From: Prevotella sp. HUN102 | GTDB taxonomy: Bacteria > Bacteroidota > Bacteroidia > Bacteroidales > Bacteroidaceae | Assembly: GCF_000688375.1 (NCBI RefSeq) | Contig: NZ_JIAF01000004.1 | Location: forward strand, 434,001-498,000 | Direction: 5' to 3' | Length of the DNA stretch: 64,000 nt | In this document: positions 1-64,000 of the stretch, in pieces | How positions within the stretch are numbered: position 1 is the stretch's first letter | Layout: every line of letters begins with the position of its first letter | Notes under the pieces: model-generated | Databases searched by the model: none | What the model was told of the DNA's origin: nothing | What the model saw: only the letters and a program-made list of their open reading frames with translations | Position numbers and translations under genes: made by a program

Positions 1-1032
1 ACTGAAAATCCGAACTACGCTTTCTACCTTAGCAACAATATTGTACCAGTCTACAATACGCTGATGGCTACTCAAGTGAACATTGCCGACGGTGCTTCGG
101 AAGAAAAACTGCTCACCTACGACGCAAACGAACACACCGTTTACTTTGCGAACAATCAGAAATGGCCTGAAGTCTATGCGTGGGCGTGGGACGGCAACAA
201 CGAATCTCCCAATTATACTGGCGGCCATTGGCCCGGAACGAAGTGTACCAAGACGGATATGAAGACCAAGGAAGGCTACGAAATCTGGAAATGGACTTAT
301 ACGGACACTATGAGCGACAATTCAAAAATTTTGTTCAACATAGGAAATGACCAGACTAAGACAAGCGATCAGGACTTTATCAACGGTGGATACTACAACG
401 CCGGAGGCTTGACAGCAGAGGAAACTACGGCTATCAATTCGCTCATCGACCGCAATTTCACAGCCGGACAGCGCAGCACTATCTGCCTGCCGTTCAACCT
501 TTCTGCCGAAGAACTCAAGACACTCAACGGAAAGGTGTATGAACTGGAGAGCGAGAACAGCGGCGTGCTCCGCTTCCGTGAGGTGGATGTACTGGAAGCA
601 TACAAGCCTTACATCTTCGTAGCCAATGCAACAGGCAAGAGTATGCAGCCATTGAAGAACAAGGAATGGCTGAAGGGCAATCCCATTACCGTAACGAAAG
701 GCAATTTCTCGTTCAAGGGTACAATGGAGAAGATATCAGTGCGCCCCATCGCCTCGACAAACTATTTTGCCTACAATGCCGCTGACGGAAAATTCGTGAA
801 GGCCGGCAAGGAATACGGCATCAGCGTGAAGCCTACCGTCTGCTATTTCTACAGCAATTCGGATGCACACGCAAAGCAGATGGTGCTCGAAGACAAGGTA
901 AGCAACGCCATCGCAACCATAGAAGTGGAAACAACGGGCGACAATGCAACCTACAACATTGCCGGACAAAGAGTAGACGCGAACTACAAGGGCATCGTTA
1001 TCCGTAATGGCAAAAAGTTTGTGAACAGATAA
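1..1032 (+). CDS. C-terminal part of an exported starch-binding (CBM26-like) protein, probably an alpha-amylase
   Basis: The frame is open from base 1, so only the last 343 residues are visible and the true start lies upstream. Visible residues about 45-135 look like a family 26 starch-binding module: VYFANNQKWPEVYAWAWDG, then GGHWPGTKC and ILFNIGNDQTKTSDQDF, the W/Y-rich pattern of modules that bind alpha-glucans. A beta-rich region follows (TICLPFNLSAEEL). The protein ends in YNIAGQRV..KGIVIRNGKK, a tail common on exported Prevotella proteins and similar to Bacteroidetes secretion/sorting tails. Such modules are usually fused to GH13 amylases, so a surface or secreted starch-degrading enzyme is likely, but the catalytic domain is outside the window. 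A stem-loop follows the stop. Confidence 0.75.
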   Translation, partial: TENPNYAFYLSNNIVPVYNTLMATQVNIADGASEEKLLTYDANEHTVYFANNQKWPEVYAWAWDGNNESPNYTGGHWPGTKCTKTDMKTKEGYEIWKWTYTDTMSDNSKILFNIGNDQTKTSDQDFINGGYYNAGGLTAEETTAINSLIDRNFTAGQRSTICLPFNLSAEELKTLNGKVYELESENSGVLRFREVDVLEAYKPYIFVANATGKSMQPLKNKEWLKGNPITVTKGNFSFKGTMEKISVRPIASTNYFAYNAADGKFVKAGKEYGISVKPTVCYFYSNSDAHAKQMVLEDKVSNAIATIEVETTGDNATYNIAGQRVDANYKGIVIRNGKKFVNR

Positions 1033-1037
1033 AAAGC

Positions 1038-1087
1038 TGCTTTCAGGAAGACAGACCAATGTTTTTGGCTTGTCTTCCATAAAGCAG
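1038..1087 (+). terminator. Stem-loop after the starch-binding gene
   Basis: Two-part stem: CTGCTTT pairs with AAAGCAG and, inside it, GGAAGACA pairs with TGTCTTCC. The right arm is not followed by a T-run, so it may stabilise the 3' end or attenuate reading into the small peptide gene rather than fully terminate. Confidence 0.5.
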
Positions 1088-1118
1088 AGCCAATCAAAAA
1101 GACAGAGATTATATTTAG

Positions 1119-1310
1119 ATGAAGATGAAAAATAGAATAAAATATATTCAGCCGCAAATCAAATGCGTGGAACTTGATAACGAAACGATAATGGCAGCTT
1201 CCCCAATAACGCAAGACACGGATGAGGCAACCACACCGTCAGGTCCAATAGAAGCGGGAGGCAAGGAGACCGATATGTCTTTGAAGCCTTGGGAAGCATT
1301 TGAAGACTAA
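1119..1310 (+). CDS. Short peptide of unknown function (63 aa)
   Basis: A 63-residue protein with a basic N-terminus (MKMKNRIKYIQPQIK), then CVELDNETIMAAS, then a polar tail ending KPWEAFED. The layout Y..P.I..VEL.....MAAS near the start is one I recognise from many short, unassigned Prevotella/Bacteroides proteins, often near exported proteins. There is no signal peptide, membrane segment or known domain. The conserved front and variable, Thr/Gly/Pro-rich back resemble a leader plus core, but no modifying enzyme or transporter is visible next to it. An AT-rich TATATTTA just before the ATG resembles a -7 box. Function unknown. Confidence 0.6.
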   Translation: MKMKNRIKYIQPQIKCVELDNETIMAASPITQDTDEATTPSGPIEAGGKETDMSLKPWEAFED

Positions 1311-1596
1311 CGTTTAAACAAAAAACAAAAGTCTGAAACAGAAGAATACAAGGAAATCGACAGACAAGTATTCCGTAAAGAACAATACAGGAAAAGCAAG
1401 TTCTTTACAATTTTTCTCGTCTGCTGGTTTCCTTGTTTTTATTTAGTCTATCCTTGAATTAGATTTTATTTCCTTATGCAAGTTCAAGATAGCTCTATCG
1501 TGAAAAGAATCCGAATTGCCTTAATTTTTCAATGGTTGGAAATAACGTCTTTTCCTTGCTCTAAAGGAAGCGATAACGCCAACAAATACCGGGCAT

Positions 1597-1700
1597 AAAT
1601 TTACATACGGTCAGACGAAAATTTATATACGGTCGGAAATTTACGGGGAACCGTATAGAAAAACATTTATATACGGTTGGAAATTTTGGGCTAACCGTAT
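1597..1700. repeat. TACGGT/ACCGTA repeat array, 22/44-bp spacing
   Basis: Copies of TACGG lie at 1606, 1628 and 1672, separated by 22 and 44 bp. Reverse copies (CCGTA) lie at 1651 and 1695, 44 bp apart. They form two hairpin-capable units, ATACGGT(1627-1633)/ACCGTAT(1650-1656) and ATACGGTT(1671-1678)/AACCGTAT(1693-1700), whose centres are 44 bp apart. The array lies just past the 3' end of the minus-strand lipase gene. The remainder of 1311-1736 shows no gene. Confidence 0.7.
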
Positions 1701-1736
1701 GCTTTTTCAAGCCTTCCGGGCAACTCACTTGTTGGC

Positions 1737-2726
1737 TTATTCCGAACGCTGGCGTAGCTTCAGGCGTTCCTTCAACTGCATCAGTTCGTCGTGTTTTTCC
1801 TCGCCTGCCTTGCGTCCGATGTCAATCATATCTGCAATGGCACTCGGCTTGAAACTCGTAACGCCGTAATCGCCGAGGTCGGGATTGATGTAGATGTCGG
1901 TATTTCTGCAATTCTCGTTGTACTTCCGAATGTCGGGACGCTCTGCCAACCATTGCAAAACGCCTCCCAGATTCTTGAGAAAGGCGAACGGCGACTTGTA
2001 ATCGTCGTGCTTGTTCTGCGTCAGGTCGATGGCAATCACAATGTCGGCACCCATTCCCCGCACGATGTCTACGGGCAGATTGTTGATCATTCCTCCGTCC
2101 ACAAGCACCATCGAGTCCATCCGAACCGGTTTGAAGCCACCCGGAATAGCCATACTCGCACGCATATTCCGTGCCAGACTGTCCGCATCCAACACTACCT
2201 GCTTTCGCCTTTTGACATCGAAAGCCACACATTGGAAGGGAATCCGTTCCCTTCTGGATGCTTTTCCGCTATATACAGGCGCATTCGCCACCAAGGAATC
2301 AAGGAAGTTGTAGATACGGTCGCCGCGCAAAAGCCCGAAACCCTTGCGGGGAACATTCGCGCCCTTCTTTCTCCTGACCGGAAAACCGAAGAGATAATAC
2401 ACGCCGCCTTCCTCCTTCAGCACGCGGCCGACGAGCGTTGTGTCGCGGTCTGTCAGCAAAGCGAGCCAGTTCTGCGAACGGAACAGCGTGTCGAGGTCGT
2501 CCGCACGATAGCCCACGCTGTACAGTCCGCCCACTATCGAGCCGATACTCGTCCCTGCAATATAGTCAATTGGTATTCCGGCACGCTCTATTTCCTTGAG
2601 AACACCCACCTGCGTGGCACCTTTCGCACCGCCTCCTCCGAGCACCAAACCTATCTTCGGCCGCTGTGCAGGCATCGGCAGGACGCAGCCAAGAAGCAAA
2701 AACGACAATAATATTCTCTTAATCAT
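1737..2726 (-). CDS. Patatin-like phospholipase (exported)
   Basis: A 329-aa protein of the patatin/RssA lipid acyl hydrolase family. A signal peptide (MIKRILLSFLLLGCVLPMPAQ) precedes the oxyanion motif LGGGGAKGATQVGVL, the nucleophile elbow GTSIG and the second catalytic residue in LVDGGMINNLP, so the Ser-Asp dyad is intact. It lacks the C-terminal barrel of the larger PlpD-like proteins, so a periplasmic or inner-membrane-attached phospholipase is the simplest reading. The substrate cannot be read from sequence. A perfect TATATTTG box ends four bases before the ATG, so the message is probably leaderless, which supports this start. It is divergent from the pseudouridine synthase gene. Confidence 0.88.
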   Translation of the reverse strand: MIKRILLSFLLLGCVLPMPAQRPKIGLVLGGGGAKGATQVGVLKEIERAGIPIDYIAGTSIGSIVGGLYSVGYRADDLDTLFRSQNWLALLTDRDTTLVGRVLKEEGGVYYLFGFPVRRKKGANVPRKGFGLLRGDRIYNFLDSLVANAPVYSGKASRRERIPFQCVAFDVKRRKQVVLDADSLARNMRASMAIPGGFKPVRMDSMVLVDGGMINNLPVDIVRGMGADIVIAIDLTQNKHDDYKSPFAFLKNLGGVLQWLAERPDIRKYNENCRNTDIYINPDLGDYGVTSFKPSAIADMIDIGRKAGEEKHDELMQLKERLKLRQRSE

Positions 2727-2730
2727 AGGG

Positions 2731-2738
2731 CAAATATA
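2731..2738 (-). promoter_or_regulatory. -7 box of the patatin-like gene (leaderless)
   Basis: TATATTTG on the minus strand ends four bases before the ATG at 2726, placing the transcript start at or next to the start codon. Confidence 0.65.
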
Positions 2739-2859
2739 CTGCTTTTCGGCAATACTGACCGAGGAAAATGAGTTTTTTATAACTTATTTGCGATTGAAAA
2801 TCACTAACTTTGCAATGCCTCAGACATAAGAAGACAAGAAAACATTGCTATCAGCGCGT

Positions 2860-4515
2860 ATGAACGACAGACGATTCCATCATTTAGAAGCACGACCGGC
2901 TGCTCTCCAAGAGTTGCTCCGAGTGGATTTTCCCCTGCGCGAGGGCAAGATGTTCGGCATTCTGCTCGTCGAGAAAGACGGCGAACTGGGCTATTTACAG
3001 GCCTATTCCGGACAAATGGAGGGAATAAGCGAGGAGGAGTTCGTGCCGCCGGTGTTCGACTATCTGCAACCCGACGGCTATTTCAAGCAGCACGAAGCGG
3101 AAATATCGGACATCAACAGACGGATTGCCGACATTGAGTCGTCGGAAGCGTATTTGCAGGCGCAGCGCAATCTTGAAAATACAAGGAGAGAAGCCACGAT
3201 TGCCATCAATGCAAGAAAGGAAGAGATGGCAAGGGCAAAGGCATTGCGCGACAGACGGCGAGAATCGGGCGGCATCAGCGAGGAGGAGAGCCGGGAAATG
3301 ACCCGACAGAGCCAGTTTCTAAAAGCCGAAGTGCACCGTGCCAAAAAGCATTTTTCCGAACTTTTGTCGCAAGCCGAAGCTGAACTGACGGCTTTCGGTC
3401 TGCAACTCTCACGACTGAAAAGCTCACGCAAACAAAAGTCCGACCAGCTTCAGCGTTGGCTTTTCTCCCAGTTCGTGCTTCTCAATGCCGACGGACAAGC
3501 CAAGAATCTCCTCGATATATTCCACGACTATTACATCGAGAACAGTCCCGCACGCACCCGGATTGCCCAAAACGCCCCGTTCAACGCTCCTTCGGTAAAT
3601 GAAAAACTGGTCGGCGATGCGCTGTTGCCCCCATCCGGAGCCGGCGAATGCTGCGAACCCAAGCTCCTCCAATATGCCTTCCGCCACGGAATGAAAGCCC
3701 TCGAGATGGTTACTTTTTGGTTGGGACCGTCGCCGAAGAACGAAGTGCGGCAGCACGGACAGGTTTATCCTCCGTGCAACGGAAAGTGCAAGCCCATCCT
3801 CGACTGGATGCTGAAAGGCAGAAACATCTCTGTCTGTCAGCAGAACAACGCCGAAGCGCAGCCCTTAGAAGTGATTTACGAGGACGATGAAATCGCCGTC
3901 GTCAATAAACCGTCGGGTATGCTCTCCGTGCCCGGGCGAAGTTCGCAAGCGTCCGTTTACAGCATTATGAAGGAACGATGGGCTGATTGCGATAGTCCCG
4001 TCATTGTTCATCGGCTCGATATGGACACGAGCGGGCTGCTCATACTGGCGAAAGACAAGGCATCGCACGAGAATCTCCAGAAGCAATTCCTTGCACGAAC
4101 CGTGAAGAAACGCTACGTGGCACTCCTTCCGCACTCCGTTCTCGACAGGAACGTGGCGCGCGAAGGCGTCATCAGTCTGCCGCTCCGCCCCGACGAGAAC
4201 GACCGTCCCCGACAAATCGTGGACTTTCAGAACGGAAAACCGGCCACGACGCTCTACCGTTTCATCGGCGAAGTTGCATTTGGCAAAGCACAGACAGAGA
4301 AAGCCGTCAAGATAGAACTCCAACCATTGACGGGCAGAACCCACCAACTGCGCGTGCATTGCGCCCACACTCTCGGACTCGGCACGCCCATCATCGGCGA
4401 TACGCTCTACGGCAAAAGCTCCGACCGGCTCTGTCTGCACGCCGAATCAATCGTATTCGTGCATCCGAAAACCGGCAGGGAAATGAAGTTTGAAGTGAAG
4501 AAATGGGAGAAATAA
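2860..4515 (+). CDS. RluA-family RNA pseudouridine synthase with long N-terminal extension
   Basis: The C-terminal third is an RluA-type pseudouridine synthase: VIYEDDEIAVVNKPSGMLSVPGR, then HRLDMDTSGLLILAKD with the catalytic Asp (codon at 4018-4020), and the closing GRTHQLRVHCAH. Ahead of it lie about 300 extra residues: an alpha/beta start, a charged Glu/Arg/Lys-rich coiled-coil (roughly residues 85-200) and a cysteine-containing stretch (PPCNGKCKPILDWML) just before the catalytic domain. It is about twice the size of a plain RluA enzyme. It isomerises uridine in rRNA or tRNA; the target site is not evident. An in-frame TTG at 2845 could add five residues; ATG 2860 is preferred. A TAACTTTG box lies at 2805-2812. 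Confidence 0.88.
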   Translation: MNDRRFHHLEARPAALQELLRVDFPLREGKMFGILLVEKDGELGYLQAYSGQMEGISEEEFVPPVFDYLQPDGYFKQHEAEISDINRRIADIESSEAYLQAQRNLENTRREATIAINARKEEMARAKALRDRRRESGGISEEESREMTRQSQFLKAEVHRAKKHFSELLSQAEAELTAFGLQLSRLKSSRKQKSDQLQRWLFSQFVLLNADGQAKNLLDIFHDYYIENSPARTRIAQNAPFNAPSVNEKLVGDALLPPSGAGECCEPKLLQYAFRHGMKALEMVTFWLGPSPKNEVRQHGQVYPPCNGKCKPILDWMLKGRNISVCQQNNAEAQPLEVIYEDDEIAVVNKPSGMLSVPGRSSQASVYSIMKERWADCDSPVIVHRLDMDTSGLLILAKDKASHENLQKQFLARTVKKRYVALLPHSVLDRNVAREGVISLPLRPDENDRPRQIVDFQNGKPATTLYRFIGEVAFGKAQTEKAVKIELQPLTGRTHQLRVHCAHTLGLGTPIIGDTLYGKSSDRLCLHAESIVFVHPKTGREMKFEVKKWEK

Positions 4516-4544
4516 ACACCCTATTTCGTCTTACAGCCCGTTTG

Positions 4545-4960
4545 TTTGTAAATATGCTTTACCGAAAAAAGGCTCTTGAAAATTTTCAATCTGGAGATTA
4601 AGAGCCGATTATTCCACGCTTGAGAAAGAAGAAAACGAAGAACAATCTGCATTCGTGCGAAGATTACAATACGGTTGTGCGAAGGTTGCAATGCGTTTGT
4701 GCGAAGAATGCAGTACAATCTTCGCACGAATATCACGCACTTCAGTGAAAAATAGGGTTATAAAAAGAACAAAAATCAAGGATAAATTGGTCTTTTCAGG
4801 AAGAATAGAAGAACGGATATTTTCCTCCGTTTGCAAGAAACATCATAGTATTCTTATTATCAGCACGTTATGAAAACGTCCAATAACGCTCATATTTGCC
4901 GACACGAAAATATTTTTTCAGAATATCGCCTTATTTTCGAGCCTTTTGTAAAGATTATTC
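4545..4960. repeat. Long phased-palindrome element, copy 1
   Basis: Bounded by TTTGTAAA at 4545 and again at 4945. Four sites of the type TGTGCGAAG/CTTCGCACG are centred at 4658, 4680, 4702 and 4724, exactly 22 bp apart, the first 113 bp from the left end. No credible gene lies in 4516-5061. Two other copies at 23349 and 38607 share the same geometry. Confidence 0.75.
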
Positions 4961-5005
4961 ACGCCTTTCGGCTATGCCTGTGCACAAATATTTTTTCCCT
5001 GTTCG

Positions 5006-5037
5006 CTTGCATATATCCGAAAAAATAAGTACGTTTG
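5006..5037 (+). promoter_or_regulatory. Promoter of the DKNYY-repeat gene
   Basis: CTTG at 5006-5009, 20 nt, then TACGTTTG at 5030-5037. It overlaps an upstream in-frame ATG at 5035, which therefore cannot be the start. Confidence 0.6.
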
Positions 5038-5061
5038 CACCATAACCAAACGATTACTGAA

Positions 5062-5706
5062 ATGAAAACAAACAGACCACTTAGGGCATTTGTCCGTCTG
5101 ACACTTGCCGTTGCTTTGCTCACAGCATCTGCCACTGACAGTTACGCACAGAATCTGCACAATGACTATTTTGCACAGAACGGCGTTATGTACTACCGAA
5201 ACCAACCGATGATGAACGTTGATTTCAGAAGTTTCATCGAACTGGGCTTCGGATACGCCAAAGACCGCTTCAATGTATATTACCAAGGACTGATTCTGGA
5301 ACACGTTGATCCGTTTACTTTCCGGCTGAAGCAGCCCGGCTACAATCCTGACGGCACTTATCATCCTTATGACAGACCATACCCGATGGGAGGCTATCAG
5401 GTAATGTCGAACAGCGTACTCTATAACGGACGGAAAATCAAGGATGCCAGCGCGTCCACTTTCAAGATACTGGAAGACGGCTATGCCAAGGACGCATTCG
5501 AGGCATACTATCTGGGCAACCGTATCAAGGACGCAAGTTCCAACTCGTTCCAATACCTCAGCGAGGGCTACGCCAAGGATGCGTTCAACGTGTACTATCT
5601 CGGAAAGGAAGTGAAGGATGCCAGTGCATCCACTTTCAAGGTGCTCGGCAACGGTTATGCCGAAGATGCCTTTGAAACCTTTTATCTCGGGAGGAAGATT
5701 GACTGA
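5062..5706 (+). CDS. Exported DKNYY-repeat protein
   Basis: A 214-residue protein with a signal peptide ending ..DSYAQ, so the mature form begins with Gln. After it come about five imperfect repeats built on GYAKDxFxxYYLGxxIKDASxSTF, the pattern of the DKNYY family of surface or periplasmic proteins. The third repeat is interrupted by a Pro/Tyr-rich insert (PDGTYHPYDRPYPMGGY). The repeats have no known enzymatic role and are thought to be structural or binding modules. The start at 5062 is set by the promoter, which overlaps the earlier ATG. It stands alone, followed by a terminator-like hairpin. Confidence 0.8.
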   Translation: MKTNRPLRAFVRLTLAVALLTASATDSYAQNLHNDYFAQNGVMYYRNQPMMNVDFRSFIELGFGYAKDRFNVYYQGLILEHVDPFTFRLKQPGYNPDGTYHPYDRPYPMGGYQVMSNSVLYNGRKIKDASASTFKILEDGYAKDAFEAYYLGNRIKDASSNSFQYLSEGYAKDAFNVYYLGKEVKDASASTFKVLGNGYAEDAFETFYLGRKID

Positions 5707-5733
5707 GTTCGGGATAATCCTGAACTCATAGAT

Positions 5734-5815
5734 ACAAGGAAACAAGCGAACAAGGCTACAAGGATAATGCCTTATTCCATCAAAAACTTTATTTCCTTGC
5801 TCCTTGTTTCTTTTT
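5734..5815 (+). terminator. Terminator-like hairpin with ACAAG repeats
   Basis: GAAACAAG (5739-5746) pairs with CTTGTTTC (5803-5810), followed by TTTTT. The left side and loop carry ACAAG/AACAAG spaced nine bases apart. Confidence 0.5.
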
Positions 5816-5825
5816 AAAACAGCTT

Positions 5826-6662
5826 TTACAGGATATTCAAATACCGCTCGAGAGGAATGCCCCGGTTCTTGTCTTCATTGTCCTTGTTGAGGTCGATGAG
5901 CTGATAAATGCCGTCCATTGCCTTTTGCGTGCTGTCGATGAGCGATTCGTCGTCGAGCAAGTGTCCGATGAGAATAGCCGAAAAGATGTCGCCCGTACCC
6001 GGGAAATGCACAGGAATTTCTGTATAGGGAAGGTTGAAATAGGAATCTTCCTTGTGATTATATCCGATTACGGAGGGTTGTCCGTCTATGGGAATCGAAG
6101 TAATGAGCACGGACTTCGCACCGATGCCGCGCAGTTTGCCGAGCAGCGTCTTCGCTTCTTCCTCGCTGACGCCCTTTTCATTGAAAGGCGTGTCAGTAAG
6201 GTAGCACGATTCCGTGTAATTCGGGAAACAAAGGTCTGCCACGCTGATCATTTCACGCATCGAATTGATGGTGGCCGGCGTTACGCCGTTGTAGAGTTTG
6301 CCCTCATCGCCCATAATGGGATCCACGAAAATCATTGTGCCTAATTCGGCCTGTTCGCGGCAATAGGCTGAAATCAACTTTGCCTGACGCTCGGATGCGA
6401 TGAAGCCTGTGGCGATGGAATCGTAACGGAAGCCCAGTTCTTTCCATACCGGGAACACTTCCTTAATGTAGTCGGTCGTCTCGAGTATCTCGAATTTGCC
6501 GTAGTCCAGCGTGTTTGATACCAAAGCTGTGGGCAGATTGTAAACCGGGTGTCCGAGATAGGACAGGATAGGGAGCATTGCAGCCGTTGCCACCTTGCCG
6601 TATCCGGCCATATCGTTGATAAGAAGAATCTGTTTCTTGCGCATTGTCGTTGTTTTTTTCAT
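5826..6662 (-). CDS. pdxK: Pyridoxal/pyridoxamine kinase (PfkB/ribokinase fold)
   Basis: A 278-residue kinase that phosphorylates B6 vitamers to make pyridoxal 5'-phosphate. It begins KKQILLINDMAGYGKVA, has the family's PTALVSNT segment, FVDPIMGDEGKLY, and the anion-hole/catalytic segment FPGTGDIFSA with the catalytic Asp. Length matches PdxY/PdxK enzymes. The reading frame runs upstream to 6761, but that stretch covers the promoter, so MKKTTTMRKK at 6662 (or MRKK at 6644) is the likely start. Single gene in the B6 salvage pathway. The symbol could equally be pdxY. Confidence 0.88.
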   Translation of the reverse strand: MKKTTTMRKKQILLINDMAGYGKVATAAMLPILSYLGHPVYNLPTALVSNTLDYGKFEILETTDYIKEVFPVWKELGFRYDSIATGFIASERQAKLISAYCREQAELGTMIFVDPIMGDEGKLYNGVTPATINSMREMISVADLCFPNYTESCYLTDTPFNEKGVSEEEAKTLLGKLRGIGAKSVLITSIPIDGQPSVIGYNHKEDSYFNLPYTEIPVHFPGTGDIFSAILIGHLLDDESLIDSTQKAMDGIYQLIDLNKDNEDKNRGIPLERYLNIL

Positions 6663-6731
6663 ACCAAACTCATGCAAACTCGTGCTATGAGCATATATCC
6701 ATAGTGCGTCCGTATGCCGATGATGGGAATG

Positions 6732-6762
6732 CAAAGGTAGTGCAAACCGAAGGAAGAACAAA
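6732..6762 (-). promoter_or_regulatory. Promoter of the pyridoxal kinase gene
   Basis: Minus strand TTTG (6762-6759), 19 nt, TACCTTTG (6739-6732): a full match to the Bacteroidetes housekeeping promoter. Confidence 0.65.
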
Positions 6763-6805
6763 ATAAAATGCCGTGTTTTGAATGACGGAGCTGTGTTTTT
6801 AGCAT

Positions 6806-6842
6806 AAAAACACCGTACAGACAGATGCCATACGGTGTTTTT
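6806..6842 (-). terminator. Terminator of the TonB receptor gene
   Basis: AAAAACACCGTA (6806-6817) pairs perfectly with TACGGTGTTTTT (6831-6842). Read on the minus strand the stem ends in a T-run, fitting the receptor gene that ends at 6914. Confidence 0.8.
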
Positions 6843-6913
6843 GGAAATGGCAATCGGATAAAATCGACTGCCATTCTCTTTTTTATAGAGAAACTATGAT
6901 TGAAGTATCGGGA

Positions 6914-9346
6914 TTACAATGTAACGCTGAGACCTACGTACCAAGTTGCGCCGTAGACCGGTGCATACATAAATGCCGCATCGTCGCCGTGCTTCTCATC
7001 CTGAAGATAGCTGAACACGTTCTTGCCACCGCCATAGACATTGAACGCACCAAGGCGTTTTGCAATGCGGCAGTTCCACAATGTGAAGGCATTTGTCTTC
7101 TTGATCTTTGAAGTTTTAGGCGCATCTTCAGAGTTGTAGTCGATATACATCTGACCCTGCAACGAACCGGTAACAGAGAACGACCAAGTACCCGGAGTGT
7201 ATTCGAGGTTCAAGTCGCCCGTTGTTGATGGGAAACGAGAGATATAACGGCTTTCCTTAGCGTATGCGAGACGTTCAGGTGCTTCTTTGCATTCGTCGGA
7301 TGTAGGGTCAGACCACTCTGAACGCTCGTGCTTGAACTTACCTTGATTGAACGTGAGGTTCAAACCTGCCGTAAAGTTTCTGAAAAGCTGAGCCTTCGCA
7401 CCGAGTTCAACACCCTGAACATAGGCGTCGTCCACGTTTTCCCACTGATAGGTGTAGCCGAGTTTCTTCACTTCGTCGCTTGCCGGAGAGAACTGTATCT
7501 TGTCTTTCAAGTCTGTACGGAAGAGGTTTGCGCTCAACTGGAAGTTCTTTCCATAGTAGTCAGCCGATACGTTGTAGCTGATTGAGCGTTCGCCGTCGAG
7601 GCTTGAAGACTTCCATACACGTGGAGAACCGGAACAGAGGTGCAGGTCTTCAGAGAAACCGTAAGGCGCACGGTAGCCGGTACCGAAGTTGGCACGGAGC
7701 ACCAATGAAGGATTTACCTCGTACTTGATGGCCAGACGCGGATTGATGGAAGTGTGGCTGAACTTTGTCTGTGGGAAGTTGCCGTCGAATACCTTCTTGC
7801 TTGAAGTGTATTCCTCGCCGGAGTTGTGGCTGTCGATGCGAATACCGGGCACAACTGTAAGGTTTGGAAGAATGTTCCATTCGTCCTGAACGAAGAATCC
7901 AAACTCATTTGCGTGCTTCTTTCCGAGCGATGTGTAAGCCTCGCCGAAGTATGTGCTCGTGCTGTCGTCTACACAGTAGAGACCTGTCTCACGCAAGCGT
8001 GTGAAATAGCCCTGAACACCTGCGAGCAGCGTGTGGTTGCCGAGGTTGGTAGTGAAAGTGAGAGAAGGAGTGAACGAATTTTCTCTTGCAAGATACGGAC
8101 GCATCATTTCAACGTCGGGACTTTCGTTGTTGTGTGTCTTCTGATAGCTGCCGAGGAACGTGTCGTTGGTGGCATTGCGCTTGTGGTGCACATACGCCAT
8201 AGCGAGGTTCAGCTCGGAACGGGAGCCTATTGGCAATGTATAAGCCAAATCAGCGGAAAGACGGTTGGTCTTGATGTTCTCCGTACCTGCTGAGAATGGG
8301 TTCAGATAGAGGTCGTCGGTCATTGTACCACCGATGCGCTGCTCGTCCATAGCCTTACCACGGATAACGAGTTTGTCGTTCTTGGCGAACGGATTATAGA
8401 CGTAGAGACTCATTCCCACGTTGTTCATCTGACTGTAAACACGGTCTGAAACGCCGTCCTTGTGCTTAATCTCATCGCGTGTCATACCGTTCTGCGTATC
8501 ATCAACAGCATCCATCTCCGTGCGCTGCGCCGTTACCATCAAACCAATGTTGTTGAAGCGCATAGAACCCGAACCCTTATAGTTCTTGAAGCCCCAGTTG
8601 CCGAACTGAACATCGCCGGTTATGGATGGTTCAAAGGTTGGTTCCTTTGAAATGATGTTGATAGCACCTGCAACGGCACTACTGCCGTAAAGCGCAGAAC
8701 CTGCACCCTTCACTACTTCAAGACGGTCCACGTCGTTGGTACCCATCTGCTGCAAGCCGTAAACGCCTGCAAGACCTGAATAGATAGGTTCGCCGTCTAC
8801 CAATACCTGTGTGTGCTCGGCACCGAGACCCTGCATACGCACCATAGAGAAGTTGCAGAACTGGCACTGCTGCTCTACACGGATGCCCGGAACGCCCTCC
8901 AATGCCTCGTAAAGGTTCTGTGCATTCTTGCGGTTGATGGCCGAAGAGGTGAGCACTTCGGTACGGATGGGCACATTCTTCACAAAGTGTTGCGTGCGGG
9001 TACCGGTAACTACTACCTGACTGAGTTCCAATGCGTCCTTGTTGAGCAGGAACGACACATTGACACTCTTTTCCTTTTCCATCATCACTTCAAGTTCCAG
9101 CTCCTGATAGCCGTCAAGACTGGCCACGATGGTCTGCTTTCCGACAGGCAGGTTCGCCATCTTGAAGTGTCCCGTAGCATCACACTTCGTGGTAAGGTTG
9201 GTACCTTTCACGGTAATAGTGGCATAAGCCAAATGGGCATTGCTTTCCTTTGCTTTTACGTCTCCGAAAAGCATTGCATCGGTCTTCTGCGCCATCGACA
9301 CAACAGCGCAGAGCATACCTACGAATAAGATAAAGATTCTTTTCAT
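6914..9346 (-). CDS. TonB-dependent outer-membrane receptor
   Basis: An 810-aa receptor. Signal peptide (..VVSMAQ), a carboxypeptidase-regulatory-like beta domain (residues about 25-105), the TonB-box region and plug (VVVTGTRTQHFVKNVPIRTE, LVDGEPIYSGLAGVYG, RLEVVKGAGSALYGSSAVAGAINI) and a C-terminal 22-strand-type barrel ending in a hydrophobic strand (YVGLSVTL). The plug carries a CxxC pair (QQCQFCNFSMVRMQG) seen in a subgroup of Bacteroidetes receptors of the BtuB/Cir/heme type; whether it binds a metal is unknown. No SusD partner is present, so polysaccharide uptake is unlikely and a metal, heme or cobamide ligand more likely. A TACCTTTG box lies at 9388-9395 on the minus strand. Confidence 0.88.
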   Translation of the reverse strand: MKRIFILFVGMLCAVVSMAQKTDAMLFGDVKAKESNAHLAYATITVKGTNLTTKCDATGHFKMANLPVGKQTIVASLDGYQELELEVMMEKEKSVNVSFLLNKDALELSQVVVTGTRTQHFVKNVPIRTEVLTSSAINRKNAQNLYEALEGVPGIRVEQQCQFCNFSMVRMQGLGAEHTQVLVDGEPIYSGLAGVYGLQQMGTNDVDRLEVVKGAGSALYGSSAVAGAINIISKEPTFEPSITGDVQFGNWGFKNYKGSGSMRFNNIGLMVTAQRTEMDAVDDTQNGMTRDEIKHKDGVSDRVYSQMNNVGMSLYVYNPFAKNDKLVIRGKAMDEQRIGGTMTDDLYLNPFSAGTENIKTNRLSADLAYTLPIGSRSELNLAMAYVHHKRNATNDTFLGSYQKTHNNESPDVEMMRPYLARENSFTPSLTFTTNLGNHTLLAGVQGYFTRLRETGLYCVDDSTSTYFGEAYTSLGKKHANEFGFFVQDEWNILPNLTVVPGIRIDSHNSGEEYTSSKKVFDGNFPQTKFSHTSINPRLAIKYEVNPSLVLRANFGTGYRAPYGFSEDLHLCSGSPRVWKSSSLDGERSISYNVSADYYGKNFQLSANLFRTDLKDKIQFSPASDEVKKLGYTYQWENVDDAYVQGVELGAKAQLFRNFTAGLNLTFNQGKFKHERSEWSDPTSDECKEAPERLAYAKESRYISRFPSTTGDLNLEYTPGTWSFSVTGSLQGQMYIDYNSEDAPKTSKIKKTNAFTLWNCRIAKRLGAFNVYGGGKNVFSYLQDEKHGDDAAFMYAPVYGATWYVGLSVTL

Positions 9347-9613
9347 AAAATGATTAATTCAATTGCAATTATTATTTTTATTGGGTGCAAAGGTAGGAAG
9401 AACATACGAGTACGACAATACCCAATAATGGGTAAAAAAAAGTTAATACACTATCAGAAACATAAGGTTAAGCCTTCAGATACCTAATATTTATGATAAA
9501 ACTTTGCAGAACTCAACTCCATTTAACTGCGTATCATTCAACGACATTCGGATAAAATCAAATTTAAATAGTATCTTTGCAGCTCAAAAACTAATTAGAA
9601 AGAATAGAAGACA

Positions 9614-10162
9614 ATGAAGAAAAACCTATGGATTATGGCTGCCGCCGCAACCGGTATGCTGTTTCTGGGCAGTTGCGGCACTACGCAAAAAAGCACTCCA
9701 ACCACTAACGAACCCGTAACTGCCCCCATCGTGGTGGAAACTGTTGCGCCGGAACCGGAGATTATCAGCATTGCAGAGGCTGTGGAAATATTCCAAACCC
9801 CTGACAAAGCTGCCGAAATTGCCAAGAAATACGGCTACAAACTCACGAGTAATTACGAAATCTACCGACTCGACAAGTTCTCAAAGCTCTATTATAAGAA
9901 TTGCCGACTTGCCAAAAAGCTCACAGCCGACAAATATGAGGATTATCCTAAGCCGCTGAAAAAGGGAATTTCGAGCTACGTTGCTTTCAGAAACAACGCC
10001 ATAATAATAGGTGTGTTCAATCAAAAGGCCTACGACAACCTCGTGGCACAGGTAAAGGCAGCCGGGTTTACACTCGATATGGCTGGCAATGAGGACATTT
10101 ACGTGAAGGGCGACAGGAAGATTGCCTGCTATGCAGACGGAAAAATGGTCAGAGTGCAGTAG
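9614..10162 (+). CDS. Lipoprotein of unknown function
   Basis: A 182-residue protein with a type II signal peptide (MLFLGSCGTTQ, lipobox LGSC), a Thr/Pro/Val-rich linker (residues about 25-55), and a compact alpha/beta domain (residues 55-182) with helices such as KAAEIAKKYGYKL and a C-terminal DIYVKGDRKIACYADGKMVRV. I do not recognise the family. It should be anchored to the outer or inner membrane facing the periplasm. A TATCTTTG box at 9572-9579 lies 34 bases ahead of the ATG. Single gene, divergent from the TonB receptor. Confidence 0.8.
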   Translation: MKKNLWIMAAAATGMLFLGSCGTTQKSTPTTNEPVTAPIVVETVAPEPEIISIAEAVEIFQTPDKAAEIAKKYGYKLTSNYEIYRLDKFSKLYYKNCRLAKKLTADKYEDYPKPLKKGISSYVAFRNNAIIIGVFNQKAYDNLVAQVKAAGFTLDMAGNEDIYVKGDRKIACYADGKMVRVQ

Positions 10163-10463
10163 GAAACAGGGCGCAGCAAGCACCGTATTTCCAAGCAGAA
10201 TATCGAAATGTTAAAACGGATAATAATTATTTACAATGCCGTTTTCATAACTCCCGTATTTGAAAAATAAAATTTTTCATTTGCAAATATGCGAGTTTTT
10301 AGACTCACTTGTAATATACTGGCAATCAAATTATTACGATTTTGAATTAAAAATATAGTAAAAAAACATCGCAGAAAAAGCGAAATTCCGACGCATAAAA
10401 ACGATATTTGGGAGAGAACAGAAGCACATCGGCATCTTGAGAATCGGACAAATGAATTTCGTT

Positions 10464-10516
10464 TGTGCGAAGAACGCACTATCATCTTCGCACGATTGAT
10501 TTCCATTCTTCGCAAG
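10464..10516. repeat. Phased CTTCGCAAG-type array (three sites)
   Basis: TGTGCGAAG, CTTCGCACG and CTTCGCAAG are centred at 10468, 10490 and 10512, 22 bp apart. Upstream at 10253-10275 is a segment (CGTATTTGAAAAATAAAA) also found near the right ends of element copies 2 and 3, so 10230-10520 may be a rearranged copy. The rest of 10163-10827 holds no convincing gene. Confidence 0.65.
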
Positions 10517-10827
10517 AATAAAAACCTCCGTAATGGAATTGCAGAAAAAAGCGAGAGAACCTGATCCTTATTTTTCCAGAACAGAGTTTCCGGAAGTGTT
10601 AAAATCCTACCATTTTTATTTACAGTTCTGGGGCAGATTAAGTCTGAAACGGCAAGATAATAGCGAAACCGACTCGTTTGCCCGGCAACCCGGCAACTCG
10701 TCGGCTTATCAACTTGCCCTCAACCTGCCCCTAACTCGGATTGCACTATGCGTTTTTCATAAATTCCCTTTGCAGTTCCCCCGAATTACACTAACTTTGC
10801 AATCAGATAACAAATAATCAAGCATAT

Positions 10828-12891
10828 ATGGAAGAAAAGAAATTCAAGCGCACCACCGTTACGGCCGCATTGCCTTATGCCAACGGAGGTGTTCATATAG
10901 GCCACCTTGCCGGAGTCTATGTGCCTTCTGACATCTACGTCCGCTACTTGCGACTGAAGAAAGAGGAAGTAATCTTCATCGGAGGAAGCGACGAACACGG
11001 CGTGCCTATCACGCTGCGTGCCAAGAAAGAAGGCGTTACGCCACAGGACGTTTGCGACCGTTACCACAAGATGATCAAGGATTCCTTCGAGGAATTTGGC
11101 ATTTCGTTCGATGTTTACAGCCGTACCACCAGCGAAATCCATCATAAATTCGCCTCAGATTTCTTCCGTAAGCTCTACGACGAGGGCAAACTCACGGAAC
11201 AGGAAAGCGAACAGCTCTACGACGAGGAAGCTAAACAGTTCCTTGCCGACCGATACGTGATGGGCGAATGCCCCCATTGCCACAACGAGAATGCCTATGG
11301 TGACCAGTGCGAGAAGTGCGGCAGCGACCTCAGTCCTATGGAACTGATCAATCCCCGTTCCACCATTTCCGGTTCAAAGCCCGTAATCAAGAGCACCAAG
11401 AACTGGTATCTGCCGCTGAACGACTATCAGGAATGGCTCAAGCAGTGGATTCTCAACGAGCACAAGGAATGGCGTCCGAACGTTTACGGCCAGTGCAAGA
11501 GCTGGTTGGATATGGACTTGCAGCCCCGCGCTATGACGCGCGACCTCAACTGGGGTATTCCTGTACCCGTAGAAGGTGCTGAGGGCAAGGTGCTCTACGT
11601 ATGGTTCGATGCGCCTATCGGATATATCTCGAACACGAAGGAACTCTGCGACCGCGAACCTGAGCGTTTCGGCACTTGGCAGAAGTGGTGGCAGGATCCG
11701 GAATCGCGTCTTGTACACTTCATCGGCAAGGACAACATCGTGTTCCATTGCGTCATCTTCCCGAGTATGCTCAAGGCACACGGCGACTATATACTGCCGG
11801 ACAATGTGCCGTCCAACGAGTTCCTCAACCTTGAGAACGATAAAATATCCACAAGCCGCAACTGGGCTGTGTGGCTTCACGAGTATCTCCGCGACTTTGA
11901 AGGCAAGCAGGACGTGCTGCGCTACGTGCTTACGGCGAATGCTCCCGAGACAAAGGACAACAACTTTACGTGGAAGGATTTTCAGGAGCGCAACAACAGC
12001 GAGCTGGTAGCCGTGTACGGCAACTTCGTGAATCGTGCATTGCAGCTCACTTGGAAATATTGGAACGGCGTTGTGCCTGCGTGCGGCGAACTGCTCGACG
12101 TGGACAAGCAGGCAATTCAGGAATTTAAGGACGTGAAGGAGAAGGTGGAAGGCTATCTCGATGCGTTCAAGTTCCGCGAAGCACTCAAGGAAGCGATGAA
12201 TCTGGCGCGTATCGGCAATAAGTACATCACTGAATGCGAGCCTTGGAAGGTGTGGAAGACCGACCCGAAGCGTGTCGAGACCATCCTCAACCTCTCTCTC
12301 CAGTTGGTTGCCAACCTCAGCATCGCCTTCGAACCGTTCCTTCCTTTCAGCAGCAAAGAGCTTCGCCGGATGATCAATATGACGGAATACGAATGGGCAT
12401 CGCTCGGTTCTACCGACCTGCTCAAGGCCGGACATCAGCTCAATGAGGTGCATCTCCTCTTTGAAAAGATTGAGGACGACGCCATCAACGCACAGCTCCA
12501 GAAGCTCGAGGACACAAAGAAGGAGAACGAAGCAGCCAACTACAAGGCTGAACCTCTCAAGGCCGACATTCCTTTCGAGGACTTCGAGAAGCTCGACATC
12601 CGTGTAGGGCACATCATCAAGTGCGAGAAGGTAAAGAAGAGCAAGAAGCTCCTCCAGTTTACCATCGACGACGGTTCGGGCACAGAGCGTACCATTCTCA
12701 GCGGCATCGCTGCCTACTACGAGCCGGAACAGCTCACGGGCAAGGACGTGCTCTTCGTTGCCAACTTCGCGCCCCGTAAAATGATGGGCATCGAAAGCCA
12801 AGGTATGATTCTTTCAGCCGTCAATTTCGATGGTTCGCTTACTGTAACGACTACGATGGGCGAAGTAAAGCCGGGCAGTCAGGTGGGTTAA
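10828..12891 (+). CDS. metG: Methionine--tRNA ligase
   Basis: A 687-aa class I tRNA synthetase charging tRNA-Met. N-terminal [22 protein letters not shown] holds the HIGH motif, [11 protein letters not shown] the Met pocket, [18 protein letters not shown] the zinc knuckle insert, and [11 protein letters not shown] the KMSKS-like loop. The C-terminal 110 residues ([26 protein letters not shown]) are the EMAP/Trbp111-type tRNA-binding and dimerisation domain, as in E. coli MetG. A TAACTTTG box lies at 10792-10799, giving a short leader. Monocistronic: a hairpin follows about 65 bases after the stop. Confidence 0.97.
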
Positions 12892-12955
12892 GCACACCGG
12901 AATTACCCCCTCCGGGGCATATCAGTCCCGACAGCAGCTATCCTCTATCAAAAAA

Positions 12956-12995
12956 ATCATCCTCATCAGCTCCTGATAAAGCCGATGAGGATGAT
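12956..12995. terminator. Hairpin after metG
   Basis: Perfect 12-bp stem ATCATCCTCATC (12956-12967) / GATGAGGATGAT (12984-12995), preceded by an A-run and followed by TTCCTTT. Confidence 0.65.
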
Positions 12996-13085
12996 TCCTT
13001 TGGGGAGAGAAACGAGGGAATTATCCCTGCATCCCTTTTCCATTAATATCACATTCAAGAAATAAACACCAATCATTTAAATACG

Positions 13086-13205
13086 ATGAAGACGGCATTC
13101 ACTTTACTGCTATTTATCTTTGCAGGCATCCTTGCACTCTCTTCCAGTACAGGTAACATCGAAGAAGACGTCAAGCTGCAATTATTGAAGTACATAACTG
13201 TGTAA
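13086..13205 (+). CDS. Possible small exported peptide (39 aa)
   Basis: ATG at 13086 opens a 39-codon frame: MKTAFTLLLFIFAGILALSS, an ideal signal-peptide-like segment, then a 19-residue tail STGNIEEDVKLQLLKYITV. It may be a genuine small secreted or membrane peptide, or the leftover 5' end of a lost gene. Against it: the coding stretch itself contains TATCTTTG, which could be a promoter box, and there is no second line of evidence. Confidence 0.35.
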   Translation: MKTAFTLLLFIFAGILALSSSTGNIEEDVKLQLLKYITV

Positions 13206-13351
13206 TCTCAACTGTGTCAAGGCTCAAATCCTTTATTCACTTCCATCCGTGGATAATACGATTTTTCTTTACATTACATTTATTGGTCAATAAGGTATAC
13301 CAACATTGCAATCCTATTGATTTACAACCATTTACACACGAACTTAAATTG

Positions 13352-13412
13352 CAATGCAATCTTCGCAAGAATGGAAATAGAAAATTTATCCATTGATTAT
13401 CAGTCATTTATG
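13352..13412. repeat. Short CTTCGCAAG element with tail, copy 1
   Basis: CTTCGCAAG centred at 13365, then ATGGAAA and ATTGATTATCAG starting 27 bp after the centre. One site only; the position 22 bp upstream is degenerate. The remainder of 13206-13598 shows nothing else. Confidence 0.6.
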
Positions 13413-13598
13413 GTGGTTGTGAAAAATAAAACAAGTTGAGAAGAGAGAAAGTAGAGAAGGAAGCCAGTTGATAGTGAAAGTGAACCAATGTGCTTTACTG
13501 TTTATCCCACCGTTTAAGCACCATTTTTCTTTGTTTTCTTGAATTTTCGAGGCGATTTCCCCTTTCTCCCTAATAATATATAAATATCTCGTATTTAT

Positions 13599-13629
13599 TT
13601 TGTTATACGATTAACTTGCAGTAACTTTG
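13599..13629 (+). promoter_or_regulatory. Promoter of metK
   Basis: TTTG (13599-13602), 19 nt, TAACTTTG (13622-13629), then a 35-base leader. Confidence 0.7.
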
Positions 13630-13664
13630 TAGTCTTTAAATCAATTTCAGTATAAATTTAGGAT

Positions 13665-14957
13665 ATGGCGTATTTATTTTCATCGGAATCGGTATCAGAG
13701 GGACATCCTGACAAAGTTGCTGACCAGATCAGCGACGCATTGCTCGACCAGTTTTTGGCTTACGACAAGAATGCCCGCTGTGCGATTGAGACTTTCAACA
13801 CTACGGGACAGGTGGCTATTATGGGCGAGGTACGTTCTTCACAGTATATCGATCTTCCTACGATTGCCCGTAACACAATCAATAAAATAGGTTATACAAA
13901 GGCTGAATATCAGTTCGATGGCAATAGCTGCGGCATTCTTTCCGCTATCCACGAGCAGAGTTCAGACATCAATCGTGGTGTGGACAACGGCGATGAGGAC
14001 AATCAGGGTGCCGGCGATCAGGGAATGATGTTCGGCTATGCCTGCAACGAGACAGACAACTATATGCCTGTTACGCTCGATTTGGCGCACCTTCTTATGA
14101 GCACCTTGGCTGATATCCGCAAGGAAGGCAGGGAAATGCTTTATCTGCGTCCGGATTCAAAGAGTCAGGTTACGGTGGAATTCAGCGACGACAACATACC
14201 ACAGCGCATCGTTACTATTGTGGTTTCAACCCAACACGACGATTTCATCAAGCCGGCTGATAACACGGTGGAGGCTCAACTGAAGGCCGACAAACAGATG
14301 TTGGATAAGATTTACGAGGATGTGGTCAATATCCTGATGCCACGTGTGAAGGCACAGATTACATCTGATAAGGTGCTTGCACTCTTCAACGATGATATTC
14401 AATACCACGTGAACCCTACGGGCAAGTTCGTTATCGGCGGTCCTCACGGCGATACCGGTCTTACCGGCCGAAAGATTATCGTAGATACCTATGGAGGTAA
14501 GGGAGCACACGGTGGTGGTGCTTTCTCAGGTAAGGATTCATCAAAGGTAGACCGTTCGGCAGCCTACGCGGCACGCTACATCGCAAAAAATATGGTTGCG
14601 GCGGGAGTGAGCGACGAGGTGCTCGTGCAGTTGGCCTATGCCATCGGCGTTGCAGAGCCGGTAAGCGTGTATGTGAACACTTACGGCCGTTCACACGTGA
14701 ATATGACAGACGGCGAGATTGCCGAAAAGCTCAAGGCAATGTTCGACCTTCGTCCGAAGGCTATCGAACGCCAGTTGAACCTCCGTCAGCCGATGTATCT
14801 CGAAACGGCTGCCTATGGCCACATGGGGCGCAAGAACGAGAAGGTAATGAAGACTTTCGAGAGTCATTATCACGAAAAGAAAGAAATTGAAGTGGAGCTG
14901 TTTACTTGGGAGAAACTCGACCGGGTAGACGAAATAAAGAAGGCTTTCGGTCTTTAA
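13665..14957 (+). CDS. metK: S-adenosylmethionine synthetase
   Basis: A 430-aa enzyme that makes S-adenosylmethionine from methionine and ATP in the cytosol. It begins [21 protein letters not shown] with the ATP-binding His, has [12 protein letters not shown], and the P-loop-like [22 protein letters not shown]. It is longer than E. coli MetK (about 384 aa) through an internal segment near residues 150-220, a known feature of Bacteroidetes enzymes. It heads a tightly spaced run with the DUF4271 gene (7-bp gap) and hemD. Confidence 0.97.
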
Positions 14958-14964
14958 ATAAACT

Positions 14965-15930
14965 ATGGCGAAGACGGACTCAACAGCAATCCCGCCATAT
15001 ACCGCAAGTGTAAACCGGCAAGAGAGCACAGCAGGGCAGGACACAACTGCCACCTCTATGCTGCTGATGAAAGATAGTGTGGCGCAGACTGAATCATATC
15101 AGTCTGCGAACTCGCATCTTATGGATTCCTTTGATCTCCCGGGTTTCAGTCTTTTCGGCAAGGAAATGAAGGGATTGGACGGGTTTTTCAACAAGGATTC
15201 CGAACTTGGTTCCCAAATGGGAACCGTACACGATGGCGTTTTGGGCGATCCTGCACCGTACAGTGTCAGCAATGATGATACTGTTGCCGGTGCATTGCTC
15301 GTTTGTTTCGCCTTGGCAATGCTTGCCGCTTCGATGTCGCGCAACTTCATATTGCGCCAACTGAAAGGCTTGTTCCATCTTCCCCACCGGCGCACGAACG
15401 TGGGCGAGACGGCCTACGAGGTGCGTTTCCAGTTGTTTTTGGTGGTGCAGACGGCACTTATGTTCAGCATTACCTATTATCTCTACAATCGCAGCCTTAC
15501 CGGCGGTTCGTATATCTTCGATTCGCAGTTGCTTGTCATGGGCATCTACTTCGCCATCTTCCTTGGCTATTTTCTCATTCGGTATTTGTTGTATTCCGTT
15601 GTAAACTGGGTTTATTTCCCACGCAGGAGCAATATTCAGTGGGCGCAGTTCCGCCTCTTCCTCACATCGGTGGAGGGAGTGCTGCTCTTTCCCGGCGTTC
15701 TGCTGCTGATATATTTCGGAGTATCAATAGAATATGCGCTGATTTACGTTGCAACTGTTGTGATTCTGACCAAAATACTCACCTTTTATCAAGGGTTTGT
15801 AATCTTTTTCAAAAGAACAAATGTCAGTTTGCAAATAATTTTGTACTTTTGTGCCCTTGAATTAATGCCATTGACGGCATTGTTGGGCATCTTGACATAT
15901 ACAGGTAACTATTTGACTATAAATTTTTAA
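14965..15930 (+). CDS. DUF4271 membrane protein
   Basis: A 321-aa protein: about 100 polar, Ser/Thr-rich residues, then several hydrophobic segments (VAGALLVCFALAMLAASM, LFLVVQTALMFSITYYLY, LLVMGIYFAIFLGYFLI, GVLLFPGVLLLIYFG, and two more). It matches the DUF4271 family, which in Bacteroidetes sits directly before hemD, as here (6-bp gap). No biochemical role is established; the constant neighbourhood suggests a membrane role tied to tetrapyrrole synthesis or simple transcriptional coupling. Confidence 0.85.
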   Translation: MAKTDSTAIPPYTASVNRQESTAGQDTTATSMLLMKDSVAQTESYQSANSHLMDSFDLPGFSLFGKEMKGLDGFFNKDSELGSQMGTVHDGVLGDPAPYSVSNDDTVAGALLVCFALAMLAASMSRNFILRQLKGLFHLPHRRTNVGETAYEVRFQLFLVVQTALMFSITYYLYNRSLTGGSYIFDSQLLVMGIYFAIFLGYFLIRYLLYSVVNWVYFPRRSNIQWAQFRLFLTSVEGVLLFPGVLLLIYFGVSIEYALIYVATVVILTKILTFYQGFVIFFKRTNVSLQIILYFCALELMPLTALLGILTYTGNYLTINF

Positions 15931-15936
15931 GATACG

Positions 15937-16686
15937 ATGATAAAAAAAATCTTGGTATCACAGCCTAAACCGGCTAGCGATAAGTCGCCATACTACGACA
16001 TTGCTAAGGAACTTGGTGTTGATTTGGTGTTCAGACCATTCTTCAAGGTTGAGGGATTATCTGCAAAAGAGTTCCGTCAGCAGAAGATTAATCTGCTCGA
16101 TTACACGGCTGTGGTATTCACTTCGCGCCACGCAATTGACAATTACTTCAAGTTGGCGCAGGAAATGCGCATTACCATTCCTGAAACGATGAAGTATTTC
16201 TGTGTTATTGAGACGATAGCACTGTATATACAGAAGTATGTCCAATACAGAAAGCGCAAGGTTTTCTTCGGCGATTCAGGAAAGATTGACAGTCTGATAC
16301 CACAGATGGTCAAGCATAAGGACGAGAAATATCTCATACCTCAAAGCTCCGTTCACAACGATGCCATCAACGACTTGCTTACAAGCAACAAACTCAAGCA
16401 TAAGGAGTGCGTGATGTATCGCACCGTGAGCAACGACCTGACCGAAGAGGAGAAGAAATCGTTCGACTACGACATGCTCGTTTTCTTCAGTCCGACCGGC
16501 GTTCGTGCGCTGAAGGACAATATGCCGGACTTTGTTCAGGGCGATATTAAGATTGCGGCGTTTGGTCCTGCTACTGCAAAGGAAGTGATAGATCAGGGAC
16601 TTCGTCTCGATCTCGAGGCTCCTTCAAAGGAATATCCTTCGATGACCGGTGCTTTGCGCGCTTTCTTGGAAAAGAACAATAAGTAA
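15937..16686 (+). CDS. hemD: Uroporphyrinogen-III synthase
   Basis: A 249-aa HemD-family protein that closes hydroxymethylbilane to uroporphyrinogen III in heme and cobamide synthesis. The two-lobe fold is visible as paired motifs: LLDYTAVVFTSRHAIDNYF in lobe one and DMLVFFSPTGVRALKDNM followed by IAAFGPATAKEVIDQGL in lobe two. HemD sequences diverge strongly, but these positions and the length fit. No other heme biosynthesis gene lies in the window. Follows the DUF4271 gene in the same transcript. Confidence 0.88.
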   Translation: MIKKILVSQPKPASDKSPYYDIAKELGVDLVFRPFFKVEGLSAKEFRQQKINLLDYTAVVFTSRHAIDNYFKLAQEMRITIPETMKYFCVIETIALYIQKYVQYRKRKVFFGDSGKIDSLIPQMVKHKDEKYLIPQSSVHNDAINDLLTSNKLKHKECVMYRTVSNDLTEEEKKSFDYDMLVFFSPTGVRALKDNMPDFVQGDIKIAAFGPATAKEVIDQGLRLDLEAPSKEYPSMTGALRAFLEKNNK

Positions 16687-16745
16687 GTTGGAATCTTTTC
16701 CAACCTGTTCTTTGTTTTCAAAAACCAATTAATTTCCAACAGATT

Positions 16746-17249
16746 ATGCCTACTCTCCACAGCAATACATTCCGAAAGGAGGAACGGCTATGCAGCAAGA
16801 AGCTCATAGACACGCTCTTTTGTGGAGGAGGCAGCAAGTCGCTCGCTGCATTTCCACTAAGGGCAGTCTATCTGGAAATGAAAACAGCCTGTGAGAAAGC
16901 AAGTCCCGTCTGTGAGGAAGCGAAAACAGTCTGCGTTGAAGCGGAAGACAGTTCGGATTCCATCGCAGCATCAGACGTAAAAGCAGCAGAAAGCCATCAT
17001 CCTCAAGTGCAGATGCTCGTGAGTGTTCCGAAAAAGCACTTCAAGAGAGCCGTGAAGCGCAACAGGGTAAAGCGGCAGGTGCGGGAAGCCTATCGCAAGA
17101 ATAAGACTATCTTGCTCGACAAACTGTCGGAAAATCCCGACAAGCACATTTTGCTTGCCTTCATCTGGTTGGCCGACGAACTGTACGGTACGGCAGAAAT
17201 TGAGGCAAAAGTATGCAATCTGTTGCAGCGAATCTCTGAAAGAATCTAA
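16746..17249 (+). CDS. rnpA: Ribonuclease P protein component
   Basis: A 167-residue RnpA, the protein subunit that helps the RNase P RNA remove tRNA 5' leaders. N-terminal [18 protein letters not shown] and the RNR signature [21 protein letters not shown] are present. It is longer than the usual 115-130 residues because of an acidic, Cys/Glu/Ser-rich insert of about 40 residues (about residues 40-80) between the first strand and the [14 protein letters not shown] strand. Here it follows hemD rather than rpmH, and precedes yidD by 10 bp. Confidence 0.93.
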
Positions 17250-17259
17250 GCGTAAGAGG

Positions 17260-17517
17260 ATGAAGAAGATGTGGATACATAGAATACTTCGCTTTGTTTC
17301 AAGCCTATTTACTTGGTTACTTCTCTTGCCGATACTCTTTTATCAGCGATTCATAACTCCCTTTACGCCGCCTTCGTGCCGTTTCACACCCACCTGCTCC
17401 GAGTATGCCCGGCAGGCTTTGAAGAAACACGGCCCGATCAAGGGACTGGCACTGGCCGTCTGGCGGATATTGAGATGCAATCCTTGGGGTGGAAGTGGGT
17501 ACGATCCCGTTCCGTAA
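17260..17517 (+). CDS. yidD: Membrane protein insertion efficiency factor YidD
   Basis: An 85-aa protein: one hydrophobic N-terminal segment ([20 protein letters not shown]) and the family signature with three Cys, [18 protein letters not shown] and [17 protein letters not shown]. YidD works at the inner membrane with YidC. The rnpA-yidD adjacency is conserved in most bacteria. The start at 17260 follows rnpA's stop closely; the frame is open further upstream but would run inside rnpA. Confidence 0.92.
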
Positions 17518-17582
17518 GTTGTCCGAAAGACGCCCCTCACTATTAAATAGTAATTAGCCCGTTGTGGCTTAAAAATCATTCA

Positions 17583-18884
17583 ATGATGAAAAACTTTGTT
17601 GAAGAACTTCGTTGGCGCGGTATGGTAGCGCAGATAATGCCGGGTACGGAAGAATTTCTTATGAAAGGTATGGCATCGGCTTACCTCGGTACCGACCCGA
17701 CAGCCGATTCACTGCACATCGGACACCTTTGCGGTATTATGATGTTGCGCCATTTCCAGCAGTGTGGACACAAGCCTTATCTCCTTGTTGGTGGAGCTAC
17801 GGGTATGATCGGCGACCCTTCCGGCAAGAGTCAGGAGCGCAATCTCCTCGATGCCGACACGCTTTATCACAATCAGGAAGCCATCAAGAAGCAGGTGAGC
17901 AAGTTCCTCGACTTTGAAGGTACAGGGGAAAATAAAGCCGAACTGGTGAACAATTACGACTGGATGAAGGACTTTTCGTTCCTTGAATTTGCCCGTGTCG
18001 TAGGCAAGCACATTACCGTTAATTATATGATGGCGAAGGACAGCGTGAAGAAGCGTCTCAGTGGCGAATCCCGCGACGGTCTTTCATTCACGGAGTTCAC
18101 ATATCAGTTGCTCCAAGGCTACGATTTCCTTTACCAGTATGAGAAGTACGGCGTGAAGTTGCAGTTGGGCGGCAACGACCAGTGGGGTAATATGACCACC
18201 GGTACCGAGCTTATCCGCCGCACACTCGGCAACGAGGCTGACTCATATTGCCTCACTTGCCCATTGATAACAAAGGCCGACGGCACGAAGTTCGGCAAGA
18301 CGGAGGGTGGAAACATTTGGCTGGACCGCAACCGCACTACTCCTTACGTGTTCTATCAGTTCTGGCTGAACGTAAGCGATGCCGATGCTGAAAAGTATAT
18401 CAAGATTTTCACGTCTCTGGATAAGGAAACCATCGACAGTCTCATTGCCGAACACAATGTAGACCCTGCACGCCGTATCCTTCAGCGTCGTCTGGCAGAG
18501 GAAGTTACTCGTATGGTTCACTCTCAGGAAGACCTCGATATGGCCATTGCTGCCTCAAACATCCTCTTCGGAAAAGCTACGAAGGAAAACCTTCTCGAGC
18601 TTGACGAGCAGACATTCAACGATGTTTTCAAGGACGTGCCTCACTACGAAGTGTCTAAGGAACTTATCGGTCAGCCGGCAGTAGAGTTGTTCAATCAGGA
18701 AGGTATGCAGATTTTCCCAAGCAAGAGCGAGATGCGCAAGCTCGTAAAGGGCGGTGGCGTGTCGCTCAACAAGGAGAAGCTCGCTGCTTTCGATCAGGTA
18801 ATCACATCCGAAGACCTCATCGCCGGCAAGTATCTTCTCGTTCAGAAGGGCAAGAAGAACTACTTCCTCGTTACCGTGAAGTAA
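17583..18884 (+). CDS. tyrS: Tyrosine--tRNA ligase
   Basis: A 433-aa class I synthetase charging tRNA-Tyr. [13 protein letters not shown] carries the HIGH motif, [14 protein letters not shown] the Tyr/ATP pocket, [11 protein letters not shown] the specificity segment, and [14 protein letters not shown] the KMSKS-like loop. The C-terminal S4 RNA-binding domain ([17 protein letters not shown]) is present. The frame is open from 17562 but MMKNFVEEL at 17583 (or 17586) is the natural start. A terminator hairpin follows. Confidence 0.96.
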
Positions 18885-18914
18885 AGAAAACGGTTCATAA
18901 CCTGACATTCAAGG

Positions 18915-18955
18915 AGTCGGCTTTCTGCAATAAGGAAAGCCGGCTTCTTGCTTTT
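18915..18955 (+). terminator. Terminator after tyrS
   Basis: AGTCGGCTTTC (18915-18925) pairs with GAAAGCCGGCT (18935-18945), followed by TCTTGCTTTT. Confidence 0.75.
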
Positions 18956-19036
18956 GCAGCGTATGGGTTTCGCAATAGGGAGTGATGAAAACGCAGCGTA
19001 TGCAAACTAACATTTTGCTAAAATATACATTAAAAA

Positions 19037-19068
19037 TTTGGTAAAACACCCAAAAAGCACTATCTTTG
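19037..19068 (+). promoter_or_regulatory. Promoter of tRNA-Gln
   Basis: TTTG (19037-19040), 20 nt, TATCTTTG (19061-19068); the tRNA starts ten bases later. Confidence 0.75.
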
Positions 19069-19077
19069 CAGCGCAAT

Positions 19078-19148
19078 TGTCCTATGGTGTAATGGTAGCA
19101 CTACAGTTTTTGGTTCTGTCAGTGGTGGTTCGAGTCCGCCTGGGACAA
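19078..19148 (+). tRNA. tRNA-Gln (anticodon TTG)
   Basis: Full cloverleaf: acceptor TGTCCTA/TGGGACA, D-arm with GTAATGGTAGC, anticodon loop TTTTGGT giving TTG, T-arm with GGTTCGAGTCC. CCA is not encoded. A T-T pair closes the anticodon stem. Confidence 0.93.
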
Positions 19149-19154
19149 CAGAAA

Positions 19155-19195
19155 TAGGGAATAAGCCGTTTGGTTTGTTCCCTGTTTTGTTTTAT
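19155..19195 (+). terminator. Terminator after tRNA-Gln
   Basis: AGGGAA (19156-19161) pairs with TTCCCT (19178-19183), followed by GTTTTGTTTTA. Confidence 0.65.
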
Positions 19196-19351
19196 TCCTG
19201 TTCCTCTTTTCCGATAAAAATATATCAAAGTAAAGTTATGGCAGCATAATATCTGTCTGGTAAGTTCTCAATAAAAGTGGAATGAATTTAGGTAGTTTCG
19301 CAAATATATAATGTCTTTTAAACTATTGAAAATCATTGGATAAATTTATGT

Positions 19352-19412
19352 ATTCCTATTCTTCGCAAAAATGGAAACCCACTTTTTATCCATTGGTTTT
19401 CAACTACTTACA
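19352..19412. repeat. Short CTTCGCAAG element with tail, copy 2
   Basis: CTTCGCAAA centred at 19365, then ATGGAAA, then ATTGGTTTTCAA beginning exactly 27 bp after the centre. The remaining spacer (19196-19576) has no gene. Confidence 0.6.
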
Positions 19413-19576
19413 AAACATCACTATACTTGAAAAGGAAGTCGTTTGAAGTTTGGGAAAGTATGCCTAATCTGAATTGCAATGCGCTCAAAATTAATATTTC
19501 TCTCATAATTTCCTCATTATTGTTTTCAGCAAAAAGTCAGGAAATCGTTCGGGAAATTCAGGTCATTTGATAAACG

Positions 19577-19614
19577 CTGAAGCCTCCTTTGCACCTTTGC
19601 AAAGGAGGCTTCAG
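19577..19614 (-). terminator. Strong hairpin after the glutaminyl cyclase gene
   Basis: Perfect 16-bp stem, left arm 19577-19592 and right arm 19599-19614, core AAGCCTCCTTTGC / GCAAAGGAGGCTT, six-base loop. It lies about 90 bases past the minus-strand stop at 19703. Confidence 0.7.
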
Positions 19615-19702
19615 CAGTTTATATACATTTCTTCCTCGGATAGCTTTCGTTTGCCCGACAGCCATAAGACCGGAGCTTGAAAGGCTTGAGGATGTGGGTT
19701 TC

Positions 19703-20710
19703 CTACAATGTGTACAATACTTGAATCACAGTCTGGCCTACGGCCTGAAGCGTATTCCTGTCGATGTGCTCCATCGTGTCGTTAATGGTGTGCCAAGTCG
19801 GGCCGAATGAAGAACCTCCGTAGCCCGGATAATAAGGAATGATATCAATAGTCTTGATCTTTGCATTCTCATTCAGGGGATAGTGGTCGTCGGTTACCAT
19901 TCCTCCTTCCTGATCTGGGAAATAGCTTCCGTATCCGGCAGCCTTAGATGCAGCCCAAACCCTGTCCACAATATCGGGTGCATATCTGTTGGAAAGCCCC
20001 TCCTTATAAAAGTTTGCGCCTTCGCCACCCACCATATCGAGAAGAATGCCGAACTCGGGATTGAAGCCGGCAGGCAGATTCTTCGAGAAATAGGCAGAGC
20101 CCAACGCCCAACTGTCGCCCGAATCCTGAACATTGGTTTCCCAAGTAGGTACACCCCAGTCCTCGGCATCGAAGCAAACAAAATCAACACCGATGTTCAG
20201 CGTAGAGTCTGCTTGTAAAAGGCGTGCAATCTCAATCATCACAGCCACGCCCGACGCACCGTCGTTGGCTGCCATTACGGGTTTCTTGTGGTTAGCGGAG
20301 TCCGGATCATTGTCTGCCCACGGACGACTGTCCCAGTGTGCACAGAGCATTATGCGACGCTGAGCCGACGGATTGGTGCTCGCAATAATGTTTGTAGACT
20401 TCAGTATTGTGCCGTCGTAGCCTTTCAGGTCGGCTTTCTGCGTCTGCACTTCGCAGCCATATTGCTTGAACTTGCCGATAATCCATTCCCCACACTTCTC
20501 GTGTGCGTCGGAATTCATCGTGCGTGGCCCAAATTCGCACTGCGCAGCCGTATAGGCATAGGCTGAATCGGGGTTGAACTTAGGTCCTACGGGTTCTGCC
20601 TCGGTGGTTGTTTCCGTTGCAGTTGTATTATTCTTCTGCCCATTGCAGCCGGATGCAAAAACCGTCAGCGCGATGAGTGCTGTAAGATTTAAAAGAAATT
20701 TTGCTTTCAT
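19703..20710 (-). CDS. Glutaminyl-peptide cyclotransferase-like M28 lipoprotein
   Basis: A 335-residue zinc enzyme of the M28 fold with a lipoprotein signal (ALTVFASGC). It carries the glutaminyl cyclase pattern: LCAHWDSRPWAD, the metal Asp in AANDGASG, the acidic pair in VCFDAEDWG, and the metal His in TWHTINDTMEHID. Glutaminyl cyclases turn N-terminal Gln into pyroglutamate; related enzymes occur in Porphyromonas and Prevotella. This fits the window, where several exported proteins have signal peptides ending Ala-Gln. An aminopeptidase role cannot be fully excluded. The frame extends upstream to 20752, but MKAKFLLNL at 20710 gives a proper signal peptide. Confidence 0.83.
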   Translation of the reverse strand: MKAKFLLNLTALIALTVFASGCNGQKNNTTATETTTEAEPVGPKFNPDSAYAYTAAQCEFGPRTMNSDAHEKCGEWIIGKFKQYGCEVQTQKADLKGYDGTILKSTNIIASTNPSAQRRIMLCAHWDSRPWADNDPDSANHKKPVMAANDGASGVAVMIEIARLLQADSTLNIGVDFVCFDAEDWGVPTWETNVQDSGDSWALGSAYFSKNLPAGFNPEFGILLDMVGGEGANFYKEGLSNRYAPDIVDRVWAASKAAGYGSYFPDQEGGMVTDDHYPLNENAKIKTIDIIPYYPGYGGSSFGPTWHTINDTMEHIDRNTLQAVGQTVIQVLYTL

Positions 20711-20775
20711 ATTGTGTTTGTTTGCTTTCATTGAAAGGACTGTGGAGGACAAGGCTCAGACCATTGCGTGCCTTT

Positions 20776-22647
20776 TTACTTTTTTCTGGCAGCCGCCTGT
20801 ACCTGCGCCATCACGCGCAACCAGTTTCCTCCCCATATTTTCTCGATGTCCCGTTCATTGTACTTGCGACGGAGGAGATGCAGCGTGAAGTTGATCATCT
20901 CGCTCGCATCTGCCATTCCTCGCACAGTACCGTCTCCGTCGAAATCAGTTCCCACGCCAACGTGGTCGATTCCCATCACATTGATGGCGTGTTCGAGATG
21001 CGAAAGGGCATCGATGATAGTGGCTTCGCGTCCCTTTGCAAGGAATCCCTGATAGAGCGTAATGTGGGCTACGCCACCTTTCTTCGCCAATGCGCGCATC
21101 TGATCGTCGGTAAGATTGCGGGGAACATCGCAGAGTGCCTTGCTGTTGGAATGACTGCACACAATCGGTTGTGAGCTGATTTCGAGCGCATCATAGAAAC
21201 TCTTCTCCCCTCCGTGGCTCAAGTCCACCATAATGCCGTTACGGTTCATCTCCTGAATCACTTCGATGCCGAACTTGCTGACACCTCCGTGCAGACTGCT
21301 TCCGCGAGCAGAGTCGCAAATATCATTGTCGCCGTTGTGGCAAAGCGTGATATAGGTAACGCCACGCTGCGCAAAATGCTTCACGTTTTCCAGTCGGTGC
21401 TCGAGCGCAAGGCCGTTCTCGATGGCAAACATTATGCTTCGGCGACCCTTCCGCTTGTCTTCGTAGAGGTCGTTGGGCGTGCGCGCGATGCTGAGATAGC
21501 GGCTGTTGTCTCTGACAATCTGTTCAATCTTGTCGAAAATAAGATTGGTGTAGCTCGCCGGCGTAAGATTGTCGAGCACTTCGGCGAGTTCGGGATTGAA
21601 TTTCTTCAATCCTTCCACGTCGATTTTAGAAGAGAAGGATTCGCCGATACGGGGCTGGGGCAGATAGGCAGCCATCGTTACGGCGTCCTGACGGCCTTCT
21701 GCCATCTTGTGGAGGTCGTAAAGGATGCGCGAATCACGCTTGCCGAAATCCACACCTTGCGGGAAAAACATCGGAGTGTCGCAATGCGTGTCGAGCGTGA
21801 GTATGCGCTGGTGCAGCTTCTTGGCAATGCTGAAATTGCCTGCCTGCACCACGAGCCACCTGAAGAGCTTCTGTCCCTCTTCCTCCATCCATTCGGGATG
21901 CCACTGCACACCCATTATCGGCTTGTATTCGGAGCTTTCCATCGCCTCGATAACTCCATCGGGAGCAGTAGCCGTAACGCGGAAATGCCTGCCCGGTTCG
22001 CTTACTGCCTGATGATGGAAGGAGTTTACGTAGATTTTTTCAGCCTTATAGATATTCCTCAGAATGGAATTTGGCACGATGCTGACGCTGTGCGTAGGCT
22101 CATTGAAGGGTGCATCCTGCGAATGCTTAATGGATGCTGCGTGAAAAGAGGTAACGCTCTTCGCCTTGGAGAGTTTCTTCTCGATGGTTTCTTCCACCTT
22201 GATATATTCCTCCTGATAGATATCCTGCTGCACCTTCCCCTTCAAAGCCATTGCCAGCGTCTGCATACCGCGGCAGATACCGAGCATAGGAATCTGCCGA
22301 TTGAACGCCAGTTGCGTGATGAGCAGCTCGGGAAGGTCGCGCTTTGAATTGATGCCGTGCAGATTCTTCAGCGGCTCTTCGCCGGCCCAAAGCGGATTGA
22401 AGTCGGCTCCACCTGTAAGAATGAGTCCGTCCAAGTGTTCGAGCGTATTGACAATAACGTCTTTGTCTGCCACCGGTGGAATAAGCACGGGCGTTCCACC
22501 GGCAGCCACCACCTGCTTGTAGTAAACTTCGCGCAGCGTAGCGTCCTGTTCGGAGAAGTTCGTCGTGATACCGATAACCGGCTGTCGGTTGCCTTCGGGA
22601 TAGGTCGCATAGATTTCGTTCAGATGCGACTGTAAATCGTATGTCAT
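20776..22647 (-). CDS. Fusion of a class I glutamine amidotransferase-like hydrolase and a membrane-dipeptidase (M19) domain
   Basis: A 623-aa two-domain enzyme. Residues about 20-275 are a gamma-glutamyl-gamma-aminobutyrate hydrolase (PuuD)-like domain with an intact triad: Cys125 in GICRGMQ and His250/Glu252 in QWHPEW. Residues about 285-615 are a renal-dipeptidase/M19 metallopeptidase with DTHCDTP, DLSHGG, IVCSHSN and GVGTDFDGDG, the metal and substrate ligands. The pairing suggests successive cleavage of a gamma-glutamyl bond and a dipeptide, for example from glutathione-like or murein peptides; this is inference. No signal peptide, so cytosolic. It lies between the glutaminyl cyclase gene and an Lrp-type regulator. 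Confidence 0.88.
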   Translation of the reverse strand: MTYDLQSHLNEIYATYPEGNRQPVIGITTNFSEQDATLREVYYKQVVAAGGTPVLIPPVADKDVIVNTLEHLDGLILTGGADFNPLWAGEEPLKNLHGINSKRDLPELLITQLAFNRQIPMLGICRGMQTLAMALKGKVQQDIYQEEYIKVEETIEKKLSKAKSVTSFHAASIKHSQDAPFNEPTHSVSIVPNSILRNIYKAEKIYVNSFHHQAVSEPGRHFRVTATAPDGVIEAMESSEYKPIMGVQWHPEWMEEEGQKLFRWLVVQAGNFSIAKKLHQRILTLDTHCDTPMFFPQGVDFGKRDSRILYDLHKMAEGRQDAVTMAAYLPQPRIGESFSSKIDVEGLKKFNPELAEVLDNLTPASYTNLIFDKIEQIVRDNSRYLSIARTPNDLYEDKRKGRRSIMFAIENGLALEHRLENVKHFAQRGVTYITLCHNGDNDICDSARGSSLHGGVSKFGIEVIQEMNRNGIMVDLSHGGEKSFYDALEISSQPIVCSHSNSKALCDVPRNLTDDQMRALAKKGGVAHITLYQGFLAKGREATIIDALSHLEHAINVMGIDHVGVGTDFDGDGTVRGMADASEMINFTLHLLRRKYNERDIEKIWGGNWLRVMAQVQAAARKK

Positions 22648-22698
22648 TTTCTATTGTTTTTGAGCAGACTTGCCAACTCATCCACTCTCCATCGCCGG

Positions 22699-23169
22699 TT
22701 ATTTCTCCACGTTTGAAACGATAGGAATCTCACGCTTTATGCTCTGTTCGAGCGAAATGAGCGTCTCCGTGGACACCACTCCGGGAATAGTTTGCAGTTT
22801 GTTGTTGAGCAGGTCGTAGAGTTGTTCGTTATCCTTTGCATATAGCTTCACGAGCATCGTGTAAGGACCTGTTGTGAAATGGCATTCGATTATTTCGGGT
22901 ATGATGTTCAGTTTCTCCACCACGTCCTTGTACATAGAGCCTCGCTCGAGGTTCAAGCCAACGTAGGTGCAAGTGGTATAACCCAGACTCTTGGGATTAA
23001 CGTCGAAGCCGCTGCCTGTGATTACGCCGTTTTCGATGAGATGCTGCACGCGCTGATGAATGGCGGCGCGCGATACGCCACACTCGGCAGCAACATCCTT
23101 GAAAGGAATACGGGCGTTCTGCGACAGAATACCAAGTATCTTCTTGTCTAATTTATCTATCTTATCCAT
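22699..23169 (-). CDS. Lrp/AsnC-family transcriptional regulator
   Basis: A 156-aa regulator: N-terminal helix-turn-helix (LDKKILGILSQNARIPFKDVAAECGVSRAAIHQRVQHL) followed by the RAM/ActD ligand domain (TTCTYVGLNLERG.. ECHFTTGPYTMLVKLYAKD). Such proteins form octamers that sense amino acids. It stands 51 bp upstream of the amidotransferase-dipeptidase gene on the same strand and may control it, since that enzyme would release amino acids; the ligand is unknown. Confidence 0.93.
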   Translation of the reverse strand: MDKIDKLDKKILGILSQNARIPFKDVAAECGVSRAAIHQRVQHLIENGVITGSGFDVNPKSLGYTTCTYVGLNLERGSMYKDVVEKLNIIPEIIECHFTTGPYTMLVKLYAKDNEQLYDLLNNKLQTIPGVVSTETLISLEQSIKREIPIVSNVEK

Positions 23170-23348
23170 TTATAATTAGGTTTTGTCTTGCTTAGAGGCA
23201 AGTTAGTTATTTGTTTACAATGTGAAAGCAAAATTAGGCATTATAAATGAAATAAGCAACTATTGGGCATAAAAAAAGTGTCCATTGGGTGCATTTTGTT
23301 TAAAAATTGCTCTACGGCATTGTTTTCTATGCCCGGAAGCGATTCAGT

Positions 23349-23765
23349 TTTGTAAAATTCGTTTACCAAAAAACGCACATTTTTTTTCTTCAATTTAGAA
23401 ATCACAGGCGCATAATTGGACGATTGGCACGCAGTTTTCGGAGCTTTTCGGTGCAAGTGTGCGAAGCGTGAAATGCAGGTGTGCGAAGATTGCATTGCGT
23501 TTCTGCGAAGATTGCAAATCGCTTTTCGCAGCAATGCAAGAGAAATCTGCGACAAGCAGCACGAAGAAAAGGTTGTTATTTCGGATTAATTGTCCTATTC
23601 GGGAATCAACTCGCTGTTCTTTTATGCACATATATCAGCAAAATAAGTATATCCTGCTGATATATAAACATTTATACTTGCACAAGAATTACGGCCGTAT
23701 TTGAAAAATAAAAATATTCTTTCCGAAATAATCGAATTATGGAGAGCCTTTTGTAAATATTATTC
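23349..23765. repeat. Long phased-palindrome element, copy 2
   Basis: Bounded by TTTGTAAA at 23349 and 23750. Sites TGTGCGAAG, TGTGCGAAG, TCTGCGAAG and a weaker TTTCGCAGC are centred at 23462, 23484, 23506 and 23528: 22 bp apart, the first 113 bp from the left end, as in copy 1. No gene in 23170-23853. Confidence 0.75.
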
Positions 23766-23853
23766 AGACAAAAAGGCTGCCGCCGAGGGAATAAGTGGGC
23801 AAGGAGACAAGCCAACAGGGAGACAAGGGAACAGGGGAAATGCCCCCTGAAAC

Positions 23854-25842
23854 CTACTTTGCCTCGAGCTTGTCGTTTACCATTCTGTACATATACTGAT
23901 GAATAATCGCCTTGATTTCCTTTTCCATCTGCGCCTGTTCAGGCACTTTGTCCACAAGATTATGCTCCATCAGCAGGTCGGAGAGCTTGTAGATGCCCGT
24001 AACCTTGGTGCCGTCGAACTGCAATGTGTAGCCGTTCTTGGTGTATTGATAGACGCCGTTGATGTAGTTGAGGGCGTAAGTGTCCTGTGCCTGTGTGCGA
24101 AGCAGGTCGCAACCGAAGGAGAGATACGGCTTGTCGTAGCCGAGGATGCCCATTACCGTGGGGAGAATGTCTATCTGCTGTGCGATGCCCTTGCGCATTC
24201 CGGGCTGTATCTGCCCCGAAGGATCATAGATAATGAAGGGTGCCGAAAACTCTCCTATGTCGGTTTTGTACTGCTGGTGGCTGCTCTGGTTCGTATGGTC
24301 GCTCACAAGGAAGAACACTGTGTTCTTGAACCACGGCTGCTTTGCCGCCGATTCAAAGAACTTTCCGATTGCCATATCCGTGTACTGGATGCATTTATGA
24401 ATAGGAAGGCTGCCGCCTTTGTAAGTATCCTTGTACTGTTCGGGCACAACAAAGGGATGATGGCTCGACACCGTGAAGACGGCTGTCATAAAAGGCTGCT
24501 TCATTTCGCCCATCTTCGTGCAGTAGTATTGCAGGAAAGGCTCGTCCCAGATGCCCCAGTTGCCGTCGAAATCCTTGTCGCCTCCGAAACGCTTGTCGGC
24601 ACTGTAATCCTGTCTGCCGTAATAATCTCGGAAACCTATCTTGTTGGCGAAAGCCAGAAACCCCATCGAGCCTCGGTTGGCACCGTGGAAAAAGGCCGTC
24701 TGATAGCCCCATCGGGCGAGATAGCCGGGTATTCCCGTGTATTCGTTCATCGACGACGGCGTGAGCACAAAAGGCTCTATGAACATCGGAATACTGGAAA
24801 GCACGGACGGCATACCGTCTATACTCTTGTGTCCGTTGGCATAGGAATATTCAAATACGCAGCTCTTCGCGATGAGCTTGTCCACGTTGGGCGTATAGCC
24901 TTTGTATTTTCCTCCTTCCAACTGCCTGTTGAACGCACCGATGTATTCGCGTCCGAAGCTCTCGACGATGAGGATTACTATGTTCTTCTTGTTGGGGACA
25001 GAGCCTGCCAAGGGCTGTTTTATAGGATTGAAAACTTTTGCCGATTCTTCTATTGACGAATAGTAATCGGGCACTTTGAACACGCTCTTTCCGATGGTTC
25101 GCATCAGGGCAAAGGGAGTGTTGAGTACGAGGGCGCACTCCACGGGTCGGTTTACGTATTCATTGGCATTGTTGATAGTGATCGGACGCACGCCACTCTG
25201 CAATCCACCACGTGCTCCGCCCACGCAGAAGACTACTGCGAGTGCCAAGGCTGCGAAGTTGATGCCGGCAAACTGCCACCGACGGCGTGCGGTATTGAAG
25301 TCGAAGAGCGTTGTCTTAGGCATCTTGTAGAGCTTATACATCGCCCACGTGAGGACAATGAAGAGAAGAACGAGATACCAATGGTTCAGAAATTCGGTTC
25401 CGATGATGCCTGCAATGTTGTTTTCATTGCCAAATTCACGGAAAACGCTCGTCGTGGTGCGTCGCAAAGTGAAGGGGAAATAAACCGAATCGGCGAGATT
25501 CAAGGCGAGGCAAAGGCTGTTTGCCACAACGAAAATCCATCGGCAAACCTTATGATACGCCTTTGTTTCCTTCATCCATAACGGCAGGAGCATCAGGAGA
25601 ATGTAAAGCGCATTGCTGTAAACGATGGCTGTGGTGTCGAACTTCAGTCCTCCACCGAACATCCGCAGCAGATGTGCGAACGAAAGTCCCTCCGAAAAGG
25701 CACTGTAATTCTCAAACAGATAGGCCAGTCGGGCGATAAAATAAACAAAATAAGCCAGTATCAGATTGATAATCAATGCTGATACTGGCTTCAGTGATAC
25801 GTTGAAAATATTCTTTCTATCAGAAAATCTCATCATTTTCAT
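23854..25842 (-). CDS. LtaS/MdoB-type membrane sulfatase-family phosphotransferase
   Basis: A 662-aa protein with about five N-terminal membrane segments (LIINLILAYFVYFIARLAYL, ALYILLMLLPLWM, LVLLFIVLTWAMYKLY and others) and a C-terminal alkaline-phosphatase-superfamily domain: NIVILIVESFGREYIG, the nucleophile region ANGHKSIDGMPSVLSS with Ser340, GYQTAFFHGANRG, FLVSDHTNQS with metal ligands. Such enzymes move phosphoglycerol, phosphoethanolamine or similar head groups onto glycans or lipid A on the outer face of the inner membrane. Which one is not readable. It directly follows the MsbA-like exporter gene, suggesting a shared role in envelope lipids. A TTG at 25875 is a less likely start. 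Confidence 0.87.
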   Translation of the reverse strand: MKMMRFSDRKNIFNVSLKPVSALIINLILAYFVYFIARLAYLFENYSAFSEGLSFAHLLRMFGGGLKFDTTAIVYSNALYILLMLLPLWMKETKAYHKVCRWIFVVANSLCLALNLADSVYFPFTLRRTTTSVFREFGNENNIAGIIGTEFLNHWYLVLLFIVLTWAMYKLYKMPKTTLFDFNTARRRWQFAGINFAALALAVVFCVGGARGGLQSGVRPITINNANEYVNRPVECALVLNTPFALMRTIGKSVFKVPDYYSSIEESAKVFNPIKQPLAGSVPNKKNIVILIVESFGREYIGAFNRQLEGGKYKGYTPNVDKLIAKSCVFEYSYANGHKSIDGMPSVLSSIPMFIEPFVLTPSSMNEYTGIPGYLARWGYQTAFFHGANRGSMGFLAFANKIGFRDYYGRQDYSADKRFGGDKDFDGNWGIWDEPFLQYYCTKMGEMKQPFMTAVFTVSSHHPFVVPEQYKDTYKGGSLPIHKCIQYTDMAIGKFFESAAKQPWFKNTVFFLVSDHTNQSSHQQYKTDIGEFSAPFIIYDPSGQIQPGMRKGIAQQIDILPTVMGILGYDKPYLSFGCDLLRTQAQDTYALNYINGVYQYTKNGYTLQFDGTKVTGIYKLSDLLMEHNLVDKVPEQAQMEKEIKAIIHQYMYRMVNDKLEAK

Positions 25843-25877
25843 AGGTCTTTTCGTGAATATTAATTTAGCAAACAAGA

Positions 25878-27737
25878 CTATATTTCCTGCATATCGTGCA
25901 GCTTCTTGTAGTAACCGTCCATCTGCATCAGTTCTTCGTGCGTGCCGCGCTCGACAATCCGTCCTTCGTGCAGCACGCAGATTTCATCAGAGTTCTTGAT
26001 GGTGGAAAGCCTGTGAGCCACGGCGATGGTCGTCCGCGTCTTCATCAGCTTGTAAAGAGCGTCCTGTACGAGGCGTTCGCTCTCCGTATCCAGTGCAGAC
26101 GTAGCCTCATCGAGTATGAGTATCGGAGGATTCTTCAGAATGGCACGGGCAATGCTCACGCGCTGTCGCTGTCCGCCCGACAAACGGCCGCCCCGGTCGC
26201 CGATATTCGTGTCGTAACCCTTCTCGTTCTGCATTATGAACTCGTGCGCATTGGCTATTCTTGCAGCCTCTTCAATGGCTTTGTCGTCGGCATTCACGCC
26301 AAACGTGATGTTGTTTTTGAAAGTATCGTTGAACAGAATAGCCTCCTGATTCACGTTTCCTATCAACTGCCGCAAATCGTGTACGCCCAAATCCTTCACG
26401 TTGATGCCGTCAATGAGCACTTCTCCCTCTTGAACGTCGTAGTAACGTGGGATAAGATCGAGCAAAGTAGACTTTCCGCTGCCGCTCTGTCCCACCAAAG
26501 CGATGGTCTTTCCTTTGGGAATTACGAGGTTGATGTCACGCAAAACCCAATGTTTTACCGTTTCTCCGCTCTCATTCTTGTCTTCCGTGTAGGCAAAACT
26601 TACGTTGCGGAATTCTATTTTGTGCTCGAATACGCTGACAGGATGAGGCGTTTCAGGGTCCTTTATCTCAATCTCGGCCTTCAATATCTTGTCCACACGC
26701 TCCATCGAAGCCATACCTTTCGGGATATTGTAGCCTGCTTTTGAAAACTCCTTCAGAGGATTAAGGATGCTGTAAAGGATTACGAGATAGTAAATAAACG
26801 TAGGTCCGCTGATAACGGGGTATTCTCCCAACACCAAAGTGCCTCCAAACCACAACACAACGATAATCATCAGCGTTCCGAGAAACTCACTCATAGGATG
26901 AGCGAGCTGCTGACGGATGTTCACTTTCATTATATCGTTTCGGTAAGCCGTGTTCACTTTATCGAAACGCTCCTTCATTTTGCCTTCCGCACAAAAGGCT
27001 TTGATGATGCGAAGTCCGCCCAATGTCTCCTCAACCTGACTCATTGTGTCGCTCCACAGAGCCTGCGCCGTAACACTGTTCTGCTTCAGTTTGCGCCCGA
27101 CCTTGCCCATAAACCATCCGAAGAACGGCACGAAGATGAGCGTGAAGAGCGTGAGCTGCCAAGAAACCAACAGCAAAGTAACGAAATAGAACAGGATAAG
27201 TATCGGGTTCTTGAACAGCATATCCAAGGAAGCCATAATGGAATTGTCGATTTCCTGCACGTCGCCGCTCATTCGTGCGATGATGTCTCCCTTGCGCTCT
27301 TCGCTGAAGAAACCCAGAGAAAGCTTTGTAATCTTCTGATAAAGCTGATTGCGTATGTCGCGCACAACGCCTGTACGGATAGGGATAACCGAAGCCGAGG
27401 AAAGGAAATAGGCTCCGGTCTTGAGGAAGGTCATAAATGCCAGAGCCAGACCGATAATCAACAGCGTGTTGGTTGGGCCCCAGTCGGTAATGATTATCTG
27501 CGTGTAGTAATCGGCATTATTTGACAATACTTCCTTCAACGAGCCTTCACTCCACGACATTGCGTGCGTTGCGCTTGACCCAGAATCCACTTTGAAGAGA
27601 ATCTGAAGCATCGGAATGAGCGTCATAAAAGAAAAGATGTTCAACAACGCCGACAGAATGTTGAAGACTACCGCCATAACAAGATACTTCTTGTAAGGCG
27701 GAACAAATCTGCGCAATACTTGGATAAATTCCTTCAT
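25878..27737 (-). CDS. MsbA-like ABC exporter (permease-ATPase half transporter)
   Basis: A 619-aa half transporter. Residues 1-330 hold six membrane helices (LVMAVVFNILSALLNIF, LLIIGLALAFMTFLKTGAYF, PILILFYFVTLLLVSW, LMIIVVLWFGGTLVL). Residues about 370-610 hold the ATPase: Walker A GQSGSGKST, signature LSGGQRQR, Walker B ILILDEATSALD, and the His switch IAVAHRLST. Closest type is MsbA/lipid flippase or multidrug exporters, so lipid A-core flipping is likely but unproven. It precedes the LtaS-like gene with no gap. A TATATTTG box lies at 27831-27838 on the minus strand. Confidence 0.9.
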   Translation of the reverse strand: MKEFIQVLRRFVPPYKKYLVMAVVFNILSALLNIFSFMTLIPMLQILFKVDSGSSATHAMSWSEGSLKEVLSNNADYYTQIIITDWGPTNTLLIIGLALAFMTFLKTGAYFLSSASVIPIRTGVVRDIRNQLYQKITKLSLGFFSEERKGDIIARMSGDVQEIDNSIMASLDMLFKNPILILFYFVTLLLVSWQLTLFTLIFVPFFGWFMGKVGRKLKQNSVTAQALWSDTMSQVEETLGGLRIIKAFCAEGKMKERFDKVNTAYRNDIMKVNIRQQLAHPMSEFLGTLMIIVVLWFGGTLVLGEYPVISGPTFIYYLVILYSILNPLKEFSKAGYNIPKGMASMERVDKILKAEIEIKDPETPHPVSVFEHKIEFRNVSFAYTEDKNESGETVKHWVLRDINLVIPKGKTIALVGQSGSGKSTLLDLIPRYYDVQEGEVLIDGINVKDLGVHDLRQLIGNVNQEAILFNDTFKNNITFGVNADDKAIEEAARIANAHEFIMQNEKGYDTNIGDRGGRLSGGQRQRVSIARAILKNPPILILDEATSALDTESERLVQDALYKLMKTRTTIAVAHRLSTIKNSDEICVLHEGRIVERGTHEELMQMDGYYKKLHDMQEI

Positions 27738-27971
27738 TCTGTTATCGGTTGTCCCAGTTCACTATTCCAAATGTCCGATTTCAGTAAAATTCCACTGACA
27801 AAGCACGATATTGACTGGATATATATGTTGCAAATATAAGTAATTAATACTGAAACTGCAAAGAGTTTTCCAGTTTTTTATACTCATCCTGAGTCGGATC
27901 CGGCTCTATTTTACAGGCTGCAAGGGAACGAGCTGACGAGTTTACGAGCATATTACTCCGTAAATCCTGAA

Positions 27972-29303
27972 CTATATCACTTCCTCGCCTATCAATGTGG
28001 CCGAGCTTGAACCCGTGATTCTCACACGCACGGTCTCGCCGATATGATGCTTGCCGCGCGGAATGATGACGGCCTTGTTCTGTTCGGTGCGTCCCATCAG
28101 CTGTTCACGGCTGCGTTTGCTGAAGCGTTCAAGGAGAATGTCGAACTCCTTTCCCTCATCCTTCCTGTTCTGTTCGGCTGAAATCTCGGTCTGCAACTTG
28201 ATTAATTCGTTCAGACGACGGATTTTCTCTTCCTCGGAAACATTGTCGGGCAGATGCTTCGCCGCATAAGTGCCCGGACGCTCCGAATACTTGAACATAA
28301 AGGCAGAGTCGAACCCACACTCACGAACCAATGAAAGCGTCATTTCCTGATCTTCCAAGGTTTCATCGTGATAGCCCACGAAGATGTCAGTGGTCAGTCC
28401 GCAGTTCGGAATAATCCTACGGATGGCAGCCACTTTCTCGAGATAATCCTCACGGGTGTACTTCCTGTTCATCAGCTTCAGTACCTTGTTGCTGCCGCTC
28501 TGTGCGGGGAAATGGATATGATTGCAGAGGTTCGGCTCCTCGGCTACTGCGTGGAGAATATCCTCCGTCATATCCTCGGGATTGGAAGTGGAGAAGCGCA
28601 CACGCATATCGGGTACGCTCTGCGCCACCTTTCGGAGAAGTTCGGCAAACGAAGTTCCGTTTTCAGGACGCTTGCCGTTCGGCAGAAGTCCGTAGGAATT
28701 TACGTTCTGACCCAACAATGTAACTTCCTTAAAACCCTTGTCGTGCAAATCCTTTACCTCACGGAGAATGCTTTCAACGTCGCGCGAACGCTCACGGCCA
28801 CGCGTGAACGGCACGATGCAGTAATGACAGAAGTTGTTGCAGCCGCGCATAATGCTCACGAATCCCGAAACACGGTTGCCGCCGATGCGCTGGGGCACTA
28901 CATCGCGATAGGTTTCGGTGGTAGACAGGTCCACATCCATCGCATTGTGCCCGTTCTCGCAGCGTGCTATCATCTCGGGCAGATTGAGATACGAGTCCGG
29001 TCCACACACAAGATTGGCGTAATGATTGTCTATCAAATCCTTGCGAACACGCTCCGCCATACAGCCGAGCACGCCGAGAATGAGGTTTCTGCCCTTCTTT
29101 TTCTCGGCATAAAGCGTTTCAAGCCTGTTGTAAATCTTGTTTTCTGCATTCTCGCGGATAGAACAGGTGTTCAGGAAAATAGCGTCAGCCTCTTCCTCTT
29201 TCTCACACACTTCGTATCCTGCCATTCCCATAACGGAAGCAACCACTTCCGAGTCTGCCACGTTCATCTGGCAGCCGTATGTCTCTATAAAGAGTTTCTT
29301 CAT
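27972..29303 (-). CDS. miaB: tRNA-2-methylthio-N6-dimethylallyladenosine synthase
   Basis: A 443-aa radical-SAM methylthiotransferase that adds the 2-methylthio group to i6A37 of tRNAs. N-terminal UPF0004 domain with three cluster cysteines (ETYGCQMN, NTCSIRENAENK, LGCMAERV), the radical-SAM motif RGCNNFCHYCIVPFTRGRERSR and a C-terminal TRAM domain (HHIGETVRVRITGSSSATLIGEEV). The NTCSIRE form points to MiaB rather than RimO. ATG at 29303 follows an in-frame TTG at 29306. The promoter is about 140 bases upstream, an unusually long leader. Confidence 0.95.
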   Translation of the reverse strand: MKKLFIETYGCQMNVADSEVVASVMGMAGYEVCEKEEEADAIFLNTCSIRENAENKIYNRLETLYAEKKKGRNLILGVLGCMAERVRKDLIDNHYANLVCGPDSYLNLPEMIARCENGHNAMDVDLSTTETYRDVVPQRIGGNRVSGFVSIMRGCNNFCHYCIVPFTRGRERSRDVESILREVKDLHDKGFKEVTLLGQNVNSYGLLPNGKRPENGTSFAELLRKVAQSVPDMRVRFSTSNPEDMTEDILHAVAEEPNLCNHIHFPAQSGSNKVLKLMNRKYTREDYLEKVAAIRRIIPNCGLTTDIFVGYHDETLEDQEMTLSLVRECGFDSAFMFKYSERPGTYAAKHLPDNVSEEEKIRRLNELIKLQTEISAEQNRKDEGKEFDILLERFSKRSREQLMGRTEQNKAVIIPRGKHHIGETVRVRITGSSSATLIGEEVI

Positions 29304-29444
29304 CAATGTTTTATTTTATTTCAGTTGTCAAGGGGGTGGTTCAACAAGGGATGAGCTTCTTTCTCGGCTTCCGATACAGCCTTGTCGGAAATGCCACGGC
29401 TCGTCCTTCCCCATCACTTTTTACCCCTATCCGAAGTTGATGTG

Positions 29445-29476
29445 CAAAGGTAAGAATTTGTTTGCACACTCACAAA
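29445..29476 (-). promoter_or_regulatory. Promoter of miaB
   Basis: Minus strand TTTG (29476-29473), 20 nt, TACCTTTG (29452-29445). Confidence 0.65.
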
Positions 29477-29900
29477 TGTTTCTATAAAAAGCAGTTATCT
29501 ATCCCTTCGGCTGAATTGGCATTGCCTGTGCGTTTTCTCCGTCGCCTGTTTTTCGCTCATTCGCTCCGTAGAATGGCTGTATCGACTCAACAGAAAAACC
29601 ACTCCTCTTTTGCATTCATAACAGACACGATTTGCAGTTGTCCGAAGATTACAGAACAAGTATGCGACAAACATTTTCCGATAGTATTTCCGTCTGAAAA
29701 TGTTTTACAAGATTCGACATATTTATCGAGCCTGTCTCGCGCTGTGCTTTCTATCCTTTTAATCTTAATTTCCCATTTGGAATAAATAAAAAACAACTGC
29801 CAGATAATTAAGCCTGACAGTTGCCAAATATTAAGTGATAAGAAAAAATATTCCAGTTTACCATCATTCATCGCACGGAAGCTCTTCACACCAGAAATGA
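29477..29900. other. Spacer without a recognised gene
   Basis: No credible coding region. An imperfect hairpin (CAACTG...CAGTTG, near 29801-29824) may help end the receptor transcript. None of the phased repeat families was seen here. Confidence 0.4.
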
Positions 29901-29935
29901 AAGTGCAGCTACGAAAAGACTTCATAGCTGCACTT
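29901..29935 (-). terminator. Hairpin after the outer-membrane receptor gene
   Basis: Perfect 11-bp stem AAGTGCAGCTA (29901-29911) / TAGCTGCACTT (29925-29935), 42 bases past the minus-strand stop at 29978. Confidence 0.7.
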
Positions 29936-29977
29936 ATTTATCTTATATGCTGCGTGCATAGATTGCCAGATATGGTA

Positions 29978-32491
29978 TTACATTTCTCCTCCGCCATTGT
30001 AGGAGTCCATTCCGTAATCCTCTTCCTGATCATTGCCACGGTCGCGGTCTCTTTTCTTTTTCATATTGCCGAAGTTCCACGTGAGCGTGATGCGCACATG
30101 ACGGCCTGAACGCCAGCTTTCCTGCTGCCGGGTAAAGGAATCGCTGCTTGTATAGGTCTTCCAGCGACGGCTGTTGAGCAGGTCACGACAGTTTACTGAC
30201 AATACAAGCGTACGGTTAAGGAAACTCTTTCGGAGTCCGAGATCGATACTGCCGTTGGACTTTCGGTAGCCCTGCGTGATGGTCTGACGACTGCGGAAAT
30301 TGCCCGTTGCCTGAACGGAAATGTCGTAAGGAAGCATCAGGCTCGCCTGAACACGTGCATTCCAAGTGAAATTGCTGTTGCCTGCGCCGGTAATGGTCTG
30401 TCCGTCTATATCGAAACTGAAGCCGTCGAGCTTGTAATAATAGAAATTGGCCGATGAACTGAGGTCGAGAATACGAAAGAGCTTGTTCTTTGCCGTGAGC
30501 TCAAGACCTGTCGATGTGCTCTTTGCCACGTTGAAATTAGTCTGGTACATCAATCCATCAGCCGAACTGCGATACGTAATGCGCTCCATCACGTCGGAAG
30601 TTGGGCGATAGTATGCCGATACGAGCAGCGAATGCTGCGTCCACGTGCGGAGATAATTCAGAGAGAACGAGTTGCTGTACTCCGGAGTAAGCTCGGGATT
30701 ACCGTATGAAATAACCGTTGCGTCGCTCGTGTTACGGAAAGAATTGAGCTGACCACCCCAAGGACGGCGCAGACGGCGCGTATAGTTGAGCTGCAACTGG
30801 TCGTTGTCGGTAAGCTGATAGCTCATAAACACGCTCGGGAAGAGCTGAAAATAGTCTTTCTTGAACGGTTTGCCGCGCAGCGTTGCGTCTCGTTCCTGTG
30901 CCCAAGAGTAGCTCTCGGTGTTCACTTTCCAGTATTCTCCGCGCAAACCTGCCATCAAACCGAACTTGCCGGCGTTGTAAGTGGCTGTGGTATAGAATGC
31001 GTGGATATTGTTTTTATAGATAAATCTGTTGTAATAGTCCTTGTCTTCCACGAGATTCGTGCCATACCAGCTGGTGTTATCAACGAAACTCTCCTGAGGT
31101 GTATTCTCCTTTGAGAAGTTTCCTTGGTAGCCTGCCTGCAATTTAAAGGCATTGGTAATCTGGTTTTCGTAATCAAGTTTCAGTTCCATCGAACGGCTGT
31201 TCACGCGCATCGGTCGGAACTGATACGATGCTGAAGGAGTTGAGGAATAAACAGGCTCGCCGTTCGCATCGAAATAAGCCGTAGAGTCCTGATAAATGTC
31301 TTCGTGGTTAGGCTTCCAACGGTCGTAACTGGCGTTGAAGTCAATGAAATGCTTGTCGCTGAAGTTATGACGGTAGCCCAAGTCTGCGTGCATCATCCGC
31401 ATTTCTCCTCCACCCATCGTGTGGCGGTACATCACGCGCGAGTCGAACGGCGCACCGATGCTTCCATAATGATAAGGTGTGTTGTTGTCCGTATTGCGCT
31501 TACCGAGCATAAACATACCACCGAGAGTAATGTCGTCCTTGTCGGTAGCGTGCAAAGTAAGCCCGGCACGGGTGAAGAGATTGTTTCCCTGACTTCTGTT
31601 CACCGATTCATAATTCTGATAAGTGTTTGAGTTTGTATAGGTCTGACGGCTCCACGCACCACCCTCGTTCTTACGATGGCGATATCCTACATTCACGTAC
31701 GCATCGATAAGAGAGCTGTTATAATTCACATTGACCGATGAATTGGCACCACCCCGTGTGTCGGCACCTGCCTGAACGCTGCCGTAATAACCTGCTTTCC
31801 GGTTTTTCTTCAGCACGATATTGATGATACCGGCCGATCCTTCTGCCGAGAACTTGGCGGAAGGATTGTCGATTACCTCGATTTTCTCGATGCTTTCGGC
31901 AGGCAACTGTTGCAGAATTTCGGCACGGTTGTCGCTCGTTAGCCCGGAAGCCTTGCCGTTTATCCATACTTCCACGCTTGTGTTGCCGCGCAGAGACACC
32001 TGTCCGTCGTTATCAACCTCCACACTCGGGATGTTTTCCAACACGTCCGATGCTGCCCCGCCTGCGTTTGCAATCTGCTGATCCACGTTGAACGTCTTTC
32101 TGTCCACCTCGAGTTTCATTTCCGACCTCTGTGCCGTAACCACCACTTCGTCCAAAGCCTTGGTGTCTTCGGTCATATAAAGCGCGATGAAATTATGGTC
32201 GGGTTTGGAAGCGGAGACCGTGAATTTCCTCTCCAAATCCTTATATCCGAGGAACGTCGCAGTGAGCGTATAAGCACCATTGGGCAGACCATCGACGATG
32301 AAATTGCCCTCCATATCCGATATGGAACCCTTGTAAATCTTTGTGTCGCCCTCTTTCCGGACCACCACATTGATAAATTCCAAACCCATATTGGTTTTCT
32401 TGTCCAATACTCTTCCTTTAACTGAACCTTGTGCGAATGCTATCACCGTATTTAATACGATAAACAGCGATAATGAAATTAGCCTATACAT
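29978..32491 (-). CDS. TonB-dependent receptor / outer-membrane beta-barrel protein
   Basis: An 837-aa outer-membrane protein: signal peptide (..VIAFAQ), a carboxypeptidase-regulatory-like domain (GSVKGRVLDKKTNMGLEF.. GYKDLERKF), a plug (VVVTAQRSEMKLEVDRKTFNVDQ, VEVWINGKASGLTSDN, EKIEVIDNPSAKFSAEGSAGIINI) and a long barrel. The extra D/G/R-rich tail after the last strand (MKKKRDRDRGNDQEEDYGMD) is unusual, since barrels normally end on an aromatic residue. It belongs to the second outer-membrane-barrel subfamily, whose ligands are mostly unknown. No SusD partner. Confidence 0.87.
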   Translation of the reverse strand: MYRLISLSLFIVLNTVIAFAQGSVKGRVLDKKTNMGLEFINVVVRKEGDTKIYKGSISDMEGNFIVDGLPNGAYTLTATFLGYKDLERKFTVSASKPDHNFIALYMTEDTKALDEVVVTAQRSEMKLEVDRKTFNVDQQIANAGGAASDVLENIPSVEVDNDGQVSLRGNTSVEVWINGKASGLTSDNRAEILQQLPAESIEKIEVIDNPSAKFSAEGSAGIINIVLKKNRKAGYYGSVQAGADTRGGANSSVNVNYNSSLIDAYVNVGYRHRKNEGGAWSRQTYTNSNTYQNYESVNRSQGNNLFTRAGLTLHATDKDDITLGGMFMLGKRNTDNNTPYHYGSIGAPFDSRVMYRHTMGGGEMRMMHADLGYRHNFSDKHFIDFNASYDRWKPNHEDIYQDSTAYFDANGEPVYSSTPSASYQFRPMRVNSRSMELKLDYENQITNAFKLQAGYQGNFSKENTPQESFVDNTSWYGTNLVEDKDYYNRFIYKNNIHAFYTTATYNAGKFGLMAGLRGEYWKVNTESYSWAQERDATLRGKPFKKDYFQLFPSVFMSYQLTDNDQLQLNYTRRLRRPWGGQLNSFRNTSDATVISYGNPELTPEYSNSFSLNYLRTWTQHSLLVSAYYRPTSDVMERITYRSSADGLMYQTNFNVAKSTSTGLELTAKNKLFRILDLSSSANFYYYKLDGFSFDIDGQTITGAGNSNFTWNARVQASLMLPYDISVQATGNFRSRQTITQGYRKSNGSIDLGLRKSFLNRTLVLSVNCRDLLNSRRWKTYTSSDSFTRQQESWRSGRHVRITLTWNFGNMKKKRDRDRGNDQEEDYGMDSYNGGGEM

Positions 32492-32700
32492 AACTGAGTT
32501 TAAGACAACGGGAGACGAAAAAAGTTTAACGGTAAAATGAAAAAATACGATTCTCTGTCAGCAGATAGATATTTTTTAACTATCTTTGCAATCAGAATTC
32601 ACGCCATAGAACGATTTCAACCCTGCAAACACGCTTTTCATTCCCGATGAAGCACTGGTTTGTATTTATGGAAACAGGCATTCTGCGTGGTATGAACAAC

Positions 32701-32772
32701 GCTCTGATAGTTTAATGGATAAAACGTAGGTTTCCTAAACCTTTGATCCGGGTTCGATTCCCGGTCGGAGCA
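32701..32772 (+). tRNA. tRNA-Arg (anticodon CCT)
   Basis: Acceptor GCTCTGA/TCGGAGC (one T-G pair), D-arm GTTTAATGGATAAAAC, anticodon loop TTCCTAA giving CCT, T-arm CCGGGTTCGATTCCCGG. CCA not encoded. A TATCTTTG box lies 112 bases upstream (32581-32588). Confidence 0.93.
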
Positions 32773-32848
32773 CAAAGCAAAAATCTCTCCCACACACTTC
32801 CATTATACAAGGGGAGAGATGAGAAAACTTTGTCTATAACTTACTACT

Positions 32849-33643
32849 ATGCTTGGAGCAATCATCGGGGACATTGCAGGCTCACGCTTTGAATTTAGAG
32901 CTGCACCACAGAAAGATTTTGAATTATTCACAGACCAGTGTTCATACACCGACGATACGATTTGTACCGTCGCCATTGCTGATGCCGTATTGAACCACCG
33001 CGACTATCAGGAGGCATTACTGGACTGGTGCCGGCGTTATCCTGACCCTATGGGCGGTTACGGCAACTGTTTCTACGACTGGATACATTCGCGGAATCCT
33101 CAGCCGATGAACTCATTCGGCAACGGCTCGGCTATGCGTGTGAGTCCCATCGGATGGCTGTTTACGGATTGGCAGGACGTTATCGGGGAGGCAAAGAAGA
33201 GTGCCGAAGTGAGCCACAACCACCCCGAAGGCATCAAGGGAGCGCAATGCACGGCAGAGGTTATCTGCTGGTTGCGGTATATGCGCTATACGAAACCCGA
33301 CATTGAAAGGAAAGTGGAAAAGTTCTATGGCTACGAACTTCCTCCGATGAAGGACATTCTGAAGATAGGCGCACAAGGACACTTCGACGGAACCTGTCAG
33401 GAAACCGTCCCGATGGCGTTGCGCTGCTTTATGGATGCCAACGACTTCGAGGAAACCATCCGTATGGCCGTGCTCTGCGACGGCGACACCGACACCAAGG
33501 CGTGCATTGCCGGCTCGATTGCCGAGGCTTATTATGAGATTCCCGAATGGATGATTGAAAAGGCATTCAGCTATCTTCCCGACGATATGCTCGCCATTCT
33601 GGAGCAGTTCTACGATGCCATACGGGTAGATATAAACAAATAA
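32849..33643 (+). CDS. ADP-ribosylglycohydrolase family protein
   Basis: A 264-aa protein of the DraG/ADP-ribosylhydrolase family, which removes ADP-ribose from proteins, nucleic acids or small molecules. Magnesium ligands are visible at both ends: CSYTDDTICTVAIADA near residue 30 and LCDGDTDTKACIAGSIAEAYY near residue 210. The start MLGAIIGDIAGSRFEF is typical. It begins 76 bases after tRNA-Arg and may share its transcript. No ADP-ribosyltransferase partner is visible, so the substrate is unknown. Confidence 0.9.
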   Translation: MLGAIIGDIAGSRFEFRAAPQKDFELFTDQCSYTDDTICTVAIADAVLNHRDYQEALLDWCRRYPDPMGGYGNCFYDWIHSRNPQPMNSFGNGSAMRVSPIGWLFTDWQDVIGEAKKSAEVSHNHPEGIKGAQCTAEVICWLRYMRYTKPDIERKVEKFYGYELPPMKDILKIGAQGHFDGTCQETVPMALRCFMDANDFEETIRMAVLCDGDTDTKACIAGSIAEAYYEIPEWMIEKAFSYLPDDMLAILEQFYDAIRVDINK

Positions 33644-33735
33644 AAGTGCGATATTCCGAAACAATATCGCCACTCACGCAACCTTCATTTCAGACTGATA
33701 GAAAAGCATTTTGCAAACGACCGAAAAACGCAGCG

Positions 33736-33835
33736 CAATCTTCGCAAGAATGCGCTGCGTTTTTGCGAAGAATGGAACGCAATCTTCGCAAGATTGGAAA
33801 TCAACTTTTCACACATTGATTTTCAGACACTTACA
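33736..33835. repeat. Short CTTCGCAAG element with tail, copy 3
   Basis: CTTCGCAAG, TTTGCGAAG and CTTCGCAAG are centred at 33744, 33766 and 33788, 22 bp apart. ATTGATTTTCAG begins 27 bp past the last centre. Adjacent sites in opposite sense can pair (GCAGCG.. / CGCTGC..). The rest of 33644-34040 shows no gene. Confidence 0.7.
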
Positions 33836-34100
33836 ATCTTGAAAGATTTAAACCTATCGCACATTCAGAATCATAGTCTGATGAAAGACACCAACACGTA
33901 CAACTCATCTTCATCAGCACTTCACTAATGCAATTCCAACCTTCATCTATCAATCGTTTTAGAGCAAAATTGTTTACTGCCATAATGCCTTTATCCTCTA
34001 TACTTTGGAAAAAGAATTTCATAAAATTGAAAAAATATTTTATTTTTGTGTCACAAAATCTTTCTAATCACGTATTAAGGGTGTAACGTACAAAAAAGAA

Positions 34101-34583
34101 ATGACTGCCGACGAATTTACAAACGAAGTAAAACGCATACGCCAACAGTTGAAAGGCATTGCCGAAAGATACCTCGGCAATGCCGAGGAGGCTGAAGACG
34201 TGGTGCAAGACGTGCTACTGAAACTCTGGCAGATACGCGGTGAACTTCGGTTTCCGCTCTACGGCTTTGCATCGGCTTTTGTGCGTAACCGCAGCATCGA
34301 CGCATTGCGAAAGCGAAAACCGACCACCGACCTCGACGAAAGGCTCGCTGATGCTGACGAAACCACGGACGACAGACTGGAAAAGGTAATGAAAATCGTG
34401 CGGACATTCCCCACAATGCAACAGATGGTAATAGAACTCCGACACGTTCAGGGAATGGAAATGAAGGAGATTGCCGACATCACGGGAACGAGCGAGGCAG
34501 CCGTCAGACAGACGCTCAGCAGGGCGCGTCAGGCTATTCGCCGGCGATTCCTCGAAACTCAGCAAGGAAGCAAAGTTGAATAA
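34101..34583 (+). CDS. ECF-type RNA polymerase sigma factor
   Basis: A 160-aa sigma-70 family protein with region 2 (YLGNAEEAEDVVQDVLLKLWQ.. FVRNRSIDALRKR) and region 4 (QMVIELRHVQGMEMKEIADITGTSEAAVRQTLSRARQAIRR). It would direct RNA polymerase to its own promoter set. A TATTTTTG box lies at 34041-34048. The following gene, 24 bp on, encodes a one-helix membrane protein that is probably its anti-sigma factor, and two exported proteins follow, so the operon looks like an envelope-sensing unit. Confidence 0.92.
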   Translation: MTADEFTNEVKRIRQQLKGIAERYLGNAEEAEDVVQDVLLKLWQIRGELRFPLYGFASAFVRNRSIDALRKRKPTTDLDERLADADETTDDRLEKVMKIVRTFPTMQQMVIELRHVQGMEMKEIADITGTSEAAVRQTLSRARQAIRRRFLETQQGSKVE

Positions 34584-34607
34584 TTTCACGAAAAGGAGAA
34601 TACGATA

Positions 34608-35063
34608 ATGGATAAAACAAACGAAATAAGACAACTGGTGGAACGGTTTATGGATGGAGAAACATCCATAAAGGAGGAGGAAACGCTCTATGCCTACTTT
34701 GCTTCCGACGAAGTGAGCGACGAACTCAAGCCGTTGCGCCCGATGTTTGCCGGTTTTGAAGCAATGAAAACCGACGTTCCGGCAGAAGCGGAACTGCAAA
34801 CACGACCACAGTCTGCAAGAAAAAGGGCAAAGATGGTGCTGTTCCGATATGCAGCCACGGCTGCGGCAGTTGCCATTATCATTATCGGAGGTATCACTTA
34901 CATCTATAACCAGGAGAATATTTGCGAAGCATATATCTACAACCGGCACACAACAAACCAAGAGGTGGTGATGCAGGAGGTGATGACAACGATGCAGGAA
35001 ATCGGGAATGAGAGCGAAGACCACGTAAAGCAACTGCACGACATCTTTTCCGAAACAGAATGA
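34608..35063 (+). CDS. Probable anti-sigma factor (single-pass membrane protein)
   Basis: 151 residues: an acidic N-terminal cytosolic part (IRQLVERFMDGETSIKEEETLYAYFAS, residues 5-32), which resembles the short helical sigma-binding start of small Bacteroidetes anti-sigma factors, one membrane segment (YAATAAAVAIIIIGGITYIY, residues about 79-98) and a periplasmic Gln/Glu-rich tail. There is no FecR domain. Position right after the sigma gene supports the role; no direct sequence proof. Confidence 0.7.
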   Translation: MDKTNEIRQLVERFMDGETSIKEEETLYAYFASDEVSDELKPLRPMFAGFEAMKTDVPAEAELQTRPQSARKRAKMVLFRYAATAAAVAIIIIGGITYIYNQENICEAYIYNRHTTNQEVVMQEVMTTMQEIGNESEDHVKQLHDIFSETE

Positions 35064-35102
35064 ACAAGCAAGAAACATTTATATAAACTTAAAATATAAG
35101 TT

Positions 35103-35528
35103 ATGTTACAGCGATTGACTATCATACTCGCACTGACGCTCTGCTGCTGCAACCTGAAAGCACAGCAGGGACTCCACATCAACGAGGTTTTTCTCGGCCG
35201 AATAGTGCCCCAGAAGCAGATGGTGGAGGTAAAAGTGAAAGGAAAGGCAGTGAGCAAGTATCGCCTGTCCTACTATCACAGCGTGCGTTTCGGTGCCGAT
35301 AAGCCACAGATCGACACCATCGAAGGGCTTATCAATAAGGATATGGCGGGCAGCGAACAGGTGTCGAGGAGCAAATCAACCCTCATTTTCAGTCTTCCCA
35401 AAGCTGGAAAGAACAACCGTTATCTCTGTTATCTGAAGAAAAAAGTGGGATATTCAGCCATCATTACCCTTGTCTATATGGAAGGACAAGTGGAAAGCAT
35501 AGCCGAATTGAGGAAATTAATCAAATAA
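35103..35528 (+). CDS. Small exported protein, DUF6108-like
   Basis: A 141-aa protein with a signal peptide ending CNLKAQ, then a compact beta-rich domain (GLHINEVFLGRIVPQKQMVEVKV, RLSYYHSVRF, YLCYLKKK, ITLVYMEGQ). It resembles a short Bacteroidales family I recall as DUF6108; that label is from memory. It sits in the ECF sigma operon, 39 bp after the membrane protein gene and 16 bp before the next. Function unknown; periplasmic or surface location expected. Confidence 0.75.
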   Translation: MLQRLTIILALTLCCCNLKAQQGLHINEVFLGRIVPQKQMVEVKVKGKAVSKYRLSYYHSVRFGADKPQIDTIEGLINKDMAGSEQVSRSKSTLIFSLPKAGKNNRYLCYLKKKVGYSAIITLVYMEGQVESIAELRKLIK

Positions 35529-35544
35529 AAATACATTTCATATT

Positions 35545-36405
35545 ATGAAAGCATTACTGTTCTTTATGGCTTTGAGCCTCGGTATGACTGCCAAAGCCAA
35601 CAAAACGCTGAGCAACGACACCATCGTGGTGGAGCATCCTGACAAGGTTACAATCATCAGTTCCGATTCTCTGCAAAGCATTCTGATAGAGGGAACGCAG
35701 AAAAACCCCAACTATCGCTATGAAAGCAGACTGGAACTGGTAGACAGCAACTACGTAAGCACGTCGTCGATGAACGCCGATACGTGGGAATTATCGTTCA
35801 ATCCGTTCAAGAAAAAAGAGTCCAAAACGAAGAATCAAGTGTCCAGTTGGTTCGCATTCGGCTTTTCAGACGCACTCGGAACCCCTGAGAATGTAGACAT
35901 AAAGCCTTTCAAGTCGTGGGAATTATGGGTGGTTTTAGCCGATGCGGAAATACATCCTTGGAACAATCATCACGCCTTTTCTGCCGGAATAGGACTTGAC
36001 TGGCGCAATTTCCGTATGGTGGACGACTACCGTTTCATTGCCAAAGACAATCAAATCGTGGTTGATAAATATCCCGATGGTGTGCGCCCTAAGTTCTCAC
36101 GCATCAAGGTTTTCAGCCTCAACGTGCCTCTGCGCTATCAGTATCAGGGAAAGAAGTTCGGCTTTTCAGTCGGTCCCGTGGTGAATTTCAACACTTACAG
36201 CAGCGTGAAAACACGTTATGCGCTTGACGGGAAAGACATCAAGGAGATACACAAGAATGCCAAAGTAAACCCAATTACCATTGATTTTATGGGCACGCTC
36301 CACGTGGCTGGCTTCGACCTTTACTTCAAGTACAGTCCCTGCAATATGCTGAAGTCCGACTATGCGCCGAAGTTCCAGACGCTTTCGTTCGGCTTTATAC
36401 TCTAA
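35545..36405 (+). CDS. Probable outer-membrane beta-barrel protein of the sigma operon
   Basis: A 286-aa protein with signal peptide (MKALLFFMALSLGMTAKA). The first third is polar; the rest alternates hydrophobic and polar residues as in a small barrel (WELWVVLADAEIHPW, AFSAGIGLDW, LNVPLRYQYQGKKFGFSVGPVVNF, AGFDLYFKYSPCNML, FQTLSFGFIL), with a C-terminal aromatic-hydrophobic strand. Last gene of the operon; a hairpin follows. Likely the target or sensor output of the sigma factor, by inference from context only. Confidence 0.75.
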   Translation: MKALLFFMALSLGMTAKANKTLSNDTIVVEHPDKVTIISSDSLQSILIEGTQKNPNYRYESRLELVDSNYVSTSSMNADTWELSFNPFKKKESKTKNQVSSWFAFGFSDALGTPENVDIKPFKSWELWVVLADAEIHPWNNHHAFSAGIGLDWRNFRMVDDYRFIAKDNQIVVDKYPDGVRPKFSRIKVFSLNVPLRYQYQGKKFGFSVGPVVNFNTYSSVKTRYALDGKDIKEIHKNAKVNPITIDFMGTLHVAGFDLYFKYSPCNMLKSDYAPKFQTLSFGFIL

Positions 36406-36517
36406 ACGGTTGGGTTCGGGGCTGCCCCGAACCCACACTTGAAAGGCAGAAAGCTGACAAATGGATAAGAATACAGCCCCATAAATACAGCCAAATAACA
36501 GAAATGGCAAAAAAGCA

Positions 36518-36559
36518 GCGTGGAAGCGTTTGATGTTGAATCATCAGATACTTCCACGC
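36518..36559. terminator. Hairpin between convergent genes
   Basis: GCGTGGAAG (36518-36526) pairs with CTTCCACGC (36551-36559), with an inner TGATG/CATCA; it serves the sigma operon on the plus strand and the desulfidase gene on the minus strand. Confidence 0.65.
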
Positions 36560-36599
36560 ATTCTTTATATAAACCTAAATAGAACAGTATTTCTTTCTA

Positions 36600-37898
36600 T
36601 CAGCAGTTACCCTTATTGGTCATAATGCTGAGCACCATATCGTCGGTAGCACACATTGCATCCTTTCCGAGGCTCGTAAGGTTGCGGATAGAGCGGTCTA
36701 CGTCCTGATCGATAATGCCTTCGGCTTCCGTTACGTGGCGGCCTTCCATAGAAAGCATTGCCGAAAGCACGGCAGTAGACACTCCCGAGGAAATCTTCAA
36801 CGAACAACTGGGCTTCGCACCGTCGCAGATCATACCCGTAAGATTGGCAATCATATTCTTTACGGCGTAGCAGATGTTGTTGAAATTGCCCCCCATCAGA
36901 TAGGTTATACCACAACTGGAGCCCGTGCTTGCCACGATGCAGCCGCAAAGTGCCGACAAAGCTCCGAGACTCTGCTTGATATAGATGGCCGTGAGATGGC
37001 TCAAAGTGAGCGCACGGATGAGCTCTTCGGGCGTATTTTCGTTTTCCTTGGCAAACACCACCACCGGATTCGTGGCACAGATACCCTGATTTCCCGAACC
37101 GCTGTTGCTCATCACGGGCACCATTGCGCCGCCCATACGTGCATCGCAAGCCGATGCCGTCTTGGAAATGATGTGCGAATAGATGCTGTCGCCGAAGATA
37201 CCGCGGCTCAAAGGACGGTCCATCGTCTTGCCCAAGCAATGTCCGTAGTTGCCTTTCAGTGCTTCTGCGGCCGCTTTCATATTGTATCGTTTGGCTTCGA
37301 GAATGAAACGTATCTCATCGACGGGCGTCTCGGTGGCAAAATCCCACACCATACGCAGGTTCAGCTCGATGTCTTTCTTCACTTCCTCCGTAGCCGACGA
37401 TGTATCCGTCTGCGCATCGAGGAGCACGTTTCCGTTTTCCTCTTCATAAATAAAGTTTGTATGCGTGTGCGAAATGACGGCTTTCGCTGTTTTGCCGCCT
37501 GCCTCGCAGATGATTTCAATGTAGAGTTTCTCGGTTATTCCCTCCTTCAGCTTGATGTCGATGTGATTTTCCTCCACATATTTCTTGCCCTCCTCGAGCG
37601 TTTCAGGCGTAAGATCCTTGATAACTTCGAGCTGATAGCTCGACTTTCCGATGAGTGCGCCGAGCGAGATGGCGATAGGGAGTCCTATCATTCCCGTTCC
37701 CGGAATGCCCACGCCCATTGCATTCTTCAGAATATTGGCTGAAAGATTTGCCTGTATCTTTTCAGGCTTCTGTCCCAGCAGTTCCGTTGCACGCGCGGTA
37801 CAGAGTGCCACGGCCATAGGTTCGGTACATCCAACGGCAGGAACCACCTGACGGTGAATCAAGTCAATGATTTGTTCGCGTATGTTTTTCTCAAGCAT
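36600..37898 (-). CDS. L-cysteine desulfidase / UPF0597 (YhaM-type) family protein
   Basis: A 432-aa protein of the serine dehydratase alpha-chain-like UPF0597 family. VVPAVGCTEPMAVAL and ICDGAKPSCSLK contain cysteines expected to hold a [4Fe-4S] cluster; NSGSGNQGI and GGNFNNICYAVKNM are family signatures. Members degrade L-cysteine to sulfide, pyruvate and ammonia, and are cytosolic. The frame is open upstream to 37958, but MLEKNIREQ at 37898 fits the family and a TACATTTG box lies at 37924-37931. Single gene. Confidence 0.88.
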   Translation of the reverse strand: MLEKNIREQIIDLIHRQVVPAVGCTEPMAVALCTARATELLGQKPEKIQANLSANILKNAMGVGIPGTGMIGLPIAISLGALIGKSSYQLEVIKDLTPETLEEGKKYVEENHIDIKLKEGITEKLYIEIICEAGGKTAKAVISHTHTNFIYEEENGNVLLDAQTDTSSATEEVKKDIELNLRMVWDFATETPVDEIRFILEAKRYNMKAAAEALKGNYGHCLGKTMDRPLSRGIFGDSIYSHIISKTASACDARMGGAMVPVMSNSGSGNQGICATNPVVVFAKENENTPEELIRALTLSHLTAIYIKQSLGALSALCGCIVASTGSSCGITYLMGGNFNNICYAVKNMIANLTGMICDGAKPSCSLKISSGVSTAVLSAMLSMEGRHVTEAEGIIDQDVDRSIRNLTSLGKDAMCATDDMVLSIMTNKGNC

Positions 37899-38016
37899 AG
37901 TGTATAAATTGTCAGTTACGGTGCAAATGTAGTGAAAATTTGGGAAACGCAAGGGCAAAATGCGAAAAAAGATGGAAAACTATTGCACAACGCCTTTGCC
38001 AAGGAGGCATTGCGGA

Positions 38017-38394
38017 TTAGGCTTTCAGATTCTGTATTTTCATCTTCCTGTCCACCGAATAGGTCTTGCTGTTGGCATCCACATACTCAAAAAGCAGCAG
38101 CGACTTGTCGAGCAGTAGTGCCCGCAATGGATTAGTCTTGTAGCCGCCTTCGGTATAGAGCAGTTCGGCCAACATTCCCAGACGGTCTATCCGTTCTTCA
38201 GGTTTCCATTGTTCGTAGGAATATTCGATGAGTTCCTCCACCGACATATTGCGCAACAGTTCGTAGTCGCCCACGTATTGCCGGTAAAGATCCTTCATAG
38301 CATCGTCGCGCTTGTCTTCCTTCTTTTCGAGAAAGCGTGATATTGCCGCCATAAACTCTTCCAGTATTCTCAGGAAATAATCTTGCTGCACCAT
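38017..38394 (-). CDS. Uncharacterised helical protein (DUF6483-like)
   Basis: 125 residues beginning MVQQDYFLRILEEFMAAISRFLEKKED, almost wholly helical, with a charged N-terminal half and NPLRALLLDKSLLLFEYVDANS near the end. The opening resembles a small family I recall as DUF6483; uncertain. No signal peptide or membrane segment from this start. The longer frame from 38457 would add a hydrophobic stretch but spans a TATTTTTG promoter box (38418-38425), so the shorter start is preferred. Cytosolic, function unknown. Confidence 0.72.
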   Translation of the reverse strand: MVQQDYFLRILEEFMAAISRFLEKKEDKRDDAMKDLYRQYVGDYELLRNMSVEELIEYSYEQWKPEERIDRLGMLAELLYTEGGYKTNPLRALLLDKSLLLFEYVDANSKTYSVDRKMKIQNLKA

Positions 38395-38606
38395 TGCACT
38401 CCTTATTATATAAGGTGCAAAAATAAGGAAAAAGAACGAGATAAAGCCATATTTCAAGCATAAATTCTCAATCGGCAGCCTTCATTCGAGCAGCATCGCA
38501 GCCTCATCCTCCCATTATTCGCCCGAAGAGGAGAAACGATTCTGCCGTCAATTCGCCCCTTGCGACGCCTCATCGCATAGCCTTCCATTCAGCGCAAACT
38601 CCGAAA

Positions 38607-39002
38607 TCTGTAATAAATAATTACGCTAAAAAGCACATTATTTTTCTTCAATCCAGAGATTTTCAAGCCTTGCCCGGACGCTTAAAAGCGATTTTTCGGA
38701 CGTTCGGAATGCAAGAAAGCGAAGACTGCAATGTATTCTTGCGAAGAACGTCTGCCGATTGTCGCAAGAATGCAAGGCGAATATTCGAGGAATGGAGGGG
38801 AAAATAAGGTCGTCTGTTCCGTTTTATTGTCCCATTTGCGAACTCATTGCAAATATTTCATTGCACAGATATGCTATTTAGCGAGTAGATTCCTTGATAT
38901 ACAAACGATTACGATTGCACGCTCAAAACTCGCGTATTTGAAAACGAAAAATATTTTGTTGAAAATAAACGAATTATGGAGACTGTTTTGTAAATAATAT
39001 TC
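38607..39002. repeat. Long phased-palindrome element, copy 3
   Basis: Left end TCTGTAAT at 38607 and right TTTGTAAA at 38987. Sites AAAGCGAAG, CTTGCGAAG and TGTCGCAAG are centred at 38720, 38742 and 38764, a degenerate fourth at 38786; the first lies 113 bp from the left end as in copies 1 and 2. No gene in 38395-39181. Confidence 0.72.
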
Positions 39003-39181
39003 GCATTCTGGCATTATCCCATTCGCACATTCCTGTCGTATAAATCTCTATCCCGAAATCCATAAAAAGGCTTCTGCGCCATCAACATAATCTGCAAGGG
39101 CTTCATTTGCTGGTAAATAATATCAATTATAATGCGTATCTGCAAATAAAAGTTAAATTATTGCGATTTATTATACGTTTA

Positions 39182-39213
39182 TTTGGTTTATAAAATAAAC
39201 TACTTTACCTTTG
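39182..39213 (+). promoter_or_regulatory. Promoter of the membrane protein / winged-helix pair, with operator in its spacer
   Basis: TTTG (39182-39185), 20 nt, TACCTTTG (39206-39213). The spacer begins with the palindrome GTTTATAAAATAAAC (39186-39200). Confidence 0.75.
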
Positions 39214-39255
39214 CATCGTAAAGACAAATGAAGTCTTTTTAATTTTAAGTATAAA

Positions 39256-39270
39256 GTTTATAAAATAAAC
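39256..39270. promoter_or_regulatory. Second operator-like palindrome
   Basis: Exact second copy of GTTTATAAAATAAAC, 70 bp after the first and downstream of the predicted transcript start. Both copies are followed within 12 bases by CTACCT or TTACCT. Confidence 0.65.
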
Positions 39271-39340
39271 CAGTCTACCTGATATAAGTTCTATAAAAAG
39301 AAAGGACGAACATCGGGACGGACACAAAAAAAAGAAAACT

Positions 39341-39976
39341 ATGGAAAAGAAAGAACAGGAAATGACTGCTGCGCGCAGTCTTGAAATCATCAGCAAGAGT
39401 CTGGAGGCCAATCGTAGGGAAATGAGCCGGCAGATGGGTACGCCAATGCTGGTCTGGGGAGTGCTGGTTATGGTAACGGCATTGGTAATCGGGCATCTGT
39501 GGATTCATAACGGAGGACCTGTATGGAATCTGCTTTGGGCACCGATGACAGTTATCGGCTTCGTTTTGGAGCATTACGCAAAGAAGAGAATCGGACAGAA
39601 AGGCGTCCAGAGTTTTATCTCCCGTATGGTAGGGGCAACTTGGTTGAGCTTCTGTTTCTTTGCACTTGGAATGTGGGGCTGTATTGCATTGGTTGGAAAT
39701 CTCGGCACACCAGTCCATTATTATTTGCCATTTACAGGCTTTCTCGCACTCCTTATGGGGTTTGCCTCCTGTATAACAGGTTTCATCGTCAAGAAAAATA
39801 TATTGATTTGCTCTGGATTTATCGTCGGATTTGGTGGACTGATTGCTGATTTCTACATTGACAATGGTTATGAATTGCTGATTATCGCTGCTGCCGCACT
39901 GATAGGATTGGTGTTGCCGGGCTTGTATTTCAATCGGCAGAGCAAAGAATGCGCGAAGGAGGAAGCCTATGTTTAA
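39341..39976 (+). CDS. Multi-pass membrane protein, unknown function
   Basis: A 211-aa protein: 30 polar residues (SLEIISKSLEANRREMSRQMG), then about six hydrophobic segments (TPMLVWGVLVMVTALVIGHLW, LLWAPMTVIGFVLEHY, TWLSFCFFALGMWGCIALV, YLPFTGFLALLMGFASCITGF, ILICSGFIVGFGGLIADFYI, LLIIAAAALIGLVLPGLYF). No known transporter motif. It overlaps the next gene, a winged-helix regulator, by 8 bp, so the two are translationally coupled and probably form a unit. Confidence 0.85.
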   Translation: MEKKEQEMTAARSLEIISKSLEANRREMSRQMGTPMLVWGVLVMVTALVIGHLWIHNGGPVWNLLWAPMTVIGFVLEHYAKKRIGQKGVQSFISRMVGATWLSFCFFALGMWGCIALVGNLGTPVHYYLPFTGFLALLMGFASCITGFIVKKNILICSGFIVGFGGLIADFYIDNGYELLIIAAAALIGLVLPGLYFNRQSKECAKEEAYV

Positions 39977-40253
39977 GCCGCTCGACCCACTACTGCACAG
40001 CGAACTCCGGTTGGCGATAATGGCTTTGCTCAGCAATGTGGAAGAAGCTGACTTCATCTACATCAAGGAACAGACCAACGCAACGGCCGGAAACCTGAGC
40101 GTGCAGATAGAAAAATTGCAGAAAGCAGGCTACATAAAGGTGGAAAAGGGATTCGTGGGTAAGAAGACCCGTACCACTTGCAGCATTCTTCCCAACGGAA
40201 CGGCAGCTATGATGGCCTACGTGGAGGCGTTGAAGACTTATCTCCCAAAGTAG
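39969..40253 (+). CDS. Winged-helix transcriptional regulator
   Basis: A 94-aa single-domain DNA-binding protein of the MarR/ArsR-like winged-helix type: LDPLLHSELRLAIMALLSNVEEADFIYIKEQTNATAGNLSVQIEKLQKAGYIKVEKGFVGKKTRTT shows helix-turn-helix and wing. No separate ligand domain. Because two identical palindromes flank the start of its own transcript, it very likely represses the operon. A bidirectional terminator follows. Confidence 0.9.
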   Translation: MFKPLDPLLHSELRLAIMALLSNVEEADFIYIKEQTNATAGNLSVQIEKLQKAGYIKVEKGFVGKKTRTTCSILPNGTAAMMAYVEALKTYLPK

Positions 40254-40269
40254 TTCTCCACAACATACA

Positions 40270-40307
40270 AAAGCTCCCCACTTTGCATCTGCAAAATGGG
40301 GAGCTTT
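40270..40307. terminator. Bidirectional terminator
   Basis: AAAGCTCCCCA (40270-40280) pairs with TGGGGAGCTTT (40297-40307), between convergent genes ending at 40253 and 40312. Confidence 0.85.
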
Positions 40308-40311
40308 CCTT

Positions 40312-42279
40312 TTATGCTTCATTGCTGATTGTCTGCACGTATTCGTGCAATCGCTGATAGAACGGGTGCCTTGTCAATGTTGCGGCATTGCCGAGTATGA
40401 TGAGCTTCATTCGGGAACGGGTAATGGCAACGTTCATACGCCGGAGGTCTTTCAGGAATCCTATCTGGCCGTCTTCGTTGGCACGCACCATAGAAATGAG
40501 AATCACGTCTCGCTCCTGTCCCTGAAATCCGTCCACCGTATTCACGCTGATCAGATGACGGTAGGGTTTGAAGAACTCCCGTTTCCTGATCAGGCGTCGG
40601 AGAAACTGCACCTGTGCACGGTAGGGAGAAATCACGCCTACGTCTATCTGCTCGTCGAGAATGCGCCGTTTGCCTATCTTCGTGAAGTAATCCTGAAGCG
40701 TTTGCAGCGTGAGTTCGGCTTCGCCTATGTTGATTCGTCCGAAACTCTCGCCCACGAACTGCTCCAGAAAGGCCTTGTCGGCATTTGCCTTTTCAGGAGA
40801 AGGAGCTGCCGGAGAAGAGGACTCCTCTATGTCTTTGCGTTCGGAGGTGTCAATCCACATTATCGGATGGTCGTAGTCGAGAATGCCGCGGTACTTGATT
40901 TGCGGCGCACTCTCCACCATCCCACCGTAGAACCAGTCGGAGGAGAAGCGCATTATCTGTTCGTTCATCCTGTACTGCACCTTGAGCAGCGTTACCACTT
41001 CGGGCTTGTTCTCCACGATTCGCTCCATCAGCGTCTTGCCCAGACCTGCCCGCAGGGATGCAATGCTCTTCACTGTTGGCGGAAGCTGACAATGGTCGCC
41101 GGCAAGAATCACGCGCGATGCCCGACGGATGGGAATCCAGCAGGCTGCCTCCAAGGCCTGTGCAGCCTCGTCTATGAATAATGTGCCGAACTTCTGCCCT
41201 TCCATTATCCGGCTGTTGGCACCCACCAATGTGGAAGCCACCACACGGGCTTCGCCGAAGAGTTCGCTGTTGATGCGTATTTCCAGTTCCGTGGCGCGGC
41301 TCTTGAGCCTTTCCAGCTTCTGATGGTAATTCTCCGAGCCACGTTTCCGGTTCGTTCTCAACTGTCTGATGGCCTTGCGCAGCGACCACAGCTCGGAATA
41401 TTCGGGATGTGCCTCGAATTTCCGCTCATAAGTGAATCCCAGCATTTTGTCATTGACACGCGTCGGATTCCCGATTCGCAGCACGTTGATGCCCCTATCC
41501 ACGAGTTTCTCGCATATCCAGTCCACGGCCATATTGCTCTGGGCGCACACGAGCACCTGACTTTCGCGCATCAGCGTTTCGTTGATAGCCTCGACGAGCG
41601 TGGTAGTCTTTCCCGTTCCCGGAGGTCCGTGTACAACGGCCACGTCCTTAGCCCACAACACTTCGTTCACAGCCTGTTCCTGCGTGGGGTTCAGCCAAGG
41701 AAAGCGTGTGGGAGCGAAGGAGAATTTCTCTGCTTTTTGTTGCGAATAAAACAGATCTCGGAGCAAGGCGAGCCGTCCGTGCTTTGCGGCGATGGTTCTG
41801 TCGAGTGCATCAAACATCATCTGATACGACGTTTCGTCGAACGAGAGCTGGCAGCCCACTTCGTCCGCCGCATTCTGAAGGTCGATCACAGGCGCGCTGT
41901 CGGGCACGCTCACTACCATTCTCTCTCCATCGACATAGGAAACGATGCCCGTGAAATTGAAATAACGTATTCCCGACAGCTTCGCCGTCTGTCTTTCATC
42001 GCCCTTCCTTGCCGTGAAGAAAGCCACCGGACGACCAAATTCAAAGCCGTGCTCAATGTCGAGGTCCTGCGTTCTGAACACTTCCACCACACGCTGATTG
42101 AGCGAATTGTAATAACTCTTGCCCACCCGCAATGGAAACCACGCATCGCCCCGCTTCACTTTCCGCTGAATGCCCGTTGCTTCGGTCTGTTTCCGGAAAG
42201 TTTCCTTCTCTGCATAATATTCCATCTGCAAGAGCAGCTTCTGCCTTTGCAGTGCCTGTATCGGTGATTCTTGTTGCAT
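40312..42279 (-). CDS. UPF1/IGHMBP2-like superfamily I helicase
   Basis: A 655-aa SF1B helicase. After an N-terminal beta-barrel region come Walker A HGPPGTGKTTTLVEAI, motif II LFIDEAAQALEA, motif III GDHCQLPPTVKS, motif V TVDGFQGQERDVILISMVR and motif VI NVAITRSRMKL. These proteins unwind DNA or RNA 5' to 3'; the bacterial forms are little studied and probably act in repair or RNA turnover. The frame continues upstream to 42408, but MQQESPIQAL at 42279 is preferred: a TATCTTTG box at 42288-42295 leaves a leader of only a few bases. Confidence 0.9.
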   Translation of the reverse strand: MQQESPIQALQRQKLLLQMEYYAEKETFRKQTEATGIQRKVKRGDAWFPLRVGKSYYNSLNQRVVEVFRTQDLDIEHGFEFGRPVAFFTARKGDERQTAKLSGIRYFNFTGIVSYVDGERMVVSVPDSAPVIDLQNAADEVGCQLSFDETSYQMMFDALDRTIAAKHGRLALLRDLFYSQQKAEKFSFAPTRFPWLNPTQEQAVNEVLWAKDVAVVHGPPGTGKTTTLVEAINETLMRESQVLVCAQSNMAVDWICEKLVDRGINVLRIGNPTRVNDKMLGFTYERKFEAHPEYSELWSLRKAIRQLRTNRKRGSENYHQKLERLKSRATELEIRINSELFGEARVVASTLVGANSRIMEGQKFGTLFIDEAAQALEAACWIPIRRASRVILAGDHCQLPPTVKSIASLRAGLGKTLMERIVENKPEVVTLLKVQYRMNEQIMRFSSDWFYGGMVESAPQIKYRGILDYDHPIMWIDTSERKDIEESSSPAAPSPEKANADKAFLEQFVGESFGRINIGEAELTLQTLQDYFTKIGKRRILDEQIDVGVISPYRAQVQFLRRLIRKREFFKPYRHLISVNTVDGFQGQERDVILISMVRANEDGQIGFLKDLRRMNVAITRSRMKLIILGNAATLTRHPFYQRLHEYVQTISNEA

Positions 42280-42461
42280 AACGGCTGCAAAGATAACAAT
42301 TCTTTCCCTTTCTTCAAGTCTGTATCGGGGCTTACTTTTGAGAAAACGCCTGTCGCACGTAATGCTTTCTGCTGATAACCCAAGGTTCAAAGGATTGCCA
42401 AACAGCAAGGGAAAGAATGCTTCTCCTTGGTTTCCATTCTCCGATTCAGCACCTTTACAAT

Positions 42462-42549
42462 AGTTTCACTCTAGTGAGAAAGTTTTTTCACTGTAGTGAA
42501 AAAACTTTTTCATTGCAGTGAAAAAATTTTCTCACTGCAATAAAACTAT
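42462..42549. repeat. Array of TTTCACT/AGTGAAA palindromes, 22-bp period
   Basis: Four consecutive 22-bp units at 42462, 42484, 42506 and 42528, each centred on a near-palindrome of the form TTCACTGYAGTGAA. The units differ by a few bases. They fill the spacer between the helicase and Fic genes, which are co-oriented. Confidence 0.82.
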
Positions 42550-42642
42550 TACTGATTCAGTATAAACGCAATTGTAAATCCTGATAAACCTTAATTGAGA
42601 ATAAGGTATCAGGATGTCAGATAAGATACAAAGATTTGATTG

Positions 42643-43425
42643 CTAAAAGAAAAGGAACGTTCTGCTGCCTTTTCGCTTCTGTTCCAAAGCGTCTTCCATC
42701 TGCTTGAAGGCTGCCTTGAAGAAGAAGTTTATCAGATATTCGTCCGTACCTTCGGTGCGCTTCGCCCGCAGCGCATCAATGTATTCCCCTCGGTCTTCCT
42801 TACAGATAATCAATTCGGGAAGTCCGAAATTTAAGAGAATATAGTTGGAAAGCAAACGCCCTGTTCGTCCATTGCCATCCCTGAAAGGGTGCAGATATTC
42901 GTAAAAGCCGTGGAAACGAGCTGCGATAATCATCGGATGAATTTCCTTCGCCTGCATTGCTCTCGAAGTTGATTCCATCAGTCGCGGCACTTGGGCAATC
43001 AAAGTCTTGTGTTCACCGAAAACCGTATCGCCGGCTGCCATATCCACGGTTGTAAATGCTCCGGGAACGGCTCCCGGAACTTTGTAAGGCAATGTATGAA
43101 GAGTTACCAAACGATTCACGGTCTTCAGCAGTTCGACATCAAACGGATGGGAAAGATTCGCGTGCAACCATTCGTATGCAGCAAAATGTTCGGCCATTTC
43201 CTGACATTCCAACAAGGATTTCCCGACAGGATGATAGCCCAGCCCTTCTTCAAACAAAGCTCTGGTATCGTCTACTGAAAACGAAGAGCCTTCAATACCA
43301 CAGCTATGACAAGAGAACATAATCTCGGAATACGTCCGAAACTCCTGTTCTCCCATTGGACGGCTGATTTGTTCCCTGTAATCAACAGCCAACTGGTCGT
43401 ATTTCTTAATCGCGTTTGCAAACAT
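42643..43425 (-). CDS. Fic-domain protein (probable AMP-transferase, class II)
   Basis: A 260-aa Fic protein. The catalytic motif HPFRDGNGRTGR is intact with His179 as base. An N-terminal SCGIEG matches the inhibitory (S/T)xxxE(G/N) helix of class II Fic proteins, so the enzyme should be self-restrained. Such proteins usually transfer AMP to Tyr, Ser or Thr of a target; the target is unknown. No antitoxin gene is beside it, as expected for class II. The TATATTTG box ends four bases before the ATG, so the transcript is likely leaderless. Divergent from the ABC ATPase gene. Confidence 0.92.
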   Translation of the reverse strand: MFANAIKKYDQLAVDYREQISRPMGEQEFRTYSEIMFSCHSCGIEGSSFSVDDTRALFEEGLGYHPVGKSLLECQEMAEHFAAYEWLHANLSHPFDVELLKTVNRLVTLHTLPYKVPGAVPGAFTTVDMAAGDTVFGEHKTLIAQVPRLMESTSRAMQAKEIHPMIIAARFHGFYEYLHPFRDGNGRTGRLLSNYILLNFGLPELIICKEDRGEYIDALRAKRTEGTDEYLINFFFKAAFKQMEDALEQKRKGSRTFLFF

Positions 43426-43429
43426 AGTG

Positions 43430-43437
43430 CAAATATA
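43430..43437 (-). promoter_or_regulatory. -7 box of fic (leaderless)
   Basis: Minus strand TATATTTG ending four bases before the ATG at 43425. Confidence 0.65.
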
Positions 43438-43498
43438 ACACCTTTCAACTGAACAACAAGTATTTAAAGATATTTTGACAGAATAAAATAATAAATAT

Positions 43499-43506
43499 TA
43501 TCTTTG
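43499..43506 (+). promoter_or_regulatory. -7 box of the orphan ABC ATPase (leaderless)
   Basis: TATCTTTG ending five bases before the ATG at 43512; faces away from the fic promoter within an 86-bp spacer. Confidence 0.65.
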
Positions 43507-43511
43507 CACGT

Positions 43512-44219
43512 ATGAAAATCACTCTTGAACAACTGGCTGTGGGATATAAGGGCTATGCGCCCGTGGTTTCGGACATCAATGTGGAAATCCGGAGCGGGGA
43601 ACTTACGTGCCTGATCGGCTCAAACGGCATAGGAAAGTCCACGCTGCTGAAGACGCTGACGGGCTTTCTGCCAAAATTGGGCGGACGACTGCTGCTCGAC
43701 GGAAGAGACATTGACTCGCTTTCGCAGCGTGAACGTGCGAAACTCATCAGCATTGTGCTGACAAACAAGACCGATGTGCAGAATCTCACGGTGTCGGAAG
43801 TGGTGGGAATGGGGCGAACTCCCTATACCGGCTTCTGGGGAAAGCTGCATTTGGAAGACCAAATGATAGTGAACGAAGCCATACAAATGGTGGGAATAGA
43901 GAAACTGAAGGACAGAATGATTCAGACGCTGTCGGACGGTGAGCGGCAGAAAGTGATGATTGCCAAGGCTCTGGCACAGCAAACACCGGTAATTCTGCTC
44001 GACGAGCCGACTGCTTTTCTCGATTTTCCATCGAAAGTGGAGATGCTTCAACTGCTGCATCGGCTGGCAAAGAACACCAACAAAGTGATATTCCTTTCCA
44101 CGCACGACCTCGAACTGGCATTGCGAATTGCCGATTGTCTGGTGGAACTGAACAAAGAAGGACTGAAAGTGGTGGAGGCTGCGAAGGTGCAGCACGATAT
44201 CAACGGACTGTTGGAATAG
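43512..44219 (+). CDS. ABC transporter ATP-binding protein, FecE/siderophore type
   Basis: A 235-aa ATPase: Walker A GSNGIGKSTLLKTL, signature LSDGERQKVMIAKAL, Walker B VILLDEPTAFLDFPSK, switch His in FLSTHDLELAL. The FLDFPSK form and length are typical of the iron-siderophore, heme and cobalamin importers. Usually it lies with a FecCD-type permease and a binding protein; none is present here, so it must pair with a permease coded elsewhere or is an orphan. It nearly abuts the convergent yifB gene (3-bp gap). Confidence 0.9.
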   Translation: MKITLEQLAVGYKGYAPVVSDINVEIRSGELTCLIGSNGIGKSTLLKTLTGFLPKLGGRLLLDGRDIDSLSQRERAKLISIVLTNKTDVQNLTVSEVVGMGRTPYTGFWGKLHLEDQMIVNEAIQMVGIEKLKDRMIQTLSDGERQKVMIAKALAQQTPVILLDEPTAFLDFPSKVEMLQLLHRLAKNTNKVIFLSTHDLELALRIADCLVELNKEGLKVVEAAKVQHDINGLLE

Positions 44220-44222
44220 AAA

Positions 44223-45770
44223 TTATATTCCCCTTTCAGCCCAATCGCCTCTGTCCAGACTGCGATAGCCTATTGCTTCGGCTATGTGGTGCGCCTGAAT
44301 ACGGTCGGAACATTCGAGATCGGCAATGGTTCGCGCCACCTTTAATATACGGTTGTAGGCTCGGGCAGAGAGTTTCAGCCGCTCCATAGCCGAACGGAGG
44401 AGACTGAGCGAACTTTCATCGGGTTCGGCAAACTGGTGTATCATCCGTTCAGACATCTGCGCATTGCAATGCACGTTGGGATAGTCTTTGAAACGCTGCG
44501 TCTGAATGGCGCGCGCCTTGATTACTCTTTCACGGATAACGGCACTCGATTCGCCCGGAGACGCCTTTGAAATATCAGAGAACGGCAACGGCGCAATCTC
44601 GCACTGGAGATCTATTCGGTCGAGCAAAGGGCCGGAAATCTTGGAGAGATAACGCTGAATCTGTCCCGGCGTACACACGCAATGATGCGTCGGGTCGCCG
44701 TAATATCCGCAAGGACACGGATTCATACTGGCAACGAACATAAAGTTGCAAGGATAGGATATGGTATATTTGGCTCGGGAAATCGTGATGATACGGTCTT
44801 CCAACGGCTGACGCAATACCTCTAAGGTGTGTTTGGAAAATTCCGTAAGTTCGTCGCAATACAGAACGCCGTGATGCGCAAGGGTTATTTCGCCCGGCAT
44901 AGGGTTCATTCCTCCACCGACGAGTGCCACTTCGGAGATGGTGTGATGAGGACTTCGGAACGGACGCTGCGTAATAAGCCCGGTATTGTTCTTTATTTTT
45001 CCGGCAATGGAATGTATCTGCGTGGTTTCAAGGCTCTCGGCAAGGTTCAACGGTGGGAGAATGGAGGGCAGACGCTTCGCCATCATACTCTTTCCACTTC
45101 CCGGCGGTCCTACCATTATAACATTATGTGAGCCTGCCGCTGCCACTTCCAACGCTCGCTTTACGTTCTCCTGACCTCGTACATCGGCAAAATCGAGGTC
45201 GCTTACGTACTGATTCTCGTAAAATTCCCTGCGTGTGTCCACAAAACAAGGTTCCATCCGATGCTCATCGTTGAGGAAACCAATCACTTCCGAGATATTG
45301 TTCATCCCGTAAACATTCAGCGTATCCACGACGGCAGCCTCGTGCTCGTTGGCTTTCGGCACAATAAGTCCCTTGAATTTCTTGGCTCTTGCCTTGATGG
45401 CTATCGGCAAAGCACCCTTGATGGGTTGCAATGTACCGTCCAGACTCAACTCGCCCACAATCATATACTCGCTCAAATGGTCGGCAAGTATCTTCTCATT
45501 GGCTGCCAATATGGCAATGGCCAACGGCAAATCGAAGCTGGAACCTTCCTTCCGCAAGCCGGCAGGAGAGAGATTGCAGGTAATGTCTGCGACAGGAAAC
45601 TTGTAACCGGTGTTCAGGAGTGCGGCTGCAATACGGTCGTGGCTTTCCTTTACAGCGGCGTCAGCAAGCCCCGTAAGATGAAACAATACTCCTCTTGTGA
45701 TACTAACTTCCACCGTAACGGGCGTTACCTCCATTCCGTTCACGGCAGCACAGTATGTTTTTACCAGCAT
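44223..45770 (-). CDS. YifB/ComM family Mg-chelatase-like AAA+ ATPase
   Basis: A 515-aa AAA+ protein. The N-terminal ChlI/Lon-like domain (MLVKTYCAAVNGMEVTPVTVEV, LSPAGLRKEGSSFDLPLAIAIL), Walker A GPPGSGKSMMAKRLPSILP, Walker B-like VLYCDELTEF and the C-terminal lid (LSARAYNRILKVARTIADLE) are all present. ComM in other bacteria is a hexameric helicase that drives branch migration in natural transformation; here competence is unproven. ATG at 45770 lies two bases past the stop of the upstream lipoprotein gene, implying one transcript. Confidence 0.92.
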   Translation of the reverse strand: MLVKTYCAAVNGMEVTPVTVEVSITRGVLFHLTGLADAAVKESHDRIAAALLNTGYKFPVADITCNLSPAGLRKEGSSFDLPLAIAILAANEKILADHLSEYMIVGELSLDGTLQPIKGALPIAIKARAKKFKGLIVPKANEHEAAVVDTLNVYGMNNISEVIGFLNDEHRMEPCFVDTRREFYENQYVSDLDFADVRGQENVKRALEVAAAGSHNVIMVGPPGSGKSMMAKRLPSILPPLNLAESLETTQIHSIAGKIKNNTGLITQRPFRSPHHTISEVALVGGGMNPMPGEITLAHHGVLYCDELTEFSKHTLEVLRQPLEDRIITISRAKYTISYPCNFMFVASMNPCPCGYYGDPTHHCVCTPGQIQRYLSKISGPLLDRIDLQCEIAPLPFSDISKASPGESSAVIRERVIKARAIQTQRFKDYPNVHCNAQMSERMIHQFAEPDESSLSLLRSAMERLKLSARAYNRILKVARTIADLECSDRIQAHHIAEAIGYRSLDRGDWAERGI

Positions 45771-45772
45771 AG

Positions 45773-46762
45773 TCAATTAAGGTTGTACGCCCTCTGTCTG
45801 AACGTGCTTGCATTCACACGCCGTTCTGCAATCTTTCCGTTCTTGACAACGATATTATCGGGCACGGTGTTCAGACCGAGCGTCTTGATTAGCTTACTTT
45901 CCATCATCTGACCGTCGCAGATGTTCGGGAAAGATATATTGTCTCGTTTGATAACGTCGCGCGCTTCTCTGGTCGTAGCATCCAGACAGATGCCGATTAC
46001 GGCAGCCTGACCTTGCTGTGCCATCTCGTTCAGCGTGCGCTGAATGTCCATACTCTCATAGCTCCACGAAGCCCACACGTTTATAATTACCGTTCCATCC
46101 TTCAATTCGGCTCCGGTAATGGTCTTTCCGTTCAAATCTTTTGCCGAAAAGTTGGGAAGCGACGTGCCCACATTGGCACTCTTCAAGCCCTTCAGTTGCA
46201 GTTTCAGCCGTGCCAGCGTGCCGTTCTTGGGCTGCTCCTTCGCCATAAGATTTACCAGTTCGGCTGCCTTCTTGTAGTCAGCACCTTCTGTTTGTATGAG
46301 ATATTTCTCCGTAAGATAAACGCTTACGGCAGACTCGGGATGGTCTTTCACAAACTGTATGGCGTATTTCAACTCCTCCGGCGGCGAAACCGATGCCACC
46401 TGCTTTCGGAATTTCGTCATCAGTTCGTTGTCGTCGGTGCCTTCCACCTCCATTTCTTTCAAGTGAGAAGCGTCTGCTTTCACTTCCACAGCCTCGCCCG
46501 GTTCAGTAAAGATGGGCTGAGTGGAATAGTTTGGGAACACTATGACAAGTGTAGCGTTGTGCTGACTGGGGATCTCGTAAGTGAAACGACCACCCTGAAT
46601 CTTGATGGTGTCCATTCCTTCTATTGCCCCGTCGGGACTATACACATAAAGTTCGCCTTGATTTATGTGCAGTAAACGTCCTTCCATCTTGAAGTGTCCG
46701 CTGCGGAAACCACAAGAAACTAATAGCAGGGATAGAAGAAAAACATATACTATTTGCTTCAT
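45773..46762 (-). CDS. Thioredoxin-like lipoprotein lacking the redox cysteines (DUF4369 + TlpA/AhpC fold)
   Basis: A 329-aa lipoprotein (LLLVSCGF lipobox). Residues about 25-120 look like the DUF4369 beta domain; residues 195-325 have the TlpA/AhpC-TSA fold (VGTSLPNFSAKDLNGKTITGAEL, TVIINVWASW). Where the family has CxxC, this protein has Ser234-Tyr-Glu-Ser237, so both redox cysteines are gone. It should be unable to exchange disulfides and may be a binding or scaffold protein in the periplasm. Co-transcribed with yifB. Confidence 0.87.
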   Translation of the reverse strand: MKQIVYVFLLSLLLVSCGFRSGHFKMEGRLLHINQGELYVYSPDGAIEGMDTIKIQGGRFTYEIPSQHNATLVIVFPNYSTQPIFTEPGEAVEVKADASHLKEMEVEGTDDNELMTKFRKQVASVSPPEELKYAIQFVKDHPESAVSVYLTEKYLIQTEGADYKKAAELVNLMAKEQPKNGTLARLKLQLKGLKSANVGTSLPNFSAKDLNGKTITGAELKDGTVIINVWASWSYESMDIQRTLNEMAQQGQAAVIGICLDATTREARDVIKRDNISFPNICDGQMMESKLIKTLGLNTVPDNIVVKNGKIAERRVNASTFRQRAYNLN

Positions 46763-46815
46763 TGTGAATAAGATTTAAGAATTGATTCTAAGAAAAACTT
46801 AGAGTTTACTGAAAG

Positions 46816-46901
46816 TGCCGCGAGCGGGACTCGAACCCGCACAGCCATTACTGGCCAAGGGATTTTAAGTCCCTCGTGTCTACCAATTCCACCATTGCGG
46901 C
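46816..46901 (-). tRNA. tRNA-Leu (anticodon TAA)
   Basis: Minus-strand cloverleaf with the long variable arm of class II tRNAs. Anticodon loop CTTAAAA gives TAA; T-arm GCGGGTTCGAGTCCCGC. Acceptor GCCGCAA / TCGCGGC has one A-C mismatch. CCA is not encoded. A TACCTTTG box lies at 46911-46918. Confidence 0.93.
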
Positions 46902-47011
46902 AAACCGTTGCAAAGGTAATTCAAAATATCGGAAATCACAAGAGTTTTGTAAGTTTTATTCTTTCATCGCCGATAAAAACAGCATTATGGCGATGAACAG
47001 GTTGCGCTGTC

Positions 47012-47054
47012 TATTGGCTGAATCAAAGCATACGCTGCATTCATTCAGCCAATA
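47012..47054 (-). terminator. Hairpin downstream of the split gene
   Basis: TATTGGCTGAAT (47012-47023) pairs with ATTCAGCCAATA (47043-47054), 19-base loop. No T-run; possible 3'-end structure for the minus-strand gene ending at 47138. Confidence 0.5.
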
Positions 47055-47137
47055 GTTTCGGAATACTGAACTCCACGGCAAGGCTTCCACCTTTCAATTC
47101 CTTATAGAAGAAGGACGGTTTTCAGATACTTTATTCA

Positions 47138-47653
47138 TTATGTCTGCTGATGGAATGCCACGACCACCTTGCACTCACTGCAATGGTTCAGGTACAGCGT
47201 TCCTTCCGTATTGTCTTCCAATAGAGACTCCCAAGGTATGGAACCCATCAGTTTCATCTTCTTTCCACAATCAGGACATTTCTCATATTGGGAATCCTGT
47301 ATCCAATTAGCCTGTCCTCCAAGATGCGGCATTTCGTCGCATCCACACACATAGTACGTTGGTTTCGGCTGCAAGGACAGCGTCAGATGCTTCTTCTGTA
47401 TAGCCTGTACCGAATCGGAACTTATGTAATTCTCATCTCCAAAGGAATCTACGATTTCAAAACTCCCTGCTCCATTGCCTTGATAACGAATGACTGTCTT
47501 CTCGCTCAGCCCCGCACAGTTTATACAAATAGGAAGTTTAATTTTCCCCTCAATGTCCAAGAACGACAATCTTGAATCGTCGCCGTCAATTTCCAAAATA
47601 TTCACCAAGTCGCATCCACAGATTTCGCATTTTCCTTCGATGGGTACGCCCAC
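47138..47653 (-). CDS. C-terminal half of a split zinc-ribbon protein (DUF1963-like)
   Basis: 171 residues from a GTG. Four CxxC-type pairs (CEICGC, CINC, CPDCGK, CSEC) suggest zinc ribbons. The segment MPHLGGQANWIQDSQYEKCPDCG resembles the LGG..WIQ signature of DUF1963/YwqG proteins. The upstream gene is in the same reading frame, with only TAA plus five codons between, so this is probably the back half of one 365-residue protein. It may still be made separately from the GTG or by stop-codon readthrough. Function unknown; cytosolic. Confidence 0.65.
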   Translation of the reverse strand: MGVPIEGKCEICGCDLVNILEIDGDDSRLSFLDIEGKIKLPICINCAGLSEKTVIRYQGNGAGSFEIVDSFGDENYISSDSVQAIQKKHLTLSLQPKPTYYVCGCDEMPHLGGQANWIQDSQYEKCPDCGKKMKLMGSIPWESLLEDNTEGTLYLNHCSECKVVVAFHQQT

Positions 47654-47668
47654 CTTTACTGCGTCGTC

Positions 47669-48235
47669 TTACCTGTCTGATGGAAGCAAAGGGTAGCATT
47701 CGTCGTGAATAAGGCTATACCGTTCGCCCTTCTTGTCAAACGACCAACCACCCATTTCTGCATATACAGAAGGAGAGACACAGAGTTTCCGTTGCCATCC
47801 TTTAGGTTCTTTCTCGAATCGGTAAAAGGCTTCCCTTACCTTTTCGCTGCCGCAAACAGCCAGACAACATAGAATCGGGTTTGCCTCCGGGCATTCGTCT
47901 TGCTCAAGCATCTGTATCATTGCTTCCTGCACTTGCTCGGAGGCATCACGATATAGAGTAGGAGGCCAAAAGAATTTCTTTTCAAAAGCAGCATCGGCAA
48001 TGCGTCGGGTGTTGATGTTGTGATAGGCCAACAAATCCAAGAAGTCTTCGTATTCCTGTTCAAAATCACCTACTTTCTCTATATTCTGAATGATATTCTG
48101 AATGCAGGCCTCAACCTCAACTTCGCTCATAGCCTCTCGTTGCTGCCGATTTTCCACAGCTTTACACTTCCAGCAAAGTCCCTCAAAGTATTTTTCTCTC
48201 CCACATTTGGGACAAGGTATTGTTTTTCGTTCCAT
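47669..48235 (-). CDS. N-terminal half of a split zinc-ribbon protein
   Basis: 188 residues starting MERKTIPCPKCGREKYFEGLCWKCKAVE, a clear zinc finger (CxxC..CxxC), then a helical alpha-solenoid-like region (FEQEYEDFLDLLAYHNINTRR, EANPILCCLAVCGSEKVREAFYRFE), ending GWSFDKKGERYSLIHDECYPLLPSDR. It stops at TAA 47671-47669; the same frame continues into the downstream half. The ending in mid-domain supports a premature stop rather than a natural end. Two in-frame pieces, no frameshift. Confidence 0.65.
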   Translation of the reverse strand: MERKTIPCPKCGREKYFEGLCWKCKAVENRQQREAMSEVEVEACIQNIIQNIEKVGDFEQEYEDFLDLLAYHNINTRRIADAAFEKKFFWPPTLYRDASEQVQEAMIQMLEQDECPEANPILCCLAVCGSEKVREAFYRFEKEPKGWQRKLCVSPSVYAEMGGWSFDKKGERYSLIHDECYPLLPSDR

Positions 48236-48511
48236 AGATTCTGTTTTAATTCTATTTTTCTATTTGTATTGCAATAGTTTGAGTTTGCAGACAAAGATAA
48301 TACTAAAAAACAAATTTTATATTATTTGTCGGCAGAAAATTATGATTTATACAGCACTTCGAGCAAATATCCCTAAATAGAGCTATGCCTTAATTCTCCT
48401 TTCCACCGTCAAAGTAGAAGCATTGAAAAGCTGCAAAGAGTGCAATTTTCGTAAAATATTTTCAGGTGGAAATACCATCGGAAAATGTTTGTCGTATACT
48501 TGCACGGCAAT

Positions 48512-48602
48512 CTTCGCATAAATGTCGTGTAAACGTGCGAAGATTACTAAGCATTCTTCGCAAGAATGGAAATGAAGTTCTTACACATTGATTATCAAAT
48601 AT
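48512..48602. repeat. Short CTTCGCAAG element with tail, copy 4
   Basis: CTTCGCATA, CGTGCGAAG and CTTCGCAAG are centred at 48516, 48538 and 48560, 22 bp apart; ATTGATTATCAA begins 27 bp after the last centre. Confidence 0.7.
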
Positions 48603-48762
48603 TTAACTGTATGGATTCTGAAAACTGAAGATTGTGCCTTATTGCAAAGACGAAAAGCACGCAGAGGAAAGGACAGTGAAGACTGTCGGTAAGCCTTTTC
48701 GGGCTGTTGCTGACAGCCATTAAGAAAACGTAAGGAAAACCATTGCCCGGAAGATATGCTTC

Positions 48763-48828
48763 TACCCCACGAGTGGGATATGAAGATACCCCACTCGTGG
48801 GGTATCGCAACACCTCACTCGTGGGGTA
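48763..48828. repeat. Array of ACCCCAC/GTGGGGT palindromes, 24-bp period
   Basis: Three palindromes TACCCCAC-NN-GTGGGGTA, centred at 48771.5, 48795.5 and 48819.5. The middle one is perfect; the outer ones each have a mismatch. The reading frame across them on the minus strand is an artefact of the repeat (it reads YPTSGV repeatedly). Confidence 0.8.
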
Positions 48829-48865
48829 GGAAAGCACAGTTCTGAAATTTATGTTTTATCTGATA

Positions 48866-48907
48866 GTCCTCATCGGTCGAGCTTCCACGTAACGCCGTCC
48901 TTGATAT
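48866..48907 (-). pseudogene. Duplicated fragment of the cysS 3' end
   Basis: About 40 bases match the end of cysS (50424-50465) with about two differences, including the stop region (TGA here, TAA in cysS) and the last codons for ..DGVTWKLDR. Beyond about 48907 the match is lost. It is a remnant of a duplication or recombination that now flanks the TonB-like gene. Confidence 0.75.
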
Positions 48908-49019
48908 TCTTAAACTAATCTTCTGTAATCCACTTCTACGAGATTGTTTGTGTTATCATAGAAAGGCGTGAATCTGTAAACTTACCGTTAAAACCATTCA
49001 ACAGAAACGGGAAATCATT

Positions 49020-50294
49020 TTATTCCAACTTGAAATTAATTGGTAATGTATACTGCACAGGCACGGGATGCCCGTCATTGTTGCCCGGAATCCAAGCAGG
49101 CATAGAGCGGACGACACGGAGAGCCTCCTCGTCCAGTCCCTTGGATACAGACCTTGTTATTTCTATATCACTCAAAGAGCCGTCTCTATTGACAATAAAT
49201 GAGACGAGAACACGCCCTTCATTTCTTGCTTTTTCCTCCTCTTTGGGATAGATGATGTGCTCGCAAAGGTATTCCAACAAGGCTTTCTGGCCTCCCGGGA
49301 ATTCCGGCATTTGGTCTGGGACTGTGTAGAATTCCGCTGTTGTATCGCAGCGTTCGGGCACCGCTATGTCGGACGAAGCGTCTTGATCATCCCAGTCAAT
49401 GTCTGTGATGACGAAATGCCCATTGCGCTTCTCCAATTTTAATAGATACATATAATCAATATCTGTTGTATGTTCCATTGTTACTCCGAATTTATACCAG
49501 CCTTCCCTATCATCAGGCGTTATGGTATAATTATCTGGTGTTTGTGTGGTCTCATCCCAAAGATAATCCATACAATCTCTAAAGTACATTCTACCTACTT
49601 TCGTATACCAGATCTTTTTATCAATAAATGTCTCGAGATACTTTCTATATGCTGGTGCATCAAGATCTATTGTATGATAGAGAGACATATAAGAAAGACA
49701 AAAAGCTTTAAGAAAACGAAGTCCATCCTGCTCTTTTCCCTTCATCTTGATTATACGCTTATAGAACATAGAATCAGAAACTGCGCCATCCCAACTATAC
49801 GGAATGGCATAGCCGATCTTGCGTTGCCCATCCCTGTCGGTAACCATCCTTACAGGAATATTTATATACTCCTTTTGAGAAGAATCATACAAGCGGACCC
49901 TGTACCATTCTTTTCCGAGAGACTGAACCTTAATCCCACGGGATGATAGAGCTCCAATATTGTCTATCGGAAGTAAAGGAAGATAATCAGCACCATTATA
50001 AACCGAAAGTTTATCAATAAGGGTTTGAGTTAAGTATTTATGTTCTCGCTCCTCTCTTTCTTCCCAGTCGGAAGTATCTTCTATCAGAAGTTTATAATAG
50101 GCTTTGATAATCTCAATATCCTTTGCCGTATCGACGGCTATTGCTTCCTGTGCTTTGGGAATAGAGATGCTGTCCGTATCATTCTTTGTTGATACGGCAG
50201 TAGTTTTATTGCCCAAAAACAACCACAGAAGCAAGCCGCCGCCAATGAGACCGGCCAACAGGCTGCAGAGAATAAGCTTTTTAGTTGGTGTCAT
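49020..50294 (-). CDS. TonB C-terminal-domain protein with an extra middle domain
   Basis: A 424-aa protein: one N-terminal membrane segment (LILCSLLAGLIGGGLLLWLFL), a central region of about 250 residues of no recognised family (TSDWEEREEREHKYLTQTLIDKL, EWYRVRLYDSSQKEYINIPV), and a TonB C-terminal domain (MPEFPGGQKALLEYLCEHIIYP.. GRVLVSFIVNRDGSLSDIEI..LPINFKLE). TonB normally links ExbBD to outer-membrane receptors; neither ExbB nor ExbD is near, and the Pro-rich spacer of a classical TonB is absent. It lies between cysS and a fragment of cysS, so it may have been inserted there. Confidence 0.83.
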   Translation of the reverse strand: MTPTKKLILCSLLAGLIGGGLLLWLFLGNKTTAVSTKNDTDSISIPKAQEAIAVDTAKDIEIIKAYYKLLIEDTSDWEEREEREHKYLTQTLIDKLSVYNGADYLPLLPIDNIGALSSRGIKVQSLGKEWYRVRLYDSSQKEYINIPVRMVTDRDGQRKIGYAIPYSWDGAVSDSMFYKRIIKMKGKEQDGLRFLKAFCLSYMSLYHTIDLDAPAYRKYLETFIDKKIWYTKVGRMYFRDCMDYLWDETTQTPDNYTITPDDREGWYKFGVTMEHTTDIDYMYLLKLEKRNGHFVITDIDWDDQDASSDIAVPERCDTTAEFYTVPDQMPEFPGGQKALLEYLCEHIIYPKEEEKARNEGRVLVSFIVNRDGSLSDIEITRSVSKGLDEEALRVVRSMPAWIPGNNDGHPVPVQYTLPINFKLE

Positions 50295-50425
50295 ATCGGT
50301 CAGGTTTAAGTTATGTTGCTGTTTGAACGAGGAACCGTAGGGACGGAGATATCATCTGTCCGAAGTTTTTCGGAGGCGAGACGAGAATGCCTGTTCCTAC
50401 GGTTTGGAATAAAGTTGGGTTATCC

Positions 50426-51913
50426 TTATCGGTCGAGCTTCCACGTAACGCCGTCCTTGGTGTCTTTCACTTGGAAGCCGGCATCGGCAAGTGCGTCGCG
50501 GATCTGGTCGCTCACAGCCCAGTTCTTTTCGGCCTTTGCCTTGGCACGGAGGTCGAGAACCATATCGACAACCTTTCCGTAGGCCTCCTCTCGGGCGTCG
50601 TTGTTGCCCCCGCGCTCGTTCATCAGGCCGAGGATGTCGAATGCGAAGAGGTGCATTGCGTCGTGGAGTTCCTTCAGGTTGGCGGCGGAAATCTGCGCTT
50701 TGTGGTCGATGAGAAGGTTGATGACGTGGCAGGCCTCGAAAAGCGAAGAGATAACGGCAGGCGTCATCAGGTCGTCGTTCATCGCATCGTAGCACTTCTG
50801 ACGGAAGGCGGCAACGAACCGGCCTGTTTCTGCATCCGATTCGGACGACGGCTGAATGCGGCTGAGGTCGTCGATACCGTTCATCAGTCGCTCATAGCCC
50901 TTCTGCGCAGCCTGCAACGCCTCGTTGGAGAAGTCCACGGTGCCGCGGTAGTGGGCTGAGAGAATGAAGAAACGGATGGTCATCGGGCTGTATGCCTGAT
51001 CAAGCGTTTCCTGATTGCCCGTGAAGAACTGCTCGAGGGTGATGAAGTTGTTGAGCGATTTTCCCATCTTCTGTCCGTTGATGGTGATCATATTGTTGTG
51101 CATCCAGTATTTCACCATCTCGTCGCCCTGCGATGCCACGGCCTGTGCTATCTCGCACTCGTGGTGAGGGAACACCAGATCCATTCCGCCGCCGTGGATA
51201 TCGAAGTGGCTGCCGAGATACTTCCGTCCCATAGCCGTACACTCGCAGTGCCATCCCGGGAATCCGTCGCTCCAAGGAGACGGCCAGCGCATAATGTGCT
51301 CGGGCATTGCACGCTTCCAGAGCGCGAAGTCTGCCTGACTCTTCTTCTCGCTGACGCCGGCAAGCTCGCGCGAATTGTCGATAGTGTCGGTAAGGTTGCG
51401 GCCTGAAAGCACGCCGTATCGGTGGTCCTTGTTGTACTTCTCCACGTCGAAATAGATGCTTCCGTTGCTCTCGTAGGCATAGCCGTTGGCGAGGATTTCC
51501 TTCACGAGTTCCTCCTGTTCGATGATATGTCCCGTTGCGTGCGGTTCAATCGAGGGGGGAAGCACGTTCAGCGCACGCATCGCGTCGTGATAACGGTTGG
51601 TGTAGTACTGCGCAATTTCCATCGGCTCGAGCTGTTCGAGCCGTGCTTTCTTTGCAATCTTGTCGTCCCCGTCGTCGGCATCGTGCTCCAGATGCCCCAC
51701 GTCGGTTATGTTCCTGACGTAGCGCACCTTGTAGCCGATGTGCTGCAAGTAGCGGAAAAGAATGTCGAACGTGATAGATGGGCGGGCGTGCCCCAGATGC
51801 GGGTCGCCATATACGGTCGGACCGCAGACGTACATACCTACATTCGGTGCCGCAATCGGCTGAAAGCGTTCCTTCTGCCGATGCAGCGTGTTGTATATAA
51901 CCAAGTTTTGCAT
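50426..51913 (-). CDS. cysS: Cysteine--tRNA ligase
   Basis: A 495-aa class I synthetase charging tRNA-Cys. [19 protein letters not shown] carries the zinc Cys and the HIGH-like motif; [10 protein letters not shown] and [15 protein letters not shown] are the other zinc ligands; [14 protein letters not shown] is the KMSKS loop. The C-terminal DALR helical domain is complete. The frame is open to 52141, but [10 protein letters not shown] at 51913 is the family start and a TAACTTTG box lies at 51938-51945. Single gene. Confidence 0.96.
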
Positions 51914-52133
51914 AATCGTTTGAATTAAAAGTGATTGCAAAGTTACGGTAAAAAACTGAGAAAAAGGTATCGGAAACGGATAAACATATACATCCGTTCC
52001 ATAATTACACAAAATAAATAAGGAGAAAGAAGGGCTTGTTTCCGACGGAAAATCGGACTCCAGGCTGCGAATATGATGAGAATACGAGGACGGACATCGG
52101 ACAGTTGAAGAGAGCGTCTGCGTGTTTCGTGAA

Positions 52134-52243
52134 ATTACCAACCGATGGTAAACAAATTACCAGCCGATGGTAAAGAGATTACCAAGCGATGGTAAATGGA
52201 TTACCACGCCGTGGTAAACGGATTACCAGCCTGTGGTAATTTT
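52134..52243. repeat. Array of ATTACCA/TGGTAAT palindromes, 22-bp period
   Basis: Five consecutive 22-bp units starting at 52134, 52156, 52178, 52200 and 52222. Each is ATTACCA-N5-TGGTAA plus a short variable joint; the arms are invariant while the five central bases change. Located in the divergent spacer between cysS and pncB; no gene within 51946-52392. Confidence 0.88.
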
Positions 52244-52441
52244 ACGCCTATACGATACAGGACACAGAAGCTCGCAACAATGCAGACTTTCCAACCCTAT
52301 GCCATACGCTGACGGACAGGACTTTCAGTCTCAATCTATCGTGTTTTAAGGGAATTGTCTGCAACTTTCTTCATTATTACAAACATTATTCGTATTTTTG
52401 CAAAAAGCAGATATCTGCTAAAAAAATATTAAGAAAATCCT

Positions 52442-53662
52442 ATGCAACAAATCATCCACCACTTGACAGATAACGATGCCTACACGTTCAGCTGCCAGTA
52501 TTACGTATTGCAGACCTATCCCCGCGCAGAGGTTGAATACACATTCTTCGACCGTAACAAGACGATATATCCCGAAGGCTTTGCCGAACTCGTGAACGAG
52601 CAGTTGGGCTATATGCCCCGCGTGATCATCACGGAGGAGGAAATCGCCTTTATGAAGCGCAGAATGTACTATCTGCCCGAATGGTACTTCACGTTCCTTC
52701 GCGGCTATCGGTTCGACCCTCACGAAGTATCGGTAACGCAGGACGAGGAAGGCCATTTGAACATCTCCGTCCGTGGGAAATGGTATTCCACCATTATGTG
52801 GGAAATGCCCATCCTGAGCATCGTTTCCGAACTGATGCACAATCTCCGGGGCGAGATTGCCGCCTATAATCCGGAGCGCGAAAGGGAGCGTTGCGCCGAA
52901 AAGACGCGCGCCATACTATCCAACGGACTGATTCTGGGCGATATGGGCACGCGCCGCCGCCTGTCGTTCGACCATCAGAATATGGTCATCCGCACAATGA
53001 AGGAAGTCTATGAACAGGGTGGATACGAGGACGCTGACGGATTCCATCCTTGGACCGGTCGGTTCACGGGCACGAGCAACGTGTATCTCGCAATGAAGTA
53101 CGACCTCATTGCCATCGGCACGATGAGCCATCAGATTATCGAGTTCGAGGAAAACATCAGCGGCATCTTTGAATGCAACTTCAACGTGATGAAGAAGTTC
53201 AGCGACGTGTACGACGGCGACAACGGAATCTACCTCTACGACTGCTTCGGCGACAAGGTTTTCTTCAGCAACCTGTCCAAGCGTATGGCTATGATGTTTA
53301 CCGGTCTGCGCGTGGACAGCGGCGTGGAGGAAGAGCAGGTGGAGAAAATCATCGAGAAATACAAGAGTCTCGGCATCGACCCCACCACAAAGCAGGTGGT
53401 GTTCAGCAACGGACTCAACATCAACCGTGCGATAGAACTCCACAAATACGTGAACGGCCGTATGCAGGACAGCTACGGAATGGGCACATTCCTCACCTGC
53501 GACGTGGAGAATGCAAAGTCTATGAACATCGTAGTGAAGCTCACCCGTATGCGCATCACCGAGAAGCGCGAGTGGCACGACTGCGTGAAGCTCTCCTGTG
53601 ATAAGGGAAAGACGCTCGGAAATCCCGAAAAATGCGCCTATCTCCTCAAGCAGATAGGATAA
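52442..53662 (+). CDS. pncB: Nicotinate phosphoribosyltransferase
   Basis: A 406-aa enzyme that makes nicotinate mononucleotide from nicotinate and PRPP for NAD salvage. LTDNDAYTFSCQYYVLQTYP at the start, MWEMPILSIVSELMHNL, the autophosphorylation-site region IAIGTMSHQIIEFEE with its His, and the phosphate-binding GLNINRAIELHKYVNGR segment all match PncB. Length is typical. A TATTTTTG box lies at 52393-52400. A strong terminator follows the stop. Confidence 0.95.
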   Translation: MQQIIHHLTDNDAYTFSCQYYVLQTYPRAEVEYTFFDRNKTIYPEGFAELVNEQLGYMPRVIITEEEIAFMKRRMYYLPEWYFTFLRGYRFDPHEVSVTQDEEGHLNISVRGKWYSTIMWEMPILSIVSELMHNLRGEIAAYNPERERERCAEKTRAILSNGLILGDMGTRRRLSFDHQNMVIRTMKEVYEQGGYEDADGFHPWTGRFTGTSNVYLAMKYDLIAIGTMSHQIIEFEENISGIFECNFNVMKKFSDVYDGDNGIYLYDCFGDKVFFSNLSKRMAMMFTGLRVDSGVEEEQVEKIIEKYKSLGIDPTTKQVVFSNGLNINRAIELHKYVNGRMQDSYGMGTFLTCDVENAKSMNIVVKLTRMRITEKREWHDCVKLSCDKGKTLGNPEKCAYLLKQIG

Positions 53663-53683
53663 TAACGCACAAAAACAACCAAT

Positions 53684-53730
53684 CAGGGCTCGGAACTTTC
53701 CTTCGTTCCGAGCCCTGTTTCCGTTTTATA
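53684..53730 (+). terminator. Terminator of pncB
   Basis: CAGGGCTCGGAAC (53684-53696) pairs with GTTCCGAGCCCTG (53705-53717), then TTTCCGTTTT. Confidence 0.88.
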
Positions 53731-53748
53731 TGTCCGAATCAGCGCAAA

Positions 53749-53786
53749 AAAGATACCGAGCAATCTTGGATTTGCTCGGTATCTTT
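53749..53786. terminator. Second, bidirectional hairpin before the acyltransferase gene
   Basis: AAAGATACCGAGCAA (53749-53763) pairs with TTGCTCGGTATCTTT (53772-53786), A-run before and T-rich after; suits the minus-strand acyltransferase gene ending at 53888. Confidence 0.8.
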
Positions 53787-53887
53787 CTTCTATTTACTCA
53801 ACATCTTTTTGCTGCCCTTTCGCATTTCCCTCATTCTTCTGCACACACGAAAGAATATACTTGTAGCCTTCTTCGATTACTACATTC

Positions 53888-54922
53888 TTACGTATAAGCT
53901 CGATTCCCTCCCGATTCAGGCAGCATCTTACCGATAATCTGCCGTGCAACATACATTATAGGAATTGAAACCAGATAGCTTATGACGGTAAGACCGATGA
54001 ATATCAAGATTGGATAACGGAGGGAATAAACCTCAGCTTTGAATAAATGATAGCAGAAAAATGAATGCGTCATCCACATTACCATCGAATGGTCGCCCAA
54101 TTTCATCAGAACTTTTTCAATCCATAGGTTCAAAGGAATATGAATGAACAGATATATAAACACCAAAGCATAAATTGCTTCGAATGCCTGACTACCGAAA
54201 AAACATTTAAAAGTAAAGACTGTCAATAATAAAAAGAATGCTAATACTGGGTATTTATCAAAAGTCTTGCACCTTAATTTACCTGCTTCAGAAAGCCTGA
54301 AAAGCAAATTACCCAATACAAACGGGAACGCAAGTTCAATATAAACAATTATCATACTGAACAAACTCGATGTTATTATATGCGTTGCCACATATCTACT
54401 GATGATATATCCCCCTGCCAAATTCAAAAACAAGAAAAAAACGAATGAAATTATATTTCCTAACTTATCAACAACTTTAAAAATATATTTTGCTGATAAA
54501 GCCAATAAAGCATACGGCAACAAGAACCACGTCTCACTATTATAAGATGATTTCCAACTGATAATGTTCAAGACAGCCTCTTCTAATGTACCGGGATATT
54601 TTTCTGGTCTGACAAAGCAACCTATTCCTACAAATATAAGTAAAATCAACCAATAGTGAATGTAGAGTTTGGCAAGTCTATTCATCTGCCCTTTGAAATT
54701 CAAAGTCTTATACTTGTATGTATAGCTTAAGCCATACCCACTTAATATCAAGAAAAAATCCACAGGTCTACAGCCTCTTGATAAATAATAGACTATTGGT
54801 TTATCACCTATAAAAAATAAAGGCTGACAATATTTGCCCACATCTTCGCTCATAAACAGATGCAGAAATATCATCAGCAAAATAGCCACACCCTTGATAG
54901 TGTTACTTTCTTGCTTTGTCAT
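53888..54922 (-). CDS. Acyltransferase family 3 membrane protein
   Basis: A 344-aa protein with about ten membrane segments starting TIKGVAILLMIFLHLFMSED, then GCRPVDFFLILSGYGLSYTY (family pattern around FFxxSG), LAKLYIHYWLILLIFVGIGCF, and HSMVMWMTHSFFCYHLF. Members O-acetylate or O-acylate cell-surface sugars. Codon use is clearly more AT-rich than in the neighbouring genes (many AAA, ATA, TTA codons), which points to recent transfer. A 600-bp spacer with a large nested inverted repeat lies upstream. The frame extends to 55018 but MTKQESN at 54922 is preferred. Confidence 0.83.
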   Translation of the reverse strand: MTKQESNTIKGVAILLMIFLHLFMSEDVGKYCQPLFFIGDKPIVYYLSRGCRPVDFFLILSGYGLSYTYKYKTLNFKGQMNRLAKLYIHYWLILLIFVGIGCFVRPEKYPGTLEEAVLNIISWKSSYNSETWFLLPYALLALSAKYIFKVVDKLGNIISFVFFLFLNLAGGYIISRYVATHIITSSLFSMIIVYIELAFPFVLGNLLFRLSEAGKLRCKTFDKYPVLAFFLLLTVFTFKCFFGSQAFEAIYALVFIYLFIHIPLNLWIEKVLMKLGDHSMVMWMTHSFFCYHLFKAEVYSLRYPILIFIGLTVISYLVSIPIMYVARQIIGKMLPESGGNRAYT

Positions 54923-54971
54923 TGCATTAAAACTTTTAATGCGGATGCAAAATATTCTTTGAAAAGTTAAT

Positions 54972-55033
54972 GCCAAGTACCTAACAAGCCGAACGTGGAC
55001 AAAGGGCTTCATCCACATTCAGAGGTACTTGGC
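54972..55033. repeat. Inverted repeat upstream of the acyltransferase gene
   Basis: Perfect 11-bp arms GCCAAGTACCT (54972-54982) / AGGTACTTGGC (55023-55033). Inside are AAGCC/GGCTT and GTGGA/TCCAC. The right arm also belongs to the larger structure at 55016-55138, so two folds compete. Confidence 0.7.
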
Positions 55034-55138
55034 GGAACCTATAATACAAGATGATGCACCAATGCCCACGCATAACGCAGGCATCTGCACATTCATTCTC
55101 TTGTATTACATTCATTCTACCGCCAAGTTTTCTGAATG
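55016..55138. repeat. Large nested inverted repeat (cruciform or structured RNA)
   Basis: Four successive paired segments: CATTCAGA (55016) / TCTGAATG (55131); CTTGGCGG (55028) / CCGCCAAG (55120); AATACAAG (55043) / CTTGTATT (55100); GATGC (55053) / GCATC (55081). The order is consistent with one long stem of 123 nt with bulges. The surrounding 54923-55461 has no gene. Confidence 0.72.
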
Positions 55139-55461
55139 TTCAAGAACAAATAGCAAACGCTAATTTCCAATAAAATTATCCATCAGTTTTCACTGGATGG
55201 AACAAGTGCTGCAAAGATAGCAAATAATAGAATAATATCAAAATAATGCAGTTCCCTATTTTAATAATGATACACACGCGTATCTTCAACAAAGAAGACA
55301 CGTGTCTCGTCTGATAGTCTGCACGCTTCAAACAGAATACAGAAAAAGAAGAAAAAAATGGAGTAAGGCGAAAAGAAATTATAGTGAAAAGATAAGTCCA
55401 ATATCAGTTCACTTATCCAATAATTCTATCAGATAACAGACTTTAGGATAGTAAAAAATAA

Positions 55462-55497
55462 ATGGTCGGATTTCATTAATCTGAAATCCGACCATTC
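55462..55497 (-). terminator. Terminator of secDF
   Basis: 15-bp perfect stem AATGGTCGGATTTCA (55462-55476) / TGAAATCCGACCATT (55483-55497). On the minus strand it is followed by a T-rich run. Confidence 0.88.
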
Positions 55498-55522
55498 ATT
55501 ATATGTTAAACGGAAACTTCCG

Positions 55523-58500
55523 TTATGCGTTTTCTGCTGCCTCAGCTGCCTTTTCGGCTGCAATGCGGTTCTCAATCTTCTTACCCAAAACACGGTAGGC
55601 TACCGGCGAAGCGATGAAGATTGAAGAAAGTGTACCGAAGAACACACCGAGAATCATTGCGAATGCGAAGCTACGGATGCTGTCGCCACCGAGAATGAAG
55701 ATGGCAAGCAACACAATCAATGTAGAGAATGATGTATTGACAGTACGTGCAAGCGTCTGATTGATGGAATCATTGAACAATGTCTGTGCGTCCATCTTCG
55801 GATGCAGGCGCATATTCTCACGGATACGGTCGAATACAACCACCTTATCGTTGATAGAGTAACCGATAACGGTAAGGATAGCACCAATGAAGGTCTGGTC
55901 GATTTCGAGCGAGAATCCAATCCATCCGTGGCAGGCTGAGTAGAATCCTATCACAATCAGGGCGTCGAGAGCCAACGCAACGATTGAACCGACAGAGAAA
56001 CCGACGTTGCGGAAACGAGCCAAGATGTAGATAAAGATAAATACCAAAGCCAAGAGCACGCTGATGATAGCACCGTATGTGATATCCTTAGCTACTGAAG
56101 GACCTACCTTTGCAGAGCTGATGATGGAGCCACCGTCGTGAATGCCTGAATCGCGGAACGTCTTCAAGTCTGCCTGTGTGATGAGCTTAGCCTTCGACAA
56201 TGCCTCGAAAAGCACTGTTTCTGCGTGATCGTCTTCAGCAGGGTCGTTAGACTCGATATTGTAGTTGGTGGAAACGCGGACAACGTCACCGTCAGCACCG
56301 ATGGCAATAACGTTTGTACTTGCCACCTTGCCCTTGTTCTCACCTGAGGTATTAACGAATGCGCCGTTGAGCACCTTTCGTACATCCTCAACAGGAACTT
56401 TCTTCTCAAGTTTCACAACATAGTTGCGGCCACCGGTAAAGTCAATACTCTGGCTCAATCCTCTTACGAAGAAGCAAACGATGAAGAGAACGGCAGCAAT
56501 GCCCCATATAACGAATGTCTTGCTTGAAAGACTCATAAACTTCACGTGAACGTTCTGCAAGAGGTTCTTGCTGAAACCTGTGTAGAACTTCAAGTCGAGC
56601 CACTTATCCTTGTTAAGACGGTTTTCGTAAACGATACGTGTCAGGAACACGGCTGTGAAGAATGAGATACAGATACCGATAATCCAAGTGATGGCGAAGC
56701 CACGGATAGGACCAGTACCGGTTGTATAAAGGATGATACCCGTGATGAGTGATGTCAGGTTAGAGTCGAGAATAGCCGAGAACGCATTGCTGTAACCTGC
56801 ACGCAAAGCTTCCTTGATACCCTTTCCTGCACGCATTTCTTCCTTGATGCGCTCATAGATAAGCACGTTAGCATCCACAGCAGTACCGAGAGTAAGCACA
56901 ATACCGGCAATACCGGGCAATGTAAGTGCAGACTGGAACGATGCAAGCACACCGAGTGTGAAGAACAAGTTGGCCAACAACGCAAAGTTAGCAAGCATAC
57001 CCGGGATGAAGTTATACATCAGAACCATATAAACCATCAGAAGTACGAATGCAATGAGGAACGACATCAGACCCTGCTGGATTGACTGTGCTCCCAATGT
57101 AGGACCAACTACCTGTGCCTGTACGATTCTGGCAGGTGCTGGCATACGACCGGACTTCAATGTGTTTGCCAAATCCTTTGTATCCTCCACGGTAAACGAA
57201 CCGGAGATTGAAGACTGACCACCGTCGATCTGCTGTTTGATACGGGGAGAGGTGTAAACAAGACCGTCGAGAACCACGGCTACTGCCTTACCAATGTTCG
57301 CTTTTGTGAGGTTTGACCATCTGCGGGCACCGTCAGAGTTCATCGACATACTTACTTCAGGACGTCCGAATTCGTCGAATTTGTCCTCAGCATTCGTAAT
57401 CACGTCGCCTTCGAGCGCAGCACGGCCATCTGATGTGGTAACCTTCAGAGCGTGGAGTTCGTAGATATTCTTCTGCTTGAGACCATCTGCCGGCTTAGCA
57501 CTCCAAAGGAGCTTCAGATCCATAGGGAGAACCTGCTTTGCCAATTCGCTGTAAATAATCTTGTTGATGTAAGCCGTGTCTCTAACGTTTGCATAACCAA
57601 CGATGCTCAAAGCGTCGCCGGGAGTGAGTTGGAGTACTGCCAACAACGGATTCTTCTTCTTTGCTGCTTCCAACTGTGCAGAAGATGAAGCATCGCCATT
57701 GTTCAAAGCGAGCTTATTGTTAGCTACCGGATCAGCGGCAGGCTTCTTTTCAGCAACCTGTTTTGCAGAGTCGGCAACAGCATTTACCGTATCCTTTGGC
57801 TCAACCTTTGTATCGCCATTGGCAACACGCTGATCCAAATCGGCCAGATAAGGAGCAATTTCCTGACTGTTGTAGGTTTCCCAGAACTCAAGATTGGCAG
57901 AACCCTGCAACAACTTACGCACACGCTCAGGGTCGCTTACGCCCGGCATTTCCACCATCAAGCGACCTTCCTGACCTTCGAGCTTTTGAATGTTAGGCTG
58001 AGATACACCGAACTGGTTCACACGGTTCGTAACAACGTTGTATGAGTTGTCGATGGCAGCCGTTACTTCAGCACGAAGTGCAGCCTCAACTTCCGAGTCA
58101 GAGCTTTGCGTATTCACTTTACCCTTGAGCTGCTGTGTGGCAAAAATCTCCGCAAGACGGCGACCGGGAGCGTTCTTGTGGAACGCATCGATGAAGAGAG
58201 AGATGAAATCATCCTGACTCTTTGTCTCCAATTCCTTTGCTTCTGCCAAAGATTTCTGGTAAGCCGCATCTTTTTTGTGATCTGCAAGAACGTCTACCAC
58301 GTCGGGAACAGAGATTTCAAGAATGACATTCATACCACCCTTAAGGTCAAGACCAAGACCAAGCTGCGTTTCCTTACACTTCTGATAAGAATAGCCGAAC
58401 ACAGGGTATGTAACAGAATCCTTGTAATCCTGCTGTGCAATAGGGTCTTTGATTTTTGCAATCTCACCGTCCCAGATGCTGGTCATAGCACTGAAAGACA

Positions 58501-58564
58501 GGTAGAAGATGCTTGCGAGCGTCAGCAAGACGGCAACACAAATAACTAATCCTTTGTTTTGCAT
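55523..58564 (-). CDS. secDF: Fused SecD-SecF protein translocase subunit
   Basis: A 1013-aa natural fusion of SecD and SecF, the proton-driven partners of SecYEG in protein export. SecD half: first membrane helix, GLDLKGGMNVILEI, the P1 periplasmic domain with FGVSQPNIQKLEGQEGRLMVEMPGV, and the membrane block GMLANFALLANLFFTLGVLAS.. GTAVDANVLIYERIKEEM. SecF half from about residue 680: SIDFTGGRNYVVKL, YILARFRNVGFSVGSI.., FIGAILTVIGYSINDKVVVFDRIREN. The fusion is standard in Bacteroidetes. A low-complexity Ala/Lys linker lies around residues 255-310. A TATCTTTG box at 58742-58749 implies a leader of about 170 nt. Confidence 0.97.
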   Translation of the reverse strand: MQNKGLVICVAVLLTLASIFYLSFSAMTSIWDGEIAKIKDPIAQQDYKDSVTYPVFGYSYQKCKETQLGLGLDLKGGMNVILEISVPDVVDVLADHKKDAAYQKSLAEAKELETKSQDDFISLFIDAFHKNAPGRRLAEIFATQQLKGKVNTQSSDSEVEAALRAEVTAAIDNSYNVVTNRVNQFGVSQPNIQKLEGQEGRLMVEMPGVSDPERVRKLLQGSANLEFWETYNSQEIAPYLADLDQRVANGDTKVEPKDTVNAVADSAKQVAEKKPAADPVANNKLALNNGDASSSAQLEAAKKKNPLLAVLQLTPGDALSIVGYANVRDTAYINKIIYSELAKQVLPMDLKLLWSAKPADGLKQKNIYELHALKVTTSDGRAALEGDVITNAEDKFDEFGRPEVSMSMNSDGARRWSNLTKANIGKAVAVVLDGLVYTSPRIKQQIDGGQSSISGSFTVEDTKDLANTLKSGRMPAPARIVQAQVVGPTLGAQSIQQGLMSFLIAFVLLMVYMVLMYNFIPGMLANFALLANLFFTLGVLASFQSALTLPGIAGIVLTLGTAVDANVLIYERIKEEMRAGKGIKEALRAGYSNAFSAILDSNLTSLITGIILYTTGTGPIRGFAITWIIGICISFFTAVFLTRIVYENRLNKDKWLDLKFYTGFSKNLLQNVHVKFMSLSSKTFVIWGIAAVLFIVCFFVRGLSQSIDFTGGRNYVVKLEKKVPVEDVRKVLNGAFVNTSGENKGKVASTNVIAIGADGDVVRVSTNYNIESNDPAEDDHAETVLFEALSKAKLITQADLKTFRDSGIHDGGSIISSAKVGPSVAKDITYGAIISVLLALVFIFIYILARFRNVGFSVGSIVALALDALIVIGFYSACHGWIGFSLEIDQTFIGAILTVIGYSINDKVVVFDRIRENMRLHPKMDAQTLFNDSINQTLARTVNTSFSTLIVLLAIFILGGDSIRSFAFAMILGVFFGTLSSIFIASPVAYRVLGKKIENRIAAEKAAEAAENA

Positions 58565-58741
58565 TTTATTTTTTGTTTAATTATTGTTTCAGGTTTCCAA
58601 TTTGAGAAGGCAAAAGCAGCTTATCTCTATTTTTTTCAACAGCCCTTCTTCGCACTTCCTCGTCTTTTTTTGTGATAATGTCCCGTGTACGAACCCGTTT
58701 TTTCAGCCAAGTCGTTAATTACAAGACACTATACAGACGTG

Positions 58742-58749
58742 CAAAGATA
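58742..58749 (-). promoter_or_regulatory. -7 box of secDF with long leader
   Basis: Minus strand TATCTTTG about 178 bases before the secDF ATG. The leader has no ATG-initiated frame; a 24-codon frame from TTG is present but unsupported. Confidence 0.5.
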
Positions 58750-58798
58750 GATAAATTTTCACATTTTTGAAAATTTATAACGCTTTATTCTCCATTTT

Positions 58799-59899
58799 TT
58801 AAGGTTTTGGCTTGTATTTTAGCCAAGTATATATCGGATAGTGATCGGAAGTCTTTACTTTATCATCCACTTTAGCACCGTAAGGCTCAAAATCGTCGGA
58901 GCAGAAAATATGGTCTATCCGGAAGTACATTCCACTCTTGTGATACGAAATACCCGGTCCGTTTCCACTTTCTATGTAGCAGTCCGTCAGTTCGTTTTCC
59001 ATCGTGCGGTGCACATAACTGATAGGATTGTCGTTGAAATCGCCGCAGAGAATTACCGGAAGTCGCTTTGCCTTACATTTACGAACAAATGCTGCCACGG
59101 CGTCGGCCTGTGGAGCACGTATAGCCGATGCCTCGCCGAGCTTTCTCAAGAGCCGGAACGACACATCCTTGGAATCCTTCCTCTCGAAAGGTTTCTTCAC
59201 AATCTCCTTATACCCTTCCTTGTCTTCCTCGCTAAGATGATAGCTTTCAAAGTGATTATTGATTATTGCCATCTCCGTTCCGTTGTAATCCACAAAATAT
59301 GCCATACTCATATTCCCTACCGACTCATACGATATTCTCTCTTTTCTCAGGATAGGGAAACGGCTCAGCAGTATCATATTCTGATTTCCGGGAGGCGGCA
59401 TATTGACGATATCGACGTGAGGATAATGCGCCTTCAATTCATTATACACTTCATCGGCTCCCGCTTCGTAGGCACTCGACTCCTGCAAGCACACGATATC
59501 GGCCTTGCTCTTACAGATATATTCCACAATCGGGTTGGACTCGCCTTCCTGCAATCCCCACGGGGCAAACATTAATACATTAAACGACATTACCTTCAGC
59601 GCATTCTGAGGAGGGTCGGATGGATAATTGAAAGGTATGTACCTGCGCACGGGCGCGTAACAGACAAGCAATCCCAACACCGGCAACCAAACGGTTCGGA
59701 TGCGGGCAAACGTCCAAAAGACAAGAAAACCAAGATTCACGGCAAGCAGCACAGGGAATCCCAGGCCTAAATTCGCCCACATCGGATGCTCAACAGGGTT
59801 AAGCCTATCAACGTTTCCAACGAGCCACATAGCCGCAATGGCGATGACATTGAGACCAACCGACATCCAATAAGCAGTAGTTTTTACTTTAGAAAACAT
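58799..59899 (-). CDS. Endonuclease/exonuclease/phosphatase-family protein with N-terminal membrane segments
   Basis: A 366-aa protein: three N-terminal membrane helices (VGLNVIAIAAMWLVGN, LGLGFPVLLAVNLGFLVFWTF, VWLPVLGLLVCYAPV), then an EEP-fold catalytic domain: VMSFNVLMF, IVCLQES with the metal Glu, INNHFES, VILCGDFNDNP, RIDHIFCS, TSDHYPIYTWL. All catalytic residues are present. Substrates in this family include DNA, phosphoinositides and sphingomyelin; the target here is unknown, with the active site probably on the outer face of the inner membrane. It follows the rhomboid gene by 6 bp. Confidence 0.9.
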   Translation of the reverse strand: MFSKVKTTAYWMSVGLNVIAIAAMWLVGNVDRLNPVEHPMWANLGLGFPVLLAVNLGFLVFWTFARIRTVWLPVLGLLVCYAPVRRYIPFNYPSDPPQNALKVMSFNVLMFAPWGLQEGESNPIVEYICKSKADIVCLQESSAYEAGADEVYNELKAHYPHVDIVNMPPPGNQNMILLSRFPILRKERISYESVGNMSMAYFVDYNGTEMAIINNHFESYHLSEEDKEGYKEIVKKPFERKDSKDVSFRLLRKLGEASAIRAPQADAVAAFVRKCKAKRLPVILCGDFNDNPISYVHRTMENELTDCYIESGNGPGISYHKSGMYFRIDHIFCSDDFEPYGAKVDDKVKTSDHYPIYTWLKYKPKP

Positions 59900-59905
59900 A
59901 GTTCG

Positions 59906-60853
59906 TTACTGTCTGCTGCTGTCGAACAACTGCTGCTTCTCCTCCTTCGTCAAGCTGTCGTAGCCGCTCTTGCGTATTTTGTCGAGAATACGGTCTATCT
60001 GTTCCTGCTCTCTTTGCTTTCGGGCGTTGTAGTCCCAGTCGCTTTCAGGACGGCTCTGCTGGTTCGTGGCACTCGAGTTCCACTTCGTTCCTCCCTGTTG
60101 CGCATTGCTGTTGCGACGCGTGCGCTGCTCCCACGTATTGCGCATATTGTCGAAAAACTGCCTTCCGCCGCTTGTTCCGAATCCTCCACCCGAATAAGGA
60201 TGCTTGCGCCAGTATCTTATGAGCAGGAATCCGAAGAGCATACCGCCCAAGTGAGCCAAATGCGCCACACCGTCGTTGCTCGTTCCAAATGCCGAGAACA
60301 ATTCCATCGCTATCGAACCTACGATAATCCATTTTGCCTTTACGGGCACTGGTATCGGAATGATAAACATCCGTTCTTCAGGAAACATCATACCGAAGGC
60401 AAGCAACACGCCGTAAACTGCTCCTGACGCGCCAACCGTTGTCCATAGATTAAGATAATCGCTCATCGGCAATGATGTTCCGCCCATATTCACAGCATCG
60501 TACGCATTCAAGCCGTTGTAGAGATAGGAGCCATATTGTGCAAGCTCCTGACAGATACCCGCACCAATGCCACAGACGAGATAGAAAATGAGGAACTTCC
60601 TGTCGCCCCATACATTCTCAACCACCGTTCCGAACATCCAGAGCATAAACATATTCATCAGAAGGTGCATAAAACCTCCGTGCATAAACATATACGTGAA
60701 GAGCTGCCACACCTTGAAATCCTCAGCAAGGAAGAAGTGAAGCCCCAGCATATCATTCAAGTCAATCCCCATCCCTCCGAATATGAAGGTGGCAAGAAAA
60801 GCCCCGATGTTGATAATGAGAAGATTCTTTGTTACGATTGGTATGTTGCGCAT
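59906..60853 (-). CDS. Rhomboid intramembrane serine protease
   Basis: A 315-aa protein: six membrane segments in residues 1-225, then a cytosolic Gly/Arg/Gln-rich tail of about 90 residues. Catalytic Ser in TVGASGAVYGVLLAFG and catalytic His in AHLAHLGGMLFGFLLIRYW; the HGGFMHLLMNMFMLWMFG and WGDRKFLIFYLVCGIG signatures are intact. Cleaves membrane-protein helices; substrates unknown. First gene of a two-gene transcript with the EEP protein; a TATTTTTG box at 61013-61020 gives a leader of about 155 nt. Confidence 0.93.
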   Translation of the reverse strand: MRNIPIVTKNLLIINIGAFLATFIFGGMGIDLNDMLGLHFFLAEDFKVWQLFTYMFMHGGFMHLLMNMFMLWMFGTVVENVWGDRKFLIFYLVCGIGAGICQELAQYGSYLYNGLNAYDAVNMGGTSLPMSDYLNLWTTVGASGAVYGVLLAFGMMFPEERMFIIPIPVPVKAKWIIVGSIAMELFSAFGTSNDGVAHLAHLGGMLFGFLLIRYWRKHPYSGGGFGTSGGRQFFDNMRNTWEQRTRRNSNAQQGGTKWNSSATNQQSRPESDWDYNARKQREQEQIDRILDKIRKSGYDSLTKEEKQQLFDSSRQ

Positions 60854-61102
60854 AATTTCTTATTAATAGTTATCGAAAAACATTCTTTCAGCATTTCCGT
60901 CCCGACTGCCGAATCCTTGCTCTCAAAAGCTCCGTTCAAGCAGAAAACTCGGCATTTCAGGCACTTTCCGTGCATCGGTCTCCGAAAAGAGAATAAAATC
61001 CTTTATTGACTGCAAAAATACGAAAAAAACCTGTTATATTGCATAAAATGAGCACATAAGCCACATTTTTAAGAAAAAACTTCACTTTTCTTTTGCTTTT
61101 TG

Positions 61103-61133
61103 TTTGTTTTATAAAAGTAAACAACTATATTTG
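61103..61133 (+). promoter_or_regulatory. Promoter of the HU gene
   Basis: TTTG (61103-61106), 19 nt, TATATTTG (61126-61133). The spacer holds GTTTTATAAAAGTAAAC, similar to the operator at 39186. Confidence 0.7.
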
Positions 61134-61183
61134 CAGCAGAGTTGGAAAAATAATTCAAAAATAATCAATAAATTGAGTAAATT

Positions 61184-61459
61184 ATGAACAAATCAGAATT
61201 AATCGAAAAGATCGCAGCCGGCGCAGGTTTGAGCAAGGCTGACGCTAAGAAGGCATTGGATGCCACAACAGAAGCTATTAAGGAAGCACTTGCCGCTAAC
61301 GACAAAGTTCAACTCGTAGGTTTCGGTACTTTCTCTGTCAATGAACGTCCTGCTCACGAAGGTATCAACCCATCTACAAAGCAGAAGATTAAGATTGCTG
61401 CAAAGAGGGTTGCTAAGTTCAAGGCTGGTGCTGAACTTGCTGACGCAGTAAACGCATAA
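61184..61459 (+). CDS. hup: HU-family DNA-binding protein
   Basis: A 91-residue nucleoid protein: MNKSELIEKIAAGAGLSKADAKKALDA, then VQLVGFGTFSVNERPAHEGINPST and the basic arm region KQKIKIAAKRVAKFKAGAELADAVN. Length and signature match HU/IHF subunits that bend DNA with little sequence preference. A strong promoter and a terminator frame it, so it is monocistronic. The leader is about 50 nt and A-rich. Confidence 0.96.
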   Translation: MNKSELIEKIAAGAGLSKADAKKALDATTEAIKEALAANDKVQLVGFGTFSVNERPAHEGINPSTKQKIKIAAKRVAKFKAGAELADAVNA

Positions 61460-61480
61460 TTGTAATTTGATATTACAAGG

Positions 61481-61520
61481 AAAGGGCGACTTCATTATGA
61501 GGTCGCCTTTATTCGTTTTA
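61481..61520 (+). terminator. Terminator of the HU gene
   Basis: AAAGGGCGAC pairs with GTCGCCTTT (one bulged G), then ATTCGTTTT. Confidence 0.8.
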
Positions 61521-61714
61521 CCACAATATAATTTACCTAATACTGGAAAACCTCAATCCACCTGTATTTTCATTTACGTAATTTCGTCCGTTGAATTAAT
61601 CTCTCCTACATCTTTTTCTGTCTCCTTATCCATTCGAATATCTCTCTGGAGAAACCGTATCATAGGCCTAATGAAATAGGAATAATTCAGGCGATTGAAA
61701 AGTTGATTTGCAAT

Positions 61715-61835
61715 CTTCGCAAAAACACAGCGCATTCTTCGCAAAAATGGAATGTATTCTTGCGAAGATTGTATTATATTCTTCGCAAGATTGGAAATCG
61801 AATTTTAATGCGCTTATTTTCAGATAATTATAAAA
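61715..61835. repeat. Short CTTCGCAAG element with tail, copy 5
   Basis: CTTCGCAAA, CTTCGCAAA, CTTGCGAAG and CTTCGCAAG are centred at 61719, 61741, 61763 and 61785, exactly 22 bp apart. The tail (TGGAAAT.. TTATTTTCAG) follows with the same spacing but weaker sequence. No gene in 61521-61947. Confidence 0.78.
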
Positions 61836-61947
61836 TATCAGAAAGTTGAGCATTTACTACGTTTCTCTCTTCAATCATTTCTCTTGCAAAGTAGCTTTCT
61901 CACATTCCTGTTTGCCTGCCATAGCTTGGGAGTAGGTGTACTTTCGG

Positions 61948-63939
61948 TTAGAATTTCCACCTCATCTGCAATTCAAGGTCGGTCATTGAAGAGGCATCTA
62001 TCTGTTGCATTCCTGACGAAATATGGGCGCGGTCGAAATAATGGGTCGTGCCGCATTTCAGAATAAACATCAGATGCTTGCCCACATCGGCACGGGCAAA
62101 GAGCGAACAATGGATGCCTTCGCCGTAGAAGACCGGAAAGCTGAAGGAATAGAGCGGTCCCTGCTCGTAGGTATAGAGGCGTGAGGCGAAGTCGTCGGTA
62201 TGGAAATAACCCAATGCAGCCGACGCTTGAAGCCAAGCGAACGGTTGCCACGTGGCGTGCTCGCTGACCATATAGCCGAAGGAGGCGTCTCCGTAGTTGC
62301 TATGGGCGAGGTCTATCTGCGTTTTGCACGACCACGAGGCTTCGGAATAAGCAAAGGCGAATCGTGCCCGTTGCGTGGTTTCGCCCACGAGTTCGGTCTT
62401 TTCGGCATTGTCCCTCGTACGGATTTTCAGTCGGTAGCGAGCCGAAAGCGTATAGTTGCCACGATTATAGACGGCAGCTATCAGATTGTCCCACGCATCG
62501 CTTGCAATGGAAGCCTGATAGCGGGGCTTTGCGAAGTAGGCATAATCGGTGTAGGCAGTCAGCGAGAGACAGCTATTAACCTTCCAGTTTGCACCCAAGA
62601 GCAGACCGTTCTCGTTTTGCGTGCGCCCTCCTTCGCTGAAACTTGCGGCGTGGAGTGAGTAATACCGGTGGCCGTAGAAGCGTTGAATCGCCATCAGCGA
62701 AAGCATTTCCGTGGCTTGAAACGAAAGGGAATTGAGCATTGCAATGCTGCCGCTGCCTCTCGTTGCCGTTTCGCCGCTGAAGTTCCACCGATGGTTGATG
62801 AACCCGTAGTTCACGCTCACGTTCCAGAAATCGTTTCCCTGTGGATAATAGAGCCGATACTGCTGCGAAGTGTTCGGTCGCAAGGATTTGTAGAAGCGAG
62901 TGTAAAGCCCCGTCAGCCCGATATGGAATCCGTTGCCTGCCCACTGAAGATTTCCGCCGGCCGTGGTCTGCGAGGCGTTTCGCTTCTTTTCCATTTCCTT
63001 TTCCGTCCGGTGATAGCCCGTTTTCAATATTGTTTGGATGTTTCCATCGTCGTTCAGCGTTGCGTCTATTCGTCTGTACGACGCAAATGCCGTCATATCA
63101 ATGCGCTTTGAAAGCTGAATGGTTGCCGCTGCACCTTGCAGATAATCGGCTTGCGAGCGTGAGGAATGGGCACGAATGGTGCTGCTCCTTCGCCCGAAAG
63201 TGGAGAACATAGCCGTTTTTCCCAAATTGAAGTCGTTGTTTATTACCAGTCCCTCGCCTATTCTTACCTTATAGCATCCTACTGCCAGCGTCTTTATGCT
63301 GCCGAGTTTGCGCACCAATGCGTAAAAACTGTAATGGTCGTAGCCCAGAGAGTTTCTGTTGGCGAAGAATGGCTCGCCGGCGTCCTGCGCCCCCACCAAT
63401 CCCACTTGCAGATAGTCGCCGTAATGGAATTTATAGCGCAGCGAATGCTGATACTTGTAGCCGAGATAGCCGTTTTGGTCGCCTTTCCGTTCATAGAAAG
63501 GGAGCTTCGCCGTGAACATAATGCTGTGTTTTCCGTATTTCAATATGTTGCCGATCGATGGGAAATGCGCAGTTTCCTCCGAAGAGACGTAGACGAAATA
63601 GCAGAGCAGCTTCCGTCTGTTGGCATCCAGCGATTCGATCATCATCAGTTCGCCCAGCGTTTTCATCCCCCTGTATTGGTACACGTAAGCCTGAATCTCC
63701 TCTATCTGCTGTGCCGTAAGGAAAGGAATGCGCTCCAAGTCTTCCCTTGTTGCCGTGTTGAGATTGAGGGGATGCTGCTCCAGTTCGCAGAGAATGTCGA
63801 ATGCTTCTTCTTTCATCGTGCTGTTTTCGTCGTCCGTCATCACGAGTTCGTCGAAAACTCGCTCCCAAGAGTGCTCTTGCTGTGCGGCGGCAGTTACGGC
63901 AATAGCGCAAAGAATGGATATTATTATGGTGCGTTTCAT
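61948..63939 (-). CDS. Helix-hairpin-helix outer-membrane protein
   Basis: A 663-aa exported protein. Signal peptide (..VTAAAQ), then residues about 25-110 form a ComEA-like helix-hairpin-helix pair (LEQHPLNLNTATREDLERIPFLTAQQIEEIQAYVYQYRGMKTLGELMMI). The remaining 540 residues are barrel-like, with many alternating strands (FHYGDYLQVGLVGAQDAG, FHIGLTGLYTRFYK) ending in LELQMRWKF with the terminal Phe. The HhH part normally binds DNA non-specifically, so a role in handling extracellular DNA is conceivable but unproven; the family is widespread and uncharacterised in Bacteroidetes. A TATATTTG box lies at 63979-63986. Confidence 0.85.
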   Translation of the reverse strand: MKRTIIISILCAIAVTAAAQQEHSWERVFDELVMTDDENSTMKEEAFDILCELEQHPLNLNTATREDLERIPFLTAQQIEEIQAYVYQYRGMKTLGELMMIESLDANRRKLLCYFVYVSSEETAHFPSIGNILKYGKHSIMFTAKLPFYERKGDQNGYLGYKYQHSLRYKFHYGDYLQVGLVGAQDAGEPFFANRNSLGYDHYSFYALVRKLGSIKTLAVGCYKVRIGEGLVINNDFNLGKTAMFSTFGRRSSTIRAHSSRSQADYLQGAAATIQLSKRIDMTAFASYRRIDATLNDDGNIQTILKTGYHRTEKEMEKKRNASQTTAGGNLQWAGNGFHIGLTGLYTRFYKSLRPNTSQQYRLYYPQGNDFWNVSVNYGFINHRWNFSGETATRGSGSIAMLNSLSFQATEMLSLMAIQRFYGHRYYSLHAASFSEGGRTQNENGLLLGANWKVNSCLSLTAYTDYAYFAKPRYQASIASDAWDNLIAAVYNRGNYTLSARYRLKIRTRDNAEKTELVGETTQRARFAFAYSEASWSCKTQIDLAHSNYGDASFGYMVSEHATWQPFAWLQASAALGYFHTDDFASRLYTYEQGPLYSFSFPVFYGEGIHCSLFARADVGKHLMFILKCGTTHYFDRAHISSGMQQIDASSMTDLELQMRWKF

Positions 63940-64000
63940 AATGTCAGATTTCTTTTTCGTTTACATTTCAGTTAATTGCAAATATAGCTTATCTTGCGCA

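Follow-up and report, generated by a model that had tools for sequence, protein, structure and literature searches.

The intergenic regions of Prevotella sp. HUN102 carry dispersed non-coding elements of two families, the core of each being an array of 2-5 odd pseudo-palindromes at an exact step of 22 bp; arrays with the same step, built from units of unrelated sequence, are found in other species of the genus. With a confidence just short of even, we interpret the elements as dispersed phased docking arrays, working as DNA, for a putative dimeric DNA-binding protein.

The typical site is 17 bp long, with arms of about 7 bp around a 3-nt centre, and is followed by 5 bp, which completes the 22-bp step. 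The central triplets were found in both orientations, as an earlier note on the window (the whole 64,000-nucleotide stretch analysed here) had said in describing odd pseudo-palindromes of varying orientation; family I elements prefer the order -+-+. Within single sites, positions facing each other across the axis showed no covariation or a negative one, with d 8 as the exception (z 3.1), because the centre triplet is asymmetric.

The earlier note had listed site centres in nine spacers of the window. All of them were located by eye in the sequence, in 22-bp register, but the nine spacers comprise seven arrays and two single sites (13365 and 19365). Each of the latter adjoins the conserved outer end of a family I element, and these two loci look like decayed copies; three other centres (23528, 38720 and 38764) are, by eye, degenerate sites which keep the register. 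The spacing was counted with the 7-mers CTTCGCA/TGCGAAG as site probe, pairs up to 120 bp apart being considered close. The window contains 14 such pairs at 22 bp, 8 at 44 and 2 at 66, and no others; C1:1-400000 of the same genome contains 52 at 22, 31 at 44, 13 at 66 and 1 at 88, again with no others. In an 864-kb sample of the genome, 254 of 279 close pairs were separated by exact multiples of 22 bp (137 pairs at 22 bp vs 1 at 23 bp); the note's claim that the period never changes holds for every pair in the window, but 25 of the 279 pairs in the larger sample are off register. Among 40 letter-shuffled 7-mer controls in the same 864 kb, some of which may repeat, the highest count was 20 close pairs, with at most 2 at any one distance. 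A two-site pattern allowing up to 3 mismatches matched genome-wide 235 and 220 times on the two strands, compared to 26 and 22 times for the reversed control. The phenomenon thus extends beyond the window, arrays being present in many intergenic gaps of the genome. The 9-mer CTTCGCAAG occurs exactly 8 times in the window, and 31 times with up to one mismatch against 19.7 expected, a number reached by 1 of 100 shuffles; its count alone is only mildly unusual, and the spacing is the extreme feature.

The note was right that the arrays are real, but it overlooked that they are the cores of host elements of fixed length. Family I elements are approximately 140 bp long, and 38 copies align nearly gap-free (alignment A1) in spite of a mean pairwise identity of 0.65; the distance from end B to end A, determined in 24 copies, was 133 in 22 and 132 in two. 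Family II is represented by 23 copies with a mean pairwise identity of 0.54, 15 of them 395-403 bp and eight 421-424 bp long, the two classes differing by about one unit in the stretch that separates the first sites from the C motif. The outer ends of the elements, TTTTGTAAA and TTACAAA, are sharp; family II has TTTTGTAAA at either end, without a change of orientation. No called gene lies inside the 24 family I and 23 family II copies. The elements of the window are listed in the table.

Table. Elements of the two families in the window.
Element	Position	Strand	Features
Family II	4544..4967	+	D end, sites 4658/4680/4702/4724, C end; profile matches at both ends, 423 between match ends
Family II, variant copy	10223..10516	-	C-end match 10223-10342; sites 10468/10490/10512; other end ill-defined
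Family I, decayed	13270..13414	+	one good site 13365; A end 13371-13411; left limit by analogy
Family I, decayed	19270..19414	+	one good site 19365; A end 19371-19414; left limit by analogy
Family II	23348..23771	+	sites 23462/23484/23506, degenerate 23528; length 423
Family I	33693..33837	+	sites 33744/33766/33788, CCGAAA variant ahead of them; alignment A1; B-to-A 133
Family II	38606..39002	+	degenerate sites 38720 and 38764 flanking 38742; length 396
Family I	48465..48609	+	sites 48516/48538/48560; alignment A1
Family I	61690..61834	+	sites 61719/61741/61763/61785; alignment A1

A sequence-blind period scan (threshold 28 of 44) was applied to 23 other genomes of the genus (995 kb) and to 14 from other families (532 kb). 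At lag 22 the relatives yielded 39 arrays, spread over 13 of the 23 genomes, compared to 0.98 on average for any other lag; in the other 10 no lag-22 array was found at this threshold in the 20 kb sampled per genome, and none was found in the 532 kb of the other families. One 241-kb contig of a relative, G017, alone contained 22 arrays at lag 22 and 8 at lag 44, with no more than 2 at any other lag. The array units of different species are unrelated in sequence but share the period of 22, and in another genome (G068) different units occur that have the length 22 in common. The exact unit of HUN102 matched once in 59 relatives, not at all in viral contigs, and not at all in genome_contigs, from which its own genome was possibly excluded. 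The earlier note, correct as to the period, had overlooked both that it is common to the genus and that the sequence is restricted to the species. Palindromicity of the 39 arrays was 0.731, compared to 0.562 for simulated tandem 22-mers, and reached at least 0.75 in 21 of them as against 2% of the simulated ones; in 33 the palindrome is centred on a base, and many units are a 17-bp odd palindrome plus 5 bp. Two further candidate features were discarded: a common outer end, TGATNNTCA..TTA, is 10.6-fold enriched near the arrays of other species but occurs only 5 times and faces outward in 3 of 39, and intrinsic bending by 11-bp phasing of G+C is not general, the alternation being seen in 16 of 39 arrays and negative in HUN102 itself.

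Along the chromosome the copies avoid one another: the smallest inter-copy distances on two contigs, 4484 and 2882 bp, were not reached in 5000 gap placements on either. The CV of the spacing on C1 was not unusual (P 0.32), and in G017 evenness is not clear (CV 1.11; 6 distances below 3 kb vs 9.1 expected, P 0.11). Gaps carrying elements lie between tandem (35), convergent (20) and divergent (18) genes in about the same proportions as all gaps (116, 49 and 54, respectively). No G017 array was found at two syntenic gaps that carry one here, and array positions are therefore not conserved. The gap before metG (10162-10828) measures 669 bp and holds a copy in HUN102 but only 60 bp in G017, which suggests a gain by insertion.

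The data show how the elements are built and distributed; the protein, the function and the way of spreading are inferences. Each palindrome would be a site for the putative dimeric protein, and a step of 22 bp, equal to two helical turns of about 11 bp, would place successive sites on one face of the DNA, where neighbours could bind cooperatively; the copies would then serve as docking points scattered between genes, and protein and sites would change together between species, keeping the spacing and not the letters. The phased-site interpretation is favored because the period of 22 recurs in species with a different unit sequence, because element length is nearly fixed while the sequence has drifted, and because the copies avoid each other. 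The earlier note had proposed cooperative protein binding on one face, and its interpretation is partly supported.

The note had also offered hairpins between neighbouring sites, and here the findings diverge. Covariation links the outer arms of site 1 with site 2 and of site 3 with site 4 (z 2.9 and 2.7; whole arms 1.9 and 1.7; all uncorrected for kinship), but complementarity across the 2-3 axis is below expectation (z -3.4). That the arrays act as RNA, forming rows of hairpins in untranslated regions as terminators, stabilisers or attenuators, seems to us unlikely. Such roles have been proposed for REP/BIME repeats, the 17-nt palindromes with their 3-nt centres can fold into hairpins of 7 bp, and besides the modest covariation the family II consensus folds at -28.0 as against a mean of -0.7 over 30 column shuffles. 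This fold, however, is made up mostly of invariant pairs, real family I elements and chimeras are alike in predicted RNA energy (|z| <=1.5), and an Rfam search of the window returned three tRNAs and no other match; elements occupy gaps of every orientation, and there is no obvious reason in RNA for an exact 22-bp step. Still less probable are neutral repeats, with units arising by tandem duplication and centres flipped by template switching at inverted repeats. Central triplets in both orientations would fit such an origin, as would one G017 copy shorter by exactly 22 bp and four family I copies of A1 in which, by eye, sites 1 and 2 form a long mirror (ACCGAAG/CTTCGGT) with matching flanks; the nearly fixed element length speaks against it, as do unrelated units, across species and within G068, that are all 22 long.

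Mobility offers a rival which we rate as doubtful, if clearly more plausible than the preceding two: the elements could be non-autonomous, MITE-like in the manner of BrickBuilt, with the 22-bp rows putatively bound by a transposase provided in trans. Mu and Tn7 display target immunity and have transposase sites of about 22 bp, and avoidance between copies would then equal such immunity; the many dispersed copies in two families, their sharp ends and the gap before metG also agree with it. Conversely, no consistent target-site duplication was found flanking the 38 family I copies, whose exact left boundary is uncertain, and neither family has a clear terminal inverted repeat, TTTTGTAAA having the same orientation at both ends of family II; a classical MITE was rejected on these grounds. 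In G017 a weak inverted pair can be seen by eye. A Mu/Tn7-type transposase received no support from PF09299, which had 0 matches in ten genomes, but the control was likewise unmatched, so its absence is not shown. No transposase gene was found between the same ends among the matches inspected, covering 26% of the genome. Profile matches away from arrays (E up to 1) numbered 9 for A, 8 for B, 26 for C and 9 for D; the C matches with E<0.01, the only ones inspected, resemble copies that are decayed, partial or interrupted by an IS, or else family I arrays, rather than an autonomous partner. The exact end motif, a weak test for such a partner, occurs only twice, both times in family II.

Returning to the docking arrays, the same spacing with different letters in related species suggests that layout rather than sequence matters, and 22 bp kept despite unrelated units points to a constraint on geometry. 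It is conceivable, though we would not expect it, that the arrays form a genus-wide system of odd palindromes every 22 bp, few per element and with elements kilobases apart, in which this geometry is conserved and the recognised sequence replaced in each species, a fast-evolving putative chromosome-organising protein being paired with its docking arrays. Spacing and symmetry outlive sequence here, across species and between families within one genome, whereas dispersed palindromic repeats are usually accounted for one sequence family at a time; a reader of geometry could be sought with a probe set against its re-spaced copy.

In titles and abstract openings of the papers retrieved no 22-bp palindrome period in Prevotella was described; PINSR and BrickBuilt surfaced, and passages of PMC8082180 and PMC5771137 proved irrelevant to it. 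The nearest known systems are PINSR, REP/BIME and BrickBuilt, as far as the available portions of their sources describe them. REP/BIME repeats are extragenic palindromes, usually with more than 100 copies per genome and a sequence that varies by species; in BIMEs they are regularly spaced in alternating orientation, and IHF, DNA gyrase and DNA polymerase I are named as binders (PMC2817692). The present elements likewise comprise many short extragenic palindromes of alternating orientation, but have a fixed step and a fixed length and lack a GTAG-type foot, no GTAG/GTGG-type tetranucleotide being seen by eye ahead of the palindrome in the family I consensus. A RAYT/REP origin was rejected since PF01797 (Y1 transposase) has 0 matches in the HUN102 genome, as against matches in 5 of 14 control genomes, including E. 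coli. BrickBuilt of Porphyromonas gingivalis (19 elements of 84-991 nt) is also intergenic, species-limited and non-coding, its short tandem repeats being framed by a leader and a tail, but its direct repeats are 23 nt long and vary widely in number (1 to 22.8 copies), compared to 2-5 sites at 22 bp and a near-fixed length here, and its IS5-like terminal inverted repeats with GAGACC ends differ from the outer ends seen here, where GAGACC is absent (PMC4596501). PINSR has a 188-bp intergenic consensus, found 177 times in one strain and 184 times in another, and three-quarters of the PINSR-containing regions are common to two strains; it is confined to few related species and, without terminal inverted repeats, was judged distinct from MITEs. 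It shares with the elements described here a Prevotella host (in all likelihood the same genus, as judged by the names of homologues), fixed length, high copy number, intergenic position and the lack of clear terminal inverted repeats; the available text of that paper gives no 22-bp step or internal palindromes, the comparison being one of descriptions and not of sequences. Through the present arrays, PINSR may belong to a wider class.

The sites are odd pseudo-palindromes that read CTT-CGC-AAG or CTT-GCG-AAG; a further dyad, AWTGC-nnn-GCAWT, lies midway between neighbouring ones. All of the site centres listed in an earlier note on this DNA were found in the window with their 22-bp register kept, and pairs of CTTCGCA/TGCGAAG no more than 120 bp apart occurred at distances of 22, 44 and 66 bp only; in 400 kb of contig C1 they occurred at 22, 44, 66 and 88 bp only. 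The spacing histogram proposed in that note was drawn for 864 kb (the window, C4:434001-498000, and 40 other stretches) of the 3.32-Mb genome (four contigs, 99.96% complete), in which 372 sites formed 279 such close pairs. As predicted, 22 bp and its multiples dominate, accounting for 254 of the 279 pairs (22, n = 137; 44, n = 83; 66, n = 31; 88, n = 2; 110, n = 1). The period had been described as unchanging; this is true of these 254 pairs but not of the remaining 25, several of which are due to family II copies (see below) with an additional site 53-54 bp past the array. The exact 9-mer is present 8 times in the window, a number that is only mildly unusual.

Clustering of the array flanks, together with profiles of the ends, placed the arrays within longer elements of two families. 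In family I the left end (B) comprises ...ACGATTTGCAA and, after it, a site reading CCGAAG or TGCGAAG; four sites spaced 22 bp apart, oriented -+-+ in the consensus, form the array, and the right end (A) is ...TTGATTTTCAAnnACTTACAAA. A B end was recognised for 24 of the 40 A ends in the sample; after normalisation, B-to-A lengths were 133 (22 copies) and 132 (two copies). An alignment of 38 copies of 145 bases fills 146 columns, with a gap beyond the first column in three copies, at a mean pairwise identity of 0.65. Family II runs from a D end (~110 bp) through three or four sites to a C end (~235 bp). Among the 23 copies having both ends, the length between profile-match ends was 395-403 bp in 15 and 421-424 bp in eight; the long form has its additional 22-24 bp in the stretch separating the first sites from the C motif, and this fits one more unit. 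Mean pairwise identity was 0.54 within the elements (range 0.44-0.94), or 0.52 with short flanks counted in. Degenerate and partial copies are also present. Our own ORF calling, which covers 71-78% of the DNA, placed no called genes inside 24 family I or 23 family II elements. The classes of gap that hold elements resemble those among all gaps.

The array pattern had 119 matches in this genome and one in 59 relatives; within the genomes searched, the unit sequence appears confined to this species. The family I profile, which scored at least 53 candidates in its own genome, also matched, weakly, 16 of 59 further genomes of the genus; 18 of 20 such places, read by eye, held 22-bp arrays of unrelated sequence (for example CAATCCTGSCAGGATTG in relative G068 and AATCAGGCCCAAATTGCATTGC in relative G001), and two (L101 and L102) had no 22-bp array. 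A sequence-blind period scan (44-bp window, best lag 12-60, threshold 28) of 995 kb from 23 relatives returned 39 arrays at lag 22 and six at lag 44, while other lags averaged 0.98 and never exceeded five; 13 of the 23 genomes had at least one lag-22 array. The 14 genomes sampled from other families (532 kb) gave none at this threshold. At threshold 26 the lag-22 counts were 49 in the relatives and 1 in the other families, with a higher background (22 at lag 12). One 241-kb contig of relative G017 held 22 arrays at lag 22, eight at lag 44 and at most two at every other lag. The palindrome score of the 39 lag-22 arrays was 0.731, compared to 0.562 for simulated tandem 22-mers; 21 scored at least 0.75 and 18 less, as against 2% of simulated and 6/59 other-lag arrays reaching that value. 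The symmetry centre fell on a base in 33 of the 39. Where the palindrome is clear, the unit plan by eye is 4 + 9 + 4 bp followed by a 5-bp spacer, and in G017 and G068 the core occurs in both orientations at 22-bp steps.

Taken together, elements whose sequence drifts while their length is nearly fixed and their step fixed point to selection on geometry. An exact 22-bp step is about two helical turns and would suit proteins lined along one face of the DNA. Given this step and the near-fixed geometry, we favour the arrays as phased docking arrays of a putative dimeric protein, a reading to which we give slightly less than an even chance. That the arrays are neutral repeats we consider very improbable. 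In another scenario they act as RNA hairpins; the outer arms of family I covary (sites 1 and 2, z 2.9; sites 3 and 4, z 2.7) and complementarity about the 2-3 axis is below expectation (z -3.4), signals that are hints only, because the statistics ignore the relatedness of copies. The predicted RNA folding energies of family I are indistinguishable from those of chimeras, which speaks against hairpins, and we hold them to be improbable.

The main rival to docking arrays is that the reading protein is a putative transposase, which we think unlikely, if less so than hairpins. In REP/BIME (PMC2817692), whose origin is defined by the RAYT gene, palindromes and alternating orientation are as in the arrays here; unlike that system, no RAYT gene was matched in this genome. 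BrickBuilt is likewise laid out as leader, repeats and tail, but its repeats are 23 nt long and vary widely in number, and its ends are of IS5 type (PMC4596501). PINSR of Prevotella is close in kind by its description: intergenic, 188 bp long, in 177 and 184 copies and without terminal inverted repeats.

In 39 gaps syntenic with G017, an element was present in two here and an array in none there. The clean case is the metG gap (669 bp here, 60 bp in G017); the other (2,544 bp against 65 bp) may hold more than the element. Element copies avoid one another along the chromosome: after partial merging of element pairs <450 bp apart, the smallest distances were 4,484 bp (29 elements, 400 kb) and 2,882 bp (45 elements, 464 kb), matched on either contig in 0 of 5,000 random placements restricted to gaps of at least 150 bp, and distances <3 kb numbered 0 and 1 where 4.3 and 8.8 were expected. 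The coefficient of variation of the distances was low on C4 (P 0.007) and ordinary on C1 (P 0.32), and even spacing of arrays was not clear in G017. By extrapolation, 74 elements per 864 kb would correspond to ~280 per genome. Insertion sequences seem to enter family II elements at the places tabulated here.

Coordinates of a gene in the window and of apparent insertions at family II C ends
Feature	Stretch coordinates	Genome coordinates	Observation
ADP-ribosylglycohydrolase	window:32849-33643		Best 120 of 7804 homologues: the 5 organism-named all Prevotella, nearest Prevotella ihumii (79% identity); probable genus of the window, Prevotella
306-aa transposase ORF, presumably IS982-like	L043:8422-9342	C1:248422-249342	Ends adjoining a C end that starts mid-profile
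Second broken C end		near C1:168735	Broken by an end resembling that of the L043 transposase element
DDE transposase gene (PF01609 with DUF4372)	L052:7264-8628	C4:525264-526628	Between inverted ends GTCCACTAAAAA; cuts one C end into two pieces

The G017 copies (L149, L150, L151) start with TTTTGTAAAGATAATTC, a motif close to the outer ends of family II and one that we take to resemble a reversed Bacteroidetes -7 box; the arrays inside differ. G068 seemingly has several 22-bp array families (L115, L116, L118), with cores of the CCTGSCAGG, CCTTTC..GAAAG and AACTTTGTT types, as well as a separate dispersed repeat: L086 carries a perfect inverted repeat of 28 bp, TGTAGGGGCGAACCCCTGTGTTAGCCCG, and L085 contains similar sequence. 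In relative G024 the copies (L096, L097, L098) have long common flanks outside the array, e.g. ATATAAGTGTCGAAGTGT, which may point to a longer element family peculiar to this genome.
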